Shown here in pieces: positions 1 through 64,000 of a DNA stretch of 64,000 nt. The position numbers and the translations under genes are program-made. A model generated the notes under the pieces. That model had not been told where the DNA came from, did no database searches, and saw nothing but the letters and a program-made list of their open reading frames with translations. Position 1 is the first letter of the stretch. Each line of letters begins with the position of its first letter. This DNA comes from a virus. Location of the stretch: positions 16,372 to 80,371 of the IMG/VR virus record IMGVR_UViG_3300042506_000430. One strand, 5' to 3'.

Positions 1-181
1 CAACTTTCAATCCTTCTGGCAATTCTTCTATCTCTAAATCTGATAAATTCAAATCACCTTTAACATGTAAATCATCTTCTGTGAATGGAAAACCATTTGA
101 CCATTTCCACCTAAGTGGCGTATTCCTATTATCCTTCTTTTCAAGGAAATTAAATATCTTCTTTAATGTTTCTTTTTCCAT
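1..181 (-). CDS. LRR-array protein, 3' end outside window
   Basis: Reading from the start codon at 181, the protein opens with the family N-cap (MEKETLKKIFNFLEKK), then RWKWSNG, then the capping strand FTEDDLHVKGDLNL and the first LPEGLKV repeat, after which the window ends. The start overlaps the stop of the upstream paralogue by one base (TAATG), so translation is probably coupled. The family is described here from sequence only: 20-residue leucine-rich repeats of the form LPEGLKVGGNLDLSNTKITS. Function is unknown; a binding or adaptor role is inferred from the fold type. Confidence 0.85.
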   Translation of the reverse strand, partial: MEKETLKKIFNFLEKKDNRNTPLRWKWSNGFPFTEDDLHVKGDLNLSDLEIEELPEGLKV

Positions 182-645
182 TATCTATATATATATCTAT
201 TTAAAAAACTAGGCTCAACCATTTTTATTAATTCATCATCTGAAAATTTTGCTAATGGTGTTCCACCAATAAACAAATTTTGCCCAACTTTCAATCCTTT
301 TGGTAATGATGCTATTTCAGAGTAGGATAAATCCAAATCAACCCCAACTTCTAATCCTTCTGGCATAGAAGTTATTCTTGTGTTTGATAAATCTAAATGT
401 CTCCCAACTTTCAATCCTTTTGGTAATGATTTAATATCAGAAAATTGTAAATACAAGTCACCTTCAACATATAAATTATCTGGCAATGTTTCTATCCCTG
501 AATCTGAAAAATCCAAATCACCTTTAATATGCAAATCATCTTCTGTTAATGGTTCACCACTTGACCATTTCCATAATAATGGTGCTCTTATTTCATCATT
601 CTTTTCAAGAAATTTAAATATCTTCTTTAATGTTTCTTTTTCCAT
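181..645 (-). CDS. LRR-array protein (4 repeats)
   Basis: This 154-residue paralogue has an N-cap at about residues 1-45 (MEKETLKKIFKFLEKNDE, LLWKWSSGEPLTEDDL). Four repeats follow (LPDNL, LPKGL, MPEGL, LPKGL), then the C-cap LAKFSDDELIKMVEP near residue 140. The second and third repeats keep the family pattern of leucines plus an N/S-T turn. It starts 3 bases after the stop of the virion-type gene 649-1071 and shares one base with the next paralogue. There is no signal peptide or membrane segment, so it is probably cytosolic or virion-associated. Its C-terminal tail (SFLNRYIYR) departs from the usual PGFIKG ending. Function unknown. Confidence 0.88.
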   Translation of the reverse strand: MEKETLKKIFKFLEKNDEIRAPLLWKWSSGEPLTEDDLHIKGDLDFSDSGIETLPDNLYVEGDLYLQFSDIKSLPKGLKVGRHLDLSNTRITSMPEGLEVGVDLDLSYSEIASLPKGLKVGQNLFIGGTPLAKFSDDELIKMVEPSFLNRYIYR

Positions 646-648
646 TAT

Positions 649-1071
649 CTATCCTTTCTTCCACTTTCCACCCAATTTCTTATACCTTTTTGCCGCAGCA
701 CCATTACAATATGCGCTTGGGCATACTTTATACCTAGACCTTGCCCAACTCAAACATTGACTCCATAACTTGGGATTTGTTGGTTTATTCTTTTTTTCCT
801 TTGCTTCTGTTATGTTCTGGCTATCCCTATTTTCAAATTCATTCATCATAAAATCAAAAACTTGATCCAAGTTTTCTTTTGCAACTGTCACATGGTCATC
901 AGCCCAATCATGGCCATTGGTCAACAATTCATTAATTTCATCAGGTTGAAATTCAAGCAATAATTCACATTGTCTTTTAATTTGTTTTAAGTTTCCAAAA
1001 AACATATAATTTTCTGTTGCTTGCTCATTTATTGCATTCTTAACAATTTTTTTAATTACTGGATGTATCAT
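649..1071 (-). CDS. Conserved phage virion-type protein
   Basis: This 140-residue protein has two parts. Residues 20-80 are helical and acidic (YMFFGNLKQIKRQCELL, HDWADDHVTVAKENLDQV). A basic C-terminal module (WSQCLSWARSRYKVCPSAYC, then NGAAAKRYKKLGGKW) is of a kind that recurs at the ends of head or structural proteins of many phages. I recognise the module (DUF5872-like) but not a function. It sits inside the left LRR array, with LRR genes on both sides. A TATTTATAATAA element lies 10 bases before its start. It could be virion-borne or DNA-binding; this is inference. Confidence 0.75.
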   Translation of the reverse strand: MIHPVIKKIVKNAINEQATENYMFFGNLKQIKRQCELLLEFQPDEINELLTNGHDWADDHVTVAKENLDQVFDFMMNEFENRDSQNITEAKEKKNKPTNPKLWSQCLSWARSRYKVCPSAYCNGAAAKRYKKLGGKWKKG

Positions 1072-1093
1072 ATCTTATTTTTTATTATAAATA
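1072..1093 (-). promoter_or_regulatory. AT-rich element before 649-1071 gene
   Basis: TATTTATAATAA (read on the minus strand, 1093-1082) lies 10 bases upstream of the start at 1071. The plus strand reads TTATTATAAATA here, the same word found before several operon heads. The rest of the 1072-1210 gap holds two short direct repeats (TGTGGTTA twice) and no gene that I can see. Confidence 0.3.
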
Positions 1094-1210
1094 TCATTAT
1101 TCTTTATTTTGATTATGGCTCTCATATTTTGATTTTAAGGGACTTTTTGTTTTAGCCTATTACTATGTCATCTTTATTAAAATCTGCTGTTGTGGTTAAA
1201 TTGTATGTGG

Positions 1211-1750
1211 TTATATCCTAATTATTCTACCTATACGCCCAGGTTTAACCATTTCTCTTAATTCAGCATCTGAAAATTTGTCTAAACTATCTCCAACACT
1301 CACGGCTAAATATCCATTAACTTCCAATCCTTTTGGTAATCTTTTTATTGGTGTATCCATTATTGATAACCAAAGGTCAATTACTAGCCCTTCTGGTAAT
1401 GAAGTTATTTTTGTATTATGCAAATACAAAGAAGCACCAATTTTAATATCATTTGGTATGTTTTTTATAATTGAATGCGATAACTCCAGAGAACCATCAA
1501 CTTTTAACCCTTTTGGTAATTCTTCTATTTTTGAAAATCTAGTAATCATTCTACCTTTAACTTCCAAATTATCTGGTAATGATTTTAAAGTTGAATCTGT
1601 TAAATCTAAATCACCATTAACAATTAAATCTTCTTTTGTTAGGGGATCACCAAGTTTTAATTTCCAAATAAAGGTATCTCTATCTTTATGTTTTTTGTTT
1701 TCTTTCTTTTCAAGGAAATCAAATATATTTTTTATTGCTTCTTTTTCCAT
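1211..1750 (-). CDS. LRR-array protein (5 repeats)
   Basis: This 179-residue paralogue carries the MEKEAIKNIFDFLEKKENKK N-cap and five repeats (LPDNLEV, LPKGLKV, IPNDIKI, LPEGLVI, LPKGLEV). Its C-cap is LDKFSDAELREMVKPG, ending GRIGRIIRI. The third repeat is degenerate (IPNDIKI), which also occurs in 3780-4319. The N-cap coding DNA (1681-1763) matches that of the next paralogue upstream (2289-2371) over 83 bases with one mismatch, a sign of recent duplication or conversion. The start shares one base with the upstream stop. A 139-base gap follows it. Function unknown. Confidence 0.88.
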   Translation of the reverse strand: MEKEAIKNIFDFLEKKENKKHKDRDTFIWKLKLGDPLTKEDLIVNGDLDLTDSTLKSLPDNLEVKGRMITRFSKIEELPKGLKVDGSLELSHSIIKNIPNDIKIGASLYLHNTKITSLPEGLVIDLWLSIMDTPIKRLPKGLEVNGYLAVSVGDSLDKFSDAELREMVKPGRIGRIIRI

Positions 1751-2358
1751 TATCTAATTATTTGCTCCTTTATAAATCCAGGTTTAACCATATTTCTTAA
1801 TTCTTCATCAGAAAATTTTACTAATGGTGATCCACTTATAATTAAAATCCCCCTAACTTTCAACCCTTTTGGTAATGATGTTAAACTTGTGCAATTTTCT
1901 AAATACAAATCACGGCCAACTTCCAATCCTTCTGGCAAGGATGTTAAACTTGTGCAATTTTCTAAATCTAAATTATGCGCAACTTTCAATCCTTTTGGTA
2001 AAGATATTAAATTTGTGGAATTTTCTAAATATAAAGACGCTCCAAGTTCTAATCCTCTTGGCAGTGAAATTAAATCTTCACAACCTTCTAAATCTAAACG
2101 ACCCCCAACTTTTAAGTTATCAGGTAATGATTTAATAGATGAATAATTTAAAATCAAATAACCACCAACTTTCAACCCATCTGGTAATGAGGTTATTTTT
2201 GAATATGATAAATCCAAATTACCTTTTACATTTAACTCTTCTTCTGTTATTGGTTCATCAAATTTTAATTTCCAAATAATGCTATCCCTATCTTTATGTT
2301 TTTTATTTTCTTTCTTTTCAAGGAAATCAAATATATTTTTTATTGCTTCTTTTTCCAT
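1750..2358 (-). CDS. LRR-array protein (6 repeats)
   Basis: This 202-residue paralogue has six repeats. Four consecutive ones use the longer 21-residue form with an asparagine-cysteine turn (ENCTSLTSLPEGLEV and similar) instead of the NTKIT turn. These stacked near-copies suggest internal repeat duplication. The N-cap is MEKEAIKNIFDFLEKKENKK and the C-cap is LVKFSDEELRNMVKPGFIK. Both junctions to neighbours are TAATG one-base overlaps. Function unknown. Confidence 0.88.
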   Translation of the reverse strand: MEKEAIKNIFDFLEKKENKKHKDRDSIIWKLKFDEPITEEELNVKGNLDLSYSKITSLPDGLKVGGYLILNYSSIKSLPDNLKVGGRLDLEGCEDLISLPRGLELGASLYLENSTNLISLPKGLKVAHNLDLENCTSLTSLPEGLEVGRDLYLENCTSLTSLPKGLKVRGILIISGSPLVKFSDEELRNMVKPGFIKEQIIR

Positions 2359-2837
2359 TATCTAATTATTTTACCATTTATAAACCCATCTGGTTCAACC
2401 ATTTCTCTTATTTTTTCATCTGAAAGTTTTGCTAATGGAGTTTTTACAATATGTAAATTACGTTCAACTTTTAAACCTTTTGATAATGTTTCTATATCTG
2501 AATATGTTAAATCTAAATCGCGACCAACATATAAATCACCTGGCAAGGATTTGAAACTTGTCCATTCAAAATTCAAATCACCCTCAACAAATAATTTTTC
2601 TGGGAATGTTTTTAAACTTGAGAACCGAAAATCAGCATTTCCTATAACTTTTAACCCTTTTGGTAAATGTTGTATATTTATGCCAGATATATCCAAATCG
2701 CCTCTAACAATTAAATCTTCTTTTGTTAATGGTTCATTAAACATAAATTTCCACCTTAAAGTTCCTTTGTTTTTATGTTTTTTATTGTCTTCTTTTTCAA
2801 GAAAATCAAGTATATTTTTTAGTGTTTCTTTTTCCAT
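2358..2837 (-). CDS. LRR-array protein (4 repeats, divergent)
   Basis: This 159-residue paralogue has four repeats that are less regular than in its neighbours (LPKGLKV, FPEKLFV, LPGDLYV, LSKGLKV), with aromatic residues on the variable face (DFRFSSLKTF, FEWTSFKS). The caps are standard (MEKETLKNILDFLEKEDNKK; LAKLSDEKIREMVEPDGFI). Both ends use the TAATG overlap. Divergent variable positions with conserved caps and leucines are what changing binding specificity would look like, but this is inference. Confidence 0.87.
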   Translation of the reverse strand: MEKETLKNILDFLEKEDNKKHKNKGTLRWKFMFNEPLTKEDLIVRGDLDISGINIQHLPKGLKVIGNADFRFSSLKTFPEKLFVEGDLNFEWTSFKSLPGDLYVGRDLDLTYSDIETLSKGLKVERNLHIVKTPLAKLSDEKIREMVEPDGFINGKIIR

Positions 2838-2919
2838 TATCTAATTATATTTCCTTTAAATGAACCATTATTTAAATTTTTATTTCTTCTTATTTCAGCA
2901 TCTGTATATTTTTTGGCAA
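2823..2919. repeat. 97-bp near-identical block, copy 1
   Basis: The junction between two LRR genes and the C-cap coding end of 2837-3307 match 3293-3389 at an offset of 470 bases with two mismatches (2898 and 2918). This is either a recent tandem duplication or gene conversion. Confidence 0.85.
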
Positions 2920-3307
2920 GGAAGGATTCTCCTATATATAAATTACCACCAACATATAAATTTTTTGGGATTTCTTCTATATCTGAATGTCTAAAATACA
3001 AATCACCCCCAACATATAAATTGTCTGGTAATGATTCTATATTTGTATGGGATAAGTTAAAACTATCCTTAACATATAACCCTTCTGGTAATGAGTTTAT
3101 TTCTGATCCCAACAACCACAATTTACCTTCAACTCTCATCCCATTAGGTAATGAGGTTATAGTTGTAAATTCCAAATTTAAATTGCCTTTTATATTTAAA
3201 TCCTCTTTTGTTAGTTCATTATTTACCCATTTCCATAAAAATGGTGTTTTGATATCATCATTTTCTTCAAGGAAATCAAATATTCTTTTTAATGTTTCTT
3301 TTTCCAT
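2837..3307 (-). CDS. LRR-array protein (4 repeats)
   Basis: This 156-residue paralogue has the MEKETLKRIFDFLEENDD N-cap and four repeats (LPNGMRV, LPEGLYV, LPDNLYV, IPKNLYV). Its C-cap is of an unusual type (AKKYTDAEIRRNKNLNNG, then SFKGNIIR) shared only with the next upstream paralogue. The C-terminal DNA is almost identical between the two (see the repeat at 2823-2919). Junctions are one-base TAATG overlaps. Function unknown. Confidence 0.88.
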   Translation of the reverse strand: MEKETLKRIFDFLEENDDIKTPFLWKWVNNELTKEDLNIKGNLNLEFTTITSLPNGMRVEGKLWLLGSEINSLPEGLYVKDSFNLSHTNIESLPDNLYVGGDLYFRHSDIEEIPKNLYVGGNLYIGESFLAKKYTDAEIRRNKNLNNGSFKGNIIR

Positions 3308-3389
3308 TATCTAATTATATTTCCTTTAAATGAACCATTATTTAAATTTTTATTTCTTCTTATTTCACCATCTGTATATTTTTTGGCGA
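3293..3389. repeat. 97-bp near-identical block, copy 2
   Basis: Partner of 2823-2919, with two mismatches. It spans the C-cap end of 3307-3780 and the junction with the next gene. Confidence 0.85.
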
Positions 3390-3780
3390 GGGGGGTCTCT
3401 TCTATATCTAATTCACCACCAACGTATAAATTTTTTGGTATTTCTCCTATATTTGAATATTTAAACCATAAATCACCCCCAACATATAAATTGTCTGGTA
3501 ATGATTCAATATATGTATGTGATACATCCAAACTACCCTTAACATATAGCCCTTCTGGTAATGTTTTTATTGCTGATGCAAATAATGACAAATCACCTTG
3601 AACTCTCAATCCCTCTGGTAATGAGGTTATTGCTGAATGATTTAAAATTAAATCCCCATCAAAATTTAATTCATCTTCTGTAAATGGGTGATTAATTTTT
3701 ACTTTATAAGCAAAAGGTTTTGGTCTATTTTCCTCTTTCTCAAGGAATTCAATTATTTTTTTTAATGTTTCTATTTCCAT
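3307..3780 (-). CDS. LRR-array protein (4 repeats)
   Basis: This 157-residue paralogue has four repeats (LPEGLRV, LPEGLYV, LPDNLYV, IPKNLYV) and the AKKYTDGEIRRNKNLNNG C-cap, which it shares with 2837-3307. Its N-cap is different (MEIETLKKIIEFLEKEENRP with FAYKVKINHPFTEDEL) and resembles that of 4323-4736. It thus looks like a chimera of two cap types. Junctions are TAATG-type on both sides. Function unknown. Confidence 0.88.
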   Translation of the reverse strand: MEIETLKKIIEFLEKEENRPKPFAYKVKINHPFTEDELNFDGDLILNHSAITSLPEGLRVQGDLSLFASAIKTLPEGLYVKGSLDVSHTYIESLPDNLYVGGDLWFKYSNIGEIPKNLYVGGELDIEETPLAKKYTDGEIRRNKNLNNGSFKGNIIR

Positions 3781-4319
3781 TACTCTCTTAATATTCCTTT
3801 TATAAATCCAGGTTTAACCATTTCTTTTAATTCAGCATTAGAAAATTTGGATAAACTATCATTACTATTTAAAACTAAATAACCCTTAATTATCAATCCT
3901 TTTGGTAATGAAGTTATTTTTGTTTTCTGCAAATACAAAGAACCACCAATTTCAATATCATCAGGTATATTTTTTATTTTTGAGTTCCTTAAATTCAAAT
4001 TACCACCAACTTTCAATCCTTTTGGTAGTGATTCTATATTTGAACTTGCTAAAGATAAATAATCCCCAACTTCTAACCCTTCTGGTAATGAGACTATTGC
4101 CGAACAACCCATTAAATTAACCCAACCCTTAACTCTTAATCCTTCTGGTAATGATGTTACTTTTGTATATGATAATTCCAAATTACCATTAATATTTAAT
4201 TCATCATATGTTAATTCATTAAATATAACCTTCCATTTAAAACTACCTTTATCTCGGGGCATTTTATTTTCTTCCTTTTCAAGAAAATCAAGTATTTTTT
4301 TAAATGTTTTATTTTCCAT
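3780..4319 (-). CDS. LRR-array protein (5 repeats)
   Basis: This 179-residue paralogue has five repeats (LPEGLRV, LPEGLEV, LPKGLKV, IPDDIEI, LPKGLII). It shares the degenerate IPDDI repeat followed by a KTKITSLP strand with 1211-1750, so these two probably derive from one ancestor. The caps are MENKTFKKILDFLEKEENK and LSKFSNAELKEMVKPGFIKG. The start is 3 bases after the stop of the upstream gene and the stop overlaps the next start by one base. Function unknown. Confidence 0.87.
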   Translation of the reverse strand: MENKTFKKILDFLEKEENKMPRDKGSFKWKVIFNELTYDELNINGNLELSYTKVTSLPEGLRVKGWVNLMGCSAIVSLPEGLEVGDYLSLASSNIESLPKGLKVGGNLNLRNSKIKNIPDDIEIGGSLYLQKTKITSLPKGLIIKGYLVLNSNDSLSKFSNAELKEMVKPGFIKGILRE

Positions 4320-4322
4320 TAT

Positions 4323-4736
4323 CTACATATTTCCTATTATTTCTCCTATATAACCATTTGGCTTTATCATATTCAATAATTCATTGTCTGAAATTTCTGT
4401 AAATTTTGTTCTGTAAATATATAAACTACCCCCAACTTTCAAGTCTTTTGGTAATGAGGTTAAACCCCAACACCCAGCTAACCATAAATTACCCTCAACT
4501 TCCAATCCTTCTGGTAATGTTTTTATATCTGAGTCTGTTAAATCTAAAACACGCCCAACTTTCAATCCTTCTGGTAATGAAGTTATTTTAAAATTTGATA
4601 AATCCAAATTACCTTCAATATTTAAATCTTTTTCTGTTAAGGGTTCATTATTTTTTACTTTATAAGCAAAAGGTTTTTTTCTATTTTCTTCCTTCTCAAG
4701 GAATTCAAGTATTCTTTTTAATGTTTCTTCTTTCAC
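4323..4736 (-). CDS. LRR-array protein (3 repeats, short)
   Basis: At 137 residues this is the shortest complete paralogue of the left array, with only three repeats (LPEGLKV, LPEGLEV, LPKDLKV). The variable face includes two tryptophans (LWLAGCWGLTS). The N-cap is MKEETLKRILEFLEKEENRK with FAYKVKNNEPLTEKDL. The C-cap is FTEISDNELLNMIKPNGYIG. It overlaps the upstream gene by four bases (ATGA), a second kind of coupling. Function unknown. Confidence 0.86.
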   Translation of the reverse strand: MKEETLKRILEFLEKEENRKKPFAYKVKNNEPLTEKDLNIEGNLDLSNFKITSLPEGLKVGRVLDLTDSDIKTLPEGLEVEGNLWLAGCWGLTSLPKDLKVGGSLYIYRTKFTEISDNELLNMIKPNGYIGEIIGNM

Positions 4737-5329
4737 AATCTTGATATTTTTTCTTTTATAAATCCAGGATAAACCATTTCTCTTAATTGTCCATCTGTGT
4801 ATTTTCGTAATGGGGTATTTTCTATATACAATACCCCCCTAACTTCTAACCCTTTTGGTAATGATGTTATTTTTGTATCTTTTAAATTCAAATATTTACC
4901 AACTTTTAATCCTTCTGGTAGTGAAATTAAATCTTTGCAAGAATATAAATCCAAAAAACCCCTAATTTTTAAGTCATTAGGTAATGAACTAATGGATGTA
5001 TAATTTAAATGCAAATTACCACCAACTTTCAATCCTTTTGGTAATGAGGTTATTTTTGAATATGCTAAAAACAAATGCTTCCCAACTTTTAATCCTTCTG
5101 GTAATGATTGTATTCTTGAAAATGTTAAAATTAAGTCCCCCTCAACTTTTAACCCTTCTGGTAATGATTCTATACTTGAGTACATTAAATTCAAATCATC
5201 TTTTATATTTAATTCATCTTTTGTTAATGGTTTATTAAATAATAACTTCCACCTTAAATTATTTTTAGGTATTACCCCTTCCTTTTCTTCAAGAAAATCA
5301 AGTATTTTTTCAATTGTTTCTTTTTCCAT
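4733..5329 (-). CDS. LRR-array protein (6 repeats)
   Basis: This 198-residue paralogue has six regular repeats (LPEGLKV twice, LPKGLKV, LPNDLKI, LPEGLKV, LPKGLEV). One long-turn repeat (YSCKDLISLPEGLKV) sits in fifth position. The caps are MEKETIEKILDFLEEKEG and LRKYTDGQLREMVYPGFIKE. The start shares one base with the upstream stop and the stop overlaps the next gene by four bases. Function unknown. Confidence 0.88.
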   Translation of the reverse strand: MEKETIEKILDFLEEKEGVIPKNNLRWKLLFNKPLTKDELNIKDDLNLMYSSIESLPEGLKVEGDLILTFSRIQSLPEGLKVGKHLFLAYSKITSLPKGLKVGGNLHLNYTSISSLPNDLKIRGFLDLYSCKDLISLPEGLKVGKYLNLKDTKITSLPKGLEVRGVLYIENTPLRKYTDGQLREMVYPGFIKEKISRL

Positions 5330-6036
5330 TATCTAACTATTTTTCCTTTTATAAATCCAGGTTGAATCATCTTTCTTAATCTATAATTACTAATTTCATC
5401 TAAATGGGAAAGATTCAACATTATAGATCCATAAACTTTCAATCCTTTTGGTAATGAGGTTAAATCTGTTAGTCTTAAATCCAAATCACCACCAACTTTT
5501 AAACCTTCTGGCAATGATTGTATATTTTTACAACCAAATAACACCAAATCTTTCCTAACTTCAAGTCCTTCTGGTAATGAAGTTATTTTTGTATTATTTA
5601 AAACTAAATGCCCTCCAACTTTCAATCCTTCTGGTAATGAAGTTATTTTTGTATTATTTAAATACAAATCCCTACCAACTTTCAATCCTTTTGGTAGCAA
5701 GGTTATATCTGTATTAGATGAAAACAAATCACCACCAACTTCCAATCCTTCAGGTAATGATGTTATTTTTGTTGAACCTAAATTCAAATTACCCCCAACT
5801 TTCAAACCTTCTGGCAATGAGGTTATTTTTGATCTTCTTAAATCGAAATTACCACCAACTTTCAAACCTTCTGGTAATGAGGTTATTGTTGTTTCATAAA
5901 ACCACAAATTACCTATAACATCTAAATCTTCTTTGGTTATTGGCTCATTATTTAATATTTTCCATTTAAATGGTGCTCTATGTTCTCCTTTCTCTTCAAG
6001 GAATTCAAATATTCTTTTTAATGTTTCTTTTTCCAT
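5329..6036 (-). CDS. LRR-array protein (8 repeats), first gene of left array
   Basis: This 235-residue paralogue is the promoter-proximal gene of the left array and the longest there, with eight very regular repeats. Several near-identical tandem units (NNTKITSLPEGLKVGG) show recent internal expansion. The N-cap is MEKETLKRIFEFLEEKGEHR with FKWKILNNEPITKEDL. It lies 7 bases downstream of the fibre-like gene 6044-7546, with a TATAAATA box 15 bases before its start inside the end of that gene. Late co-expression with tail genes is therefore likely (inference). Function unknown. Confidence 0.9.
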   Translation of the reverse strand: MEKETLKRIFEFLEEKGEHRAPFKWKILNNEPITKEDLDVIGNLWFYETTITSLPEGLKVGGNFDLRRSKITSLPEGLKVGGNLNLGSTKITSLPEGLEVGGDLFSSNTDITLLPKGLKVGRDLYLNNTKITSLPEGLKVGGHLVLNNTKITSLPEGLEVRKDLVLFGCKNIQSLPEGLKVGGDLDLRLTDLTSLPKGLKVYGSIMLNLSHLDEISNYRLRKMIQPGFIKGKIVR

Positions 6037-6043
6037 TATCTAA

Positions 6044-7546
6044 TTATTTTTTATTTATAATAAAAAAGTGCAATTGTTTTTTATAAGTGGTAATCTCCCC
6101 AGCAATTTGAACCTTTAAATCAACAAAATATTTATTTGGTATTTTATCTCTTGTGTCAAAATTAAAATAATATTCATTTGGTGTTCTGTTAAATTCTGTC
6201 CAATCTTGAACTTGAACTTGGGTTTCCCCCTCCTTAACATAAACACGATAAAATCCTTTAATGTTTGTTAATAATTCACTTGTGCTATATGCTTTTTTAA
6301 TTATAACCCCAATCTTTCTAACATCAGTATTGAGTATTTTTTCCCCTTGCATAATGTTATAGAAATCAAAATTATATGTTTCACTTTCTGTTGTCTTTGT
6401 TCCAGTTTTAATTCGATTATTTACATCATATAATACAAATTCATTTTCAACATTGGGTAATGTAATTCCATTTAAGGTCATCCCACTCCAAACATCAGTA
6501 AATACCATAGGTGCTGTATATCCACTAAATACATTTGGTACAGATACCTCATACACACCCTTGGTAATTAATTTTGTTGATAAGTTTGTGCAACCAGTAA
6601 CAACATTCCCATCATTGTCAAATATATTAACAATTGGATTGTTATCCAAATTTGAATACGAATCTTCATCTGTTACATAAAGATATAATTTATTTACCCT
6701 ATTCTTAACAAAATTATTTCTATCATCCTTAATCAAATCATCATAAGTTGTTAATAGATAAGGTTCATAAAATGTCTGGGTGTGCCTTGAAAAAAAGCCA
6801 ACAGAATAGCTTTCCGTTAACCCTGTTGCATTTTCATAAGATGGGGTATAAGCAATGCCCCAACCAGAATAAGATGTGGTAGAACCGCTTAAAATGGCGT
6901 TTATTTCATTTGTCATGTTAAATGAAACATCTTCATTACCAAATTCAAAATGTTTGGTATCAAGAATGGTCAATCCGCTATAATTAACATTTCCCGTATT
7001 TTTATTGTTATAAATACCAGGTTCAGTCCATCCGCTTAATGTTTGAGCATTATACCAATTTGAGGGGGTTGATGCAAATGAATTATCATTCTTTATAACT
7101 AGGGGATATTTCGCCCCTGACCCTGAATTTAAGTTTTTTGAATAATCTGTATAATCATAACCTACACCTTCATCCCAATTTTGAACATACCCTGTGCTAC
7201 CACTACTCAATGGAATTCTAAATAAAACCAAATCAAAGGAAGATGCTCTACGTTTTTGATTTGGCATTTTCCCATTTAATAAGGATTCATCAAAAGATGC
7301 TGAATTTTTTAAGACTAATGTATGTGTGACACTTGACAATGAACCGCTAAAAATGATATCATCATTAACTTTATCAATTAGAGGTTCTAAATCTAAATCA
7401 AAAATTAGCCTTGTTGGTCCATATGCTGGGATTAAGTAATCTGTTGCACCATAAGTTAATTCAATAACAGGGTTTCTACCTGTATTTATTTTTGAATTTG
7501 CAATTAAAGTGTTGTTTCTATTAAAATAAGATAGATGAATTGACAT
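6044..7546 (-). CDS. Virion protein, fibre- or baseplate-like
   Basis: This 500-residue protein is rich in beta strands, Asn, Ser and Thr, with no signal peptide. The N-terminal half has repeated strand patterns with aromatic and Gly/Ser turns (YSGWGIAYTPSYENATG, VGFFSRHTQTFYEPYL). The C-terminal half looks like repeated immunoglobulin-like beta domains (VNKLYLYVTDEDSYSNLD, KGFYRVYVKEGETQVQVQDW). It follows the baseplate spike gene by 18 bases and precedes the LRR array by 7. A tail fibre or baseplate accessory role fits position and composition, but I cannot name a family. Confidence 0.65.
   Translation of the reverse strand: MSIHLSYFNRNNTLIANSKINTGRNPVIELTYGATDYLIPAYGPTRLIFDLDLEPLIDKVNDDIIFSGSLSSVTHTLVLKNSASFDESLLNGKMPNQKRRASSFDLVLFRIPLSSGSTGYVQNWDEGVGYDYTDYSKNLNSGSGAKYPLVIKNDNSFASTPSNWYNAQTLSGWTEPGIYNNKNTGNVNYSGLTILDTKHFEFGNEDVSFNMTNEINAILSGSTTSYSGWGIAYTPSYENATGLTESYSVGFFSRHTQTFYEPYLLTTYDDLIKDDRNNFVKNRVNKLYLYVTDEDSYSNLDNNPIVNIFDNDGNVVTGCTNLSTKLITKGVYEVSVPNVFSGYTAPMVFTDVWSGMTLNGITLPNVENEFVLYDVNNRIKTGTKTTESETYNFDFYNIMQGEKILNTDVRKIGVIIKKAYSTSELLTNIKGFYRVYVKEGETQVQVQDWTEFNRTPNEYYFNFDTRDKIPNKYFVDLKVQIAGEITTYKKQLHFFIINKK
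6052..6063 (-). promoter_or_regulatory. T4-late-like promoter candidate at head of left LRR array
   Basis: The minus strand reads TTATTATAAATA here, containing the exact T4 late -10 box TATAAATA. The box ends 15 bases before the LRR gene start at 6036 and sits inside the 3' end of the fibre-like gene. The same 12-mer precedes 11689 and 59765. Confidence 0.4.
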
Positions 7547-7564
7547 TTTTTTATTTAATAAATA

Positions 7565-9073
7565 TCAATTAATCCTAATTTTTTTGTTTAATATTTTTGT
7601 TGTTGCAAGTGAAAACTCACGTAATAGATTTTGAATTGTTGATCCATCTTCTGTAACAGAAACTGGTGCCTCCCCGGGAAATGGATGTGCATGTGTAACC
7701 AAAAATCTAATGATTAAATTAATCAATTCAAGAAGTTCTTCTCCCCTAATAATTGAAGATGTATTGGGGTCAATACTATCAACAATTTTATCATTATCAA
7801 TACCATATAAAGTATCTGTTAAATCAATTTTGGATTTGTTAGGTGAAGGAGTAGTATTGTGGCTTAATAAATAAATTGTGTCAGCACCAATTAAAGCAGA
7901 TGAATTTTCTTCGTTTATTATTGTATTACCAATAACAACACCACTTTCAGTAAAAGTAGGAACAATTGTACTATCTTTTGAATAAATAAATCCTGAACCC
8001 CTTTTATTTGAAAATTTATCAAACTTTATTTCATTATATATGTCAATAACATTTGTAGATGGTGTTTTAGATAAAAATGTTCCACTCAATCTTAAATAAG
8101 TTGAATATCCTGGTCTAAAAAATATTGGGAATTTTATTTCATTTTCAAAAAATAATTGTGTTCCATCATCAAGTTTTACACCTGAATTGCATTTTTGAAT
8201 AAAATCATTAATAAATTTAATTGTATTTTCTTTACTTAATTGATTAAACTTAACCCTACATCTAAATATTTTTAAATCATCAATAGTACTATTAATATCC
8301 AAATTTTTAATAGCTACTCTTTCATTTTGAATTAAATTATATAAATTAATAAATCCATCAAATTTATCATTTGTAGCATCAGGATTTTGGATAACCCATT
8401 CAATCAAGAATTTTGTTCCTAATGTTTTTTCTCTTTCAAGTTCAATAACTTCTGGGGGATTTTTTACTTTCCTTGATTTAAACTGTGATACTTGAACAAA
8501 TGACCTATTATAATTTGGTGTAGGAAACTCATTTGGATTCATTGACCCCTTGTATTTACCTGCCCTAATTATAACATCATCCTCTTTAACTAAAATGTCA
8601 GATGATCCCCTACCAATAATACCAGTATCATTAGGTTCAACAAATATGCCTTTAACTTTTGATTTCCTATATGAACCATCAAGATTTTTTAATGTTAATG
8701 TTCTTTTAAATCTTCTACCTGAACCAGTTAATATACGAGATTCTGTCACAGTATTAGAATCCGCTCGCATAGGAGAATTAAAATCAGATTGAATATAATA
8801 TTGATTATCAAACTTAAAATCTTTATTTGCATAAATAACCAATATTCTTTCTCCAGCACTCAAGGGAGCATTTATATAATAAGGCAATAATGGTTTAAAT
8901 ATGAAAGGATCCCTATCCCCCCAGATGTCTGTTTTTTCATTAAAATTTGGGTTACTAATTGAATTTAATATATCATCATTTCTATCTGAATCAACCCTAG
9001 CCCTAACCCTATTTAATCCTAATGGGTCTTCAATATCAATTATCTCCGCTGGAAATAGTACTCTATTGTCCAT
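7565..9073 (-). CDS. Baseplate hub/spike protein with gp5-like OB fold
   Basis: This 502-residue protein opens with a pattern typical of phage spike OB folds (FPAEIIDIEDPLGLNRVRAR), followed by APLSAGERILVIYANKDF, which resembles the strand near the end of that domain. A C-terminal THAHPFPGEAPVSV segment matches the His-rich motif of baseplate spike and assembly proteins. There is no visible lysozyme domain, unlike T4 gp5. It overlaps the small gene 9063-9272 and is followed by the fibre-like gene. A central spike or hub role in cell puncture is inferred from family resemblance. Confidence 0.65.
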   Translation of the reverse strand: MDNRVLFPAEIIDIEDPLGLNRVRARVDSDRNDDILNSISNPNFNEKTDIWGDRDPFIFKPLLPYYINAPLSAGERILVIYANKDFKFDNQYYIQSDFNSPMRADSNTVTESRILTGSGRRFKRTLTLKNLDGSYRKSKVKGIFVEPNDTGIIGRGSSDILVKEDDVIIRAGKYKGSMNPNEFPTPNYNRSFVQVSQFKSRKVKNPPEVIELEREKTLGTKFLIEWVIQNPDATNDKFDGFINLYNLIQNERVAIKNLDINSTIDDLKIFRCRVKFNQLSKENTIKFINDFIQKCNSGVKLDDGTQLFFENEIKFPIFFRPGYSTYLRLSGTFLSKTPSTNVIDIYNEIKFDKFSNKRGSGFIYSKDSTIVPTFTESGVVIGNTIINEENSSALIGADTIYLLSHNTTPSPNKSKIDLTDTLYGIDNDKIVDSIDPNTSSIIRGEELLELINLIIRFLVTHAHPFPGEAPVSVTEDGSTIQNLLREFSLATTKILNKKIRIN

Positions 9074-9272
9074 AATTATTTCTTGAATTATATTCTTCTA
9101 AAATTTTAGAATAAGCCCCCTCAATCTCATCTAATTTATAAGTCAGATTGATAACTATATTTTTTGTTTCATTAAATTCCTCAGTCAAACTATCCAAAAC
9201 ATTAATAATTTCACTATTACTTTTATTTTTAATATCCTTACAGAATTCAATAATATTTTCATTATTTTTCAT
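9063..9272 (-). CDS. Small helical phage protein
   Basis: This 69-residue acidic protein starts at MKNNENIIEFCKDIKNKS and is predicted all-helical, with a heptad-like stretch (LDSLTEEFNETKNIVINLTY). A longer form beginning at 9296 would overlap the upstream gene by 23 bases, so the start at 9272 just after that stop is preferred. It overlaps the spike gene by 11 bases. Position between two baseplate-region genes suggests a baseplate or chaperone role. I do not recognise the family. Confidence 0.6.
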   Translation of the reverse strand: MKNNENIIEFCKDIKNKSNSEIINVLDSLTEEFNETKNIVINLTYKLDEIEGAYSKILEEYNSRNNYGQ

Positions 9273-9273
9273 A

Positions 9274-11316
9274 TTAACCATGTCTTTTTTTAGCAAAAAC
9301 CCTTCCTGTTAATAGGGGGTCAATAAAACCATCAACTGCACCATTTGTAATTTCTTCAGAATCCATGCCATTTATAAGTGATTCAGCAAACAATAAAACT
9401 CTATTTGGTGAACCATCTAACAAGTTTTCAGTTTTTAAACCCAAATTTTGCATTTCAGAAATAACATTTATTTTAGCTCGTTCACTTGAATACCCAGGTA
9501 AAAATTGAGCACCAAGTAATAATGGTGCTGGTATTGGTATAATTGCTCTTTTACTTAAAACATTAATTGAATTTAATATTTGTCCAATAGATTCAATTAC
9601 ACTTTTACATTTTTTTAAATCAACCTTAATTGATAATATACCAAATAAAGATGAAGTCAATGCAAGTATTATTCTTTTTTGTTTGTTGGTGTATTTTTCA
9701 AAAATACCTCCAACCACTTTTGACACCATCTTTTTTAATTTACCCTTCAATATGTTAAATAATTCTTTTAAGAATAATTCCAATATTTTTTTGGTAACAT
9801 TTTGAATATAAACTTTATATTTTTTTGCAAATATTTCAGCACTCCCAATTACTTCTTTTGCATATGATAAATTACTTTTAGCCTCATTTAAATTTTTTTC
9901 AGCTTGGTCTTTTAGTTCATTATATTTATCATTAATTGTCCCTTCAATAACTTGACCCAACACCATTATTGGAAATAATAATTTTGGGCTAATAATAGAT
10001 TCAATGGTTGCTTTAACAAAAGAAAATAAAGTTGCATTATTATTTTGTAAATTATTATTTTGTAATATACTTAATATTCCCTCATTTATTGCATTACTTT
10101 TTTCTTGTTCAGATAATCCATCAAATGTATCAATAATATCTTTTGCAAAATCTCTTATAATCTCATAATCAATTGGCTGATTTAATACCCCACAACTCTC
10201 ATAATCAATTATTTTATTTTGATAATTATTTATATTCCTATCTATTTTTCTTAAATCAATTTCAGAAAATGTGAAAAAATCATCAGTATCATTATCTAGT
10301 TCTGATATTTTAGAAATGCCACTAACATTTATTTCTTCACTATTGTCAATACATTTATTACAAAATCTTTCAATTAATAACATAAATTTACTTTTCTCCT
10401 TTATGTCTGTTTCTGTACTACTTTCTGTAATATCTGCACCATCAATAAGATAACTAAATATGTTTTTTATAATATTATTAAAATCAATGATGTCTAATGT
10501 ATCGTAATAATCAAATATAAATTTACTATAAGAATTAAATGTATTATCACCATCCCCCAACAAAGCAACCGCAATAAAATCCCCATCTACATCTAAATCA
10601 TTTTTTGTTTCATATGAAAAATCAAATAAATCCAATCCAGAATATCCTTTATAATTTGTACCATATTTTTGATAAAAAGTTTCTTTCTCATTACTTAATC
10701 GCTCATATAACTCACGATTAAATGAAAACCCTAAATTGCCACCATATCCTTTATATTTATCATTTGTAATGTTTTGACCTATTGTGGTGTTTTTTAGATT
10801 TTCATAAAAAAATATACCAGATGTAGAATCTGGACTTTTTGTTAAATTACCAAATAAATCTAAATTCTTAATAGGGACAAAAACTTTTGATTTTTTGTCC
10901 ATTTTAAATGATGGCTTAATATATTCATTTTTAGGTATAACTGGAAATGTTTGGTCATCTCTACAACCTAATAATTTAATTGCCTCATCAGATAATATTT
11001 TTTTTATTTCTGAAAGGTTTTTAACTGTAATATCTGAAAATGTCTTTAATAATTTGTTATTAGTATCCAATCCCTCACCATCTATTTTTTTTATATAACT
11101 AATTATTTGTTCAAAAACAGAGGGGGCTTTATTGGTCTTTAAATTGCTTGGGGCTTTATTTATATTAATTGAATTACTTACATTAGAAACAACTTTATCA
11201 AAAAAGATTTCACTCTGTCTTCTAGCTGTTTTTGACGCATTGTTACTATCTAAGTAAGTTGTATATGCATCAATTTTTTTGCTAATGTTCTTATATTCAT
11301 TAATTAAATTTGGCAT
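9274..11316 (-). CDS. Large baseplate-region structural protein
   Basis: This 680-residue protein has no enzyme motif. Residues 1-130 are helical and polar. The middle carries a beta-rich part (IFFYENLKNTTIGQN, YKGYGGNLGFSFNRE). Residues 430-600 contain long helices with a Lys/Glu coiled-coil character (YNELKDQAEKNLNEAKSNLS) and a hydrophobic stretch around GGIFEKYTNKQKRIILALTS. It sits between the late sigma gene block and the spike gene. A baseplate wedge, hub or tape-like role is possible; the identification rests on position and size. Confidence 0.5.
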   Translation of the reverse strand: MPNLINEYKNISKKIDAYTTYLDSNNASKTARRQSEIFFDKVVSNVSNSININKAPSNLKTNKAPSVFEQIISYIKKIDGEGLDTNNKLLKTFSDITVKNLSEIKKILSDEAIKLLGCRDDQTFPVIPKNEYIKPSFKMDKKSKVFVPIKNLDLFGNLTKSPDSTSGIFFYENLKNTTIGQNITNDKYKGYGGNLGFSFNRELYERLSNEKETFYQKYGTNYKGYSGLDLFDFSYETKNDLDVDGDFIAVALLGDGDNTFNSYSKFIFDYYDTLDIIDFNNIIKNIFSYLIDGADITESSTETDIKEKSKFMLLIERFCNKCIDNSEEINVSGISKISELDNDTDDFFTFSEIDLRKIDRNINNYQNKIIDYESCGVLNQPIDYEIIRDFAKDIIDTFDGLSEQEKSNAINEGILSILQNNNLQNNNATLFSFVKATIESIISPKLLFPIMVLGQVIEGTINDKYNELKDQAEKNLNEAKSNLSYAKEVIGSAEIFAKKYKVYIQNVTKKILELFLKELFNILKGKLKKMVSKVVGGIFEKYTNKQKRIILALTSSLFGILSIKVDLKKCKSVIESIGQILNSINVLSKRAIIPIPAPLLLGAQFLPGYSSERAKINVISEMQNLGLKTENLLDGSPNRVLLFAESLINGMDSEEITNGAVDGFIDPLLTGRVFAKKRHG

Positions 11317-11320
11317 ACCA

Positions 11321-11689
11321 TTACTTTAATGTGTAATTATTTGTTAAATCATTATTTATGTCTTTATTTAATAAATTTTCTAATACAGTTTCATCCAAAT
11401 CTGCAAATGAATAAGATGTTTCATCTTTACTCATTTTTTCCCAGATACTTGATTGTAATTTAGATAAACTTAATTTTTTTTCAACACACTCATTAATAAT
11501 TTTTTGTTGCTTTTCAATAACAGGTCCAATCATTGTCATATCTTCTGGATCCTTTAACATTGTTAGCATTTTGTTTTGTATTCTAATGGCAGTTGTCCTC
11601 TGCTCAACAAGTTCATTGTATATTTCTTGCATTAGATTTAGAATTGATTCCTTATTAAAAGAAATTTCTTTTTTAACTGGTCTAGCCAT
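11321..11689 (-). CDS. Helical conserved phage protein
   Basis: This 122-residue protein is predicted almost wholly helical (MQEIYNELVEQRTTAIRIQN, IIEKQQKI-like segments) after a basic N-terminus (MARPVKKEISF). It begins the virion block downstream of the sigma factor, 2 bases past that gene's stop, and has a TATAAATA box 13 bases before its start. It could be a baseplate or tail completion factor or a chaperone; no family recognised. Confidence 0.55.
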   Translation of the reverse strand: MARPVKKEISFNKESILNLMQEIYNELVEQRTTAIRIQNKMLTMLKDPEDMTMIGPVIEKQQKIINECVEKKLSLSKLQSSIWEKMSKDETSYSFADLDETVLENLLNKDINNDLTNNYTLK

Positions 11690-11691
11690 AA

Positions 11692-12426
11692 TTAAACAAT
11701 TTTATTTATAATAAAAATATAAAGAGATTTAAATTTCTTTAACGAAACTCGAATCTCTTTAGTTGTTAAGTTTGTCATTTCACGCAATGACAACAAAATT
11801 AAATTTTTATTAAACTTTGAATTATCTGTTGCTGTAAATATTGTTTCATATTTTTCAAAAACATCTATTAATGCTAATCCTAATTTTCTTTCATTATCAG
11901 TTAAAGATTGGGTTTCAACAAAATCTTTTAGTTTAATAGTATATTCAACAATAATTAAATCTAAATCAACCACATCATCATCTATGTTATATAACATATC
12001 TGGGCGTTCTTCTATTGATGCTGAAATATCTTCATAAGATACCTTTCTGTTGGTTTCTTTTTGGTCTTTTAATATTTGACCCATCAAATAATTTTTACAT
12101 ATCGTACCAAAGTATGAATATGCTTTTTTATTTTTGGATGGTTTAAATTTATCTACTTTGGTCATAAGAAAAGAATGAACATCAGTATGAATCTCATTGA
12201 AGTCCATATCTTTTCTATATAACCTGTATCGTCTAATTATTGACGATATCATTTTATCTAAAGGCTTTCTAAGAAATTGGTTGTATATTTTGTTTTTTTC
12301 ATGTAAAGTATTTGCTGTTAGAAAATCTACAACAGCCTTTTCTTCCCTTATGTCAAAATAGTTTTCTTTTGGGGTTTTCTTTGTTTTCTTAGTATCATCT
12401 ATTACATCAATAGTTTGGGTTGTCAT
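11692..12426 (-). CDS. Late-transcription sigma factor (gp55-like)
   Basis: This 244-residue protein has a sigma-70 region 2-like core at about residues 60-150. IYNQFLRKPLDKMISSIIRR is followed by FKPSKNKKAYSYFGTICKNY and LMGQILKDQKETNRKVS, matching the core-binding and -10-recognition helices of compact phage sigma factors such as T4 gp55. Region 4 is not obvious. It would direct host RNA polymerase to late promoters, and TATAAATA boxes are present in this window. It overlaps the next upstream gene by one base. The identification is by pattern, without alignment. Confidence 0.68.
   Translation of the reverse strand: MTTQTIDVIDDTKKTKKTPKENYFDIREEKAVVDFLTANTLHEKNKIYNQFLRKPLDKMISSIIRRYRLYRKDMDFNEIHTDVHSFLMTKVDKFKPSKNKKAYSYFGTICKNYLMGQILKDQKETNRKVSYEDISASIEERPDMLYNIDDDVVDLDLIIVEYTIKLKDFVETQSLTDNERKLGLALIDVFEKYETIFTATDNSKFNKNLILLSLREMTNLTTKEIRVSLKKFKSLYIFIINKIV
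11703..11714 (-). promoter_or_regulatory. T4-late-like promoter candidate before virion block
   Basis: TTATTATAAATA on the minus strand, with the TATAAATA box ending 13 bases before the start at 11689. It lies inside the 3' end of the sigma gene and would give a very short leader. Confidence 0.4.
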
Positions 12427-13232
12427 TAAGAATTTTGAATTTCGTACTTTATTTTTCTATCAGTTGTAAAAAAATATTCTTTTTTAGCAGTTTGAAGCCA
12501 AAATTTAACTTCATCTTCAGTAATTTTATTATCATCATACTTATAATTCCAAAATATTGACCCCTCCCTTAAATTGGTATGTTTATATCCCAATCTTGGT
12601 ATTGTCATAACTGATGTTGAATTATAAGTTAACCTCAATAAAAATTCATAACTAAATGTTAATTTTATTGATGGCTTAAATCCACCTGTGCTAATAAATA
12701 TATCCTTTTTCAAAATAATTCCAGAAGTTTGAAAATTTTGATATTCTTGTAGGATGTCATTTGTTAAAACTCCCATTTCTTGGGTGAAATTTGCCGCAAA
12801 TGTTGCTTCATTTGTAAAACCAGCAAATGTTTCTTTTGCATCAACATCAACAACAACAGGTAAAAATGCCCCATATTCAGGATAAACTTCTGCATACTTT
12901 TTAAAATTCTTAAACCAAATATTTGAATACTCATCATCAAATTCAAATAATGAAATCCATTCTGATGAAGCGTTTTCAACGCCATAATTAATTTGCTCAC
13001 AATAATTTGGTTCAGAATCCCAAGCTAATTTTTTAACATTAATAGATTTAAAATCATATTCATTTAAATATTTAACAAGAGAATCTTCTTTTGTATGGAT
13101 AATAACCAATTCATCAAAATCATTTTCTTGTTTCTCCAATGACGCAATTGCTTTGGTGAAAAACATATCAAAGTCTTTAACTTTTGATGATTTAATTGGT
13201 AATATAATTGATAGTGATAATTTTTTGCTCAT
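12426..13232 (-). CDS. Glycosyltransferase family 2-like
   Basis: This 268-residue protein begins with the GT-A signature strand (LSLSIILPIKSS). An acidic metal-binding equivalent follows at about residue 100 (WISLFEFDDEYS), then a region with GFTNEATFAANF and a GGFKP loop typical of GT2 enzymes. It likely transfers a sugar from a nucleotide donor; donor and acceptor are unknown. It is paired with a GT-B enzyme (13234-14280), one base apart from it, and overlaps the sigma gene by one base. Confidence 0.65.
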   Translation of the reverse strand: MSKKLSLSIILPIKSSKVKDFDMFFTKAIASLEKQENDFDELVIIHTKEDSLVKYLNEYDFKSINVKKLAWDSEPNYCEQINYGVENASSEWISLFEFDDEYSNIWFKNFKKYAEVYPEYGAFLPVVVDVDAKETFAGFTNEATFAANFTQEMGVLTNDILQEYQNFQTSGIILKKDIFISTGGFKPSIKLTFSYEFLLRLTYNSTSVMTIPRLGYKHTNLREGSIFWNYKYDDNKITEDEVKFWLQTAKKEYFFTTDRKIKYEIQNS

Positions 13233-13233
13233 T

Positions 13234-14280
13234 TTATAATTTGTTTAGTTGCTCTTGAAATGCGTTTATTCTATTATCAAAATATGAATTAAAACAATTG
13301 ATAACTGTTGATGTGAATTTATCCTTATCTTTATACATATTAGATGTCTTTTCTATCTCTTCATATAGTTCAGGTGTTATACTGTCTTCCAACCAATTCT
13401 GAATAAATTCGGCAATATAATCAACCATTTTTAATTTGTCTTGTATCCAAATGCCGTTTTTATCATTCATCCATTCAGGTATTAAATCTGGTATTCTACC
13501 AATAACTGGAATACCACAAGCCATAGATTCTAATGGATATGTTCCAAAACCACTAATATCATCAATCCAAACGCTTAAAAAACAATTCTTTAAAGAATTA
13601 GCAAATTCACTTTGGCTAAGACCCCTCATATCCCTAAATGTGAACCACCTAAATTGGGGGTATTTTAAATAAAATTGTTTAACAATATTAATTGTATCAG
13701 TCTGCTCTCTTGTGTGAACAGCAATAATTGGCATTGGGGGTACTTTTGGTTTATCAAATAAATCTGAAATTACTGGGGTAATAATGTCATAAGACATTTT
13801 CTTCATATATGAATCTAGTTCATCCTTTTGTTTTTCAGAAGTTGTTATACATTTTAAAAATCCTAATGAAGGCCAACTTTGCCCTGGTTGTAATGTATCT
13901 AAAACATAAGAGTAAGATTGCATCAATACAATTTTACCACAAGGCAAATCTTTTATTTGTTCCATAATAAATCCATATATTTCTGGAAGTACAATAAAAT
14001 CTTCTGGACTAATTTCCAAATTCTCCCCCTCAATTGAACGGTGGGGTAATGAGGTCATATAACTTTCGTCAAGCCAAGAAGCAACACCTGAATAATCTTT
14101 CTTTTCGTGTAATATAATAGGATTGAAGCCGTTATCTTTTAATGATAATGCCACATCGTATATATATTTTATGGATGCCCTAGCATTTCCTTTTGTGTCT
14201 TGAGCCACAAAATAAATCCTTGATTTCTTATCTTTTAAGATATTTAAAGAATTTTCAATTTTTGGTTTAATATCATTCAT
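13234..14280 (-). CDS. Glycosyltransferase, GT4-like (GT-B fold)
   Basis: This 348-residue protein shows a GT-B C-terminal domain. The segment LSVWIDDISGFGTYPLESMA followed by CGIPVIGRIPDLIPEW is the GT4 nucleotide-sugar binding loop with the conserved E. The N-terminal domain begins IYFVAQDTKGNARASIKYIY. It belongs with the neighbouring GT2 gene, and the pair is separate from the main glycan operon. The acceptor may be virion protein or modified DNA; the sequence does not say. Confidence 0.7.
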   Translation of the reverse strand: MNDIKPKIENSLNILKDKKSRIYFVAQDTKGNARASIKYIYDVALSLKDNGFNPIILHEKKDYSGVASWLDESYMTSLPHRSIEGENLEISPEDFIVLPEIYGFIMEQIKDLPCGKIVLMQSYSYVLDTLQPGQSWPSLGFLKCITTSEKQKDELDSYMKKMSYDIITPVISDLFDKPKVPPMPIIAVHTREQTDTINIVKQFYLKYPQFRWFTFRDMRGLSQSEFANSLKNCFLSVWIDDISGFGTYPLESMACGIPVIGRIPDLIPEWMNDKNGIWIQDKLKMVDYIAEFIQNWLEDSITPELYEEIEKTSNMYKDKDKFTSTVINCFNSYFDNRINAFQEQLNKL

Positions 14281-14281
14281 G

Positions 14282-14560
14282 TTAATATTTGTTTATTATC
14301 TTTTTGTTTAATAATGTATTAAATGCCAATTTAAATGGTAGAGTCAAGTTATTACCTGAACTTAATCCAAGTTTTTCATCAATGTCATCATTCTCTGTTA
14401 GAATAACATCTAACATTAGTTTTACAAGTTCATATTTTATAATATTTATTTTTGTATCTGTTGTACCTGTTATTTCTATTGATGCAACTTCTGTCATATC
14501 AACATACTTTTCAACAATATCTAAATCAACATAATAATGTTCTCCTAAAATTTTTAACAT
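14282..14560 (-). CDS. Unrecognised 92-residue protein
   Basis: A small acidic protein with an N-terminal beta part (MLKILGEHYYVDLDIVEKYV) and a central helix (IKYELVKLMLDVILTENDD). It overlaps the upstream HAD-like gene by 7 bases and is followed by the GT4 gene after one base. No family recognised; no membrane segment. Confidence 0.6.
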   Translation of the reverse strand: MLKILGEHYYVDLDIVEKYVDMTEVASIEITGTTDTKINIIKYELVKLMLDVILTENDDIDEKLGLSSGNNLTLPFKLAFNTLLNKKIINKY

Positions 14561-15141
14561 AGTTCTAAAATTTTGTCTTTAAATTCTCTTAGTTTATTTA
14601 TGCTATGTTTGGTTTTAATATTTTTATTGTATTCTTGTTCATACTTAATTATAACCAAATTGTTTGGCACATCTAATAATAGGTTAGGATTAGCCGTAAG
14701 TAAAACATCTATTGGTTTAATCATCTCATTTTTTGTTTGTTCGCTATAAAATTTGATATTTTCAATCAAACAAGAAAATTTTGATAAAAAGAACAATGTT
14801 GCTGGCTTTGATTTTCCAATTTCATCGGAAACAATAATAATCTCATGATTATCTCTCATATCCAAATAAAAATCATTCAAATCATTCATCCCTGTATATT
14901 CAACAGATGCTGCATGCCCAAATATCTCCATTGGATGTTCAATGTATAAAAAATTATACAAATCATCATCCAATGGAAATTTAAAATGATTTAAAAGATT
15001 TAAGGAATCAATTGGGTAATTTATTTCATATTTAAATTCTGATTCATTATCTTCATTTGCAACATAAAACTTATCATAAACTTGTTCTATCTTCCCAAGA
15101 GTGTCCCTTAATATTCCATTTAAATCAATTGCTATTGTCAT
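14554..15141 (-). CDS. HAD-like protein, probable pseudoenzyme
   Basis: This 195-residue protein has the layout of phage HAD-type 5'-nucleotidases. Motif I is IAIDLNGILRDT, motif II is EIIIVSDE, a motif III-like lysine is in GKSKPATLFFLSKF, and the motif IV position reads IDVLLTANPNLLLDVP. The second Asp of motif I is Asn, and the paired acids expected at motif IV are Thr-Ala-Asn, so magnesium-dependent phosphatase activity is doubtful. A binding or regulatory role is possible. It overlaps phoH by 17 bases and the next gene by 7. Confidence 0.55.
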   Translation of the reverse strand: MTIAIDLNGILRDTLGKIEQVYDKFYVANEDNESEFKYEINYPIDSLNLLNHFKFPLDDDLYNFLYIEHPMEIFGHAASVEYTGMNDLNDFYLDMRDNHEIIIVSDEIGKSKPATLFFLSKFSCLIENIKFYSEQTKNEMIKPIDVLLTANPNLLLDVPNNLVIIKYEQEYNKNIKTKHSINKLREFKDKILELC

Positions 15142-15856
15142 ACTTTTTTAAAATTTTGCTTATGATGGGGTTTCTAACAATATCCTCACTATAAAATTCA
15201 TGGTGAGCAATATCTGAGATGCCTTGTAATCTTTCCATAGCATCATATAATCCAGTTCCCCTCTTGTCTTTATATCTATCAGTTTGTTCCAAATCTCCAG
15301 ATATAAAGAATTTAGTATTAAAACCTATTCTTGTCAATAGTAATTTCATTTGATTTGGTGTGGTATTTTGTGCCTCTTCTAATACCAAGATGGTGTTGTC
15401 AATGTTTAAACCCCTCATATAAGCAAGAGCCATAACCTCAATAACCTCCATATCCATTAATTTCTCACGGATATTTTTGCCAATTATTTTGTTAATTAAA
15501 TAAAATGATGGATAAATATATGGATCCATCTTCTCATTTACATTTCCAGGTAACGCCCCTAGTTTCTCTTCTGCTTCAACTGCTGGTTTAACAATCACCA
15601 ACTTGTCATATGTATTGCTGGGGTCTGCAAGTAAGTCAATGGCTGCTTTCATAGACATATAACTCTTTCCAGTTCCAGCAGGACCAATGCAAATTGTAAT
15701 TTGGTTATTTAACAATTTGTCATAATAAACCACTTGATTGTCATTTAGGAATTTTTCTTTTGTTTTCTTTTTAAGTAAACTACAAATTTGGCTTTTCCTA
15801 GATTGGGGAGCTAACTCAACCTCATCTTCTTTTTTCACAAATCTTCTTCTCGTCAT
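15125..15856 (-). CDS. phoH: PhoH-family ATPase
   Basis: This 243-residue protein has a Walker A motif at about residues 57-65 (GPAGTGKSYMS), a Walker B (ILVLEEAQNTTPNQMKLLLT) and the sensor strand FFISGDLEQTDR. These are the signatures of the PhoH-type helicase-like ATPases carried by many large phages. Length fits the single-domain phage form. It is often linked to phosphate stress or RNA metabolism, but its phage role is unsettled. It follows the glycan operon and overlaps the HAD-like gene. Confidence 0.88.
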   Translation of the reverse strand: MTRRRFVKKEDEVELAPQSRKSQICSLLKKKTKEKFLNDNQVVYYDKLLNNQITICIGPAGTGKSYMSMKAAIDLLADPSNTYDKLVIVKPAVEAEEKLGALPGNVNEKMDPYIYPSFYLINKIIGKNIREKLMDMEVIEVMALAYMRGLNIDNTILVLEEAQNTTPNQMKLLLTRIGFNTKFFISGDLEQTDRYKDKRGTGLYDAMERLQGISDIAHHEFYSEDIVRNPIISKILKKYDNSN

Positions 15857-15890
15857 TAAGTTGTTTTTATTTAATAATAAATAATAGGAA

Positions 15891-16892
15891 CTAGAATTTA
15901 GTAGTCAAATTTTCATCATTAAATTTATGTAACCAATATTCTATCATTTCATCAAGCATTGTTTCAAATGTATATTTTGGTTGCCAGTTAATTGTTTTCC
16001 TTAATTTTGTTGCATCTCCTTTTAAATCATATAGTTCTTCTGGTCTATAAAATTTTTCATCTTGTTTTACATAATCCATATAATTTAACCCCAAGTATGA
16101 AAAAACATATTCACACAATTCTCTAACAGAATGGGATACCCCTGTGGCACACACAAAGTCATCAGGATTATCTAATTGCAATATTGACCACATTGCCTCC
16201 ACATAATCTTTTGCGTGTCCCCAGTCCCTTGTAGCATCCAAATTACCCAAACTTAATGAATTAGCTAATCCCAATTTTATTTTAACTGCTTGTTTAACCA
16301 CCTTGTTTGTTACAAAGTTTGTCCCCCTTCTTGGGGATTCGTGATTAAATAAAATCCCATTTGATATAAACATACCATATGAATTTCTATAATTTCTTGC
16401 AATATTATACCCAAATACTTTTGAACAACCATAGGGTGATACCGGATTTAAAGGCGTTGTTTCCCTTTGAAATCCATCAGCATCAATTGAATTACCAAAC
16501 ATTTCAGATGATGATGCCTGGTATATTTTAATTGACTTATCTACAAGTTTAACCGCTTCAAGTAAGTTTAAAACGCCAAGTCCAGTTGCATTTGCTGTGT
16601 AAATGGGTTGGTCAAATGATATTCTTACATGAGATTGTGCTGCCAAATTATATATCTCATTAGGTCTAACATCTTGTATTACTCTAATTAATGATGATAA
16701 GTCAGTCAAATCAGCATAATGTAATTTTAACTTATCATATATATTATCCAATCTTGATGTTTGATTTTCTGCAACTGAATTTCTTTTCAATGTTCCATGA
16801 ACTTCATATCCTTTCTCAATCAATAATTCTGCTAAGTATGATCCATCTTGACCATTTATCCCAGATATCAATGCTATTTTATTTTCTTGCAT
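15891..16892 (-). CDS. gmd: GDP-mannose 4,6-dehydratase (copy 1)
   Basis: The protein converts GDP-mannose to GDP-4-keto-6-deoxymannose, the precursor of GDP-fucose, GDP-rhamnose and GDP-perosamine. It has the Rossmann motif GINGQDGSYLAE near the start, the SSSEMFGN serine motif, the catalytic YGCSK and the SPRRG loop. The start at MQENKIALISG is chosen because the GxxGxxG strand should lie near the N-terminus; a longer form from 16919 is possible. It overlaps the fucose synthase gene by 14 bases. It is last in the glycan operon. Confidence 0.93.
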   Translation of the reverse strand: MQENKIALISGINGQDGSYLAELLIEKGYEVHGTLKRNSVAENQTSRLDNIYDKLKLHYADLTDLSSLIRVIQDVRPNEIYNLAAQSHVRISFDQPIYTANATGLGVLNLLEAVKLVDKSIKIYQASSSEMFGNSIDADGFQRETTPLNPVSPYGCSKVFGYNIARNYRNSYGMFISNGILFNHESPRRGTNFVTNKVVKQAVKIKLGLANSLSLGNLDATRDWGHAKDYVEAMWSILQLDNPDDFVCATGVSHSVRELCEYVFSYLGLNYMDYVKQDEKFYRPEELYDLKGDATKLRKTINWQPKYTFETMLDEMIEYWLHKFNDENLTTKF

Positions 16893-17781
16893 AAGTATAA
16901 TTTTCAATAAACCACTCAACTGTTTCCTTCAACCCCTCCTCAATTGGGGTGAATTTAAAATCTGGTAAATATGACATCAATTTGCTATTATCAGATGGCT
17001 TTCTAAATTGTCCATCAGGTTTAGAATCATCAAATATTACCTTACCCTTAAAGTTAAAATAATTTACCAATAAGTCAACCAAATCTCTTATACTAATTTC
17101 AGATGAGGGACTCAAAATAATTGGTTCAGATTCATTGTAATTATTTAAAACCCATTCACTTAATCTTGCAACATCTTTAACATAAATAAATTCTCTTAAT
17201 GGTTTACCAGATCCCCAAACAATAAAATCAGTTTTTGTTTCTTTTGCCAAAAATAATTTATGAATTAACATAGGAATAACATGACCATGCTCTAATGAGA
17301 AATTATCATTAGAACCATATATGTTTGTTGGTATTACTGATTTATAATTTAACCCATATTGTTCTCTATATGCCCTAATTTGTATATCTGCCATTCTCTT
17401 GGCATAAGCATAGGGATAATTTGATGAATGAGGCTCACCCAAATGTATCTTCTTTTCAGTTAGGGGGTAATCAATATTATCTGGAAATACACAAGTGGAT
17501 AAGAAACAAACCAAATTTTCAACTCCAACCTTCCTTGCTGATTCTATAACATTTGTGTTTATCATAATGTTATCATAGAAATATTCACCCTTATACTTCA
17601 TATTACCCCCAAGTCCACCAACTTTACCAGCACAATGAATAATATGTGTTGGTTTATGCTTTTCAAAGGCTTCATATGTAAGGTGGGGGTTTGTTAAATC
17701 AATTTCACTTCCAATCTTAATATCTGATTTAATATGTGAACCAACTAAACCATATCCACCAGTTACTAACAATTTTAGCAT
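16879..17781 (-). CDS. fcl: GDP-L-fucose synthase
   Basis: This 300-residue short-chain epimerase/reductase converts GDP-4-keto-6-deoxymannose to GDP-L-fucose. It shows the N-terminal TGGYGLVGSH motif, LSTCVFPD with the active-site Ser-Thr-Cys, the YAYAKRMADIQ catalytic Tyr-Lys pair and the YGSNDNFSLEHGHVIP segment typical of Fcl/WcaG. Length matches the family. It lies between two gmd genes, giving a complete GDP-fucose route, and a GT11 fucosyltransferase lies downstream of the same promoter region. Confidence 0.93.
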   Translation of the reverse strand: MLKLLVTGGYGLVGSHIKSDIKIGSEIDLTNPHLTYEAFEKHKPTHIIHCAGKVGGLGGNMKYKGEYFYDNIMINTNVIESARKVGVENLVCFLSTCVFPDNIDYPLTEKKIHLGEPHSSNYPYAYAKRMADIQIRAYREQYGLNYKSVIPTNIYGSNDNFSLEHGHVIPMLIHKLFLAKETKTDFIVWGSGKPLREFIYVKDVARLSEWVLNNYNESEPIILSPSSEISIRDLVDLLVNYFNFKGKVIFDDSKPDGQFRKPSDNSKLMSYLPDFKFTPIEEGLKETVEWFIENYTYARK

Positions 17782-17786
17782 ATAAA

Positions 17787-18785
17787 CTAATATTTTTTAT
17801 TATTAATCATTTTAGTAATCCTAACTTGTTCATCCCAATGCTCAATCATTTCATCCATTAACATTTCAAAAGTATATTCTGGCTTCCAACCAAATTCTTT
17901 TCTAATTTTAGTAGAATCACCTTTAAGATATTTTAATTCTTCAGGTCTCATAAATTCTTGGTCTTGGACAACATATAGATTATAATCAAGTTCTAGTTTA
18001 GTAAATACATAATCAATCATTTCTCTAACTGAATGAGTTTTCATTGTTGATACAACATAATCATCTGGTGTATTGTGGTTTAATAATAAGTGCATTGCTT
18101 TTACATAATCTTTAGAATGACCCCAATCTCTATATGAATCCATATTGCCAATGACTAGTTTATTTGCTAATCCATGTTTTATTTCAAGAGCAGTTTTAAT
18201 AACTTTGCTTGTTACAAAATTGGATCCCCTTCTTGGGGATTCATGATTGAATAGTATTCCATTTACAGCATGTAATCCATAACCCCTTCTGTAACTTCTA
18301 ACTAATGAATATGCAGATAATTTAGAACACCCATATGGTGATACTGGTATCATTGGTGTTGTTTCTCGTTGAAAGCCATCACTATCAACAGAGTTTCCAA
18401 ACATTTCTGATGATGATGCTTGATAAAATTTAGCATTTGGACAACTTCTTCTATAGGCTTCTAACATATTTAAAACACCATTTGAATTTGTTTGTAATGT
18501 AAATTCTGGTATATCAAAACTTATTCTAACATGACTTTGTGCTGCTAAATTATATATTTCATCAGGTTGTATTTTATCTAATAATTTTTGTAAATTTGTT
18601 TGGTCTAAAACATCCCCATAATAAACATACATTCTATCTTTTATGGATTCAATACGGCTTTGTTGGTGTTCAGGTACTGAATTTCTTCTAACAATGCCAT
18701 AAACTTCATATCCTAAAGACAATAAATATTCTGATAAGTATGAGCCATCTTGCCCATTAATTCCTGTAATAAATGCTTTTTTCAT
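17787..18785 (-). CDS. gmd: GDP-mannose 4,6-dehydratase (copy 2)
   Basis: This 332-residue enzyme is a second Gmd with TGINGQDGSYLSEYLL at the start, SSSEMFGNSVDSDGFQRE, SPYGCSK and NHESPRRGSNFV. It is clearly paralogous to the copy at 15891-16892 but differs throughout, so this is not a recent duplication. Two copies may serve two products, for example fucose and an amino sugar made with the adjacent DegT-type enzyme. The intergenic space to that gene is one base. Confidence 0.93.
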   Translation of the reverse strand: MKKAFITGINGQDGSYLSEYLLSLGYEVYGIVRRNSVPEHQQSRIESIKDRMYVYYGDVLDQTNLQKLLDKIQPDEIYNLAAQSHVRISFDIPEFTLQTNSNGVLNMLEAYRRSCPNAKFYQASSSEMFGNSVDSDGFQRETTPMIPVSPYGCSKLSAYSLVRSYRRGYGLHAVNGILFNHESPRRGSNFVTSKVIKTALEIKHGLANKLVIGNMDSYRDWGHSKDYVKAMHLLLNHNTPDDYVVSTMKTHSVREMIDYVFTKLELDYNLYVVQDQEFMRPEELKYLKGDSTKIRKEFGWKPEYTFEMLMDEMIEHWDEQVRITKMINNKKY

Positions 18786-18786
18786 A

Positions 18787-19386
18787 TTATTTTTTAAAAA
18801 TTTTCATTTTAGTTAAATCAGGCCAATCAGTAACTACCCATTGCCTTGGTGGGGTATTGATTGCATCTTGTAATTTATTTAGTCCTAATTGTGCAATCTC
18901 AGGTGTCATATAATAATGAAATCCAAGAGTGTCTATATCTTGGTCTCTCCACGGTATGTTAGGTAATCTTCCATCATAAGACATTTTCTTTAATGAAATA
19001 TAATCAATTTCATTATCAAGTAAAATAATACCCCCTCTACCTAATGAAAGATGTTTTTGATATTGAAAACTAACACACATAAATGTGTTGGGAATATAAC
19101 TATTTTTTTTCCACAATACTGCTGCATCAATAATTCTTTTATCACCATAATTAAGTGTATAATAATTTTCCCAATCTTCATATCTCCATTCTAGTTCTAT
19201 ACCTATTTTTTCTGCCAAAAATGGTACAGACAAATATGTTCTTGTAGGTACATTAATTTTGGTTTCTTTAACATATCTTAAACATAATTCTAACCCATGT
19301 GTACAACTATCAACAGCAACTGCATAAGAAGAACCAAAAAACTCTGATATTTTATTTTCAAAAGTTGAAACTACTTCAAAATTCAT
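18787..19386 (-). CDS. Compact DegT/DnrJ-type aminotransferase (copy 1)
   Basis: This 199-residue protein is about half the length of usual sugar aminotransferases of this PLP family. It keeps the N-terminal FENKISEFFGSSYAVAVDSC segment, the PLP-site Asp (KRIIDAAVLW), the Schiff-base Lys in CVSFQYQKHLSLGRGG and the YYMTPEIAQLGLNKL helix. It lacks part of the middle and the whole C-terminal domain. Next to gmd it could make GDP-perosamine or a related amino sugar. It overlaps the PhyH-like gene by four bases. Activity of such a small form is uncertain. Confidence 0.72.
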   Translation of the reverse strand: MNFEVVSTFENKISEFFGSSYAVAVDSCTHGLELCLRYVKETKINVPTRTYLSVPFLAEKIGIELEWRYEDWENYYTLNYGDKRIIDAAVLWKKNSYIPNTFMCVSFQYQKHLSLGRGGIILLDNEIDYISLKKMSYDGRLPNIPWRDQDIDTLGFHYYMTPEIAQLGLNKLQDAINTPPRQWVVTDWPDLTKMKIFKK

Positions 19387-20285
19387 TTTTTATCATTTAA
19401 ATAGGTTTTAATATTGTTGTTATCATCACACCATTTAAGTGCGTATTGACCTTCTAACGGTCTTGAAAACATTGGATGGTAATGTTTGGCACACCCCTCA
19501 AAAAAATAATGATTGGCTTGAGTTAATCTAGTTTTATTAAAATCTGTAACACCTTCAACATTACAGCCACCATGCAACATATTTGAAGCCCATATTAAAG
19601 CTTGTCCTTTTTTTAAACTTACGTTTTTTTCAGAGGCTTTTTTACTTTTTATTAATTCAATTAAAAAATCTTCATATATTTTATAATTATTAGATTCCCC
19701 ATTTTCAATAGTATCAGGGTGAGGTAAATTAAGATTATGGTATTCATATACTGGCCATTTATGACTACCCGGTATTATTTTTAAAGTGCCATTAGTTTCA
19801 TCAACATCTTCAAATGCTACCCACACACCAACCATCCAAAGATGTGGTATTGTGTGAAAATGTATTGTATCACTATGTAGTGGTTGATTACTACCTTTAA
19901 TAAAATTAATAGTTGAAAATGGAAATGGCGTTTTTCCATATAAATAACTAAGAGTATTAATAATTTTAGGGTGTATTGTTAAATTAGCAATTGAGTCACT
20001 TTTTTTCCAATGTTCAAATATTCTTTTACTTTCTGTATATTGAAAGTGGTCAGCATGATATGTAGTATTTTCATTATTTAGTGCACTATACGTGTCATTT
20101 ACTATTGGTAATATATCATCATCAGTTAATTCTAAATCAATAATAAGATAACCATTTTCATTATAAAATTTACAATTTTCTTTTTGTTTATTGGTTAGCC
20201 CTGAATCATCCAATAATTCGTGAAAAAATGGTGATTCAATCCATGGAATGTCTAATGAGTTGTTTGATGGTTTAAAATTATTCAT
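19383..20285 (-). CDS. Phytanoyl-CoA dioxygenase (PhyH)-like oxygenase
   Basis: This 300-residue protein fits the Fe(II)/2-oxoglutarate oxygenases of the PhyH family. It has an HxD pair (PLHSDTIHFHTIPHLW), VWVAFEDVDETNGTLKIIPG followed by SHKWP, a distal His (MLHGGCNVEG) and an Arg for 2-oxoglutarate (KTRLTQANHYFF). It probably hydroxylates a small molecule or a sugar or acyl group made by this operon. It overlaps both neighbours by a few bases, supporting a shared pathway. The substrate cannot be read from sequence. Confidence 0.82.
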   Translation of the reverse strand: MNNFKPSNNSLDIPWIESPFFHELLDDSGLTNKQKENCKFYNENGYLIIDLELTDDDILPIVNDTYSALNNENTTYHADHFQYTESKRIFEHWKKSDSIANLTIHPKIINTLSYLYGKTPFPFSTINFIKGSNQPLHSDTIHFHTIPHLWMVGVWVAFEDVDETNGTLKIIPGSHKWPVYEYHNLNLPHPDTIENGESNNYKIYEDFLIELIKSKKASEKNVSLKKGQALIWASNMLHGGCNVEGVTDFNKTRLTQANHYFFEGCAKHYHPMFSRPLEGQYALKWCDDNNNIKTYLNDKK

Positions 20286-20808
20286 AGTTCATAAGTTTTT
20301 TAGCACTTTCTAATATTTGTTTTGAATCTCTCGTTTTGATTGGTTTTGCTGGTGATCCAGCATATACTGTCCAAGGTTCTGTATCTTTAGTAACAACAGA
20401 CCCAGCTCCAACTATTGACCCTTCACCTAATGTTACACCAGGTAAAACAGTACAATTAACACCTAAAGTAGAGTATCTTTTAAATATTACTGGTTTATTT
20501 ATGACCATTCGATGTTCTAATGGAACAACAGGCGATATTAATCCTTGAGTAAAATCATCACTTGCGCAGACAATTCTACTTCCAGAACCAATGTTAGTAA
20601 AATCTTCCATAACAATTAATGCTGGCGCACCACCTATAATTGAAACACTTGGTGCAATATGAATATAATCCCCCAATATTGCTTGAGTTGATATATAAGT
20701 CCACATATCAATTGCTACATGATTACCTATTTCAACTAATTCAGGTCTTGATATTATTGCTAAATTACTAACCCTAACATCTTTCCCCACTTTTTTTAAT
20801 TTTTTCAT
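20278..20808 (-). CDS. Hexapeptide-repeat acyltransferase
   Basis: This 176-residue protein has left-handed beta-helix hexapeptides (VEIGNHVAIDMWTYIS, LGDYIHIAPSVSIIGG). It ends with the classic LPGVTLGEGSIVGAGSVVTK motif and AGSPAKPIKTRDSK, as in sugar O/N-acetyltransferases such as WcaF or PerB-like enzymes. It likely transfers an acetyl or other acyl group to a sugar. With the KAS III and SDR genes beside it, the acyl group may be longer than acetyl (inference). It overlaps the PhyH-like gene by 8 bases. Confidence 0.85.
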   Translation of the reverse strand: MKKLKKVGKDVRVSNLAIISRPELVEIGNHVAIDMWTYISTQAILGDYIHIAPSVSIIGGAPALIVMEDFTNIGSGSRIVCASDDFTQGLISPVVPLEHRMVINKPVIFKRYSTLGVNCTVLPGVTLGEGSIVGAGSVVTKDTEPWTVYAGSPAKPIKTRDSKQILESAKKLMNYE

Positions 20809-20817
20809 TTTTTATAT

Positions 20818-21468
20818 TTATAATCCACCATTTATTTTTAAATTACCACCACAAAAATATTCATTTTCTATAATATAATCAATAGTATTATATAATTCTT
20901 CAGTTTTACCAAACCTTTTTAAACCTATTTTTTCTTTTGCAATATCTTGATATTTAGATTCAACTCTATCACCCATTCCACCATCCCAATATCCTAGTTG
21001 TATTGTATTACATGTTATTCCATGTTTTATATTTTCTTTATTAGCAACCGAAATTAATCTATCCAAAAAAGCTTTTGATGCACAATATAATGAATTTTTA
21101 GGTACATTCATTTCAGAAAAAATTGAAGATATTGATATCACTCTACCCCATTTATTTTTAATCATATTTGGTAAGCATCCAGAAAGTATATTTATATTAC
21201 CTTTTATGTTTACATTCAACATATCATCAATTTCTTTATAATCATCCTCAGTAATACTATTTAAAAATACATCATATTTTTTACCTGACATATTTAAAAC
21301 AATATCTACTTGATTTTCATTAAAAAAATTATTTACTTCTTTTGGGTTTGTTACATCAACGTCTTTACTACTTAAATCAATTACTTCATATTTTTTTTTA
21401 AGAAATGGTACTAATTTAGTTCCAAGACCACCTTTTCCACCAAAAACAACTATTTTTTTCATAATCAT
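20818..21468 (-). CDS. Short-chain dehydrogenase/reductase, FabG-like
   Basis: This 216-residue SDR has the cofactor motif VVFGGKGGLGTKL, the VLNMSGK strand (variant of NNAG), the serine in VISISSIFSE and the catalytic YCASK. It may reduce a 3-oxoacyl group, as in fatty acid synthesis, or a keto sugar. Its start overlaps the KAS III stop by four bases (ATGA), which links the two and favours an acyl role. An alternative start two codons downstream exists. Confidence 0.82.
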   Translation of the reverse strand: MIMKKIVVFGGKGGLGTKLVPFLKKKYEVIDLSSKDVDVTNPKEVNNFFNENQVDIVLNMSGKKYDVFLNSITEDDYKEIDDMLNVNIKGNINILSGCLPNMIKNKWGRVISISSIFSEMNVPKNSLYCASKAFLDRLISVANKENIKHGITCNTIQLGYWDGGMGDRVESKYQDIAKEKIGLKRFGKTEELYNTIDYIIENEYFCGGNLKINGGL

Positions 21469-22409
21469 TGATTATACTTAATTATCATTGAACCCCAAGC
21501 CCAACCAGCACCAACAGCTGATAATAATATATTATCACCATAAGTTATTTCACCTGATTTAATTGCATCATCTAAAGCAATTGGTATTGATGCACCTGCA
21601 ATATTACCATATTTATCCATTATTGTTTTTACTTTATGCATTGGTAAACCAACATCTTTTGCAACCAACTTTAATATATTAATACTAGGTTGATGTGGTA
21701 CTAACATATTAATATCATCAGCTGTTAAATTAGCTTCTTTTAAAACACTTTTAATTGATTCAGGTAATACTTTAGTTGCTTGTTCCCAAACTTCTTTGCC
21801 TACCATTTCAAATGGTTTATCTAATGGCATTCTAAAACCTGTCATACCAGTACCTTTACCATTAGACAATATTTCACTTACCATCCAACTATTATCTGAG
21901 GGTCCTAAAACTACAGCTCCAGCACCATCGCCAAAAAATACACAATGACGATTATTTAAGTTAGTATGTTTAGAATATGTTTCACTAGCAACAATTAATA
22001 TATTTTTATATATACCAGTACTAATTAATGTTGATGCAAATGACATAGCATAGACAAACCCAGCACAAACTGCATTAATATCAAATGATGGTACATTTTT
22101 TTCAATATCTAATTTATTATGTAAAACACATGCAGTTGATGGTGATATTTGATCAGGACTAGAAGTAACTACTATAATTAAATCTAAATCTTCTTTATTT
22201 ATGTTAGCCGATTCTAAAGCATTTATGGCAGCATAGTAAGCTAAATCAGAAGTTTTCTCATCAGCAATAAATCTTCTTTCTAAAATACCTAATTTTTGTT
22301 CAACCCATTCTGGTGTTGTGTCTATGTTTTTACATAGTTCACTATTACTCACAACCCTATTAGGTAGATAAGACCCAGTACCAATTATTGTTACTTTATC
22401 ACTCTTCAT
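21465..22409 (-). CDS. 3-oxoacyl-ACP synthase III (KAS III, FabH-like)
   Basis: This 314-residue thiolase-fold enzyme has all three catalytic residues: Cys in DINAVCAGFVYAMS, His in LVPHQPSINILK and Asn in KYGNIAGASIP. The N-terminus (VTIIGTGSYLPNRVVSNSEL) and length fit FabH. It condenses an acyl-CoA starter with malonyl-ACP. In a sugar operon next to an SDR and an acyltransferase it may make a hydroxyacyl substituent for an amino sugar (inference); housekeeping lipid synthesis is the alternative. Confidence 0.9.
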   Translation of the reverse strand: MKSDKVTIIGTGSYLPNRVVSNSELCKNIDTTPEWVEQKLGILERRFIADEKTSDLAYYAAINALESANINKEDLDLIIVVTSSPDQISPSTACVLHNKLDIEKNVPSFDINAVCAGFVYAMSFASTLISTGIYKNILIVASETYSKHTNLNNRHCVFFGDGAGAVVLGPSDNSWMVSEILSNGKGTGMTGFRMPLDKPFEMVGKEVWEQATKVLPESIKSVLKEANLTADDINMLVPHQPSINILKLVAKDVGLPMHKVKTIMDKYGNIAGASIPIALDDAIKSGEITYGDNILLSAVGAGWAWGSMIIKYNQ

Positions 22410-22419
22410 TTATAGAAAT

Positions 22420-22500
22420 GTTTTATCTAATTCTTACCTTTTGCAGAAATCTGTTTTATATTCATATACTAATACCCAACTTTCTTGGATAATTACATTT
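22420..22500 (-). pseudogene. Remnant of a second cupin gene
   Basis: Positions 22420-22473 match the 3' end of the intact cupin gene (23139-23192) base for base in length with scattered changes. Positions 22474-22500 match 23327-23353 of the same gene. The 134 bases in between are missing, so this is a cupin copy with an internal deletion. Its edge runs into the last codons of the FkbM gene 22493-23128. Confidence 0.8.
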
Positions 22501-23128
22501 TATTTTTTTCCCATGACTCCCAAACAAAAGGATAATCAAATTTATTTTCAAATCCATTATAAATTAAGTTTTTTTGAATATTAATTCTTCTTTCTATATC
22601 ATTTTCAATACCTAAATGAAACTGTATTTGTATATTTTTAAATTTATTAATAATTTTACTTTCAATCATATATTCCATTAATGCATATTCATCGCCCTCA
22701 ATATTAATCTGAAGTAAATCTACTTGATTAATGTTATTATCTGAAAGTATTTTATCAATAGGTAAGGTTTTAATTTGGATTACAGAATTACCATTTGTAT
22801 TAAAATTTGTTGATGAGCCATCATTTGACAAATATAAAGATTTAGTTGCCTCATTTTTATCTGTAGATACACCTACATTCATTACTTTTATTTTTTTATA
22901 ATTTTCATATTTTGTAACTAAATGATTATAAAAGTCTGGGACAGGTTCAACTAATATTATATTAGGAACATATGGGTTATTTTTTTTTAAAATTTCATCA
23001 ATCCATAACCCATAATACCCCCCTAAATCAATAACAATTGAATTGTTATTTAATTCATAATTTATGTTATGGGTATAATCACCATTATCCCCAAACCACT
23101 TATTTAAACTTGTAATGTCTTGTCTCAT
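22493..23128 (-). CDS. FkbM-family SAM methyltransferase
   Basis: This 211-residue protein has the class I methyltransferase motif I (SIVIDLGGYYGLWIDEIL), the acidic motif IILVEPVPDFYNHL and the FkbM-specific LLQINIEGDEYALMEYM segment. It probably O-methylates a sugar hydroxyl. It is flanked by the intact cupin gene upstream (four-base overlap) and by a cupin remnant downstream, suggesting this cassette arrived or was copied with cupin ends. Confidence 0.85.
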   Translation of the reverse strand: MRQDITSLNKWFGDNGDYTHNINYELNNNSIVIDLGGYYGLWIDEILKKNNPYVPNIILVEPVPDFYNHLVTKYENYKKIKVMNVGVSTDKNEATKSLYLSNDGSSTNFNTNGNSVIQIKTLPIDKILSDNNINQVDLLQINIEGDEYALMEYMIESKIINKFKNIQIQFHLGIENDIERRINIQKNLIYNGFENKFDYPFVWESWEKNKM

Positions 23129-23538
23129 AAAATAAAAGTTTTATCAAATTCTTGTCCTTCATAAGGACCTGTTTTATATTCATATACTAATGTGTTATCT
23201 TCTAATATTTCATAATTATGCCCACCTTCTAATGTAAATGATGCATCACCAAAATATAAAATTTCTGTTGTTAAAATTGAATCATCAATATCGTAAAATA
23301 TACATTTGACGCTCCCTTGTAATACCACCCAACTTTCTTGTGCAATTACATTTCTAGTTCTTTCTTTCCAAATATGTTTATGTGGTTTAAATGTTGTACC
23401 CTTAGTTAAATTTAATTTTGAACATTGGATAAAGTTATCCCCAGATATTATATCTTCTCTTCCTGGGGTTATTTCATTTTTTCTAACTATTATGTGTAGT
23501 AGTTTAGTTTCATTAATTTTTGAATATATCTTTTTCAT
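23125..23538 (-). CDS. Cupin-fold protein
   Basis: This 137-residue protein has a single cupin barrel. It shows a metal-type motif in TTFKPHKHIWKERTRNVIAQ, then ESWVVLQGSVKCIFYDIDDS, then GDASFTLEGGHNYEILEDN with the second-motif His. It resembles WbuC-type or sugar isomerase-like cupins of polysaccharide loci. A role in sugar modification is likely; the exact reaction is unknown. It overlaps the FkbM gene by four bases. Confidence 0.7.
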   Translation of the reverse strand: MKKIYSKINETKLLHIIVRKNEITPGREDIISGDNFIQCSKLNLTKGTTFKPHKHIWKERTRNVIAQESWVVLQGSVKCIFYDIDDSILTTEILYFGDASFTLEGGHNYEILEDNTLVYEYKTGPYEGQEFDKTFIL

Positions 23539-23541
23539 TTT

Positions 23542-24354
23542 TTAAATTTTAATCCAATTATCAAGTAATATGTCAGAAGAGTTTAGATGTGACGCTGAGG
23601 GTCCAAACCAATTATTAGGTCCAATTATTTTTTTATCTTTATTTTCATTTAAATAAGCACCCCACCAACCAAAAGTACTATTACATATTATATTGTGTTC
23701 ACACATACTCATTGAGTATAAATCTAAATAATCTTTGCCCAAACTAACAAATTCTTTATTAGGTAAAAAATCAAACATACTTTTAACACCATTTAAATCA
23801 TCACTAAATATTAAGTAATTTCTATCAAGACCAATCAAATTAATAGCTGACATATAATACTCTATAGATTGTTGTGGATGGTAATTAGATGATGATAAAT
23901 AATCACCTCTTCTAATATGAATTGAAACTGAATTTTGAACATTTGGTAATCTTTCCAAAATAATTTGTTTAATATTTATAGTTGGTTTAAAAAGATTGAT
24001 AATATAATCTTTATTATTTATAAAATATTTTTCACTCTGAAAATAACCTTCAATTAATAAATTTTCACCTATGTTATATTTTATTTGCCCATAATTAAAT
24101 GTTATAGGTTCTACATGTACTCTATATGGTAATAGTAATTTCTCTATAAAAGTAATATTACGTAATAAATTATCTTTATAAACACTATAATCAGGGTCAA
24201 ACCCTGGTTTTGGCGTCTCAGTACTAATTGGTCTTAAAAATTCATTTGAAAAAATATAATCAACATTATTATCCAAAGCCAAACTAATTGATGCAGATAA
24301 TTTAAACATAACATTACATATCCCACCTTGATGATTTGTAGTTATAAAATTCAT
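23542..24354 (-). CDS. Alpha-1,2-fucosyltransferase (GT11)
   Basis: This 270-residue protein carries the GT11 signatures. The donor-binding motif SVSIHIRRGDYLSSSNYHPQ is followed by YLIFSDDLNGVKSMF, and then CEHNIICNSTFGWWGAYLNE. It should transfer fucose from GDP-fucose to a terminal sugar, usually galactose, in alpha-1,2 linkage. The matching donor pathway (gmd, fcl) is in the same operon. It overlaps the next upstream gene by four bases. Confidence 0.92.
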   Translation of the reverse strand: MNFITTNHQGGICNVMFKLSASISLALDNNVDYIFSNEFLRPISTETPKPGFDPDYSVYKDNLLRNITFIEKLLLPYRVHVEPITFNYGQIKYNIGENLLIEGYFQSEKYFINNKDYIINLFKPTINIKQIILERLPNVQNSVSIHIRRGDYLSSSNYHPQQSIEYYMSAINLIGLDRNYLIFSDDLNGVKSMFDFLPNKEFVSLGKDYLDLYSMSMCEHNIICNSTFGWWGAYLNENKDKKIIGPNNWFGPSASHLNSSDILLDNWIKI

Positions 24355-25199
24355 ATTTTTGTGGTATATAGATTTATTAAAGTTTCACATCTTTTTTCAT
24401 ATGTATGCTTTTTTGACAACTCCAATCCAGATTTACCAATAGACTCTCTTAATTTATCATTAGATAGTAATTGTTTTATTTTTAAAATCATTTCATTATT
24501 ATCTTTATACATCATAACATTTACACCATCAATAAAACCCAATTCTTCATACTGGTAATTATAGTTAGTCACTAAGGGTATGCCACATCCTATGGTCTCA
24601 AAACTTCTATAATTAATATCATTTGATAAGTTACAATTCCAATGTATTTTGTAGGAATTTATTGCATTAACCATAGAGTCACCAATAACAAAATTATCAA
24701 ATATAAAACTAAAATTACTTGATAATAAATCTATATAGTTGTTTCTATTAAGTAAGTTACCACAAAACCCAAGGTCACATTTTTTAGCAGCATTTCTTGG
24801 AGAGATTAATGTATCATCAAATGAGTTTGGAAACCAAATCTTATAATCTTTATTAACATAATCTTTAGTTGAGTGTAATAAAATGTCATAATTACCTCTA
24901 TTATATTCTTTTATATACCCTTCTTCCCCTTTTACATGCGCATCAATACTCCATAAAAATTTTGTTGTTTTAACTTTAGATAAATTTGGAACCCATCCTG
25001 TCTCATTATAATTTTCTAAATTTATTATTAAATCATATGATTCATAATCTATATTATCATTAAAATTATTGTGACCTAAACCCCAAACATCACATTCTTG
25101 ATTTAACTTAATAAATGCTCTTTGTAAACAAAAACATTCTCTAAAATGTCTATTTTCATTATGTCTGCCATTCTCTTGTATTAAAAGTATTTTTAACAT
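24351..25199 (-). CDS. Glycosyltransferase, CgeB-like group 1
   Basis: This 282-residue GT-B protein has an N-terminal ILLIQENGRHNENRHFRECF and a C-terminal donor domain with YRSFETIGCGIPLVTNYNYQ followed by YEELGFIDG. It ends with the typical KHTYEKRCETLINLY helix of the Glyco_trans_1_2 (CgeB/YkvP) group. Sugar and acceptor unknown. It overlaps the fucosyltransferase gene by four bases. Confidence 0.82.
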   Translation of the reverse strand: MLKILLIQENGRHNENRHFRECFCLQRAFIKLNQECDVWGLGHNNFNDNIDYESYDLIINLENYNETGWVPNLSKVKTTKFLWSIDAHVKGEEGYIKEYNRGNYDILLHSTKDYVNKDYKIWFPNSFDDTLISPRNAAKKCDLGFCGNLLNRNNYIDLLSSNFSFIFDNFVIGDSMVNAINSYKIHWNCNLSNDINYRSFETIGCGIPLVTNYNYQYEELGFIDGVNVMMYKDNNEMILKIKQLLSNDKLRESIGKSGLELSKKHTYEKRCETLINLYTTKI

Positions 25200-25200
25200 A

Positions 25201-25992
25201 TTAATAATTTGTTATAATTTTATTGATAACCCCATTTATTAAATTATTATTTAAGTGATTCCCTTCGGTTAATGGTTGGATATTATTTTTTTGAGTAAAC
25301 AATTCAATATTGTCTTTATGTACAAAAATATGGTCAGAAGGATAATCATATTCTAAATAAAAAGGAATGTATCCAATATCTTTAAGTAATTTAAAAATAT
25401 TGGAATCATCATATCCAAATTTGGTTAATTGAAAATTTTCTAACTCTACAATCAATGTTGGTTTATCTTTCTTTATTGTCTCAACCCCACCTTCTAACAC
25501 AAATTTTTCATATCCCTGAACATCAATTTTAATAAAATCTATTTTTGGTAAATCTAAACTATCAATTGTTTTTATATTAATTTCTTCACCACCAGCACCA
25601 ACACTTAAATCACCAATATTAATCCAAGGAGAATTGTAATTAATTTGATTCATTTTAGATACAATATTTTCATTACCTAATCCAAAATTATATACAATTA
25701 TGTTTTTAATGTTGTTATCATTAATTGATAATGTTTGGATATCAAACATAATTTTTTGAGGTTCAAAACTATAAACTATATTACAATACTTAGAGGCAAT
25801 TATTGAATGCCACCCATAATTACTTCCAACGTCTATAAAGGTTGAGTCACTATCTAAATTAGTTTTTAAAAATTCAATAATATGTTTTTCCCAAATTTTT
25901 CCGTTAATTATATCCCCACCAATACCATCATTTTTGAAAGTATATATTTCAAACCAATCTACTTTAGTTTTAATTATATTATCTATTATCAT
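25201..25992 (-). CDS. FkbM-family SAM methyltransferase
   Basis: This 263-residue protein shows motif I (STFIDVGSNYGWHSIIAS), the acidic SFEPQKIMFDIQ, and the FkbM core IDFIKIDVQGYEKFVLEG. It likely O-methylates a sugar. The N-terminal 40 residues (KVDWFEIYTFKNDGIGGDII) set the bound substrate side. It overlaps the GT4 gene by 14 bases and is one base from the CgeB-like gene. Confidence 0.88.
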   Translation of the reverse strand: MIIDNIIKTKVDWFEIYTFKNDGIGGDIINGKIWEKHIIEFLKTNLDSDSTFIDVGSNYGWHSIIASKYCNIVYSFEPQKIMFDIQTLSINDNNIKNIIVYNFGLGNENIVSKMNQINYNSPWINIGDLSVGAGGEEINIKTIDSLDLPKIDFIKIDVQGYEKFVLEGGVETIKKDKPTLIVELENFQLTKFGYDDSNIFKLLKDIGYIPFYLEYDYPSDHIFVHKDNIELFTQKNNIQPLTEGNHLNNNLINGVINKIITNY

Positions 25993-27034
25993 ATAATTTT
26001 TGATATAAAGTTTCCCATTCTAATGTTATTTTTTTTTCTTCAAAATCTATTGCCCTGTTTTTTGCATTATAGGACATTGTTTTATATAATTCTTTGTCAT
26101 TACAAAGGTTTGTAATAGATTCTACATATTCGTTTTCATTTTTACATACAAATCCACCATCTTTTATAATTTCATCTTGAGCATTATATCCAGCAAAATG
26201 AGAAATAATTGGTTTACCATAAATCATAGATTGTGCTATTGCAGTTCCAAATGTTTCTCCATCACTTCTATAGTGTAAAAACATATCAATAGTATTATGG
26301 AATTTATGTATTAATTCATCATCATTTGTTGGGTCAATAATTATACAATTATTATTTAATTCTAAACTATTAATTAAATTTATAGTTTGACAACATGCGC
26401 CAATTATAATGTATTTAAATTTATAACCATTATCTTTTATTTTTTTTAATGAATTTAAAGCTATTGGATGAAAATTATCTTTTCTACCCGTTCTACCAAA
26501 TACAAAATAATCTTTAGGGATATTATATTCTAATTTTAAATTATCCTTTGAATTTAACGGAAAAGGAATTGGGTTGTAAATCATATAATCAGAACCATTT
26601 CTAATCTCTGTTACCTTATTACTAATTGTTACAGAACAATCTAAAAATTCAGAAAAATCCTTACCACCAAATATATTTGTTTCAATTTGAATTGGGCAAA
26701 TTCTTTGATTAAACGGCCATTCAAAATATCCACTTCTTGCAAAATGAATTATGTCAAAATTATATGATTTAACTATTTTGGTAAAATTATTTTCTCTATA
26801 AGGATAACCCATATCCGGGCCTAATTTATCTGTTGACGCCTCAAAAGGTATTAGTTGAGAATTGTTTAGTTTTGTTTTTAAAAAATTTAACCGATTATTG
26901 TCTTGGTTAGGATTATAACAAACGTATACATCAAATAAATCAAGGTTTAAATTTAATAATATTCTTTCATGTGACCTCCAAGTACCCCCATAGTCTATGG
27001 TATGTGAGTAAAATAAAATTTTAATTTTATTCAT
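25979..27034 (-). CDS. Glycosyltransferase, GT4-like
   Basis: This 351-residue GT-B enzyme has ILFYSHTIDYGGTWRSHERI at the N-terminus. The donor domain reads FVFGRTGRKDNFHPIAL and then DMFLHYRSDGETFGTAIAQS, MIYGKPIISHFAGYN, with the conserved E of the EX7E motif. It transfers a nucleotide-linked sugar to a glycan; specificity unknown. Confidence 0.88.
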   Translation of the reverse strand: MNKIKILFYSHTIDYGGTWRSHERILLNLNLDLFDVYVCYNPNQDNNRLNFLKTKLNNSQLIPFEASTDKLGPDMGYPYRENNFTKIVKSYNFDIIHFARSGYFEWPFNQRICPIQIETNIFGGKDFSEFLDCSVTISNKVTEIRNGSDYMIYNPIPFPLNSKDNLKLEYNIPKDYFVFGRTGRKDNFHPIALNSLKKIKDNGYKFKYIIIGACCQTINLINSLELNNNCIIIDPTNDDELIHKFHNTIDMFLHYRSDGETFGTAIAQSMIYGKPIISHFAGYNAQDEIIKDGGFVCKNENEYVESITNLCNDKELYKTMSYNAKNRAIDFEEKKITLEWETLYQKLYDNR

Positions 27035-27035
27035 A

Positions 27036-27686
27036 TTATCTAATAATACTAGTATTTAATCTATAAATATATAATCTTTCAGGTATTTGATAAAACTTAT
27101 ACCCATTATTAATGGCTCTTTGCCATAAATCCCAATCCTCCATACCTTTAATATCTCTATATCCACCTAATTCTAATAATGCATTTTTTCTAACTAACAT
27201 AGAACCATGAGTTAATACATTCTCACTAAAAATTTTATTAAAAATATCTAAATGAGTTATATTGTCATTAACATCAAAACAACTTGGCAATAAATTATCA
27301 TCATTTATTCCAGTAATATTCCAAGCATGTGTTCCTAAAAAATCAATTTCATTATTTTCTATGTAGTGAAGTTGCTTTTCAAGTTTGTCTGGTAAATATA
27401 AATCATCGCCATCCAAAAATCCAACCCATTCAGTTTCAACATGCTTTAAACCAAATTCTTTAGCATATGATAATCCTTGTTTTTTATCTTTTTTTAATAT
27501 GGTTAAATCTAAATTGTAATTTGCTAATTCAATCATTTTTTGAGTATAATCCCAACATTCATCTAAAACAATAATAGTTTTAAAATTTTTATAAGTTTGA
27601 TTAACCAATGAATTTATTGATTTATTCAATAACATATCATAAAATTCATTTATACTATGCACACAAATTAAAATTGTTAATTTCAT
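27036..27686 (-). CDS. Glycosyltransferase family 2
   Basis: This 216-residue GT-A enzyme has LTILICVHSINEFYDMLL, the typical SINSLVNQTYKNFKTIIVLD, and the metal motif WVGFLDGDDLYLPDKLEKQL. Later motifs include GSMLVRKNALLELGGYRDIK and MEDWDLWQRAI. It is a standard small GT2 with no membrane segment, acting on a cytosolic glycan intermediate. Confidence 0.92.
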   Translation of the reverse strand: MKLTILICVHSINEFYDMLLNKSINSLVNQTYKNFKTIIVLDECWDYTQKMIELANYNLDLTILKKDKKQGLSYAKEFGLKHVETEWVGFLDGDDLYLPDKLEKQLHYIENNEIDFLGTHAWNITGINDDNLLPSCFDVNDNITHLDIFNKIFSENVLTHGSMLVRKNALLELGGYRDIKGMEDWDLWQRAINNGYKFYQIPERLYIYRLNTSIIR

Positions 27687-27692
27687 AATTCT

Positions 27693-28346
27693 TTAATAAA
27701 TTTCTAAATAAAATTTAGGATGTCTATTTTCATTCTCATCAAAAACATCGCCAACAAATTCATTATTCATTCTATTATTAGGAAATTTAACTGTATTTTT
27801 TTCTAAAGTAAAATATGAATCATGAACAAAAGAATTTTCTTTAACTTTATTGTAAATAATATCTTTTAGGAAATTTTGGTCAATTTGCCAAAAATCACCC
27901 TTAACATATTCATTAATTAAATTTTTAATATTTTTTAATATTTTATTTCTGCATCCCCACATACCACCCATTATTAGTGCGTTGTGGTAAGGGTGATCTC
28001 TCATAATATGGAAATCTTTATTGGATTTTAGCCATTCATCTACTGCTAATTTCTCTCTAATTGATACTCTGCTATCAGTATCTCTTGATATCATTATATC
28101 TGAGTCTTCACAAGCATAAAATCTCCAAAACATACTAGTCCAATCACCTTCATCTAGCATTTTAACAATTTCAACATTATCAAATGTTGATAATTTTTCA
28201 ACAATATCTTCTGGCACTGATTTCCCACAATAAAACCTACAGACCCAATCTGGGTAAATTGTTTTTGACAATTCAGCATTTTTAATTGCACCTAAAGTAT
28301 ATTTTGGATTGTCTCCCCAAAGACTAAAAGATATTACTTTATTCAT
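27693..28346 (-). CDS. Putative GT-A glycosyltransferase (paralogue of 44242-44910)
   Basis: This 217-residue protein begins ISFSLWGDNPKYTLGAIKNA and has an acidic metal-binding site, IMISRDTDSRVSIREKLAVD. GGMWGCRNKILKNIKNLIN follows, then WQIDQNFLKD. These suggest a GT-A fold with a DxD-like site. It overlaps the upstream gene by four bases. The same two genes in the same order occur on the plus strand at 43593-44910, so the pair moves or functions as a unit. Confidence 0.68.
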   Translation of the reverse strand: MNKVISFSLWGDNPKYTLGAIKNAELSKTIYPDWVCRFYCGKSVPEDIVEKLSTFDNVEIVKMLDEGDWTSMFWRFYACEDSDIMISRDTDSRVSIREKLAVDEWLKSNKDFHIMRDHPYHNALIMGGMWGCRNKILKNIKNLINEYVKGDFWQIDQNFLKDIIYNKVKENSFVHDSYFTLEKNTVKFPNNRMNNEFVGDVFDENENRHPKFYLEIY

Positions 28347-29008
28347 AATTCAAAATTAATTTTTTTTCTGTTATTGTAAAGATTTGTATCATAATTTAAA
28401 TCTTGATAATTTTTTTTATGAATTTCATCTTGTTTTCCAAATCCCCAATCTGGGTGTTCATGTTTTATGATGACATCATCAAAATATGTTTGCTTACCTA
28501 ATAAATTTGCAACACTCATAAATTCATTATCACACCATGTTGATTTATATCCAGGATAATAAATGTAATTAAATTTTTCATAATATCTTTTGCCCAAAAT
28601 ACAAATTGTATTTAATTCACTCTTTTTAAACCCATCATTAAACCACAGAACCCCATCTGTATTAGGATATATATCTTTCATTTTATTAATGATAATTTCA
28701 TCATATCCTTTAATTTGGGGAATCATATCATCTGATGCTAAAAGCAAAATATCCCAATCTTTTGCATAGTCCATATCTCTATTAACTGCATGTACTTTTG
28801 AAGAACTTTGACCAACCACAACCTTGCAATTTTTAAAAGTTGATAAAATTTCCAAACAATCAGAATTGTTCATTTCGATATCATCCTCATCAATTGTTAT
28901 TAAAAACAACATATTATCCAAATTATTTGCAAGAGTTTGGTATATTTTTAAAACATTAAAAAATTTAATTTTTCTATTCCTTGTTGGAAATTTTACCAAT
29001 ATCTTCAT
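28343..29008 (-). CDS. Putative GT-A glycosyltransferase (paralogue of 43593-44252)
   Basis: This 221-residue protein has a nucleotide-sugar strand at the start (ILVKFPTRNRKIKFF), FLITIDEDDIEMNN and a likely metal site in DILLLASDDMIPQIKGYDEI. Its C-terminal part (YPGYKSTWCDNEFMSVANLL) is conserved in the paralogue. It shares one base with the upstream bifunctional enzyme gene. Confidence 0.68.
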   Translation of the reverse strand: MKILVKFPTRNRKIKFFNVLKIYQTLANNLDNMLFLITIDEDDIEMNNSDCLEILSTFKNCKVVVGQSSSKVHAVNRDMDYAKDWDILLLASDDMIPQIKGYDEIIINKMKDIYPNTDGVLWFNDGFKKSELNTICILGKRYYEKFNYIYYPGYKSTWCDNEFMSVANLLGKQTYFDDVIIKHEHPDWGFGKQDEIHKKNYQDLNYDTNLYNNRKKINFEL

Positions 29009-30642
29009 TATATTATTTTAATATATTCATCCTTTATTTGTTTTGCAACTGTTGAACCAAAATATTTGTCCTCCAACTCCTCTTGATTTGGGGGTAAGTG
29101 AAATTCTTTACTCAAAATATCTCCAATATCATTAACTTCATAAATCCAACCACCTTTTCCACACATCCAGCCTTCAATTGTTGTTCTACCTAACATTATA
29201 CCAGCAGTTTCAACACATTTTTTTGTATATTTTTCAATGTTCCAAGTTGATTTAAAATGTTTAACATGAGAATCATTTAATAATTCAGATAAGTAATTTG
29301 ATGAACTATCTCCAACCAACCAAAGTTCAAGATTTTTTTCTTTGGTATAAATAACTAAGTCTCTTATTGTTTTCTCTCTTAAATAATCAATTGTTCCAAC
29401 AAATAAAACATAATTATCATTTGATGATTTATTTAAATTAAATCTATTCTCATCAATTGGGTTATATATAACTGAAATATCTTCCAATGGAATCCTAAAA
29501 TCATTTTCAATATAATCTGCTATACTAGGTCTAATTGCTACATATTTTTTTATGGATGGATGTAATATTGGTTCTTCTACAGAAATAACCTCTGAGTGGA
29601 TGGTATATAGTTTTGGGATACCCGGATATAATTGACATATTTTTTCAGCAATTGGTTTATGCTGAATATGAATCACATCATAATTAACTGGTGCAACAGA
29701 ATATAGCATATTCTCTTCACTAACTTTAAAACCCTCCTCAGTATTGACACCCCACTTACCATCACCCAATTTAAAACCTGGGGGTTCATTTATGTGAAAA
29801 ACATTAATTCCAAGATTTGCTGCCATCTTTGTTAATGACCCCCCTATATCTGAAACAACAGTAACATTGCAATTTTGATTTAATAAGTTTCTAGCTAACT
29901 CATATACGTATAATTCAGATCCTGTGAAGTTTTTAAAATATAAGCAAGATATTAAAACATTTAATTTTCTTTTCCCATTATGGGGTAATTTAACTGGCAA
30001 GTTATCTGCATACTTTTCAGCAAATTTAATTTTATTTTCTTCCCATTTCTCATTTGTTTGTCCAATTGATAAGTGAGTTATTTTTATATTATATAAAACG
30101 CCAATATTAACCCCTTGCATATAGTTTTCAAAACAAAATGATATATCATAGAAATGAAATCCATCAAAATCTTCAATAAAATTGCTCTTAATTCTATCTT
30201 TATGAATTGCCATAAACAAGCCATCAACAATTACCACCTTTTCTGCCTCATTACCTAATGAGGTTGAATACTTGGATTCCCATTGTTTACCCTCATGCTT
30301 ATGGTTAACAATACCAAGCATCTTATTTCTTTCTTCCCACCACATACCAGATGATGGCATACTAGTTGTGCCAGCAATACCCAATATGCCAAAATTGGTT
30401 TTATCAAAGTGCTTAATTAATTTATTCCCCCAACCTTTATCTTCAAAAATGATGTCATCATGACAAAGAACAACAATGTTGTTCTTTGCCTTATTTAGTA
30501 TTTCATTATAAACTTTTGCCAATGATTTTTCACCATTGTTAATTACCTCAATAATTTCCACATTTTTTGGGCCAACTGTTTTCTTAACTTGCTCAATAAA
30601 TGCTGGATTGCTCTTTCTTGTTGAAAATCCTATTGTTATCAT
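29008..30642 (-). CDS. Bifunctional glycosyltransferase, GT2-GT4 fusion
   Basis: Two transferase domains in one chain. The first, about residues 1-220, is GT2-like (ITIGFSTRKSN, ENNIVVLCHDDIIFEDKGWG-like metal site, GTTSMPSSGMWWEERNK). The second, about 230-544, is GT4-like (LNVLISCLYFKNFTGSELYV, YVLFVGTIDYLREK, MLGRTTIEGWMCGKGGWIYE). The start at 30642 is chosen because MITIGFSTRK begins the GT2 strand; an upstream start at 30687 would overlap the previous gene. A fused pair may add two consecutive sugars. Confidence 0.85.
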   Translation of the reverse strand: MITIGFSTRKSNPAFIEQVKKTVGPKNVEIIEVINNGEKSLAKVYNEILNKAKNNIVVLCHDDIIFEDKGWGNKLIKHFDKTNFGILGIAGTTSMPSSGMWWEERNKMLGIVNHKHEGKQWESKYSTSLGNEAEKVVIVDGLFMAIHKDRIKSNFIEDFDGFHFYDISFCFENYMQGVNIGVLYNIKITHLSIGQTNEKWEENKIKFAEKYADNLPVKLPHNGKRKLNVLISCLYFKNFTGSELYVYELARNLLNQNCNVTVVSDIGGSLTKMAANLGINVFHINEPPGFKLGDGKWGVNTEEGFKVSEENMLYSVAPVNYDVIHIQHKPIAEKICQLYPGIPKLYTIHSEVISVEEPILHPSIKKYVAIRPSIADYIENDFRIPLEDISVIYNPIDENRFNLNKSSNDNYVLFVGTIDYLREKTIRDLVIYTKEKNLELWLVGDSSSNYLSELLNDSHVKHFKSTWNIEKYTKKCVETAGIMLGRTTIEGWMCGKGGWIYEVNDIGDILSKEFHLPPNQEELEDKYFGSTVAKQIKDEYIKII

Positions 30643-30673
30643 ATTGTTATTATTTTTTATTTCATTGAAAAAA

Positions 30674-32341
30674 CTAGCAATTATCAATGTAAACCATCAC
30701 TTCATTATTGTAAGGAATGAATGTATTGTTTAAATCGTGGACAATTTTACCATTAATCTTAATTTTCCATTTTTTATAGTGTTTTTTATTACAAGATGTC
30801 CACATACCTGTTTTAATTTCTGAAGAATAAATAACATTGTCATTCTCGTCCAAAAATTCAACATAGTAATTTTTTAACGTATTGCCCTTAATCTCTAATT
30901 GTGGAGTATCCAAAAAAGAAATGTGGATTTCATTTTTTTTCTTATTTTGATATTTTTCATTTAAGAATTCTTTTTTGGTTGCTAAAAACCAATTCCAAGG
31001 ATTATTTATTTTTTGTAAAGAAAAATTTTTTGATTCTAAAACACTTAAAGATTTTTCTGTTTTTGATTTCCATTCTGGAATCATCCAATCATGGAAACTT
31101 ATAGCTATTTGGTCAATATTTTCAAAATCTTGATTATCAAAACTATCTAATAAATCATATTCTGCACCTTCAATATTGATTTTCAATAATGAAATTTTGT
31201 TTATTGAGAATTCTTTACAAAAATTTTTCCATGTTTTAACTTTTACCTCTTCCCCATCCTCTGAGTTAATCATAGATGTGTTTATACCTTTGTTTTTCAT
31301 TTTTATGATGCCATCTTCTTTACCAATTACTCCTTTGAAAAGCTCTGTGTGTCTAATTTGATTTTCAAAGGGGTCGACACCAATTACTCTTTTCTTCCCA
31401 ATAAAAAAATTACTCCAATCCCAATTCAAACAACCTATATCCACTACATCCCCATTATGAATTAAACATCTGTCATTTACTGTACTATAATCTTGACCTG
31501 GAATAGTTTGGATTAAATTTTGTCTACATGTGATCATATCCGCAACATAATTAATTTCTTTTTCATGTAAATCAAAAGGTCTTACACAATGACAATCTAA
31601 GTAAAATCCTTCTTTTAGCAGTTTTTCATCATAACTACCATCACGTGCGTTAAGTGATTTCATTTGGTTGTCAACATAGTCTATTGGAAAATGCCACTTT
31701 TCAATTCTGTCTTTAAGAAAAAATCCTTCCTCATAACCGCGTCTTAATTTATGTACCTGAAACCTATCCGAGAATTCTTCAATTTTTTTGGTTAAATATA
31801 TTTCGTCACCATACCACTTTAATATTTTTTTGTATTTAAATTTACTTAACCGATCAAAAAAATCTGAGAAACTGCCTTCCAAATTAAAAATTTCTTCAAA
31901 TATTTTACCCTTTGCTGCGTTATAACACATTGCAAAAATATTAGAATCAAACCATCCTTTAGAATCATTCCTTTCTAAATCATACGCATCACTAGAATAT
32001 ACCACAATGCTGTCCTCATCAAAATCTTTTATTGTGTTTTGAAAATAGTCATAACTAAACAACATCATATCAATGTCAGAAATTAGACAAACTTCATCTG
32101 GAAAAAACTTAGTTCCATATAGTCTATAGAATATAGCTTGAATACTTATTTGAATTTGTGGCAGGGCTTTGACTTCCTTAACCAATCCGTTTCCATCAAA
32201 ATAAAAATCAGTTTCTTTTTCTCCTATTTTAAATAATACTGGAGTTGCTCCTAATTGCTTTTTACAAACCTTGGCAACCACAGGCCAATAGTCTTGGTAA
32301 TATGAATCATCACACGACATTATTAGTTTTGCAACTTTCAT
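30674..32341 (-). CDS. Glycosyltransferase-FkbM methyltransferase fusion
   Basis: This 555-residue protein has three parts. Residues 1-260 are GT-A-like with a DxD motif (EVCLISDIDMMLFSYDYFQN). Residues 285-470 are an FkbM methyltransferase (GDVVDIGCLNWDWSNFF, RVIGVDPFENQIRHTE, ISLLKINIEGAEYDLLDSFD). The last 80 residues form a beta-rich module with aromatic strands (IHISFLDTPQLEIKGNTLKN). Adding and methylating a sugar in one enzyme would cap or mark a glycan. It overlaps no neighbour apart from the alternative longer start of the GT2-GT4 gene. Confidence 0.82.
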   Translation of the reverse strand: MKVAKLIMSCDDSYYQDYWPVVAKVCKKQLGATPVLFKIGEKETDFYFDGNGLVKEVKALPQIQISIQAIFYRLYGTKFFPDEVCLISDIDMMLFSYDYFQNTIKDFDEDSIVVYSSDAYDLERNDSKGWFDSNIFAMCYNAAKGKIFEEIFNLEGSFSDFFDRLSKFKYKKILKWYGDEIYLTKKIEEFSDRFQVHKLRRGYEEGFFLKDRIEKWHFPIDYVDNQMKSLNARDGSYDEKLLKEGFYLDCHCVRPFDLHEKEINYVADMITCRQNLIQTIPGQDYSTVNDRCLIHNGDVVDIGCLNWDWSNFFIGKKRVIGVDPFENQIRHTELFKGVIGKEDGIIKMKNKGINTSMINSEDGEEVKVKTWKNFCKEFSINKISLLKINIEGAEYDLLDSFDNQDFENIDQIAISFHDWMIPEWKSKTEKSLSVLESKNFSLQKINNPWNWFLATKKEFLNEKYQNKKKNEIHISFLDTPQLEIKGNTLKNYYVEFLDENDNVIYSSEIKTGMWTSCNKKHYKKWKIKINGKIVHDLNNTFIPYNNEVMVYIDNC

Positions 32342-32361
32342 ACTTTTTTAATGTTTTAAAA

Positions 32362-33006
32362 TTATTTTTTATAAATTTCATAAGTAGATAAATCAGGATA
32401 TGGTAATTCCAAATCCTCATTATGTTTTTTTGTTCCATTCAAGTTATAAAATTGACTCATCATCAATAATCCTCTTGCTGCAAGTTCTGGCATCATATAA
32501 AAATTCCAACCTAACATATCAAAATAATCATCATGATAAGAACATTCTCTTCTACCACTAAACCTTGCTCTTTTGAACCACATAGCAGCATGCAGATTGT
32601 CTGTTAAAATTGCACCGCCTTTACTCAATTTCAATGTTTTGTATGGTCCTGTGAATGATACACACATGTGAGTTTCTGGTATATACATATTTGCAGTAAA
32701 TCTTAGGGCAGAATCTATCACATTTGTTGGGTTTAACCTATATGAGCCTTTAGTTGTGTTACCCTCTACAGGTGTAAAATTAACTTTTAACCCTGCATGA
32801 ATTATTTCACAAGGAACTGAAGGATATGTCCTTGAAGGGCAATCTACATAATCAGTGGCCAATGATTTTTTAATGTTTTTTTCATAATACAATGAAAGAA
32901 AAAGAGCATTACTCATATTGTCTAAAGCAATTGCATAAGGTGCTCCAGTATAATCGCATATACTTTTCTCAAAGTCTTCAGTTATTTTATAAACTCCTTG
33001 CGCCAT
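32362..33006 (-). CDS. Compact DegT/DnrJ-type aminotransferase (copy 2)
   Basis: This 214-residue protein is a second reduced sugar aminotransferase. It keeps FEKSICDYTGAPYAIALDNM, the PLP-site Asp (NVIDSALRF), the Lys in CVSFTGPYKTLKLSKGGAIL and the MMPELAARGLLMM helix. Like copy 1 it lacks the middle insertion and the C-terminal domain. It overlaps the NeuD-like gene by 20 bases. The pair suggests a conserved short subfamily and not a chance truncation. Confidence 0.72.
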   Translation of the reverse strand: MAQGVYKITEDFEKSICDYTGAPYAIALDNMSNALFLSLYYEKNIKKSLATDYVDCPSRTYPSVPCEIIHAGLKVNFTPVEGNTTKGSYRLNPTNVIDSALRFTANMYIPETHMCVSFTGPYKTLKLSKGGAILTDNLHAAMWFKRARFSGRRECSYHDDYFDMLGWNFYMMPELAARGLLMMSQFYNLNGTKKHNEDLELPYPDLSTYEIYKK

Positions 33007-33592
33007 TTTTAATTATTTTTACAGGAACTCCAACATAAGTTCCAGGTTTATTTATATCTTTCACTACACAACCATTTGAACCAATTACAACTTCTTCACA
33101 AATATTAATCTTCTGTTTTACACTAGAATTAGTCCCCAAATAAACAACATCTCCAATATTACAATTTCCTGAAACTCTTGCACCAGGAGCAGTTGTAAAA
33201 TAATCTCCAATTTTACAATCATGACCTATTGATGTATGTATGTTTAAATGAGTGTGTTTACCAAAATTACAATTAGTTGTAATAATCACACCTGAACAAA
33301 CAATACTACCTTCGCCAAATTCAATGTTTTTATTTAAAATTTGTGCTGAAGGACTAATATATTTTGTATATATAGTCTCCTTTGGTAATTTTTCAACTAA
33401 ACTTTTTCTTAATTTACTATCACCTATTGCAACTAAAACAATATATTTTTTTGGATCAAATTTGGATAAAGGATAAATATTATCATTATTTTCATTAAAG
33501 AAAGTATCTTCAACAAAACATTTTATATTATTTTTCATTTCAGCTCTAATCTCATTAGCACACCCACCAGCCCCTATCAAAACTAACTCCAT
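32987..33592 (-). CDS. NeuD-type sugar acyltransferase
   Basis: This 201-residue protein has the NeuD/PglD layout. A Rossmann-like N-terminal part (MELVLIGAGGCANEIRAEMK, VLVAIGDSKLRKSL) is followed by hexapeptide repeats (SIVCSGVIITTNCNFGKHTH, LNIHTSIGHDCKIGDYFTTA). The catalytic His lies in SIGHDCKIGD. It should acetylate an amino sugar, consistent with the overlapping aminotransferase gene. It starts 6 bases after the dUTPase stop. Confidence 0.87.
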   Translation of the reverse strand: MELVLIGAGGCANEIRAEMKNNIKCFVEDTFFNENNDNIYPLSKFDPKKYIVLVAIGDSKLRKSLVEKLPKETIYTKYISPSAQILNKNIEFGEGSIVCSGVIITTNCNFGKHTHLNIHTSIGHDCKIGDYFTTAPGARVSGNCNIGDVVYLGTNSSVKQKINICEEVVIGSNGCVVKDINKPGTYVGVPVKIIKNGARSL

Positions 33593-33598
33593 AATTTA

Positions 33599-34207
33599 TT
33601 ATAATTGTATTCCTGTTGATCCAAAACCATTATCCCCCCTATCTGTTTGGGGTAATTCATCAATATTTTCTATATTAACATATTTGCCTTGTATTACTGG
33701 ACACAATACTGCTTGTGCAATCTTTGTTCCTTTCTTAATATGAAACTCTTCTCTTGATGTGTTAAACAAAATTACCTTAACTTCCCCAACATAACCCCCA
33801 TCAATAGTAGATGGTGTGTTCAATACAGTAACCCCATAATTGATTGCTAATCCACTTTTTGGTCTAATCTGTATTTCATGTTCATCTGGTATATTAAAGG
33901 CCAACCCCGTGTTTACCATTAGCCTAGATAGGGGTTTTAATACAACTTCTTCTACTGAACAGAGGTCAAATCCAGAATCTTTTTCATAATTATAAAATGG
34001 TTCAATTGCATCTGGATGTACTTTTTTATATCCAAGGTTTTTTACCTTCATTGCAGTTTCAAATAATGTACCATATTCTTCTGGTGAAATGCCAAACATT
34101 TCCAAAAGTCCATTAATATCATCATCATCACCTTGTTCATTCATAAGATTTTGCAATCTTTCAATTTCTTCTTGCGATAAATCATCAAAATCATTTCCTA
34201 AACTCAT
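33599..34207 (-). CDS. dut: dUTPase with acidic N-terminal extension
   Basis: The C-terminal 140 residues carry the trimeric dUTPase motifs: DSGFDLCS, IRPKSGLAINYG, STIDGGYVGEVKV, KGTKIAQAVLCPV and RGDNGFGSTG. It hydrolyses dUTP and keeps uracil out of phage DNA. The first 55 residues (LSQEEIERLQNLMNEQGDDD) are a helical acidic extension not found in the minimal enzyme and may bind a partner. Confidence 0.93.
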   Translation of the reverse strand: MSLGNDFDDLSQEEIERLQNLMNEQGDDDDINGLLEMFGISPEEYGTLFETAMKVKNLGYKKVHPDAIEPFYNYEKDSGFDLCSVEEVVLKPLSRLMVNTGLAFNIPDEHEIQIRPKSGLAINYGVTVLNTPSTIDGGYVGEVKVILFNTSREEFHIKKGTKIAQAVLCPVIQGKYVNIENIDELPQTDRGDNGFGSTGIQL

Positions 34208-34212
34208 TTTTT

Positions 34213-34602
34213 TTAGTTTTTATTGTTATTTAATATTTTAGTTGTACTAATATTAGGTGTTTTTTCAAAGAAAACAACCTCTTTAACAAATTCTTGACCA
34301 ATTATTTCTTTCCCCTTATAATCATCTCCAATAATCATTATATCTGGTTGATAGTAAGCCAAAATTGATTTTAATTCAGTATCAGAATCAAAAGAAGTTA
34401 CTTCATCAACATATTTTAAAGAGGACATTACTTTAAATCTTGCATCCAAAGAATTAAAGGGTCTATCATTACCCTTTAATTCTTTAACTCTCATATCACT
34501 ATCTAACCCAACAAATACATAACCAAAACTTTTTGCATATTCTAACAAATGAATATGCCCAATATGTAAAACGTCAAAACAACCATTTACCCAGACCTTC
34601 AT
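34213..34602 (-). CDS. RfaE2-like sugar-phosphate nucleotidyltransferase
   Basis: This 129-residue protein has the nucleotidyltransferase start VWVNGCFDVLHIGHIHLLEY with the HxGH motif. LDSDMRVKELKGNDRPFNSL and the IMIIGDDYKGKEIIG segment are typical of the adenylyltransferase half of HldE (RfaE2), which activates heptose-1-phosphate. TagD-type cytidylyltransferases are the alternative. No heptose kinase or isomerase is visible in the window, so it may act on another sugar phosphate. Confidence 0.8.
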   Translation of the reverse strand: MKVWVNGCFDVLHIGHIHLLEYAKSFGYVFVGLDSDMRVKELKGNDRPFNSLDARFKVMSSLKYVDEVTSFDSDTELKSILAYYQPDIMIIGDDYKGKEIIGQEFVKEVVFFEKTPNISTTKILNNNKN

Positions 34603-34605
34603 ACC

Positions 34606-35307
34606 TTATTTTAAAATTAAAAGTTTCTTAATTACATCAATTAAAACCTCAACATCCCTCTCACAATATTTTGTAATACCTTCAATATTGTTGTCATTCC
34701 AATATGCGTCATGTACTTTATTACCTGTAACATCCATATTCTTTGATGATTCTATACCAAGACTAACACACATTAACTCTAAAGATGCAATTGAACCAAA
34801 TTGACCATATTGCCAAATGTCTTTTGTGTCTATTGCTTTAACTTCCCAAGGTTTAGTATCAAAACTTGGTAAAATCTTTGGGGGCATCAGTCCATTAATC
34901 ATCATTCTCTTAGCCAATACTGGAATATCAAATCCCTTAACATTATGGCCACAAAGGAAATAATTTAATGAGCCAACTTTTTGAAGAACCTTTTGGGTTT
35001 TTTTAAGAATATCCAATTCGTCTTTTCCAGAAAATGATTGCATTTTAATTGACCCATCATCATTAACAAATGCCAGAGAAACACAAGCAATTTTTAGGAA
35101 CTCAGAAACAAGTGCTGAACGATTATGAAACATAGAATCAAAACCATCAGCACCATCCTCTGGAAATCTTTTTTCAAACCAATCATAATAATTTTCAAAC
35201 TGAAAGGCTAATTCAGGTTTGTTTGTTTTTAAGGCATCAAAACTGGCTTCACAACCAACAGTTTCAATGTCAAGGAATAAGATTTTGTTTAAAGGTACAT
35301 TTATCAT
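34606..35307 (-). CDS. 3'-5' exonuclease, PolB-exonuclease-like
   Basis: This 233-residue protein has the DEDD exonuclease motifs: ILFLDIETVGCEASF (Exo I), FLCGHNVKGFDIPVLAKRM (Exo II) and ITKYCERDVEVLIDV (Exo III). The Exo II and III forms match the predicted 3'-5' exonucleases related to the PolB exonuclease domain (PF10108 type). It may act in repair or nucleic acid turnover. It sits in the nucleotide-metabolism head of the glycan operon. Confidence 0.85.
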   Translation of the reverse strand: MINVPLNKILFLDIETVGCEASFDALKTNKPELAFQFENYYDWFEKRFPEDGADGFDSMFHNRSALVSEFLKIACVSLAFVNDDGSIKMQSFSGKDELDILKKTQKVLQKVGSLNYFLCGHNVKGFDIPVLAKRMMINGLMPPKILPSFDTKPWEVKAIDTKDIWQYGQFGSIASLELMCVSLGIESSKNMDVTGNKVHDAYWNDNNIEGITKYCERDVEVLIDVIKKLLILK

Positions 35308-35314
35308 GTTGTAG

Positions 35315-36535
35315 TTATTTAATTAGTGACTTATAAAATTCTGCTCTATTTTTTGTTACAGTAATTAAGGAATATGTATCCTTTACTGTTTCATATAAAT
35401 TTTCTCCAAGGTCTTGTACTAAGTTGGGATTCTTCAGTAACTTTTCAATATACTTTGCCCAATCAACCCCATTCCTATCAGCATCAACAAGCAAAGCATT
35501 CCCCCCCTTTACAAAAGTACCTCTATCTAATCCATGTTTCAAATCAATCGTATAAGGACCAAAGTTTGAGGCTATTAATGCTTTTTTATAAAACCCAGCT
35601 TCAATTACTTTTAATTGCGACTTCATTTCATTAAAAATGTGATTCTTTATTGGTGCTAAAGATATGTCAAATTTTGCATAATTCTTAGCATATGCAGTAA
35701 CAGGTTTTGTCCACACTCTTAAATAAGCCTCATTATTTTCTTTATCATAAGGTTCTTGTACAAATTTAAACAAATATTTTTTATAATCCTCACTTATTGT
35801 AGAATATTTTTGTGTAAATATTTCTTCATATCTTGCCCATACAGTTTCTTCTGGTTTAATATTTCTTTTCTTTTGCTCTTTTGTTTCAGAATTAATTTCA
35901 GTAACAGAACCCCTAGTATCAAATCCACATAATACAAATTGTAATTTATTTGAATATTTTGTTAATGAACTAAATGGTTTATCTAAAATCATTAAATCAT
36001 GTTGATGACTAGACCCACCAAGCCAACCCACTCTAACCCTATCAGATTCAAGGGTTGGCTCATTAAATTGGGGGTCATTTGGATTTATAGCATTTGGAAA
36101 CACAAAAACATTTTTATTATATTTTTTGATTAAATCTGCATATAATTTTGTTGTTGTTGTAACATATTTTGCTGCTTTTAAATTTTCAATTATTTTTTCA
36201 TTTATTTTATGAATTTTTATAATCTCATGTATTGGGTGATCCTTTGTTGGCATCCAATAATCATCAATATCACAAATTGTAATTATACCCATATTATTTA
36301 ATGTTAATATAAGGCTCTTTGCTTTATCAAAATCATGACCAATACTTCTATGGAAAGCAACAATTTCATAATTCTTCCAAAAGTTCATATCATCCATTGG
36401 GGGTTCATAATCAATATCTATGTGAAATTCACCAGAATATTCTGATTGTAAGAAAAGATGGGGGTCAATTGAGCGGAATTTTCCAACCCCAGAGCGGTCA
36501 GATGGGACTACTAAAACTTTTATTTGTTTACTCAT
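35315..36535 (-). CDS. Glycosyltransferase, GT4-like, first gene of operon
   Basis: This 406-residue GT-B-like protein starts KVLVVPSDRSGVGKFRSIDP, has a middle ICDIDDYWMPTKDHPIHEII and a donor domain VRVGWLGGSSHQHDLMIL, with FDISLAPIKNHIFNEMKSQL followed by KVIEAGFYKKALIASNFG. It is a type widespread in large phages. It follows the terminator at 36578-36610 and so heads the minus-strand operon that runs to 15891. Target unknown. Confidence 0.82.
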   Translation of the reverse strand: MSKQIKVLVVPSDRSGVGKFRSIDPHLFLQSEYSGEFHIDIDYEPPMDDMNFWKNYEIVAFHRSIGHDFDKAKSLILTLNNMGIITICDIDDYWMPTKDHPIHEIIKIHKINEKIIENLKAAKYVTTTTKLYADLIKKYNKNVFVFPNAINPNDPQFNEPTLESDRVRVGWLGGSSHQHDLMILDKPFSSLTKYSNKLQFVLCGFDTRGSVTEINSETKEQKKRNIKPEETVWARYEEIFTQKYSTISEDYKKYLFKFVQEPYDKENNEAYLRVWTKPVTAYAKNYAKFDISLAPIKNHIFNEMKSQLKVIEAGFYKKALIASNFGPYTIDLKHGLDRGTFVKGGNALLVDADRNGVDWAKYIEKLLKNPNLVQDLGENLYETVKDTYSLITVTKNRAEFYKSLIK

Positions 36536-36577
36536 TTTTATATTTTATATTTAAATATAATAAATAAAATCAAAAAA

Positions 36578-36610
36578 AAAAGCAATATGCAGAGATTGCA
36601 TATTGCTTTT
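36578..36610 (-). terminator. Strong intrinsic terminator
   Basis: A perfect 14-bp stem (AAAAGCAATATGCA and its complement) with the loop GAGAT. On the minus strand it is followed by a run of about nine T. It ends the small-gene operon 36633-39210 and separates it from the glycan operon. Confidence 0.9.
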
Positions 36611-36632
36611 TACAAACAAAATAATTATTTAA

Positions 36633-37205
36633 TTAACTTTTAATTTTTTTAATCTTTTGTATTTTACCTTCAAAAATATGTGACCCCACCCTAAATTGGA
36701 AAAACTCATCTGACTTCTCTGTACTTTCTGTTAATAACCCCATTTCTTTAATGGTTGATTTAACTGTTTCTTTTACAATTTTTTTAATATATTCTGCGTC
36801 TATTTGTGTGTTTGATACTTGTTTTTGTTCTACTATATTTTGTTTTGGTTTATTGCCCATTAATTTTGATGCTTTTTCAACCATCTCATCTGTTAAAATA
36901 TTTCTACCAATAGGTTGCTGAACTTGTGCAATTGGATGTTCCAGCATAATCCTTTTAATTTCATCTGGCAATCTTGATTTCTTTATTGCATCTTCAGAGG
37001 GGGTTTCAATATTTCTTATTGGCATAACTGGTGCTGTCATTTCATTTTCAGATAGTATATCATCAGGTATATTATATCTTGCATTTGGTATTGAAAAATC
37101 AACATTATCACCCGTTGGTATTGCGTTACCACTTCTTGGTAACTTGTTGTGAACATCCATTATTGCTTTGGATTTCATTAGTTTTTGCATTAAATCATTT
37201 TCCAT
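36633..37205 (-). CDS. Conserved phage protein, unknown function
   Basis: This 190-residue protein is largely polar and disordered in the first half (PRSGNAIPTGDNVDFSIPNA). Helices follow (DAEYIKKIVKETVKSTIKEM), and a short C-terminal beta module (DEFFQFRVGSHIFEGKIQKI) completes it. No enzyme motif is seen. It is the last gene before the terminator. A head or assembly role is possible from the company of other small phage genes. Confidence 0.6.
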   Translation of the reverse strand: MENDLMQKLMKSKAIMDVHNKLPRSGNAIPTGDNVDFSIPNARYNIPDDILSENEMTAPVMPIRNIETPSEDAIKKSRLPDEIKRIMLEHPIAQVQQPIGRNILTDEMVEKASKLMGNKPKQNIVEQKQVSNTQIDAEYIKKIVKETVKSTIKEMGLLTESTEKSDEFFQFRVGSHIFEGKIQKIKKIKS

Positions 37206-37206
37206 A

Positions 37207-37246
37207 TTATGTAATATTTATTTGGTATTTTATGTAATATTTATTT
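37207..37246. repeat. 17-bp direct repeat pair
   Basis: TTATGTAATATTTATTT occurs at 37207-37223 and again at 37230-37246, 6 bases apart. It spans the junction between two genes and includes the stop of the second. Confidence 0.7.
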
Positions 37247-37658
37247 CATCTTCTGGTGTATTATAATCCCCATCAAATTCTGCTTTAACCAAGCACACAC
37301 CACCTCTGAAAGTTTTATCCCCATTAAAGTTAAACCCTTCTCTTGGGGTTGTAAATACTTCACCTGATGGATTTAATGACATTATTTTATCCAATCTAAA
37401 TATCCTCCAACCGGGTAGAATTTGTTTCCCCAAATAACCAGTATGTGAAGCCCCTTCAATATCATATGCCCTAACTGCTCTATTCCCACCTTTGGTTGTA
37501 CCAAGACAAACAGGTTCAATTAGTCTTAATCCTTTACCCCCTGGCTCATCACCATCATAATAAACGACACAGACTTGTCTACCCTTTATTGCTGAAGCAA
37601 TTGATTCAATTGAAGCAATTTCTGTTAATAATGATTTTAATGTATTTGTTAATTTCAT
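37230..37658 (-). CDS. WYL-like domain protein
   Basis: This 142-residue protein contains a small beta module with the order of a WYL domain: VCVVYYDGDEPGGKGLRLIE, PVCLGTTKGGNRAVRAYDI, then LPGWRIFRLDKIMSLN. WYL domains bind nucleic acid or nucleotide ligands and often regulate. There is no helix-turn-helix here. It overlaps the upstream gene by four bases. Confidence 0.55.
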   Translation of the reverse strand: MKLTNTLKSLLTEIASIESIASAIKGRQVCVVYYDGDEPGGKGLRLIEPVCLGTTKGGNRAVRAYDIEGASHTGYLGKQILPGWRIFRLDKIMSLNPSGEVFTTPREGFNFNGDKTFRGGVCLVKAEFDGDYNTPEDEINIT

Positions 37659-37954
37659 TTCTTAAAATCTGGATATGGATTTTTTTCCTTAAATTTATTT
37701 ATTTTTATTTCACTTTTTCTTTCAGTAACATCTAGTTGTGTTCCAATTGTTGGTGTATGAGTATCAAGGAAAATACCATTGCCCCTACCTTTTCCATCGC
37801 CATCCCCAAGGGCATTTGGATTTTTTGATGAATATTCAAATGCTATATCCTTATATTCATTTTTTGGTAATAGCTTTGCTCTTTGCTCTTCTGCAAATTT
37901 GCTCAAATTATTTTCAATATTTTGGCTTAAATCAATTGCTAATTCATCTCCCAT
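37655..37954 (-). CDS. Small phage protein, unknown
   Basis: A 99-residue polar protein with an N-terminal helix (LAIDLSQNIENNLSKFAEEQ), a Gly/Asn-rich loop (NPNALGDGDGKGRGNGIF) and a basic tail. No family recognised. It overlaps the WYL-like gene by four bases and is 4 bases from its other neighbour. Confidence 0.55.
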   Translation of the reverse strand: MGDELAIDLSQNIENNLSKFAEEQRAKLLPKNEYKDIAFEYSSKNPNALGDGDGKGRGNGIFLDTHTPTIGTQLDVTERKSEIKINKFKEKNPYPDFKK

Positions 37955-37958
37955 AATT

Positions 37959-38429
37959 TTAATATTTTATTAATTTTTTTATTTTATTTATTTCCTCTGT
38001 TATTTTTGGTATTGAGGAAGCATGCCTTTCTGTTGCCTTTTTATGTGTTTCTGATGGTCTAACATTGGTATCATCTTTATCATGTGAATCAATAAATTGA
38101 TTTGATTCACCAGCATTTGTTCTATTTCTTTGGGTCATTTTAACATTTGCTCTCATTTGATTTAATGTTTGTTCAACCCAATATTTCATTTTAAGACTAC
38201 CATTTAAAATAAATTCAGCATCCTTAAAATCACCTTTATAAGTATCAAAATAACTTTTTATTCTTTTCATTTGGGTATATGATATTGTATTTTTCCCTTG
38301 TAATTCTTTATTCCTTTTATAACCTTCGCTATCTTGGGGAATTTGTCCAATAGAGTTCATACACATCATTAAATGTTGTTTCATTTCTGGAGGAAAAGGA
38401 ATTGGTCTATTATAAAGTTTACTATTCAC
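37959..38429 (-). CDS. Conserved phage protein, unknown
   Basis: A 156-residue basic protein. The N-terminal region (PIPFPPEMKQHLMMCMNSIG) and the central YTQMKRIKSYFDTYKGDFKD resemble conserved small proteins of large phages. It ends with a polar His-rich part. No enzyme motif. It overlaps the next upstream gene by 8 bases. Confidence 0.55.
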   Translation of the reverse strand: MNSKLYNRPIPFPPEMKQHLMMCMNSIGQIPQDSEGYKRNKELQGKNTISYTQMKRIKSYFDTYKGDFKDAEFILNGSLKMKYWVEQTLNQMRANVKMTQRNRTNAGESNQFIDSHDKDDTNVRPSETHKKATERHASSIPKITEEINKIKKLIKY

Positions 38430-39210
38430 TTTTTAGCATTTTTATTAAATCATTTATACTTAATCCGTTTTTCTCTGCTTGGGTTTTCAACATTTTAATA
38501 TTCTTTTTGATAATTGGATTTGTTTCATCTTTTGATGACTGCAAATCACTATCTCCATTTCTTTTTGATACAACCAAATCTTCAACCATTTTATTGAACT
38601 CAGATAATGTCATTTTATCAATAGACCCTTTCTTTTTCTTTTTGCTTATTTTCCCAGAAGGGTCTTTACCAAATTCTTTTGTTCTTTGCTTTGCCTCATC
38701 AGGTTCAACATCAAGTTTATCAACCAAATATTTATATGTTTTTTTACCATCAAGATTTTTTGTTTCCTCATAGCCAAATGCATTGGACATATCAATCTCT
38801 TCAATCCCCTCACCATAATATGTTCTATATCCACGAGTTACAGGGTCATTTGTTTGCCTTGTTGCTGGAATAATTTGATCCATTGTTCTATGAGTATGTT
38901 GCGTATTATTTAATATGGGGATTTTTGATGTTAGCATTGAACCATCATCATCAACCAATTCTTCCAATTCTTTTTTTAACTTCTTTGTTGTTGGTTTTCT
39001 TTTGGTTTTAACAATTTTATTTAAGTGATTTTTTATTTTTTTAATATTTTTTTTATCAAAGTGAACAACTTCATCATTATCTCTTGCTTCGGACAATGTG
39101 CCATTTATTGAGAAATATAGTGAATATTTATCAGTCTTTTCTCTAATTAAAAAATAATAAGGTGAATTAAAATATTCTTCGTTAATATTTATCATTTGAC
39201 TTTTATTCAT
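38422..39210 (-). CDS. Conserved phage protein, unknown
   Basis: This 262-residue acidic and basic mixed protein is the first gene of its operon. It has a beta-rich N-terminus (YFLIREKTDKYSLYFSING), charged linkers (KKNIKKIKNHLNKIVKTKRK), and helical C-terminal stretches. Divergent from the virion gene 39251. The AT-rich word TATAATAAATA lies 17 bases before its start. Function unknown. Confidence 0.55.
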   Translation of the reverse strand: MNKSQMININEEYFNSPYYFLIREKTDKYSLYFSINGTLSEARDNDEVVHFDKKNIKKIKNHLNKIVKTKRKPTTKKLKKELEELVDDDGSMLTSKIPILNNTQHTHRTMDQIIPATRQTNDPVTRGYRTYYGEGIEEIDMSNAFGYEETKNLDGKKTYKYLVDKLDVEPDEAKQRTKEFGKDPSGKISKKKKKGSIDKMTLSEFNKMVEDLVVSKRNGDSDLQSSKDETNPIIKKNIKMLKTQAEKNGLSINDLIKMLKSE

Positions 39211-39250
39211 AAATATTCACTAAATACTATTTATTATAATAATAATATAA

Positions 39251-41005
39251 ATGAGTTATCAAAATATTAATCAATATAATTTTAATAAGATTGGATTTAG
39301 ACCTGTAAATGAAATTATTGATATAAGTTTGGCTTCGGATGAGTTGAATTTTGATGAGGAAACTGTATTTTCATCAAATTTGATTGCTGAGAATGATGGG
39401 AATAGGATGCCATTCAATTTTGATTTTAACTATTCTGGTAATTCAAGTGGATATTCATCAACAGATGTTATTGTTTCAAAAAATTATTATAATCCAGAAA
39501 ATTATAATTTAACAGCAAATACATACCAAAATAAAATTTCAATATGTGATATTGGATTAACCGGAATTGATAATGGATTAACCAATGTTATTTCTGGTCA
39601 AACCATTGAAATAAATTATGGTTTATATACAAATACAAATGATATATATAATAGGTATAAATTTGATAGAAGATTAAAATTACACCCCATAACAGGGTTC
39701 ACAACAAGCACAAATAGAATATATAATGATAATAGTTATTCTTATAATATAACATCTGGAACAACATCAAGTCTCAAATATTCATCATTAAATGGTTCAT
39801 TTTATCAAGGATTTTATAGATTATTTGGTTATGATTATGAAATATTCCCAGAAAGACCAAATCTTGGCTGGACAGCAGAATTTGTATTAAAATATAGATG
39901 GACAGGCGATACAAATGGTTTGAATGTAAGATATCCAAAAAATAAGGGGACATTCTTTTATTTAGGTGCAAGAGCAGAAAATAAGTTTTATCATTTTGCT
40001 GATGGACATCCAGTGTCATATAGTGCATATACAAGACCAACATCTGGCTTAACTTGTTGGGATACTTGCAATTGTGATATAAATTATTCAGCATCCACAT
40101 ATTCAGCATCAACTTGTAATAAGGTATATCCAATCACAGGAATAACAAATCCAGATAAAGATGTTATATTTAATGAACCAAATCCCTTATATGATTCTGT
40201 TTCAAATGCACTATCACTTCAGTTAAGTGGTAATTCTGGCAACCCAATAGTTTGTGTAAAAACATTCACCCTAACAGGAACTTGCGAAACATCAGGTGCA
40301 ACTATAAATCAATGGTGCTCAACAAAAGGAATATTTGATGAATTTAAAAATACAACATATATCCAAGATGAAAATTGGGTTCAAATTGACGCAGTATTTG
40401 TTAGAGATAGACTAATTGAAAATTGTGATTTAAAAGAACTTGGGGGGTTAGGATTATTAGTCTCAAGGGAATATACTGCAACAACAACCAATAGAAGCAT
40501 TGAATTAATACAACCAAAATTAAGTGGTGAAACAAATGCAAGCATTGAAGTTGTTAATTTTGACCAATCATGGATTAATACAAAAAAATATAGAAATGGA
40601 AATTTAAGAATATACATAAATGGTAAAATATTCTTCATCATTGATAATTTTGAGGAAATTATCCCAAGACCATTAAATACTCTAAAAGAAAGACAAATTG
40701 GCGTCCCCTTCAATATTTCAGTTGGGGGTGGCACACAAGGGCTTAAAGATTCTCTTACATTAAGTTCATGTACAAATAACACCCTAATACAAGACCCAGA
40801 ATTATTACCAACTGATATACTAAATAATACATCATATTCTGGTTTAACCACAAATATTACTCTTGAAGAAGAATTTGGGGGTAGTTTAATAGGTGATATG
40901 GGGGCATTTAGAATGTATGTTGAACCCTTAAATGCTGGTCAAATAAGGCATAATTTTAATATATTAAAAACAAAATATAATTTAATAAACCCATACATAA
41001 AGTAG
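39251..41005 (+). CDS. Virion structural protein, lectin-like candidate
   Basis: This 584-residue beta-rich protein is full of Asn, Ser, Thr and Tyr. It has long strand patterns (NLGWTAEFVLKYRWTGDTNG, TFFYLGARAENKFYHFADGH, NLRIYINGKIFFIIDNFEEI) like a concanavalin/LamG-type sandwich, and a Cys-rich middle (CWDTCNCDINYSAST). It heads the plus-strand glycosyltransferase cluster, so it could be the protein those enzymes decorate or a host-binding fibre; both are inference. Confidence 0.6.
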   Translation: MSYQNINQYNFNKIGFRPVNEIIDISLASDELNFDEETVFSSNLIAENDGNRMPFNFDFNYSGNSSGYSSTDVIVSKNYYNPENYNLTANTYQNKISICDIGLTGIDNGLTNVISGQTIEINYGLYTNTNDIYNRYKFDRRLKLHPITGFTTSTNRIYNDNSYSYNITSGTTSSLKYSSLNGSFYQGFYRLFGYDYEIFPERPNLGWTAEFVLKYRWTGDTNGLNVRYPKNKGTFFYLGARAENKFYHFADGHPVSYSAYTRPTSGLTCWDTCNCDINYSASTYSASTCNKVYPITGITNPDKDVIFNEPNPLYDSVSNALSLQLSGNSGNPIVCVKTFTLTGTCETSGATINQWCSTKGIFDEFKNTTYIQDENWVQIDAVFVRDRLIENCDLKELGGLGLLVSREYTATTTNRSIELIQPKLSGETNASIEVVNFDQSWINTKKYRNGNLRIYINGKIFFIIDNFEEIIPRPLNTLKERQIGVPFNISVGGGTQGLKDSLTLSSCTNNTLIQDPELLPTDILNNTSYSGLTTNITLEEEFGGSLIGDMGAFRMYVEPLNAGQIRHNFNILKTKYNLINPYIK

Positions 41006-41057
41006 AATATTTACTTTATTGTAAAAAACTTTAATATTAATATATTAAATGTTTTAA

Positions 41058-42308
41058 ATGAGTAAGATATTTGTTCAAATTGCATCTTATAGAGATTATT
41101 TATTGGAATCAACCATAGAAGATATAATTTCAAATGCAAAAAACCCCAAGAACCTAGTTATTGCAATTGCACGACAATACCACCCAGATGATAAGTTTGG
41201 CACATTAGATAAATGGAGAAAAGATAAGAGATTCAAAATTATTGATATATTATATAATGAAACAAAAGGTGTTTGTTGGGCAAGAAACATGGTTCAACAA
41301 TTATATAATAATGAAGAATATACATTACAGATTGATTCCCACATGCGTTTTGAACAAAATTGGGATGATATTTTAATTAAAATGATTAAGCAACTTCAAA
41401 AATCTGGCTACCCAAAACCATTATTAACAGGGTATGTATCCTCTTTTGACCCAGATAATGATCCAGAGGCAAGGTCAAAAGAACCTTGGCGAATGCTATT
41501 TGATAGATTCATTCCAGAAGGTGCAATGTTTTTTTTACCTGATACTATTAAAAATTGGCAAAATTTAAGTCAGCCAGTTTCTTCAAGATTTTATTCTGCA
41601 CATTTTTGTTTCACACTTGGCATATTTTCAAAGGAGGTTCAGCATAACCCAGAATATTATTTTCATGGTGAAGAAATCTCAATTGCTGCAAGAGCATATA
41701 CACATGGTTATGATTTATTTCATCCACATAGATTAACTGTTTATCATGAATATACAAGAAAGAACAGAACAAAACAATGGGATGATGATAAGGAGTGGGT
41801 TGATAAAAATAATAAAAGCCATTTAATTAATAAGAAACTTTTTGGGATGGATGGCTTGGTTCAGGAGGGTCATAATGGTTTGTATGGATTTGGTTCTGTT
41901 CGAACATTAAGGGATTATGAGAGGTATGCTGGGATTTTATTTTCAAGAAGGGCTATTCAAGAGGAGACATTAAAACATTCTTACCCCCCAAATACATATA
42001 ATTATGAAACGGAGGAAGATTGGTTAAATTCATTTTCAAGCATATTTAAACATTGTATTGATGTGTCTTATAATTCAGTTCCAGAGAAAGATTATGATTT
42101 TTGGGTGGTTGCATTCCATGATGAGAATGATGAAACAATATATCGAAAAGACGCAGATAAGGATGAAATTAATAGAATGTTAAATGACCCCGACCATTAC
42201 TGTAAAATATGGAGGGAATTCAATGCGATAAGGCAGCCAAAGTATTGGGTTGTTTGGCCTCATAGTGAATCTAAAGGTTGGTGTGATAAGATAAGTGGTA
42301 ATTTTTAA
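41058..42308 (+). CDS. GlcNAc-transferase-like enzyme (PF11397 type), copy 1
   Basis: This 416-residue protein starts with KIFVQIASYRDYLLESTIED, the hallmark of the polypeptide alpha-GlcNAc transferase family (GT60-like). It has the metal site in YTLQIDSHMRFEQNWDD, then ISIAARAYTHGYDLFHPHRL. In eukaryotes this family adds GlcNAc to hydroxyproline on Skp1. The phage acceptor is unknown. It is paralogous to 46630-47886 at the other end of this cluster. Confidence 0.85.
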   Translation: MSKIFVQIASYRDYLLESTIEDIISNAKNPKNLVIAIARQYHPDDKFGTLDKWRKDKRFKIIDILYNETKGVCWARNMVQQLYNNEEYTLQIDSHMRFEQNWDDILIKMIKQLQKSGYPKPLLTGYVSSFDPDNDPEARSKEPWRMLFDRFIPEGAMFFLPDTIKNWQNLSQPVSSRFYSAHFCFTLGIFSKEVQHNPEYYFHGEEISIAARAYTHGYDLFHPHRLTVYHEYTRKNRTKQWDDDKEWVDKNNKSHLINKKLFGMDGLVQEGHNGLYGFGSVRTLRDYERYAGILFSRRAIQEETLKHSYPPNTYNYETEEDWLNSFSSIFKHCIDVSYNSVPEKDYDFWVVAFHDENDETIYRKDADKDEINRMLNDPDHYCKIWREFNAIRQPKYWVVWPHSESKGWCDKISGNF

Positions 42309-42318
42309 TTTAATATAT

Positions 42319-43593
42319 ATGTTTAGTATAATAAACCATATAATAGCTGAAAAAGGATATTACATTAATTTGGATAACTCAATAGATAGGAGAGTTAGGG
42401 TTGAGGAACAAATTGAGAAATATAATATTAATGGATTAGAAAGATTCCCAGCATTGACTGATTCTTGGCATCAATACTCTTGCACCAAATCTCATTTGGC
42501 AATATTACAGAAATGTTTTGATGAAAATATTGAAACAGTAATGATTTTTGAAGATGATTTTCAGATATATGATGAATGTAAATTTGCTCACAATACACTT
42601 AATTTAAATGATTGTTTAACTAGTGTTGTTAATGATTTAAATTTGGTTGATTGGGATGTTATATTGTTTGGCTGCAACCCAAGAACTTATTTAATACCTA
42701 TAACAAATAATTTGGCAATTAACTCTAAAAGTACAGGTGCTTGGGCTTATCTCATTAAAAAGAAGGCATATAAATACATTTTAGATAATTTAAATTATGG
42801 ACGTGATTTATTGGCTATAGATGATTTTTTACCACTATTGAATCAAAGAGGATTCACATCTTTGACCACCATACCATTAACCATTCATCATGGTGTTAAT
42901 TTAGTATCAACATTACAACCAAGAGAACCTGTCAACTATAATGTTATGATAGAGGGAAATTATTATAATTATATTTATAATTATGTTACAGATAAAAGTC
43001 TTACATATGATACTTATCAAATTGAACAAGAAATAACAGTTGTGATAACAGGTAAATTTATCAATGACTTCATATCACATTTAAGATATTCATTAATGTC
43101 AATTCCCCCAACCATAGAGAAATGCAGATTTCTAATTATATATGACATATTGGATTATTCAGCATCTCACAATAGCATTATTCAAGTATATGATTATTTC
43201 AAAAATAGAAACAAATCAATAAATTGTGATATTAGATTTTCTACTGAAAACAATAGAAATAATTTATTATTAGAGTTAATTAAAACAAAATATTTTATTC
43301 ATTTAGAACATGGCTGGGTATTCTTGAATAATGATATCAACTTTAAAGAAATGATAAATAATCTAAACAATAATGAAAGCATTAATGGATTTTGGTTTAA
43401 TCATGGCCAAGATGAGGCAAATAATACCCCAACCATATTTAGAACATCAACATATACCAATAATTACAATTTGCAAATGTATGATGAAAATATAATGGTT
43501 ACACATATAAATCACCAAGAATTAGAAAACCCAATTCTTAAAAATATTGCAAATGAATTTATTAAAAATAATCCTTTAAAAACATATGATTAA
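42319..43593 (+). CDS. GT25-like glycosyltransferase with second GT-A-like domain
   Basis: The start at 42319 (MFSIINHIIAEKGYYINLDN) is chosen over 42295, which would overlap the previous gene. Residues 1-215 fit family GT25 (INLDNSIDRRVRVEEQIEKY, SCTKSHLAILQKC, VMIFEDDFQIY). Residues 235-424 form a second domain with ITVVITGKFINDFISHLRYS and YFIHLEHGWVFLNND. Two-domain layout suggests two sugar additions. It shares one base with the next gene. Confidence 0.75.
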   Translation: MFSIINHIIAEKGYYINLDNSIDRRVRVEEQIEKYNINGLERFPALTDSWHQYSCTKSHLAILQKCFDENIETVMIFEDDFQIYDECKFAHNTLNLNDCLTSVVNDLNLVDWDVILFGCNPRTYLIPITNNLAINSKSTGAWAYLIKKKAYKYILDNLNYGRDLLAIDDFLPLLNQRGFTSLTTIPLTIHHGVNLVSTLQPREPVNYNVMIEGNYYNYIYNYVTDKSLTYDTYQIEQEITVVITGKFINDFISHLRYSLMSIPPTIEKCRFLIIYDILDYSASHNSIIQVYDYFKNRNKSINCDIRFSTENNRNNLLLELIKTKYFIHLEHGWVFLNNDINFKEMINNLNNNESINGFWFNHGQDEANNTPTIFRTSTYTNNYNLQMYDENIMVTHINHQELENPILKNIANEFIKNNPLKTYD

Positions 43594-44252
43594 TGAAATT
43601 TTTATTCAAATTTCCATCCAGAGGGAGGTCAAATAAATTCAAGGAAACATTGCAATTACATTTAATGCATTTGTCAAATAAAAATGAATACAAATTCATA
43701 TTCACTTTTGATGAAGATGATGATACAATGAATAATGATGATATTAAAAACTTTATAAAAACTTTAAATATTGATTTTAAAATATTTTATGGTCAAAGCA
43801 AAAATAAAATAGAAGCAATAAATGCAAATTTAAGTGATGAGGATTATGATATTTTAATTTTAATAGCTGATGATATGATTCCACAAGTTATGGAATATGA
43901 TGAGATAATAAGAAACATTATTGAAACATCAGAAAATGGTACAGATACTATTATACATTTCAATACAACTAGATGGGCAAATCTTCTTGATGTTTGGTGT
44001 ATAATGGGAAAGAAATATTATGATAGATTTAAATACATTTATAATCCTGTGTATAAGAGTATTTATGCGGATAATGAATATACTGAGGTTGCTCAAATTT
44101 TAGATAGATACATTTTTTCTGAAATCATAGCATTCAACCATAATTGGGATTCAGATGAAACAACCTTAAAAAGTTGGGGGCATAATCAAGAAGATGAGAA
44201 TATTTATAATTCAAGAAAAAATGAAAATTTTGATTTAAAAAATGGTAAATAA
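43593..44252 (+). CDS. Putative GT-A glycosyltransferase (paralogue of 28343-29008)
   Basis: This 219-residue protein mirrors the minus-strand gene at 28343: FLFKFPSRGRSNKFKETLQL, FIFTFDEDDDTMNNDD and DILILIADDMIPQVMEYDEI are collinear. It overlaps the previous and next genes by one and 11 bases. The likely metal site is the DD of ADDMIP. Specificity unknown. Confidence 0.68.
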   Translation: MKFLFKFPSRGRSNKFKETLQLHLMHLSNKNEYKFIFTFDEDDDTMNNDDIKNFIKTLNIDFKIFYGQSKNKIEAINANLSDEDYDILILIADDMIPQVMEYDEIIRNIIETSENGTDTIIHFNTTRWANLLDVWCIMGKKYYDRFKYIYNPVYKSIYADNEYTEVAQILDRYIFSEIIAFNHNWDSDETTLKSWGHNQEDENIYNSRKNENFDLKNGK

Positions 44253-44910
44253 AAAAATAATATCTTTTTCCTTGTGGGGTGATAATCCAAAATATACCTT
44301 GGGTGCAATTAAAAATGCTAAATTAGCTAGTACAATTTACTCCAATTGGATATGTAGATATTATATTGGTCTTTCAACCCCTACTGAAATTGTGGATGAA
44401 TTAAAACATATGAATAACACAGAGATTGTAATTATGAATGAGCAAGGTGAGTGGAATTCTATGTTCTGGAGGTTTTTACCTATTGGTGATAATGATATTG
44501 ATGTTATGTTATCAAGAGATTGTGATTCAAGATTATCAATTAGAGAAAAGTTATGTGTTGATGAATTTATAAATTCAGATAAAATGTTTCATAATATGAT
44601 AGACCACCCATTCCATAATGGAATTATGGGTGGCATGTGGGGTGCAAAAAAAGGAGTTTTAAATAATATGAAAGAATTAATTGATAATTGGCCAAAAACA
44701 AATCAATGGCAAACAGATCAATCTTTTTTAAATACAATGGTAACGCCTATAATTGGTGATAATATTTTTATACATGATTCCATCAATAAAAGAAATTTTC
44801 CAATAAAAAGAAAAGATTATGAATATGTTGGGGAATCATATAATGGATATGATGAAAGGTCTGAACATTGGTGTGTTTTTACTTTTGATGAATACAAACA
44901 TTTGGATTAA
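44242..44910 (+). CDS. Putative GT-A glycosyltransferase (paralogue of 27693-28346)
   Basis: This 222-residue protein is collinear with the minus-strand gene at 27693 (IISFSLWGDNPKYTLGAIKN, VMLSRDCDSRLSIREKLCVD, GGMWGAKKGVLNNMKELI). The DCDSR acidic site replaces DTDSR. Together with 43593-44252 it forms a duplicated two-gene module. Confidence 0.68.
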   Translation: MVNKKIISFSLWGDNPKYTLGAIKNAKLASTIYSNWICRYYIGLSTPTEIVDELKHMNNTEIVIMNEQGEWNSMFWRFLPIGDNDIDVMLSRDCDSRLSIREKLCVDEFINSDKMFHNMIDHPFHNGIMGGMWGAKKGVLNNMKELIDNWPKTNQWQTDQSFLNTMVTPIIGDNIFIHDSINKRNFPIKRKDYEYVGESYNGYDERSEHWCVFTFDEYKHLD

Positions 44911-44912
44911 AT

Positions 44913-46586
44913 ATGAATAAATTAACATTAGTAACTGGACTCTGGGATATAAAAAGAGATTCATTGGGTGATGGTTGGAATCGCTCATATAATCATTATT
45001 TGGATAAATTAAAACAATTATTAAGTGTTGATAATAATTTAATTGTATTTGGTGATAATGAATTAAAGAAATTTGTTTTTCAACATAGAAGTGAGAATAA
45101 TACTTTTTTTATTGAAAGAAATTTGGATTGGTTTAAAAATAATAATTACTTTGATTTAATCCAAAAAATAAGAACAAACCCCCAATGGTATCAACAAGCT
45201 GGGTGGTTAGAAGAATCCACACAAGCAAAGTTAGAATATTATAATCCCCTAGTTATGTCCAAGATGTTCTTGTTGCATGATGCAAAGATTATGGATCCGT
45301 TTAATTCAGAATATGTGTTTTGGATTGATGCTGGATTAACAAATACAGTTCACCCTGGATATTTCACTCATGATAAGGTTTTGGATATGTTGCCAAAATA
45401 TATATCAAAATTTAGTTTTGTTTGTTTTCCATATGAAACAACAAGTGAAATACATGGTTTTGATTATAATAAGATGGTATCTATTGTTGGCAAACCAGTT
45501 AACAAAGTGGCAAGAGGTGGTTTCTTTGGTGGACCCAAAAACACAATAAGTGATATTAATTCAATATATTATGGCTTATTAATGGATACATTAGGTCAGG
45601 GTTATATGGGTACAGAGGAATCCTTATTTTCAATAATGACATATAAACATTCAGATTTAATAAATTATTTTGAGATTGATGGGAATGGTTTGTTTGGAAA
45701 GTTTTTTGAGGATTTAAAGAATGATGTATTGGAAATAAAATCAGAGAATAAAATGATAAATAGCACGCCTTTGGATACATCAAAAGTTGGCTTATATGTA
45801 ATAGGGTTTAATTCCCCCAACCAATTTGAAACATTGATTAAATCTATGTTAGATTATGATGCAAATTTTATTGATAAGACGCAGAAATATTTATTGGATA
45901 ATTCAACAGATTTATCAACAACCCCAAGATATATTGAGTTATGTGAGTTGTATGGATTTGAGCATATAAAGAAAGATAATCTTGGAATATGTGGTGGAAG
46001 GCAATTCATTGCGGAGCATTTTAATGATTCTGATTTGGATGTGATGATTTTCTCTGAGGATGATATGAACTTCTATAAGAAACCAGGTGAGGTATGCAGA
46101 AATGGATTTAATAGATATACCCCCAACTTATATAACAAGTGTTTGAATATTATTCAGAAGGAGAATTATAATTTCTTAAAGATTAATTTTAGTGAATTTT
46201 ATGGGGACAATTCAACACAATGGAGTTGGTATAATGTTCCGCAAAATGTTAGGGTTGAGAATTGGCCAGATAAACCAAATCTACCTATTCAAGGATTGGA
46301 TCCAAATGCACCAAGAACAAAGTTCAATAATATAAAATCAATGGAGGCTTTGCCTTATGCTGATGGTGAGATTTATTATTGCAACTGGACACATTTCATA
46401 ACAAAGGCTGGAAATAAAAAAATGTTTATTGATACAAAATTTGCCCATCCTTATGAAAATACATGGATGTCATTTATGTACCAAGAAACAGTTAAGAATG
46501 TTATTAAGCCTGGAATATTATTATTGACCCCTATTGAACATCATAGGTTTGACCATTATGCTGGTGAATTAAGAAGGGAGAATTAA
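44913..46586 (+). CDS. HtrL/YibB-like and GT2-like fusion glycosyltransferase
   Basis: This 557-residue protein has an N-terminal part (about 1-260) like the HtrL/WlaTC family (LTLVTGLWDIKRDSLGDGWN, VFWIDAGLTNTVHPGYF with a DxG metal-type site). The C-terminal GT-A domain (about 290-557) has GLYVIGFNSPNQFETLIKSM and a metal site in DVMIFSEDDMNFYKK. It follows the duplicated GT pair by 2 bases. It likely adds sugars to a cluster-specific glycan. Confidence 0.75.
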   Translation: MNKLTLVTGLWDIKRDSLGDGWNRSYNHYLDKLKQLLSVDNNLIVFGDNELKKFVFQHRSENNTFFIERNLDWFKNNNYFDLIQKIRTNPQWYQQAGWLEESTQAKLEYYNPLVMSKMFLLHDAKIMDPFNSEYVFWIDAGLTNTVHPGYFTHDKVLDMLPKYISKFSFVCFPYETTSEIHGFDYNKMVSIVGKPVNKVARGGFFGGPKNTISDINSIYYGLLMDTLGQGYMGTEESLFSIMTYKHSDLINYFEIDGNGLFGKFFEDLKNDVLEIKSENKMINSTPLDTSKVGLYVIGFNSPNQFETLIKSMLDYDANFIDKTQKYLLDNSTDLSTTPRYIELCELYGFEHIKKDNLGICGGRQFIAEHFNDSDLDVMIFSEDDMNFYKKPGEVCRNGFNRYTPNLYNKCLNIIQKENYNFLKINFSEFYGDNSTQWSWYNVPQNVRVENWPDKPNLPIQGLDPNAPRTKFNNIKSMEALPYADGEIYYCNWTHFITKAGNKKMFIDTKFAHPYENTWMSFMYQETVKNVIKPGILLLTPIEHHRFDHYAGELRREN

Positions 46587-46629
46587 TATTTAATTCAAAA
46601 TAAAATATATTATTATTATAATAAAAAAT

Positions 46630-47886
46630 ATGAAAATATTTGTTCAAATTGCAAGTTATCGTGACCCTGAATTAGTTAAAACCATTGAGGATATTCTGGA
46701 TAAGGCAAAGAAGCCAAAGAACCTTGTTTTTGCCATTGCAAGGCAATATGCTGATGAGGATGGATTTGATAATCTTGATAAATGGAGAAAAGATAAAAGA
46801 TTTAAAATATTGGATATTCCATATAATGAATCAAAGGGTGCTTGTTGGGCAAGAAATTTACTTCAGCAATTATATAATGATGAGGAATATACCCTTCAAC
46901 TTGATTCACATATGCGTTTTAATCAAGATTGGGATGACACATTAATAAAAATAATTAAGGGCTTGCAGAAAGATGGTTATAAGAAGCCTTTATTAACTTC
47001 CTATGCTTGTTCTTATGAACCAACAAATGACCCAGCAGGGAGGATACAAGACCCTTGGAGGATGGTTTTTGATAGGTTTGCTCCAGAAGGTAATGTCTTT
47101 TTTATGCCAGAAACAATTGATGAATGGAAAACATTAAAGAAACCAATACCAGCAAGATTTTATTCAGCACATTATGCTTTTACCCTTGGACAATTTGCCA
47201 AGGAGGTTCAGCATAATCCAGAATATTATTTTCATGGTGAGGAGATTTCAATTGCAGTTAGAGCTTATACTTGGGGATATGATTTATTCCATCCCCATAT
47301 TCCAATCATATATCATGAATATACAAGAAAGGGAAAGGTTAAACAATGGGATGATGATAAGGAATGGGTTAAACGTAATGATAGGGCACATTATCTAAAT
47401 AAAAGATTGTTTGGGGTTGATGGTGTTCAACAAGAGGGTCATGATGGATTATATGGTTTTGGTCCGGTTAGAACATTAAGAGATTATGAAAAATATGCTG
47501 GTATTCATTTTTCCAAACGTGCTGTTCAACAATGGACAATTGATAAGAAGAACCCCCCAGTTAAAGAGGAGTATAAGACAGAGGAAGAATGGGAAAATAG
47601 TTTTTCAATTATATTTCGGCATTGCATTGATGTCCAATATGATTCAGTTCCAGAAAAGGATTATGAATATTGGGTGGTTGCATTCCATGATGAGAATGAT
47701 AACACATTATATAGAAAAGATGCAGATATTAATGAGATAAATTCAATGATGAATGATTCAGATAAGTATTGCAAAATATGGAGAGATTTCCAAACAACAA
47801 AGCAGCCAGATTATTGGGTTGTTTGGCCTTATTCAAAATCAAAAGGCTGGTGTGACAGATTGACAGGTAAATTAAATATAATATAA
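46630..47886 (+). CDS. GlcNAc-transferase-like enzyme (PF11397 type), copy 2
   Basis: This 418-residue paralogue of 41058-42308 is collinear over its whole length (KIFVQIASYRDPELVKTIED, YTLQLDSHMRFNQDWDD, ISIAVRAYTWGYDLFHPH). Divergence is spread evenly, so the duplication is old. It is preceded by the AT-rich word TTATTATAATAA about 7 bases before the start. The acceptor is unknown. Confidence 0.86.
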   Translation: MKIFVQIASYRDPELVKTIEDILDKAKKPKNLVFAIARQYADEDGFDNLDKWRKDKRFKILDIPYNESKGACWARNLLQQLYNDEEYTLQLDSHMRFNQDWDDTLIKIIKGLQKDGYKKPLLTSYACSYEPTNDPAGRIQDPWRMVFDRFAPEGNVFFMPETIDEWKTLKKPIPARFYSAHYAFTLGQFAKEVQHNPEYYFHGEEISIAVRAYTWGYDLFHPHIPIIYHEYTRKGKVKQWDDDKEWVKRNDRAHYLNKRLFGVDGVQQEGHDGLYGFGPVRTLRDYEKYAGIHFSKRAVQQWTIDKKNPPVKEEYKTEEEWENSFSIIFRHCIDVQYDSVPEKDYEYWVVAFHDENDNTLYRKDADINEINSMMNDSDKYCKIWRDFQTTKQPDYWVVWPYSKSKGWCDRLTGKLNII

Positions 47887-47889
47887 TAT

Positions 47890-48501
47890 ATGAGAAACAT
47901 TAGAACAGATAAATTACAACATGGGTTTTTAGCAGTATATGACCCATTATTTATGAGTTTGGATTCAATTTCAAACGTGTTGGAAATTGGGGTTTATAAT
48001 GGTGGTAGTCTTAGATTATTACAGAGTTATTTTCCCAATACTAATATCTATGGTATGGATTTGGATACCCCAAAATATTTTAACCCCAATGATAAATTTA
48101 AAATTCTTATTGGCAATCAAGAAAATAGAGAGGAGTTAGAAGATGCTGTTGCTGTCATTGATAATGAATTAGATTTGATTATTGATGATGGGGGTCACAC
48201 TATGAAGCAACAACAAATATCTTTTGGGTGTTTATTTAAGCATTTAAAGAAAGGGGGAATTTATATAATAGAAGATTTACATACTTCTAGGTGGGGTATA
48301 AATTCAGACTACATAGATAAAAGTGATTTAATTACAACATTAGATTTACTTAATAATTTTAAAAACACTAGTAATATTATTTCAAATCATATGACTAACG
48401 AGGAAAAAGCTTACTTGGAGGACAATATCGAATCAATAGAAATTTGGTCAAAGAATATAGAACACAATATTAGTGTGACTTCAGTCATTAGAAAAAGGTA
48501 A
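47890..48501 (+). CDS. SAM methyltransferase, MycE/TylF-like
   Basis: This 203-residue class I methyltransferase has motif I NVLEIGVYNGGSLRLLQSYF, an acidic NIYGMDLDTPKYF, DLIIDDGGHTMKQQQISFGC with the metal-site Asp pair, and LKKGGIYIIEDLHTSRWG. The motifs match metal-dependent sugar O-methyltransferases of macrolide pathways (MycE) and related glycan enzymes. It is 4 bases downstream of the GlcNAc-transferase gene. Confidence 0.82.
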   Translation: MRNIRTDKLQHGFLAVYDPLFMSLDSISNVLEIGVYNGGSLRLLQSYFPNTNIYGMDLDTPKYFNPNDKFKILIGNQENREELEDAVAVIDNELDLIIDDGGHTMKQQQISFGCLFKHLKKGGIYIIEDLHTSRWGINSDYIDKSDLITTLDLLNNFKNTSNIISNHMTNEEKAYLEDNIESIEIWSKNIEHNISVTSVIRKR

Positions 48502-48532
48502 CATTAATATTTATACCTAAATAATTAATTTA

Positions 48533-49243
48533 ATGATTATTAAAAAACAAATATCAAGGATAAAAGAAATTATTGAATCTTTTACTAAAAACTCATATGA
48601 TTTACCAGAAAAACCAGATGAAGTGTTATTCAATGATTTTTGGCTTTCCCAATTGGATGTAGAAGGTGATTATGTAAAGTTGTATCATTTTGGTGAGCCA
48701 GATTTGGAATACCTAGATCCATCTCATTTTGGTAAAAATTCATATACAAGTTCAGAGAAATGGTGGGGAAAAAATAGGTTATTTTTTTACACAAATTTAA
48801 AACAAAAAGAAAGGATTGTTTCAGGTACACTATATACTGCAACTATAGATTTAAAAGATTTGTATCCATTCAATGCTGACCCCCTAAACTTATATGACAT
48901 TGCTGTTGAAATGTATTCTAATGAAAATATTCCATACCAAAGGCAAGTATTATATATGTCAAATATGCTAATAGATATGGGGTATAAGGGAATGATATAT
49001 AAATGGCACGATGAAAGTTTGTTGGCAGTAATATGGGAAAAGGTAAAAAACATAAAATCAGAGCAAGAGAAGAAAGAATATAAGTTACCAACAAGCGATA
49101 TGGTTGGTTATCCAATAGAAAATGGATTAAGCACCAATCCAAGATTATCACATGAGGAAAAAATAGAGGGAGTAGTTAAGAAAATGATTCACAGTAACTA
49201 CCCCCCAGATTTTATTCAAAATTACATTGACAGTTTTAAGTGA
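48533..49243 (+). CDS. Possible ADP-ribosyltransferase-like phage protein
   Basis: This 236-residue protein has a start of a polyvalent-protein ART type: YVKLYHFGEPDLEYLDPSHF, then SEKWWGKNRLFFYTNLKQKE, then SGTLYTATIDLKDLYPFNAD. The YH-x(n)-LDPSxFG pattern and later Tyr-rich strands are like small ADP-ribosyltransferase domains. The expected Glu is not certain. The C-terminal part is helical. It overlaps metK tail to tail by 22 bases. A non-enzymatic phage protein is the alternative. Confidence 0.45.
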   Translation: MIIKKQISRIKEIIESFTKNSYDLPEKPDEVLFNDFWLSQLDVEGDYVKLYHFGEPDLEYLDPSHFGKNSYTSSEKWWGKNRLFFYTNLKQKERIVSGTLYTATIDLKDLYPFNADPLNLYDIAVEMYSNENIPYQRQVLYMSNMLIDMGYKGMIYKWHDESLLAVIWEKVKNIKSEQEKKEYKLPTSDMVGYPIENGLSTNPRLSHEEKIEGVVKKMIHSNYPPDFIQNYIDSFK

Positions 49244-50358
49244 TATTTTAATTTATCTGCCATATCAAGTTTTTCCCAAGGCATAGTATCATTACCAAAA
49301 TGACCTTTTGCTGAATTGTAATAGATTGGGGTTTTTAAATTAAAATGTTTTATAACATCAGATGGGGTTGTTGGGAATATGTTTTTAACCACATTAATTA
49401 ACAAATCATCATTAAATTTACCATATGTATTTATGCTTAGTGAGGCTGGTGTTGAAACACCAATCATATAAGCAATTTCAACACTACACTTATCAGCAAC
49501 ACCACTTGCAACAATATTCTTTGCAATATACCTTGCCAAATATGCGCCAGTTCTATCCACTTTGCTTGGGTCTTTACCACTAAAAGCACCACCCCCAACT
49601 GGACAATATGGTCCGTATTGGTCAACCACAATCTTTCTTCCTGTTACACCGCAATCAGCAACTGGTCCACCTACATTCCAAGAACCAGCAGGGTTAATGA
49701 CAATTGAGGTGTTATCATCAATCAAGGCAAAAATATCAGCATCCAAATTCATTTCATTATACCGAATCCCTTTCATAATAATTTGCCTTACATTAGATAG
49801 GGTTAAATCTTCGCTATGCATTGTTGATACCAATATGGTATGAATTCTTTTGCTATTGTCATCATACTCAATTGTTGTTTGTGTTTTAATATCAGGACCG
49901 AATCCTATATTATTATATACATAATCAACCAACTTCTTTGATACATACATACCAATTGGCATATAGGTTTTTGTTTCGTTTGTTGCATAGCCAGTCATAA
50001 AACCTTGGTCACCAGCACCCAAAGAATCTTCGCTATATTTTAAAACAGCACTATTTATTTCTCTACTTTGCTGTCCAATCAAATTTATGATTGTAATATT
50101 TTTGTAATAAAACCCATGACCTGGGTTAGTGTAACCAATTTCTTTTATGGTATTTTTAATAACCTCTTCATAATTGATTCTATGTGTGCTGGATATTTCA
50201 CCCCCTAACACAACACAATTGTCTTTAACAAGAGTTTCAACAGCAACCTTTGCGTCTGGGTCAAGAGTAAGGTAAGCATCAAGTATTGCGTCTGAAATTT
50301 GGTCAGCAACCTTATCTGGATGCCCAATGGAAACGCTTTCAGCGGTAATTAATTTCAT
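49222..50358 (-). CDS. metK: S-adenosylmethionine synthetase
   Basis: The protein makes SAM from ATP and methionine. It carries AESVSIGHPDKVADQISDAI, the GAGDQGFMTGYA loop and the phosphate-binding GGGAFSGKDPSKVDRTGAYL. The 378-residue length from MKLITAESVS fits MetK; an upstream start at 50388 adds ten residues unlike the family. A Bacteroidota-type -7 box (50393-50400) and a terminator lie upstream. It could feed the FkbM and MycE-like enzymes. It looks acquired from a bacterium, like the two genes beside it. Confidence 0.95.
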   Translation of the reverse strand: MKLITAESVSIGHPDKVADQISDAILDAYLTLDPDAKVAVETLVKDNCVVLGGEISSTHRINYEEVIKNTIKEIGYTNPGHGFYYKNITIINLIGQQSREINSAVLKYSEDSLGAGDQGFMTGYATNETKTYMPIGMYVSKKLVDYVYNNIGFGPDIKTQTTIEYDDNSKRIHTILVSTMHSEDLTLSNVRQIIMKGIRYNEMNLDADIFALIDDNTSIVINPAGSWNVGGPVADCGVTGRKIVVDQYGPYCPVGGGAFSGKDPSKVDRTGAYLARYIAKNIVASGVADKCSVEIAYMIGVSTPASLSINTYGKFNDDLLINVVKNIFPTTPSDVIKHFNLKTPIYYNSAKGHFGNDTMPWEKLDMADKLKYHLKLSM

Positions 50359-50392
50359 ATTTATATATTTTAGAGTTAAACAATTCACTTTG

Positions 50393-50400
50393 CAAATATA
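50393..50400 (-). promoter_or_regulatory. Bacteroidota-type -7 box before metK
   Basis: The minus strand reads TATATTTG, an exact match to the TAnnTTTG element of Bacteroidota housekeeping promoters, about 35 bases before the metK start. A good -33 TTTG is not seen, so the call is tentative. Confidence 0.4.
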
Positions 50401-50406
50401 ATAAGA

Positions 50407-50430
50407 AAAGGGGTCGATTTCAACCCCTTT
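50407..50430 (-). terminator. Terminator after DoxX-like gene
   Basis: An 8-bp stem (AAAGGGGT/ACCCCTTT) with an 8-base loop. On the minus strand it is followed by TTTTCTTAT. It would isolate the DoxX-like gene from metK. Confidence 0.7.
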
Positions 50431-50458
50431 CTCCTAATTCTTAAATTTTTTTATAAGT

Positions 50459-50491
50459 TGCCAAATCTCTATTTATTTTCTTGATTTGGCA
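50459..50491 (-). other. Hairpin downstream of DoxX-like gene
   Basis: A 9-bp inverted repeat (TGCCAAATC/GATTTGGCA) with a 15-base loop lies just after the DoxX-like gene stop. It has no strong T run, so it is either a weak terminator or an RNA-stabilising hairpin. Confidence 0.45.
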
Positions 50492-50495
50492 GGAT

Positions 50496-50885
50496 TTAAA
50501 TCTTTGATTGTATCTTTAATAATTCTTTAACTGCATCTTTTTGACTATAACATACTGCACCAAAAATTACTGCAATAATAATAATAATTGGATTTAGTGC
50601 ATCACTTGTTGTTATATGGAATAATATAATATTTAAAATAATAGGTATAATTGCCAGAAAACCAAGAAATCTTGTTCTTTTATATAATAAAAGTAAGCTA
50701 CTAAAAATTTCCACAATACCAACTAATGAACCAAGATAGGAATTAAACATTCCCACCATAAGAAGTTGTGCCCCCATATCTGTTGGTGGTGGAGGGGTCA
50801 TAAAGTGTAAAAATTTATTAGCACCAAATACAATAAAAAGAAATGCTAACATAGCAATTGAAGACTTTAATAAATTCTCTTTCAT
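50496..50885 (-). CDS. DoxX-like membrane protein
   Basis: This 129-residue protein has four predicted membrane segments (AMLAFLFIVFGANKFLHFM, SLVGIVEIFSSLLLLY, FLAIIPIILNIILFHI, IIIIIAVIFGAVC). It resembles DoxX-family small membrane proteins of Bacteroidota. Members are linked to redox and membrane stress, but function is not settled. Terminators flank it on both sides, so it is its own short unit in a host-like cargo group. Confidence 0.8.
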   Translation of the reverse strand: MKENLLKSSIAMLAFLFIVFGANKFLHFMTPPPPTDMGAQLLMVGMFNSYLGSLVGIVEIFSSLLLLYKRTRFLGFLAIIPIILNIILFHITTSDALNPIIIIIAVIFGAVCYSQKDAVKELLKIQSKI

Positions 50886-50904
50886 TTTAATTTTTTTTAA
50901 ATTA

Positions 50905-50931
50905 GATTGGGGGCATTATCTACCCCCAATC
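50905..50931 (-). terminator. Terminator after TonB receptor gene
   Basis: A 9-bp stem (GATTGGGGG/CCCCCAATC) with the loop CATTATCTA, 10 bases after the receptor stop. The T run on the minus side is weak, so termination may be partial and allow some read-through to the DoxX-like gene. Confidence 0.6.
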
Positions 50932-50940
50932 ATTATTTGT

Positions 50941-53900
50941 TTAGTTAAAGATGTATCTCAATCCCAATTGCGCTTGCCAAGCATTACCTACACTAATTGT
51001 TTTAACAAAAGTTTTGTCTAATAGTTGTGTTGAACCATCAACAACTCTTGTTGCCATTCTGTATGTTGGAACACCATCAGCAGAAACAGATGCTACTGTT
51101 AATGGACTTGCTGTACCGAAACTACCAGATGTTGTAGAATATCCAACACCCCAAGCATTATTCAATATATTTCCAAAGTTAAGAATATCTGCTCTAAATT
51201 GCAAGGTATTTCTTTTTCCTTTTACATTAACATATACTTCTTGAACCGCAGATAAATCAACTCTTGTTAACCAAGGGAAGTATCCACCATTTCTTTCAGC
51301 GTATGTTCCTTTGCGTGATGATAAATATTCATCATTTGAAATTAGATTGTTTAACGCCTCTTGTTGTTGTGCTGGGGTGAAAGTCTTTCCACCAGCAGTA
51401 AGTGTTGCAAAAGTGATTTCTGTTGCATTATTTGGCACATAAATGAGGTCGTTAATTTGTCCATCACCATTTAAGTCATTTCCATAAATGTAACTGATTT
51501 TACTACCACTTGCAGATGTTGCACCTAATGTTAATTCAGTTGAACCTCCAAATTTACCGCCATAGTTAATTCTATAATTAACATATCCAATAAATCTATG
51601 ACGTAAATCATTATCTGTGAATGATGGGGCTAAGAAATTTTGGCCACCAACACCAGGTGCATTTGCCTGAACTGTACTACCTACTGATTGTAGATCTGTT
51701 GACCTTGCGTTTGTATAGCCAACCATACCACCTAAACCATTAACCGCTGGTTTCTCAATCTTTGTAGTAAGAGCATAAGAATAACCCCTATCTGTATTTG
51801 TTAATAAGAAAGCATTTGAAATTGTTGGATTTAAGAATCTTGCTATTGCAACTGTATTTGCAGCACCAGAACCTGAACTTGTAACACCTGATGCTGGATA
51901 ACGTGGTCTTCCATCTGACAAGAATCTATCAGCACTTTTTAAATTTGCGTCAATATAACGTAGTCCAGATAATGTTTTACCATAAATACCTTCAACTGTT
52001 CCGATTAATCCAAATGGTAATTTTTGGTCAACTGCAATATTTGATTTCCAAACTGATGGGTATTTTAAATCCTCACTTGATGCGTTAATAACATAAGGTG
52101 GTAATTTTGTAATATCAGTTGTTGTTGGTGCAAATCTGCTTGGGTCAGTTGTGAATGGGTATGCAGTTGTATTTGTTACGTTAATAACCGCTGTATTAAC
52201 ACCATTATTACCCAGTTGATTAGATACCAAAACTTGTGGAACTCTTGAAACAAAGATACCCGTTCCACCCCTAACTTGGGTTGTTTGGTCACCATTAACA
52301 TCATAATTAAATCCAATTCTTGGGGATAACAATAATGTTGGTTTTGGGAATGCACTTGTGTTAATTTTTGTTGGTTGACCATTTTTATCTCTGAATGTTA
52401 AACCACCAACAACTGGATTATAAAAATCTTCCGCAGTTGAATTGTCATACATAACAACATCCCCACGCAAACCAACTGTTAATTTGACTAAATCAGTTAA
52501 TTCATACTCATCTTGTGCATAAGCACTAAATGTGGAAACTTTTAAAGATTGTAATGGTTCAATACCCCCAGGTAATAATGAGTATCTTAGATTGTAACGG
52601 TTTAGAGTTACTGGTGATACTGGATTACTTGGGTTGTTTTTAAATTCTAATGCTGCTTTTTTGAAATCATCAATAGAATTATAAACATAAACACCATTTG
52701 ATGCTGGGAAGAAAACGTTATTTGATTGGAAATATTCATAAGCCAAACCAAATGTGAAGTAATGCTTACCAGATGACAAATTAAAATTGTTTGTTAAATT
52801 TAAAGTACTGTAATTAAGTTTGTTGTTTGGTGTGAAGGGGTCAAAGCCAACAGTTGTATAGGTTGTACCATCTTTAAGAATATCTATTGTTGGAAATAAA
52901 TCTGTACGATATCTTCTATCTTCAATTTGTTTATTGAATGTAGCAATAAAGTTGTTTGACTTCTTTGAAGAAAGAATTGAGTTTAATTCAAATGCAACAG
53001 AACGAGTATTATCTTGGATGATATATCCAGTGTTTTCCCCAGAGATAGCAAATGCTGAATTTTGACGATTACCATTACCAGCTGTATTGCTACTGTTTGA
53101 ACTACTAATAACTTGTTCTGATTCTGAATTATGATGAGAATAACGAAGAGATGCTTTGTGCTTTCTACTAATGTTATAATCTAAACGAACAAGTCCTTTT
53201 GTACTTTTAACATCATTATTAAAGTTATCAAGTGAACCAAGGTCATAATTAAAGTTTGTTTTCATAAATGAGGACAAATCTTTTAAATCACTTTCTGTTA
53301 CACGAGATACGTTACCAGTAGCACCTGGCTTGTTTGTTTGCCAACTTAATGCTGGATTTGTTCCAGTAAATTGTTCAGCATTAACAAAAATAAATAATTT
53401 GTTTTTGATGATTGGTGCACCAATTCTAAAACCAGTTGTTTTTTCATCTAGGAAGATTGGTGGTAGTTTGATACCATTTACAGTTTTACCTACTAAATCA
53501 CTTGACCTAAATAATCTGTAAAATGAACCAGAAATATCATTTGTACCAGAACGAGTTACTGCATTAACACCTGCACCAACAAAGCCAGATTGTCTAACAT
53601 CAAAGGGGGCAATATTTAATTGTACCTCTTCAACAGCATCAAGAGAAATTGCGGTTGTTCCTGTTCTACCACCAGCAGCAGCAGATGACCCAAGACCAAA
53701 TCCATTATTAAATACTGAACCATCAATTGTGAAATTGTTAAAACGGCTGTCTTGCCCACCAAATGAACGACCATTACCATAAGCATTATACTTTGTAATG
53801 TCATCAATTGTTCTACCAATTGTTGGTAAACTATTAATTGTACTTGAACTAAATTGAGTTGATGCCCCAGTTCTTTGACTAGAAAAAATGGCATTTTTGT

Positions 53901-54285
53901 TTGCCGTAATTGTTACCCCTTGCAAATCATAAGATGATTCAACTAAGGAAAAATTCAATGTTTTGGTTGTTCCCAAATTTAATATAACATTGGATTGGGT
54001 TTTTGTGGCATATCCAACATAACTAACTGTTATGTTATAAGGGCCACCAACACGCATCCCTGGAATTCTATATGTACCATCAATATCAGTTGATGTACCA
54101 TAACTTGTTCCAGATGGTAAGTGAACAGCCTCAATGGTTGCACCAACCAAAACCTCACCTTTTGGGTCACTTGTTGGTACTGAAGGTGTTGTTACCACAC
54201 CAGTTATTGCTGAAGTTGTTACTTGAGCATAACTCATACTAAACGTCATAAATGTTAATAATAACGTTTTAAAAATGTTTTTCAT
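50941..54285 (-). CDS. TonB-dependent outer-membrane receptor, Oar-like
   Basis: This complete 1114-residue protein has a signal peptide ([20 protein letters not shown]). A carboxypeptidase-regulatory-like beta domain follows (about 25-118; [20 protein letters not shown]). The plug domain (about 120-255; [20 protein letters not shown] and [17 protein letters not shown]) is of the Oar type. A long 22-strand barrel ends in LRYIFN. It would import ligands across the outer membrane using TonB. A full-length outer-membrane receptor in a phage genome is very unusual. It has its own host-like promoter and terminator. Base composition appears richer in G and C than nearby phage genes. Confidence 0.93.
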
Positions 54286-54315
54286 AGTAAAATTGTTTTG
54301 TTTAAAAATTTTAAT

Positions 54316-54327
54316 TTATTATAAATA
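54316..54327 (+). promoter_or_regulatory. T4-late-like word upstream of polymerase unit
   Basis: TTATTATAAATA on the plus strand, 86 bases before the start at 54414. A second TATAAATA at 54402-54409 is too close to that start for a normal promoter. The first could drive 54414-57499; it is a candidate only. Confidence 0.3.
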
Positions 54328-54335
54328 AGACTTTA

Positions 54336-54370
54336 CAAGTATAGCCAAACAAAATATTTTAGGCAAGTTT
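54336..54370 (-). promoter_or_regulatory. Bacteroidota-type promoter of TonB receptor gene
   Basis: On the minus strand, CTTG (54364-54367) and TATACTTG (54336-54343) are 20 bases apart. This fits the Bacteroidota consensus TTTG-N19-21-TAnnTTTG with one change in each box. It would give a leader of about 45 bases. Confidence 0.5.
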
Positions 54371-54413
54371 TTTTTGAATTTATATTTTTCATATATTTAT
54401 TTATAAATATAAT

Positions 54414-54788
54414 ATGAAATTCTATATAAAGAAAGGTGCAGATTTACCTATATTAAAAGTTGAACCAATTAAGGATGGTAGGTCAGATTACAAAAAATTT
54501 ATGGAGGATTTGGAGTCATCTACCATATTATTTTCTATGATTAACACAGAAAATAATTCATATAAAATCACAAATAGTGAAGCATATTTAGTTGCCAAAG
54601 AAACAACAGAACCAACCCCAAATGTGGAATACTACATATATTATCAATTTAAGAAAAGAGAAACAAATACACCTGGCATATATAAAGGTGAATTTTTAAT
54701 TAGGAATGAAGATGGGGACCTCATCTTGCCTTTAAGAGAAGAATTAACTATTATTATTTTAGATTCGTTTATTAAGAAGTTTAATTAA
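54414..54788 (+). CDS. Conserved phage protein, unknown
   Basis: This 124-residue protein starts MKFYIKKGADLPILKVEPIK and has YKKFMEDLESSTILFSMINT, VEYYIYYQFKKRETNTPGIY and GEFLIRNEDGDLILPLREEL. It resembles a small conserved protein seen in many large phages with unclear function; a structural (possibly decoration or tail) role is suspected. It precedes the DNA polymerase gene by 32 bases. Confidence 0.6.
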   Translation: MKFYIKKGADLPILKVEPIKDGRSDYKKFMEDLESSTILFSMINTENNSYKITNSEAYLVAKETTEPTPNVEYYIYYQFKKRETNTPGIYKGEFLIRNEDGDLILPLREELTIIILDSFIKKFN

Positions 54789-54820
54789 AACTTTTATATC
54801 TTACCCCTAAAATAATTAAT

Positions 54821-57499
54821 ATGATAAGTAGTCAAGAAATTGAGGAGTTTCTTAATGGTTCTGATCCAGAAGAACATATTGTTGCTATTGAATATGACTT
54901 TATGTCTAATTGTGTCTATAAGATAAAAGAAATTCCCAATAAAGGAAAACAAATTGTCAAAGATACTTTTACCGCATTTTGTTGGGTGGGTAATTTAAAT
55001 TCATTGAATTTCTACAATAAGTCAAAGGCTTTGCAAAAGGAAGCAATGACCAAGCATAGTATTATTATAACAAAATTAAGGACAGATGAGCATCCAAGAT
55101 TGGAACATGGAATGAAATTTATGGTTCAGTCATTAAAGGGTTATAGAAATTTAGCTGCTTTCTTTAAGGAAGGGGGTTTAGACCCAAAGAGTGAAGTTGG
55201 GAGAACCAAAATTATTATGCTACCCCCGGTTGACCAATATCTCATATCCAAAGGTAAAAGATTATTTAAAGGGTTTGATTCTTATGATGATATAACAAGG
55301 CTTGTATTTGACTTAGAAACCACAGCATTAGAACCTACTGATGGTAGAATATTTATGATTGGAATTAAAACCAATAAAGGTTACTCCAGAATCATAGAGT
55401 GTATTAATCCAGAGGATGAGGCAAATGGTATTATTGAATTTTTTAAAGTTATTGATGAAATTAAACCAACCATTATTTCAGGATACAATTCAGCAACGTT
55501 TGACTGGGAATGGATTTTCAAAAGATGTGAGATATTAAAGATACATGCTCAAACTGCGTGTAAGTCATTAAACCCAACAAAATCATTCACAAGAAGGGAT
55601 TCTATGCTAAAATTAGGGGGTGATGTTGAGAAATACATGCAGACCTCTATTTGGGGATATAACGTTATTGATGTTATTCATTCAGTAAGAAGGGCACAAG
55701 CAATCAATAGTGATATCAAATCTGCTGGTCTTAAATACATTACAAAATATATAAATGCAGAAGATGCTGATCGTGTATATATTGAACACACCAAGATTGG
55801 TAAAATGTATCAAGAGAAAGAAGAATATTTTCTTAATATAAATAATGGAAAATATAAATTAGCAACAGATTATCCTGACCTTGATATCAAATTTCCAAAA
55901 GTATATAAGCGAGTTACAGGTGATAAACTTGTTGAAGCATATCTTGATGATGACTTGGAAGAAACAATGAGAGTTGATTCAGAATTTAGTCAAGCATCTT
56001 TCTTATTGGCAAAGATGGTTCCATTACCTTTTGAAAGGATATACACAATGGGAACAGCAGGATTATGGAAGACATTGATGTTGGCTTGGTCATATAATAA
56101 TCAGTTGGCTGTTCCCCAAAGTGAGGATAAAAGAAACTTTGTGGGCGGTTTATCCAGATTGGTTAAGGTGGGGTATTCAAAGAATATCTATAAACTTGAC
56201 TTTTCGTCCCTATATCCATCCATACAATTGGCTCATGATGTATTCCCATCTTGTGACATAACTAGCGTTTTAGAAGGTATGTTAAAGTTTTTTAGAAATG
56301 CAAGGATAGATTATAAGAATTTGGCAGAAGAATGGAAGGATAAGGATCCTAAGATTGCTGCAACTTATGATAACAAGCAATTACCAATTAAAATTTTCAT
56401 AAACTCTTTATTTGGTTCATTATCAGCACCAGCAGTTTTCCCCTGGGCTGAAATGGATAAAGGTGAACAGATAACTTGTACAGGTAGATTATATTTAAGG
56501 CATATGATTAAATTCTTTATGAATAGAGGTTATGTTCCTTTAGTATGTGATACGGATGGTGTTAACTTTTCAGCAACAGATGATTTTAGCAATAGGGAAT
56601 ATATTGGAAAAGGATTAAACTGGAAAGTTAAAGAAGGTAAGATTTACAAAGGTATATATGCTGATGTTGCAGAATACAATGATTTATATATGAAAAAGGA
56701 GATGGCTCTGGATTTGGATGGTCATTGGTTATCTTGTGTTAACTTTGCAAGAAAAAACTATGCCATTATGAAAAATGATGGTAAAATAAAGTTGACAGGA
56801 AATACAATAAAATCAAAGAAACTTCCCCAATACATTGAAAGATTTATTGATGTTGCTGTTAAGTTATTGCTTGAAGGCAAAGGAAAAGAATTTATTGAAG
56901 AATATTATAATTATTTTGAAAAGGTTTATAATAAGGAAATTCCCCTAATTGAAATTGCAAACAAGGCAAGGGTTAGACAGAATGTTAAAGACTATGTAAA
57001 AAGGTCAAAGACATTAAATAAAGCAGGAAGTACCACAAGTAAGATGGCTCATATGGAGTTAATCATAAAGGAAAAATTACATGTTAATCTTGGGGATATT
57101 ATATATTATGTAAATAATGGAACAAAACAATCGCACGGGGATGTGTCAAAAACAAAAGATGGTATTAAATTAAATTGCTATTACATTGACCAAAATGTGT
57201 TTGAAAAGACCCCTGATTTGACTGGGGAATATAATGTACCAAGAGCAGTTGTAACTTTTAACAAAAGAATAAGCCCATTATTGGTGGCTTTTAGTCCAGA
57301 GATTAGGGATAGGATTCTTATAAAAGACCCTGCTGATAGGCAATTCTTTACAACAGAAGAATGTAAATTGATTAATGGTATTCCTTATGCACAGAAGGAT
57401 CAAGATGATTTAAATGATGTAATGACAATATCAGAAGATGAGGTTAAATTCTGGGAAAAAATAAATGTGAATCCCAATCTAATATATGAAAATGTTTAA
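54821..57499 (+). CDS. DNA polymerase, family B (T4 gp43-like)
   Basis: This 892-residue enzyme replicates phage DNA. The exonuclease has Exo I at about 161-172 (LVFDLETTALEP), Exo II (ISGYNSATFDWEWIFKRC) and a region with GLKYITKYI. The polymerase domain has motif A near 460 (LDFSSLYPSIQLAH), motif B (KIFINSLFGSLSAPAVFP) and motif C near 577 (VCDTDGVNFSA). All catalytic acids are present. The length is close to T4 gp43 (898). No intein or split is seen. It ends just before a bidirectional terminator. Confidence 0.97.
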   Translation: MISSQEIEEFLNGSDPEEHIVAIEYDFMSNCVYKIKEIPNKGKQIVKDTFTAFCWVGNLNSLNFYNKSKALQKEAMTKHSIIITKLRTDEHPRLEHGMKFMVQSLKGYRNLAAFFKEGGLDPKSEVGRTKIIMLPPVDQYLISKGKRLFKGFDSYDDITRLVFDLETTALEPTDGRIFMIGIKTNKGYSRIIECINPEDEANGIIEFFKVIDEIKPTIISGYNSATFDWEWIFKRCEILKIHAQTACKSLNPTKSFTRRDSMLKLGGDVEKYMQTSIWGYNVIDVIHSVRRAQAINSDIKSAGLKYITKYINAEDADRVYIEHTKIGKMYQEKEEYFLNINNGKYKLATDYPDLDIKFPKVYKRVTGDKLVEAYLDDDLEETMRVDSEFSQASFLLAKMVPLPFERIYTMGTAGLWKTLMLAWSYNNQLAVPQSEDKRNFVGGLSRLVKVGYSKNIYKLDFSSLYPSIQLAHDVFPSCDITSVLEGMLKFFRNARIDYKNLAEEWKDKDPKIAATYDNKQLPIKIFINSLFGSLSAPAVFPWAEMDKGEQITCTGRLYLRHMIKFFMNRGYVPLVCDTDGVNFSATDDFSNREYIGKGLNWKVKEGKIYKGIYADVAEYNDLYMKKEMALDLDGHWLSCVNFARKNYAIMKNDGKIKLTGNTIKSKKLPQYIERFIDVAVKLLLEGKGKEFIEEYYNYFEKVYNKEIPLIEIANKARVRQNVKDYVKRSKTLNKAGSTTSKMAHMELIIKEKLHVNLGDIIYYVNNGTKQSHGDVSKTKDGIKLNCYYIDQNVFEKTPDLTGEYNVPRAVVTFNKRISPLLVAFSPEIRDRILIKDPADRQFFTTEECKLINGIPYAQKDQDDLNDVMTISEDEVKFWEKINVNPNLIYENV

Positions 57500-57503
57500 A
57501 ATT

Positions 57504-57538
57504 AAAAACCCCCAACCTTAATTAGATTGGGGGTTTTT
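57504..57538. terminator. Bidirectional terminator
   Basis: A 12-bp stem (AAAAACCCCCAA and its complement) with an 11-base loop and T/A runs on both sides. It serves the polymerase gene from the left and the small virion gene 57541-57873 from the right. Its core resembles the hairpin at 50905-50931. Confidence 0.92.
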
Positions 57539-57540
57539 AA

Positions 57541-57873
57541 TTACCCTTTTAATCCATCTGAACTAACTATATACCAAGTTCCAGAACAATTCTTGAACTC
57601 AACACATGCACCTTTCTCTAATACTATTTCATCATATTCCTCATCAATCTTATTATTATCAGGGATAATAATAACTGTGGTCATTGCCTTCACTGTAACA
57701 TTATCTGTATTCTTTGAATGGAGGAATAATTTGCATTGGGGTATTGCTCGAACAATAATAAAACCTTCACCAGATGTGGAATATTCTGCTTCTGACACAA
57801 TGGATATATCTGATGTATTAACAAATACACCATTTATTACTTTTTGGATTGGGATTGTTTTTATTATTGCCAT
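57541..57873 (-). CDS. Small virion-type beta protein
   Basis: This 110-residue protein is beta-rich (FIIVRAIPQCKLFLHSKNTD, NVTVKAMTTVIIIPD) and ends with a strand pattern common in phage tail or head decoration proteins (ACVEFKNCSGTWYIVSSDGL). An overlapping plus-strand frame (57527-57898) was rejected because it lacks such a pattern and would start inside the terminator. It lies 44 bases downstream of the next virion-type gene. Confidence 0.68.
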   Translation of the reverse strand: MAIIKTIPIQKVINGVFVNTSDISIVSEAEYSTSGEGFIIVRAIPQCKLFLHSKNTDNVTVKAMTTVIIIPDNNKIDEEYDEIVLEKGACVEFKNCSGTWYIVSSDGLKG

Positions 57874-57917
57874 GTTTTTTATTACAAATATAACTTAATT
57901 TAATTTAAAAACAAATT

Positions 57918-59036
57918 TTATATTACATAAATTTGTCTTGGGAAAGCGTTAAATTTTAATTGTTTATTTAAGTTTTCTGCAATAAGTGCTTCTTTTTCCA
58001 TTTGTTTTTCAGGTTTTAATCTTTCCAATCTTGCCAATAATTCTTCAATAAGTTTTGCTTTTTCATCTTTCCCTTCAGTTATTAATGATTCATAATCTAA
58101 CTTTAACTCTGAATCAGGGACTTTTATTGCTCCACTATACTTTCCCCTAACTCTACCCAAACTCTCTTTTACGTAAGCTGTAAACCACCTTCTTACCCAA
58201 TGTTTTGCTGGTTGGTTTAACTTATCCCAAGTTAATTCACTAAATGGGACATCTGATGGTAATTTAATAATATCTGGGTTATCTTCCAAACACTTTCCAC
58301 GGCTATCACCATCCACATCATAATACCAATACCAAATTTGTTTTCCAACATATGAGGAGTAATTTCCCCAGTTAAATTTACCACCTGGTGTATTATATAT
58401 ATGAATTGCTTTTTTACCATCTGGTAATCCTGTTATTCTATAAGTTAATGAACCTCCAAGAATTCTTGTTAATATATTTGCCGATTGCATTCTGAGTAAA
58501 TAATCAAAACCTGACATCATAAAATAGGATCCTGTATTTCCCATTTGAGCAAAACCAGCGTCTGATGCACCCAATCCAATACCTCCAAATCCAAAACCAC
58601 CAGCACCACCTAAACCAAATGCACTAAATGCTTGGTTGCTATACCATAATAATTCATTCACCTCTCGGCCAGCAGGAATTTCATACAATTGTTGATTTTT
58701 TTCCAATGTAATATAATCTTTTTGCAAAACCCAAGGACCCCCAGATTGCAATCCAACAATTTTTGAATAAGCATATTCATATTGCTTTTCAAAATCCATT
58801 GTTCTTGTAATTAAAGCATTTGCAACAGATTTTTCGCTCATATTAAGATTAACCAAATTAACCCATTGGGATTCGGTTAGCCAATCAAGCATATATTGTT
58901 CATAATCTTGAACGGATAATTCCATTAAGGAATCCATCATTTCATCAGTTATCTCAACACCCCTTAATGGTGCACCAAGTAAATGACGAATTCTTGTGTA
59001 AATTTGCGTTCTTTCTGGCTCGGCTATTACTGACAT
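57918..59036 (-). CDS. Virion structural protein, neck or tail candidate
   Basis: This 372-residue protein has a helical N-terminal half (RIRHLLGAPLRGVEITDEMM, YEQYMLDWLTESQWVNLVNL) and a Gly-rich loop (GLGGAGGFGFGGIGLGASDA). A beta part with the marker QQLYEIPAGREVNELLW resembles conserved structural proteins of large phages. The C-terminus has a charged helix. Head-neck or tail-tube attachment is possible, but I cannot name the family. Confidence 0.6.
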   Translation of the reverse strand: MSVIAEPERTQIYTRIRHLLGAPLRGVEITDEMMDSLMELSVQDYEQYMLDWLTESQWVNLVNLNMSEKSVANALITRTMDFEKQYEYAYSKIVGLQSGGPWVLQKDYITLEKNQQLYEIPAGREVNELLWYSNQAFSAFGLGGAGGFGFGGIGLGASDAGFAQMGNTGSYFMMSGFDYLLRMQSANILTRILGGSLTYRITGLPDGKKAIHIYNTPGGKFNWGNYSSYVGKQIWYWYYDVDGDSRGKCLEDNPDIIKLPSDVPFSELTWDKLNQPAKHWVRRWFTAYVKESLGRVRGKYSGAIKVPDSELKLDYESLITEGKDEKAKLIEELLARLERLKPEKQMEKEALIAENLNKQLKFNAFPRQIYVI

Positions 59037-59063
59037 ATTTCTTTTATATATAAATATAAGAAA

Positions 59064-59765
59064 TTATTCTTTTGGCTCATTATTATTTGCATTATCATAT
59101 AATTCAAGAACAAAATCCCAATTTATATAATTCCAGAAGTTATGTATATACTCATCTCTTTTGTTTTGGTATTTGAGATAATAGGCATGTTCCCATAAAT
59201 CCAATCCCAATATTGGAAATCCACCACCTTTAATGACATTCATAAGGGGATTATCTTGGTTTGGGGTGGTGATAATTTTTAATGTATTATTTTTTGTTGC
59301 AACAAGCCAGACCCATCCTGATCCAAAATGGCTTTTTGCCTTTTCTTCAAATTTTGTTTTAAATGAATTAATTGAGCCAAAACTTTTTATTATTTTATCT
59401 TTTAATTCTTTTGGGATATTCTTTTTGGTTGGTGATAACATATTCCAAAACAAAGCGTGATTAAATGCTCCACCTGCATTATTTCTAATTGTTTTGTTGA
59501 ATTTGCTTATATTTGTTATTATCTGTTTTAAATCATAATTTGATTTATTATCTTTTAATGCTTTATTCAATTTATCAACATAACCTTTATAATGTTTATT
59601 ATAATGAATATCCATTGTTTTCTCATCAATAAAAGGTTTTAATGAGGCATACGAATAAGGGAGTTTTTCAATTCCAACCTTTTTCATTTCATTAAGTAAA
59701 AAATTAACATTATCTTTGTATATCCTTGATATTATTTCTTCTTTGATTGTTTCAAGTATTTTCAT
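59064..59765 (-). CDS. sodA: Mn-type superoxide dismutase
   Basis: This 233-residue enzyme turns superoxide into oxygen and peroxide. Metal ligands are His54 (MDIHYNKHY), His103 (GGAFNHALFW), Asp189 and His193 (GLDLWEHAYYLKYQ). Gly-Gly before FNH and the Gln in TPNQDNPLM are of the Mn type; iron forms usually differ at both. The 35-residue N-terminal extension has no signal peptide, so it is cytosolic. It is divergent from the right LRR array with a shared short intergenic region and TATAAATA 9 bases before its start. Confidence 0.95.
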   Translation of the reverse strand: MKILETIKEEIISRIYKDNVNFLLNEMKKVGIEKLPYSYASLKPFIDEKTMDIHYNKHYKGYVDKLNKALKDNKSNYDLKQIITNISKFNKTIRNNAGGAFNHALFWNMLSPTKKNIPKELKDKIIKSFGSINSFKTKFEEKAKSHFGSGWVWLVATKNNTLKIITTPNQDNPLMNVIKGGGFPILGLDLWEHAYYLKYQNKRDEYIHNFWNYINWDFVLELYDNANNNEPKE

Positions 59766-59774
59766 AAATTATTA

Positions 59775-59786
59775 TATTTATAATAA
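59775..59786. promoter_or_regulatory. Shared AT-rich element between sod and right LRR array
   Basis: The 32-base gap between the two divergent starts contains TATTTAT-A-ATAAATA, a 7-base inverted repeat. The minus strand reads TTATTATAAATA with the TATAAATA box 9 bases before the sod start. The plus strand reads TATTTATAATAA, 11 bases before the LRR start. Confidence 0.45.
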
Positions 59787-59797
59787 ATATTTGTATA

Positions 59798-60283
59798 ATG
59801 GATAATACCACACTAAAAAACATACTAAACTTTTTGGTAACTAATGAAGGTAAAAAATTACCAGAAAAATGGGTTCAATTTAAATTGGAAAATAATATAC
59901 CATTAACAAAAGAAGAATTGAAAGTTGGGGGTAATTTGGATTTATATGGCTCAAAAATAGAATCATTACCAGAAGAGTTATATGTTGCAGGAACATTGGT
60001 TTTATCAAATTGTAAAAATTTAACATCTTTACCAAAAAGATTAAAAGTTGGGGGGGATTTGCATTTAGACTATACAAATATAACATCATTACCAGAAGGA
60101 TTATATGTTGGTAGGCATTTATATTTAATAATGTGCAAAAATTTAACATCATTACCAAAAGGATTGAAAGTTGATGGTGGAGTAAATATAAAACTCACAA
60201 ATTTAATTAAATACACTAAAGAGGAATTAAGAGAAATGATTGAGCCAGATGGTTATATAACAGGAAAAATAATTAGAAGTTAA
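59798..60283 (+). CDS. LRR-array protein (4 repeats), first gene of right array
   Basis: This 161-residue paralogue has the N-cap MDNTTLKNILNFLVTNEGKK with WVQFKLENNIPLTKEEL. It has four repeats (LPEELYV, LPKRLKV, LPEGLYV, LPKGLKV), two of them the long Cys-turn form (SNCKNLTSLPKRL). The C-cap is LIKYTKEELREMIEPDGYIT. It shares the LVTNEGKKLP N-cap with 62116-62781 only. The stop and next start overlap by one base (TAATG). Function unknown. Confidence 0.9.
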   Translation: MDNTTLKNILNFLVTNEGKKLPEKWVQFKLENNIPLTKEELKVGGNLDLYGSKIESLPEELYVAGTLVLSNCKNLTSLPKRLKVGGDLHLDYTNITSLPEGLYVGRHLYLIMCKNLTSLPKGLKVDGGVNIKLTNLIKYTKEELREMIEPDGYITGKIIRS

Positions 60284-60930
60284 TGGAAAAAGAAACACTA
60301 AAAAACATATTTAAATTCATTGAAGAAAAGGGTGAGCATAGAACACCATTTTTATGGAAATGGAAAAATAATATACCATTAACAGAAGAAGACTTAAATG
60401 TTAATGGTAATTTGGATTTAAGGCATTCAAATATAACCTCATTACCAGAAGGATTAAAAGTTTGGGGTAATTTGATTTTAGAGTATTCAAAAATAGCCTC
60501 ATTACCAGAAGGATTGAAAGTTAAAGGTAGTTTGATTTTAAGTGCTACCAAAATAACATCATTACCAAAAGGATTGGAAGTTGGTGGTAGTATATTTTTG
60601 AATGAGAGCCTCATAAAGGCATTACCAGAAGGATTGAAAGTTAAAGGTAGTTTGGATTTGAGTAATACCAAAATAACATCATTACCAAATGGATTACAAG
60701 TTAAAGGTCAGTTGAGTTTGTTTGGTACAAAAATAAAATCATTACCAGAAGGATTGGAAGTTGGTGGTTGTATATATTTGTCTTTCAGCACCATAAAGAC
60801 ATTACCAAAAGGATTAAAAGTTGGAGGTACTTTGCAAATAGGTCAGACTCGATTAACAAGATATTCAGATGAGGAATTAATGAAAATGATTGAGCCAGGA
60901 TTTATAACAAATAGTATAATAAGATTATAA
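60283..60930 (+). CDS. LRR-array protein (7 repeats)
   Basis: This 215-residue paralogue has an N-cap of the left-array type (MEKETLKNIFKFIEEKGEHR with FLWKWKNNIPLTEEDL), unlike its right-array neighbours, which start MDNN. It has seven regular repeats and the C-cap LTRYSDEELMKMIEPGFITN. The junctions on both sides are TAATG. It shows that the two arrays share one gene pool. Confidence 0.91.
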   Translation: MEKETLKNIFKFIEEKGEHRTPFLWKWKNNIPLTEEDLNVNGNLDLRHSNITSLPEGLKVWGNLILEYSKIASLPEGLKVKGSLILSATKITSLPKGLEVGGSIFLNESLIKALPEGLKVKGSLDLSNTKITSLPNGLQVKGQLSLFGTKIKSLPEGLEVGGCIYLSFSTIKTLPKGLKVGGTLQIGQTRLTRYSDEELMKMIEPGFITNSIIRL

Positions 60931-61050
60931 TGGATAATAACACAATAAAAAAAATATTAGATTTTCTTGAAGAAAAAGAAAACAAAAAACATTCAGAAAG
61001 AGATAATCTTGTTTGGAAATTAAGATTTGGATACCCCCTAACAAAAGAAG
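60930..61050 (+). repeat. 121-bp near-identical N-cap block, copy 1
   Basis: It matches 62774-62894 with a single mismatch (61038 against 62882), while the repeat-coding DNA that follows differs. This points to recent gene conversion or duplication limited to the N-cap. Confidence 0.92.
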
Positions 61051-61649
61051 ATTTGAATATTAAGGATACCTTGTATTTAAATAATACAAATATAACCTCA
61101 TTACCAGAAGGATTGAAAGTTGGTAAGAGTTTGGATTTAAGAGTATCAAATATAACCTCATTACCAGAACGATTGAAAGTTGGTTGGAATTTGAATTTAA
61201 ATAATACAAAAATAACCTCATTACCAGAAGGATTGAAAGTTGGTAGGAATTTGTATTTAGAAAATTGCAAAAGTTTAACCTCATTACCAGAAGGATTGGA
61301 AGTTGGGGGTGATTTGGATTTAAGTGGTTCAGGAATAGAAACATTACCAAAAGATTTGAAAGTTGAGGGCAACTTAATTTTAATAGGATCAAAAATAACC
61401 TCACTACCAGAAGGATTTAATGTTGTTGGTGTTTTGTGTCTTTATAATACAGAAATAGAATCATTACCAAAAGGATTAAAAGTTGGGGTTCAGTTGGATT
61501 TAAGGTTTACAAAAATAACCTCATTACCAAGAGGTTTGGAAGTTGGTGGTATTTTAAGAATAGACCACACAGACCTAGACAATTATTCAGATGATGATTT
61601 AAGACAAATGGTTAAACCTGGATTTATAAAAGGTGAAATATATAGGTAA
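60930..61649 (+). CDS. LRR-array protein (8 repeats)
   Basis: This 239-residue paralogue has eight repeats (LPEGLKV, LPERLKV, LPEGLKV, LPEGLEV, LPKDLKV, LPEGFNV, LPKGLKV, LPRGLEV), one of them a long Cys-turn form (ENCKSLTSLPEGL). The N-cap coding DNA (60930-61050) is identical to 62774-62894 except for one base. The C-cap is LDNYSDDDLRQMVKPGFIKG. Both junctions are TAATG. Function unknown. Confidence 0.91.
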   Translation: MDNNTIKKILDFLEEKENKKHSERDNLVWKLRFGYPLTKEDLNIKDTLYLNNTNITSLPEGLKVGKSLDLRVSNITSLPERLKVGWNLNLNNTKITSLPEGLKVGRNLYLENCKSLTSLPEGLEVGGDLDLSGSGIETLPKDLKVEGNLILIGSKITSLPEGFNVVGVLCLYNTEIESLPKGLKVGVQLDLRFTKITSLPRGLEVGGILRIDHTDLDNYSDDDLRQMVKPGFIKGEIYR

Positions 61650-62116
61650 TGGATAATAACACAATAAAAAACATATTTAAATTCCTTGAAGATGAAGGAG
61701 AACATAGAGCACCTTTTATGTGGAAATGGAAAAATAATATACCATTAACAGAAGAAGACTTAAATGTTGAAAGTGATTTGAATTTCTATAAATTAGAAAT
61801 AAAATCATTACCAAAAGGATTAAAAATCCATGGTCATTTGGGTTTATATAAAACAAATATAACTTCATTACCAAAAGGCTTGGAAGTTGGGGGCGATTTG
61901 AATTTAAATGAAACAAAAATAAAATCATTACCAAAAGGATTGAAAGTTGGTGGCAATTTATATTTAACATATTGTGGAAAATTAACTTCATTACCAGAAG
62001 GGTTAAAAGTTGGTGGTGATTTGTATATACATGCCACACCATTAACAAAATATTTAGATGATGATTTAAGACAAATGGTTAAACCTGGATTTATAAAAGG
62101 AATAATATATAGGTAA
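61649..62116 (+). CDS. LRR-array protein (4 repeats)
   Basis: This 155-residue paralogue has the N-cap MDNNTIKNIFKFLEDEGEHR with FMWKWKNNIPLTEEDL and four repeats (LPKGLKI, LPKGLEV, LPKGLKV, LPEGLKV). The C-cap LTKYLDDDLRQMVKPGFIKG is nearly the same as in 60930-61649, while the N-cap WKW part matches 60283-60930. It therefore looks like a mosaic of its two upstream neighbours. Both junctions are TAATG. Confidence 0.9.
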   Translation: MDNNTIKNIFKFLEDEGEHRAPFMWKWKNNIPLTEEDLNVESDLNFYKLEIKSLPKGLKIHGHLGLYKTNITSLPKGLEVGGDLNLNETKIKSLPKGLKVGGNLYLTYCGKLTSLPEGLKVGGDLYIHATPLTKYLDDDLRQMVKPGFIKGIIYR

Positions 62117-62781
62117 TGGATAATAACACAATAAACAAGATACTAAACTTTTTGGTAACTAATGAAGGTAAGAAATTACCAGGAACATGGATTAAATTTA
62201 AATTGGGAAATAATATACCATTAACAAAAGAAGAATTAAATGTTAAGGGTAATTTGAATTTGAGTGATTCACAAATAACCCAATTACCAGAAGGATTGAA
62301 AGTTGGGGGTGATTTGTATTTAAATAGAACAAATATTAAATCATTACCAGAAGGATTAAAGGTTGGTGGTAATTTATCATTGCTAAAATGTAAAAATTTA
62401 ACTTTATTACCAAAAGGATTAGACGTTGGGGGTTGGTTGGATTTAAGAGGAACAAATATAATCTCATTACCAAAAGATTTGCAAGTTGGGGGTGGTTTGG
62501 ATTTGGAAGGCACAAATATAAAACAACTCCCAAAAGATTTATATGTTAGTGGTAAATTGGATTTATCATTCACAAAAATAACATCACTACCAGAAGGATT
62601 ATATGTTGGCAAGAATTTATTTTTAAATAATTGTTATGATTTAAAATCATTACCAAAAGGATTGAAAGTTGGTGGTGGAGTAAATATAACTGATGCAAGT
62701 TTAACTAAATACACTGAAGAGGAATTAAGGAAAATGATTGAACCAGGATTTATAAAAGGAGATATAATAAGATATGGATAA
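62116..62781 (+). CDS. LRR-array protein (7 repeats)
   Basis: This 221-residue paralogue has the LVTNEGKKLP N-cap (with WIKFKLGNNIPLTKEEL) and seven repeats, two of the long form (LKCKNLTLLPKGLDV, NNCYDLKSLPKGL). The C-cap LTKYTEEELRKMIEPGFIKG is followed by DIIRYG. The last codons and stop (GGATAA) lie inside the start of the next gene, an 8-base overlap. Function unknown. Confidence 0.91.
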   Translation: MDNNTINKILNFLVTNEGKKLPGTWIKFKLGNNIPLTKEELNVKGNLNLSDSQITQLPEGLKVGGDLYLNRTNIKSLPEGLKVGGNLSLLKCKNLTLLPKGLDVGGWLDLRGTNIISLPKDLQVGGGLDLEGTNIKQLPKDLYVSGKLDLSFTKITSLPEGLYVGKNLFLNNCYDLKSLPKGLKVGGGVNITDASLTKYTEEELRKMIEPGFIKGDIIRYG

Positions 62782-62894
62782 TAACACAATAAAAAAAATA
62801 TTAGATTTTCTTGAAGAAAAAGAAAACAAAAAACATTCAGAAAGAGATAATCTTGTTTGGAAATTAAGATTTGGATACCCCTTAACAAAAGAAG
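62774..62894 (+). repeat. 121-bp near-identical N-cap block, copy 2
   Basis: Partner of 60930-61050 with one mismatch in 121 bases. Confidence 0.92.
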
Positions 62895-63193
62895 AGTTAA
62901 ATCAAAAAGGTAATTTGCATTTATCATTTACAAAAATTACATCCTTACCAAAAGGATTGAAAGTTGGTGGGTTTTTATATTTATTTATGTGTAAACATTT
63001 AACATCTTTACCAGAAGGATTGAAAGTTGGAGGTATTTTGAGTTTGAATCATTCAAGTATAACCTCATTGCCAAAAGGGTTAGAAGTTGGGGGTGACTTA
63101 CAGATTGAAGGTACATCCTTAACAAAATATTCAAATGAGGAATTAAGGAAAATGATTGAGCCAGGATTTATAAAAGGAGATATAATAAGATAA
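62774..63193 (+). CDS. LRR-array protein (3 repeats, short)
   Basis: This 139-residue paralogue has only three repeats (LPKGLKV, LPEGLKV, LPKGLEV) between standard caps (MDNNTIKKILDFLEEKENKK; LTKYSNEELRKMIEPGFIKG). Its first 121 bases are almost identical to those of 60930-61649 while the repeat parts differ in number and sequence. The start overlaps the upstream stop by 8 bases. A 2-base gap separates it from the next gene. Confidence 0.9.
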   Translation: MDNNTIKKILDFLEEKENKKHSERDNLVWKLRFGYPLTKEELNQKGNLHLSFTKITSLPKGLKVGGFLYLFMCKHLTSLPEGLKVGGILSLNHSSITSLPKGLEVGGDLQIEGTSLTKYSNEELRKMIEPGFIKGDIIR

Positions 63194-63195
63194 CA

Positions 63196-63738
63196 ATGGA
63201 TAATAACACACTAAAAAACATATTTAAATTCCTTAAAAATAAAGAAGGGAAAAAACATAGACAACAAGACACATTATTATGGAAGTTAATATTTAATGAG
63301 CCATTAACAAAGGAGGAATTAACTATTGATGGTGATTTGACCGTATCAAATACAATAATAACTTCATTACCAGAAGGATTAAAAGTTTCTGGTGGTTTGG
63401 ATATATCTTACACAAAAATAACCTCATTACCAAAAGATTTAAATGTTAAGGGTGATTTATATTTAAGAGATTCAAAAATAACCTCATTGCCAGAAGGTTT
63501 GAAAGTTGGTGGTAATTTAAATTTAGGTTGGACAAAAATGGCATCATTACCAGAAGGATTAAAAGTTGTGGGTGATTTGGATTTATATTGGACAGACATA
63601 ACCTCATTACCAAAAGGTTTGAAAGTTGGTGGTGATTTGGATATAAGAGAAACAGAATTAATAAGATATTCAGATGATGAATTAAGAGAAATGATTAAAC
63701 CAGGTTTTATAGAAGGAGATATAATAAGATATGGATAA
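63196..63738 (+). CDS. LRR-array protein (5 repeats)
   Basis: This 180-residue paralogue has the N-cap MDNNTLKNIFKFLKNKEGKK with LLWKLIFNEPLTKEEL and five repeats (LPEGLKV, LPKDLNV, LPEGLKV twice, LPKGLKV). Its variable face is rich in Trp (LGWTKMASLP, LYWTDITSLP). The C-cap LIRYSDDELREMIKPGFIEG ends DIIRYG, with an 8-base overlap with the next gene. Function unknown. Confidence 0.91.
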   Translation: MDNNTLKNIFKFLKNKEGKKHRQQDTLLWKLIFNEPLTKEELTIDGDLTVSNTIITSLPEGLKVSGGLDISYTKITSLPKDLNVKGDLYLRDSKITSLPEGLKVGGNLNLGWTKMASLPEGLKVVGDLDLYWTDITSLPKGLKVGGDLDIRETELIRYSDDELREMIKPGFIEGDIIRYG

Positions 63739-64000
63739 TAGCACATTGAAAAACATATTTAAATTCCTTGAAGATAAGGAGGGATATAATGCCCCATTCA
63801 TATGGAAATGGAAAAATAATGAACCCTTAACAGAAGAAGATTTGAATGTTAAAGGTGATTTGGATTTATCAGAAAATGAAGAAATAGAATCATTACCAGA
63901 AGGATTAAAAATTGAAGGTAATTTACTTTTATATGATTCCTCTGTTGAATTACCAAAAGGATTAGAGGTTGGTGGTAATTTACATATGACTAATAGTATA
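63731..64000 (+). CDS. LRR-array protein, 3' end outside window
   Basis: From the ATG at 63731 the frame is open to the window end. It gives the N-cap MDNSTLKNIFKFLEDKEGYN with FIWKWKNNEPLTEEDL and at least three repeats (LPEGLKI, a shortened ELPKGLEV, and the next strand). The start overlaps the upstream stop by 8 bases. It shows that the array continues beyond 64000. Confidence 0.88.
   Translation, partial: MDNSTLKNIFKFLEDKEGYNAPFIWKWKNNEPLTEEDLNVKGDLDLSENEEIESLPEGLKIEGNLLLYDSSVELPKGLEVGGNLHMTNSI

Follow-up and report, generated by a model that had tools for sequence, protein, structure and literature searches.

The window analysed here is a 64,000-nt stretch of virus record IMGVR_UViG_3300042506_000430 (positions 16,372 to 80,371), and its ends are occupied by two tandem arrays of genes for leucine-rich repeat (LRR) proteins. 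ORF lists gave 11 genes on the left and 8 on the right, in agreement with the initial annotation, which had reported at least 19 genes of a single family. The left array lies on the minus strand at 2–6036, with genes at 2–181 (cut by the window end; the full product has 215 aa in contigs G000 and G002), 181–645 (154 aa), 1211–1750 (179 aa), 1750–2358 (202 aa), 2358–2837 (159 aa), 2837–3307 (156 aa), 3307–3780 (157 aa), 3780–4319 (179 aa), 4323–4736 (137 aa, GTG start), 4733–5329 (198 aa) and 5329–6036 (235 aa, 8 repeats). It is not pure, as an unrelated ORF (649–1071, minus) interrupts the LRR genes; its match to DUF5872 was weak and below cut-off, and an 83% identical ORF adjoins the homologous array in a 270-kb relative, G008. 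Next to the array is p6044 (6044–7546, minus, 500 aa), a presumed tail gene with no family match, which is 81–100% identical across relatives in which a cap-bearing array adjoins it.

The right array lies on the plus strand at 59798–64000 and consists of genes at 59798–60283 (161 aa), 60283–60930 (215 aa), 60930–61649 (239 aa, 8 repeats), 61649–62116 (155 aa), 62116–62781 (221 aa), 62774–63193 (139 aa), 63196–63738 (180 aa) and 63731–64000 (cut by the window end; 150 aa in G002). It is flanked by an Fe/Mn superoxide dismutase (SOD) gene (59064–59765, minus), divergent from the array, and by the conserved gene for the phrog_211 head-tail adaptor Ad2 (57918–59036, minus). Junctions between array ORFs mostly overlap or abut stop to start. 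Both arrays run off the window, as had been proposed: G002, a 113 kb contig with the window's sequence, adds two genes on the left past the cut gene and two on the right, and it has 33 LRR genes, including two more arrays. G008 has 41, one of which is a 112-residue remnant without repeats. The family was counted in 25 of 156 loci, including one weak partial match (L161), and the window's species recurs in several near-identical contigs.

The family proteins are small (112–275 residues) and single-domain. The common architecture described initially (N-cap, repeats of 20–21 residues, C-cap) proved real: among 96 distinct proteins, 282 of the 372 intervals between repeat starts were 20 residues long and 72 were 21, with 2 to 10 repeats per protein and none in one remnant. 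The repeats have the LxL..(N/T/S).L/I core of the LRR superfamily, and AlphaFold predicted a confident arc-shaped LRR solenoid for both proteins modelled (the 60930–61649 product, pLDDT 94.8 and pTM 0.86, with two short strands per repeat; the 2837–3307 product, pLDDT 92.8). Pfam LRR models gave sub-cut-off matches in two of three scanned LRR proteins and no match in the third. Entropy reached 3.1–3.7 bits at repeat positions 10, 12, 14, 15 and 17, the presumed concave face, and was at most 0.73 bits at seven of eight core positions (1.44 at position 16); it should be noted that the concave, convex and core classes were set after these entropies were known, and that the two protein sets partly overlap.

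The repeats fit neither of two described LRR classes. The 'bacterial' class of YopM and IpaH has 20–22 residues of the form LxxLxVxxNxLxxLP(D/E)LPxx, and the nested IRREKO class has strands on both faces and 21-residue units, LxxLxLxxNxLxxLDLxx (PMC2946307). The window proteins share with the YopM/IpaH/SspH effectors repeats of similar length with LP and a similar arc, but they have GLxV for the second LP and T/S for N, and they are without an effector domain. Two strands per repeat fit IRREKO, although the units are mostly 20 residues long and lack LDL. The best PDB match of the model (8z5u_0, Z 23.7, 175 residues) was the closest solved structure, a polar flagellar motor LRR protein with 30% identity (E 1.6e-34 with profile A2); however, this is a part of a bacterial motor, the N-cap falls outside the sequence alignment, and the match is uninformative on a role in phage.

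Among phage proteins, Foldseek found the same repeat type in two uncultured Caudovirales entries annotated as 'Leucine-rich repeat', A0A6J7X691 (E 6.6e-12, 47% identity) and A0A6J7X9U5, both encountered as single database entries. The best PHROG match, phrog_21719, a family of unknown function, was obtained for two of the three scanned proteins (E 3.3e-07 and 4.7e-06), but covered only about 80–116 residues of a 554-position profile. An LRR protein of Edwardsiella phage Edno5 also has 20-residue repeats (48% identity across 154 aligned residues), whereas its N- and C-ends are unlike those in the window and its record contains integrase and repressor genes; no LRR array was present among its annotated neighbours. 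Our search of the literature on LRR and paralogue arrays in phages found no description of such arrays among the papers listed. A lineage-specific expansion of about 35 zinc-ribbon paralogues is described for Bacillus phage G, but these are proteins of another kind, which were suggested to be specific transcription factors or DNA-binding proteins with a structural role (PMC7824862).

Positive selection on the variable face, the check that the initial annotation had called for, was not found as a general feature. Among orthologues, dN/dS was 0.11 for the core, 0.44 for the convex side and 0.75 (interval 0.58–0.93) for the concave face, which evolves 1.24–2.19 times faster than the convex side; selection on the concave face is weakened, not positive. 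The median for LRR orthologues was 0.53 (44 pairs), compared with 0.04–0.17 for flanking genes (55 pairs), and the values above 1 in 8 of the 44 LRR pairs each came with just 1–8 synonymous changes. The proposal that the caps are kept does not hold particularly well between orthologues: the caps (0.67 and 0.71) evolve at about the rate of the concave face. The variation itself was borne out: paralogues differ in repeat count, presumed concave-face positions are the most variable, and even orthologues sometimes differ in repeats, as the G004 counterpart of the 4733–5329 gene is shorter by 20 residues (G000_21104 versus G004_109451). Neither pattern named at the outset as speaking against a diversified set, the same paralogues recurring unchanged in relatives or predicted structures lacking an exposed variable surface, was observed; repeat number, residues of the presumed concave face and gene sets all differ between relatives.

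Most of the diversity in this family comes from genes being gained, lost and reshuffled, and from recombination. Relatives had 10, 7 and 2 genes at one locus and 8, 11 and 3 at another, with altered order, and the polymerases of the phages holding 10, 7 or 2 genes are 96–99% identical. Shared LRR members were often lower in synonymous divergence than most flanking genes: between G006 and G007, six LRR genes had dS of 0–0.064, compared with 0.41 for polymerase and 0.46 for Ad2. Some LRR pairs were as diverged as neighbouring genes. The SOD gene beside the array was likewise little diverged between G006 and G007 (dS 0.066). Some genes are chimeric, with an N-cap from one paralogue and a C-cap from another. 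For example, the 62774–63193 and 60930–61649 genes are identical over 108 bp of the N-cap but have only 55% of the C-cap in common, and the 3307–3780 gene is 85% identical to the 2837–3307 gene in the C-cap and 44% in the N-cap. Exact shared blocks of at least 32 bp were absent among eight G004 genes.

A diversity-generating retroelement and site-specific shuffling were considered as sources of variation and set aside, as reverse transcriptase (RVT_1) and the two recombinase families PF00589 (tyrosine) and PF00239 (serine) were each found in none of six contigs, which are possibly incomplete; a sub-cut-off RecA-like match was present in four of the six. A comparison of codon usage between the 15 N-terminal residues and the rest, made to look for DNA-level constraint, gave a mixed picture (I and T more uniform, L and F less). 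The idea that near-identical contigs always differ in their LRR genes did not generalise. Differences fell in LRR genes in 5 of 6 cases in one comparison, 14 of 14 in L143 and 1 of 1 in both L145 and L009, but in 2 of 10 in L011, 0 of 6 in L150 and 0 of 1 in L257, and several near-identical loci had no difference at all. In the more diverged L252 it was 0 of 229, with an LRR overlap of only 887 bp.

A promoter-like motif, ATATTTAT, was present upstream of 12 of the 14 array heads but of none of 60 internal LRR genes; among other genes, 101 of 420 had it. In the window it precedes p6044 and the left array (7558–7565, minus), the interrupting ORF (1087–1094, minus) and the right array (59774–59781, plus), where it lies in a leader that is conserved while the first gene varies between relatives; a divergent copy (59783–59790, minus) precedes the SOD gene. 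Its total in the window is not above chance (35 versus 29.4), and it stands out only by where it sits, and on which strand, with respect to genes. This arrangement suggests that the arrays may be co-transcribed. The same motif is found ahead of head and tail genes. However, it also precedes the DNA polymerase operon and an ATP-dependent protease gene, and therefore 'late' expression of the arrays is not proven.

The carriers are large T4-like phages, probably of Bacteroidota. G002 contains phrog_138, phrog_207 and phrog_23, which we take to be the major head protein, prohead protease and tail sheath families of T4 type. TTTG/TAnnTTTG, presumably the Bacteroidota-type promoter consensus, was found at 17 of 490 genes, whereas 0.8 would be expected from shuffled sequence; the use of 22 bases for the observed stretch against 20 for the shuffles, which kept base composition only, introduces small biases. 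Relatives of the head protein occur in Flavobacterium and Rhodothermus phages and also in a Microcystis phage. Megablast with window positions 20000–40000 found no near-neighbour phages in the annotated collection. A host origin of the family was also considered and set aside: a genome-contig scan, which rests on short patterns, gave one locus from 274 pattern matches, a Bacteroides MAG whose LRR proteins lack caps.

Given the fold and the variation, the 'diversified binding repertoire' proposed initially is a reasonable prediction. LRR proteins usually bind through the concave face, and expansions of binding repeats are familiar in viruses from the ankyrin and FNIP families of poxviruses and giant viruses, which infect eukaryotes and whose families are partly tied to ubiquitin ligases. 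We propose, with a probability of about one half, that the arrays are operons of a recombining LRR family whose members would serve as adaptors or inhibitors, mainly of host proteins. Each protein would bind one partner through its concave face, and most partners may be host defence or regulatory proteins that differ between host strains; the phage would therefore maintain a stock that can be changed. Homologous recombination, both among paralogues and among co-infecting phages, would reassort the members, and they may be expressed late, from the motif that head and tail genes also have. Such co-expression fits early counter-defence badly unless the proteins ride in the virion.

It is possible, though rather unlikely, that the LRR proteins are internal head proteins whose N-terminal helix is a capsid-targeting peptide, and that they are packed, injected with the DNA and block defences ahead of any phage gene expression, in the manner of T4 IPI. 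A three-gene LRR array lies directly behind a T4-like prohead protease gene (phrog_207) and is followed by one small ORF, a putative scaffold gene of acidic type and the gene for the major head protein, and head and tail genes share the promoter-like motif of the arrays. Of 245 distinct LRR proteins, 239 fit a common N-terminal pattern of constant Met1–Phe12 spacing, and the N-termini of some other G008 proteins resemble a short helix that finishes with [ILV]NE. However, L-x-E, which we assume to be the consensus for capsid-targeting cleavage, is at the expected site in only 110 of the 239, and the [ILVF]NE class has few members, 19 among 264 non-LRR proteins, of which 5 have the motif ahead. 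The helix has fair to good model confidence (block means of about 79–90) and thus may simply cap the solenoid. T4 IPI–IPIII are small proteins placed in the head; T4 uses propeptides of 10–19 residues, and among its inhibitors of restriction is IPI, which counters a restriction enzyme (PMC9026906). For the phage LRR proteins, capsid packing is a candidate only. A combined form, in which a recombining stock is packed via the common N-terminal peptide and injected as a strain-adjustable counter-defence mixture, appears quite unlikely. Its logic would be that of VLR or antibody repertoires, with the difference that gene arrays are exchanged between phages.

Largely neutral amplification, in which duplication and recombination proceed under weak constraint and the repertoire is not needed, is unlikely as well. 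It would account for high dN/dS everywhere but the core and for copy numbers that swing widely, down to two genes, but the core value of 0.11 indicates strong constraint, and relaxed duplication alone does not readily predict a face that outpaces the convex side. In addition, broken family ORFs are few (only 2 of 74 in G002 and G008 lack a cap match) and the arrays account for 12,894 bp of the window's record, which is 80,371 bp long.

We consider it very doubtful that the proteins are late structural or surface modules, carried by the tail or head and binding glycans or proteins of the host surface, in sets tuned to host range. One array type does lie behind a presumed tail gene, with its motif, one window protein matched the C-terminal domain of a phage depolymerase below threshold (18.6 bits versus a cut-off of 25), and a highly variable tail-module ORF of a Vibrio phage has been likened to LRR proteins, at an HHpred probability of 10% (PMC10945359). 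However, the model shows no trimerisation, shaft or attachment part, no tail-fibre family scored above cut-off in three scanned LRR proteins, and dozens of different monomers are hard to fit onto a virion. Binding of rival-phage factors (superinfection exclusion) by proteins exchanged among competitors is highly improbable, as late expression would make it less useful, even though LRR members are often shared across lineages more recently than most flanking genes.

Our data suggest that a phage multigene family can outpace the rest of its genome in turnover without a reverse transcriptase or recognised site-specific recombinase. Phage counter-defence genes are usually discovered singly; here, sequence alone is enough to list a whole class of candidate binders, together with natural variants, recombinants and array-less sites in relatives, so that array content can be compared with host range. 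If the proteins do bind, their concave faces would offer a ready supply of soluble binders of small size, and the partners could expose new defence or host-control proteins of Bacteroidota.

The window carries 19 ORFs of a single LRR family, as the initial annotation had proposed and as the ORF lists bear out: 11 are on the minus strand at the left end, 8 are on the plus strand at the right end, and two of the 19 are truncated by the window ends. The source record, designated G000 (80,371 bases, with the window at 16372-80371), devotes 12,894 bases to LRR genes and is itself contained, at 99.993% identity (6 differences), in a longer contig, G002 (112,963 bases), whose four arrays hold 33 family genes. 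A relative of 270,075 bases, G008, has 41, including one 112-residue remnant. A non-LRR gene with a weak match (649-1071) is located inside the left array, and an 83% identical counterpart was found beside the homologous array of G008. Pfam LRR models gave no match above cut-offs with the three LRR proteins scanned. AlphaFold2 models were obtained for the product of 60930-61646 (30 family sequences, pLDDT 94.8, pTM 0.86) and for the 156-residue product of 2837-3307 (28 sequences, pLDDT 92.8, pTM 0.82); the predicted order is an N-terminal helix, a solenoid of 20-residue repeats, each with two short strands, and a helical C-cap. The closest solved structure was a polar flagellar motor LRR protein (Z 23.7, rmsd 1.9 over 175 residues), followed by matches from Leptospira, SHOC2, IpaH and many other LRR domains with Z of 17.1 or lower.

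The content of the right array, which adjoins the gene for Fe/Mn superoxide dismutase (SOD), differs between relatives. This site holds 10 LRR genes in G002, 7 in contig G004 and 2 in contig G009, although the polymerases of the latter two are 96.5% and 99.1% identical, respectively, to that of G002. Contigs G006, G007 and G005 have 8, 11 and 3 LRR genes there; G006 and G008 are identical over 9,305 bases at the site and were therefore counted once. By coordinate comparison, six of the eight G006 genes have orthologues in G007, in a different order. The family was present in 9 of 11 contigs found by polymerase, and in the two without it the polymerase was only 58% identical. In the wider clade (80 loci, L063-L142), the SOD gene adjoins the adaptor gene (phrog_211 Ad2; 57918-59036, minus) in 73 loci, but LRR genes occur there in only 7. 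Of 156 loci retrieved through the polymerase, adaptor or tail gene, 25 carried the family (one via a weak match); these loci have limited flanks, and several come from one contig. From these distributions, the arrays look like a lineage-specific addition. The SOD gene itself (59064-59765, minus), a conserved neighbor of the adaptor gene, seems to belong to the standard gene set of the clade, given its presence in those 73 loci.

Synonymous divergence points to possible exchange. The six LRR genes common to G006 and G007 have dS of 0-0.064, versus 0.41 for polymerase and 0.46 for the adaptor. The SOD gene also has a low dS (0.066), so it may have been part of a larger block that moved. In other contig pairs LRR dS was lower too, but less extremely so, and some LRR pairs are as diverged as their neighbors (the G002 gene starting at 100819 has dS of 0.256 against G004 and 0.227 against G009). 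Similarities of the N-cap and the C-cap are weakly correlated in G002 (Mantel r 0.29, p 0.018; 30 of 33 genes), with r 0.16 and p 0.11 in G008 (36 of 41 genes). Gene 43234 of G008 resembles 41644 in its N-cap (89% identity) but 42650 in its C-cap (91% identity). Window genes 60930 and 62774 have 108 identical N-cap bases in common. All 14 differences between locus L143 and G002 are confined to two LRR genes, in two short stretches, one of which is identical in sequence to a paralogue located about 25 kb away. This pattern is consistent with gene conversion, and short-read assembly error is a possible alternative; in other near-identical contigs, the differences lie mainly outside LRR genes or are absent. 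In locus L145, one LRR gene (about 14240-14700) is broken into two ORFs by a single-base difference within an otherwise identical stretch, which is either a natural frameshift or an assembly error. Since reverse transcriptase (PF00078) and tyrosine (PF00589) and serine (PF00239) recombinases were not found in six contigs, homologous recombination is the likely route of exchange.

Among 282 twenty-residue repeats of 96 distinct proteins, entropy was 3.1-3.7 bits at positions 10, 12, 14, 15 and 17, 1.2-2.4 at convex positions and at most 0.73 at seven of eight core positions (1.44 at position 16, S/T). The variable positions presumably belong to and follow the inner strand, i.e., the concave face of the LRR arc, an assignment based on LRR geometry and predicted strands, with site classes set after the entropies were known. 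The 250 distinct complete genes (245 proteins) from 8 contigs and 79 loci, some overlapping, yielded 56 orthologue clusters, and the best-hit identities of the genes were bimodal (79 below 70%, 11 at 70-84% and 160 at or above 85%). Each cluster contributed a single pair, except for 12 clusters left out for too few or saturated differences, and median dN/dS was 0.53 (n=44); it exceeded 1 in 8 pairs, each resting on 1-8 synonymous changes. Pooled values were 0.11 (0.08-0.15) for core, 0.44 (0.35-0.55) for convex and 0.75 (0.58-0.93) for concave sites, with a concave/convex ratio of 1.24-2.19, and 0.67 and 0.71 for N- and C-caps. Positive selection on face residues, for which the initial annotation had suggested a test, was not shown by the concave value. 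Four flanking genes had values of 0.04-0.17 (55 pairs). Together, these values indicate real constraint on the LRR core, evolution of the LRR proteins several times faster than that of neighbor genes and, within the repeat, the fastest change on the face.

The virus has T4-like head and tail genes, including major head protein (phrog_138), prohead protease (phrog_207) and tail sheath (phrog_23), and phages of Flavobacterium, Rhodothermus and Microcystis are among the best-listed relatives of the head protein. A TTTG/TAnnTTTG promoter-like pair, which we take to be the Bacteroidota promoter consensus, precedes 17 of the 490 genes of G002 and G008 (0.8 expected from shuffles). From this excess and the head-protein relatives, a Bacteroidota host seems likely. 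The window also contains a phage-encoded outer-membrane beta-barrel protein (1114 residues; 50941-54285, minus) that has a carboxypeptidase-regulatory-like domain (PF25183, PF13620) and is about 87% identical in G005, G006 and G008; a large block (about 15.9-47.9 kb) with several glycosyltransferases, nucleotide-sugar epimerases and an FkbM methyltransferase; and an S-adenosylmethionine synthetase with all three domains (49222-50388, minus). Two ORFs on opposite strands overlap almost completely (57527-57898, plus; 57541-57873, minus), and the minus ORF is 81-100% conserved in relatives.

A second motif, the octamer ATATTTAT, was located about 32-10 bases ahead of 63 of the same 490 genes (2.6 expected from shuffles), an excess counted on the data on which the motif was discovered. 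Its peak is sharp: 41 coding-strand matches fall at -25 to -21, versus 0 for the reverse complement. The octamer stands ahead of the genes for prohead protease, putative scaffold, tail sheath, adaptor and SOD, the 500-residue presumed tail gene beside the left array (6044-7546, minus), and also an ATP-dependent protease gene and the polymerase operon. For 12 of 14 array heads it was found either directly ahead or before the gene just upstream, whereas 101 of 420 non-LRR genes had it (Fisher p 3e-6, which overstates independence because some array heads are orthologous). Internal LRR genes lacked it altogether (0 of 60). Relatives retain the leader at the SOD site but differ in the first gene. 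Given this distribution and the fact that most neighboring LRR genes overlap or abut, each array resembles a single operon with a conserved leader and exchangeable members. We infer that array expression is late, and the two promoter-like classes may separate late from early genes.

Other phages also have related LRR proteins, and a Bacteroides MAG locus (L279, 5422-8475) has two adjacent genes with the same kind of 20-residue repeats joined to other sequence. Paralogue expansion in Bacillus phage G, with about 35 zinc ribbons, is reported in PMC7824862. In the literature searched, which covered few subscription papers, neither LRR arrays nor turnover of this kind was found to be described for a phage. 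One idea is that the LRR proteins enter the head and are injected, by analogy with T4 internal proteins, which are packed in the head and injected (PMC9026906). The promoter-like motif common to the arrays and to head and tail genes, the placement of one array between the prohead protease and putative scaffold genes and a strikingly constant N-terminus (239 of 245 proteins) would agree with it; however, this N-terminus may just serve as a cap for the fold, and only 110 of the 239 proteins match the cleavage pattern expected. Separately, some small G008 genes (e.g., 204002-205014 and 212038-212589) have N-termini resembling a short helix ending in [ILV]NE, and [ILVF]NE is commonest in G008 at residues 10-19 (9 and 9 matches per 5-residue bin); these N-termini are possibly capsid-targeting peptides. 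The LRR proteins themselves would most likely be soluble binders that engage different partners through their concave faces and are kept as an exchangeable stock against differing hosts.
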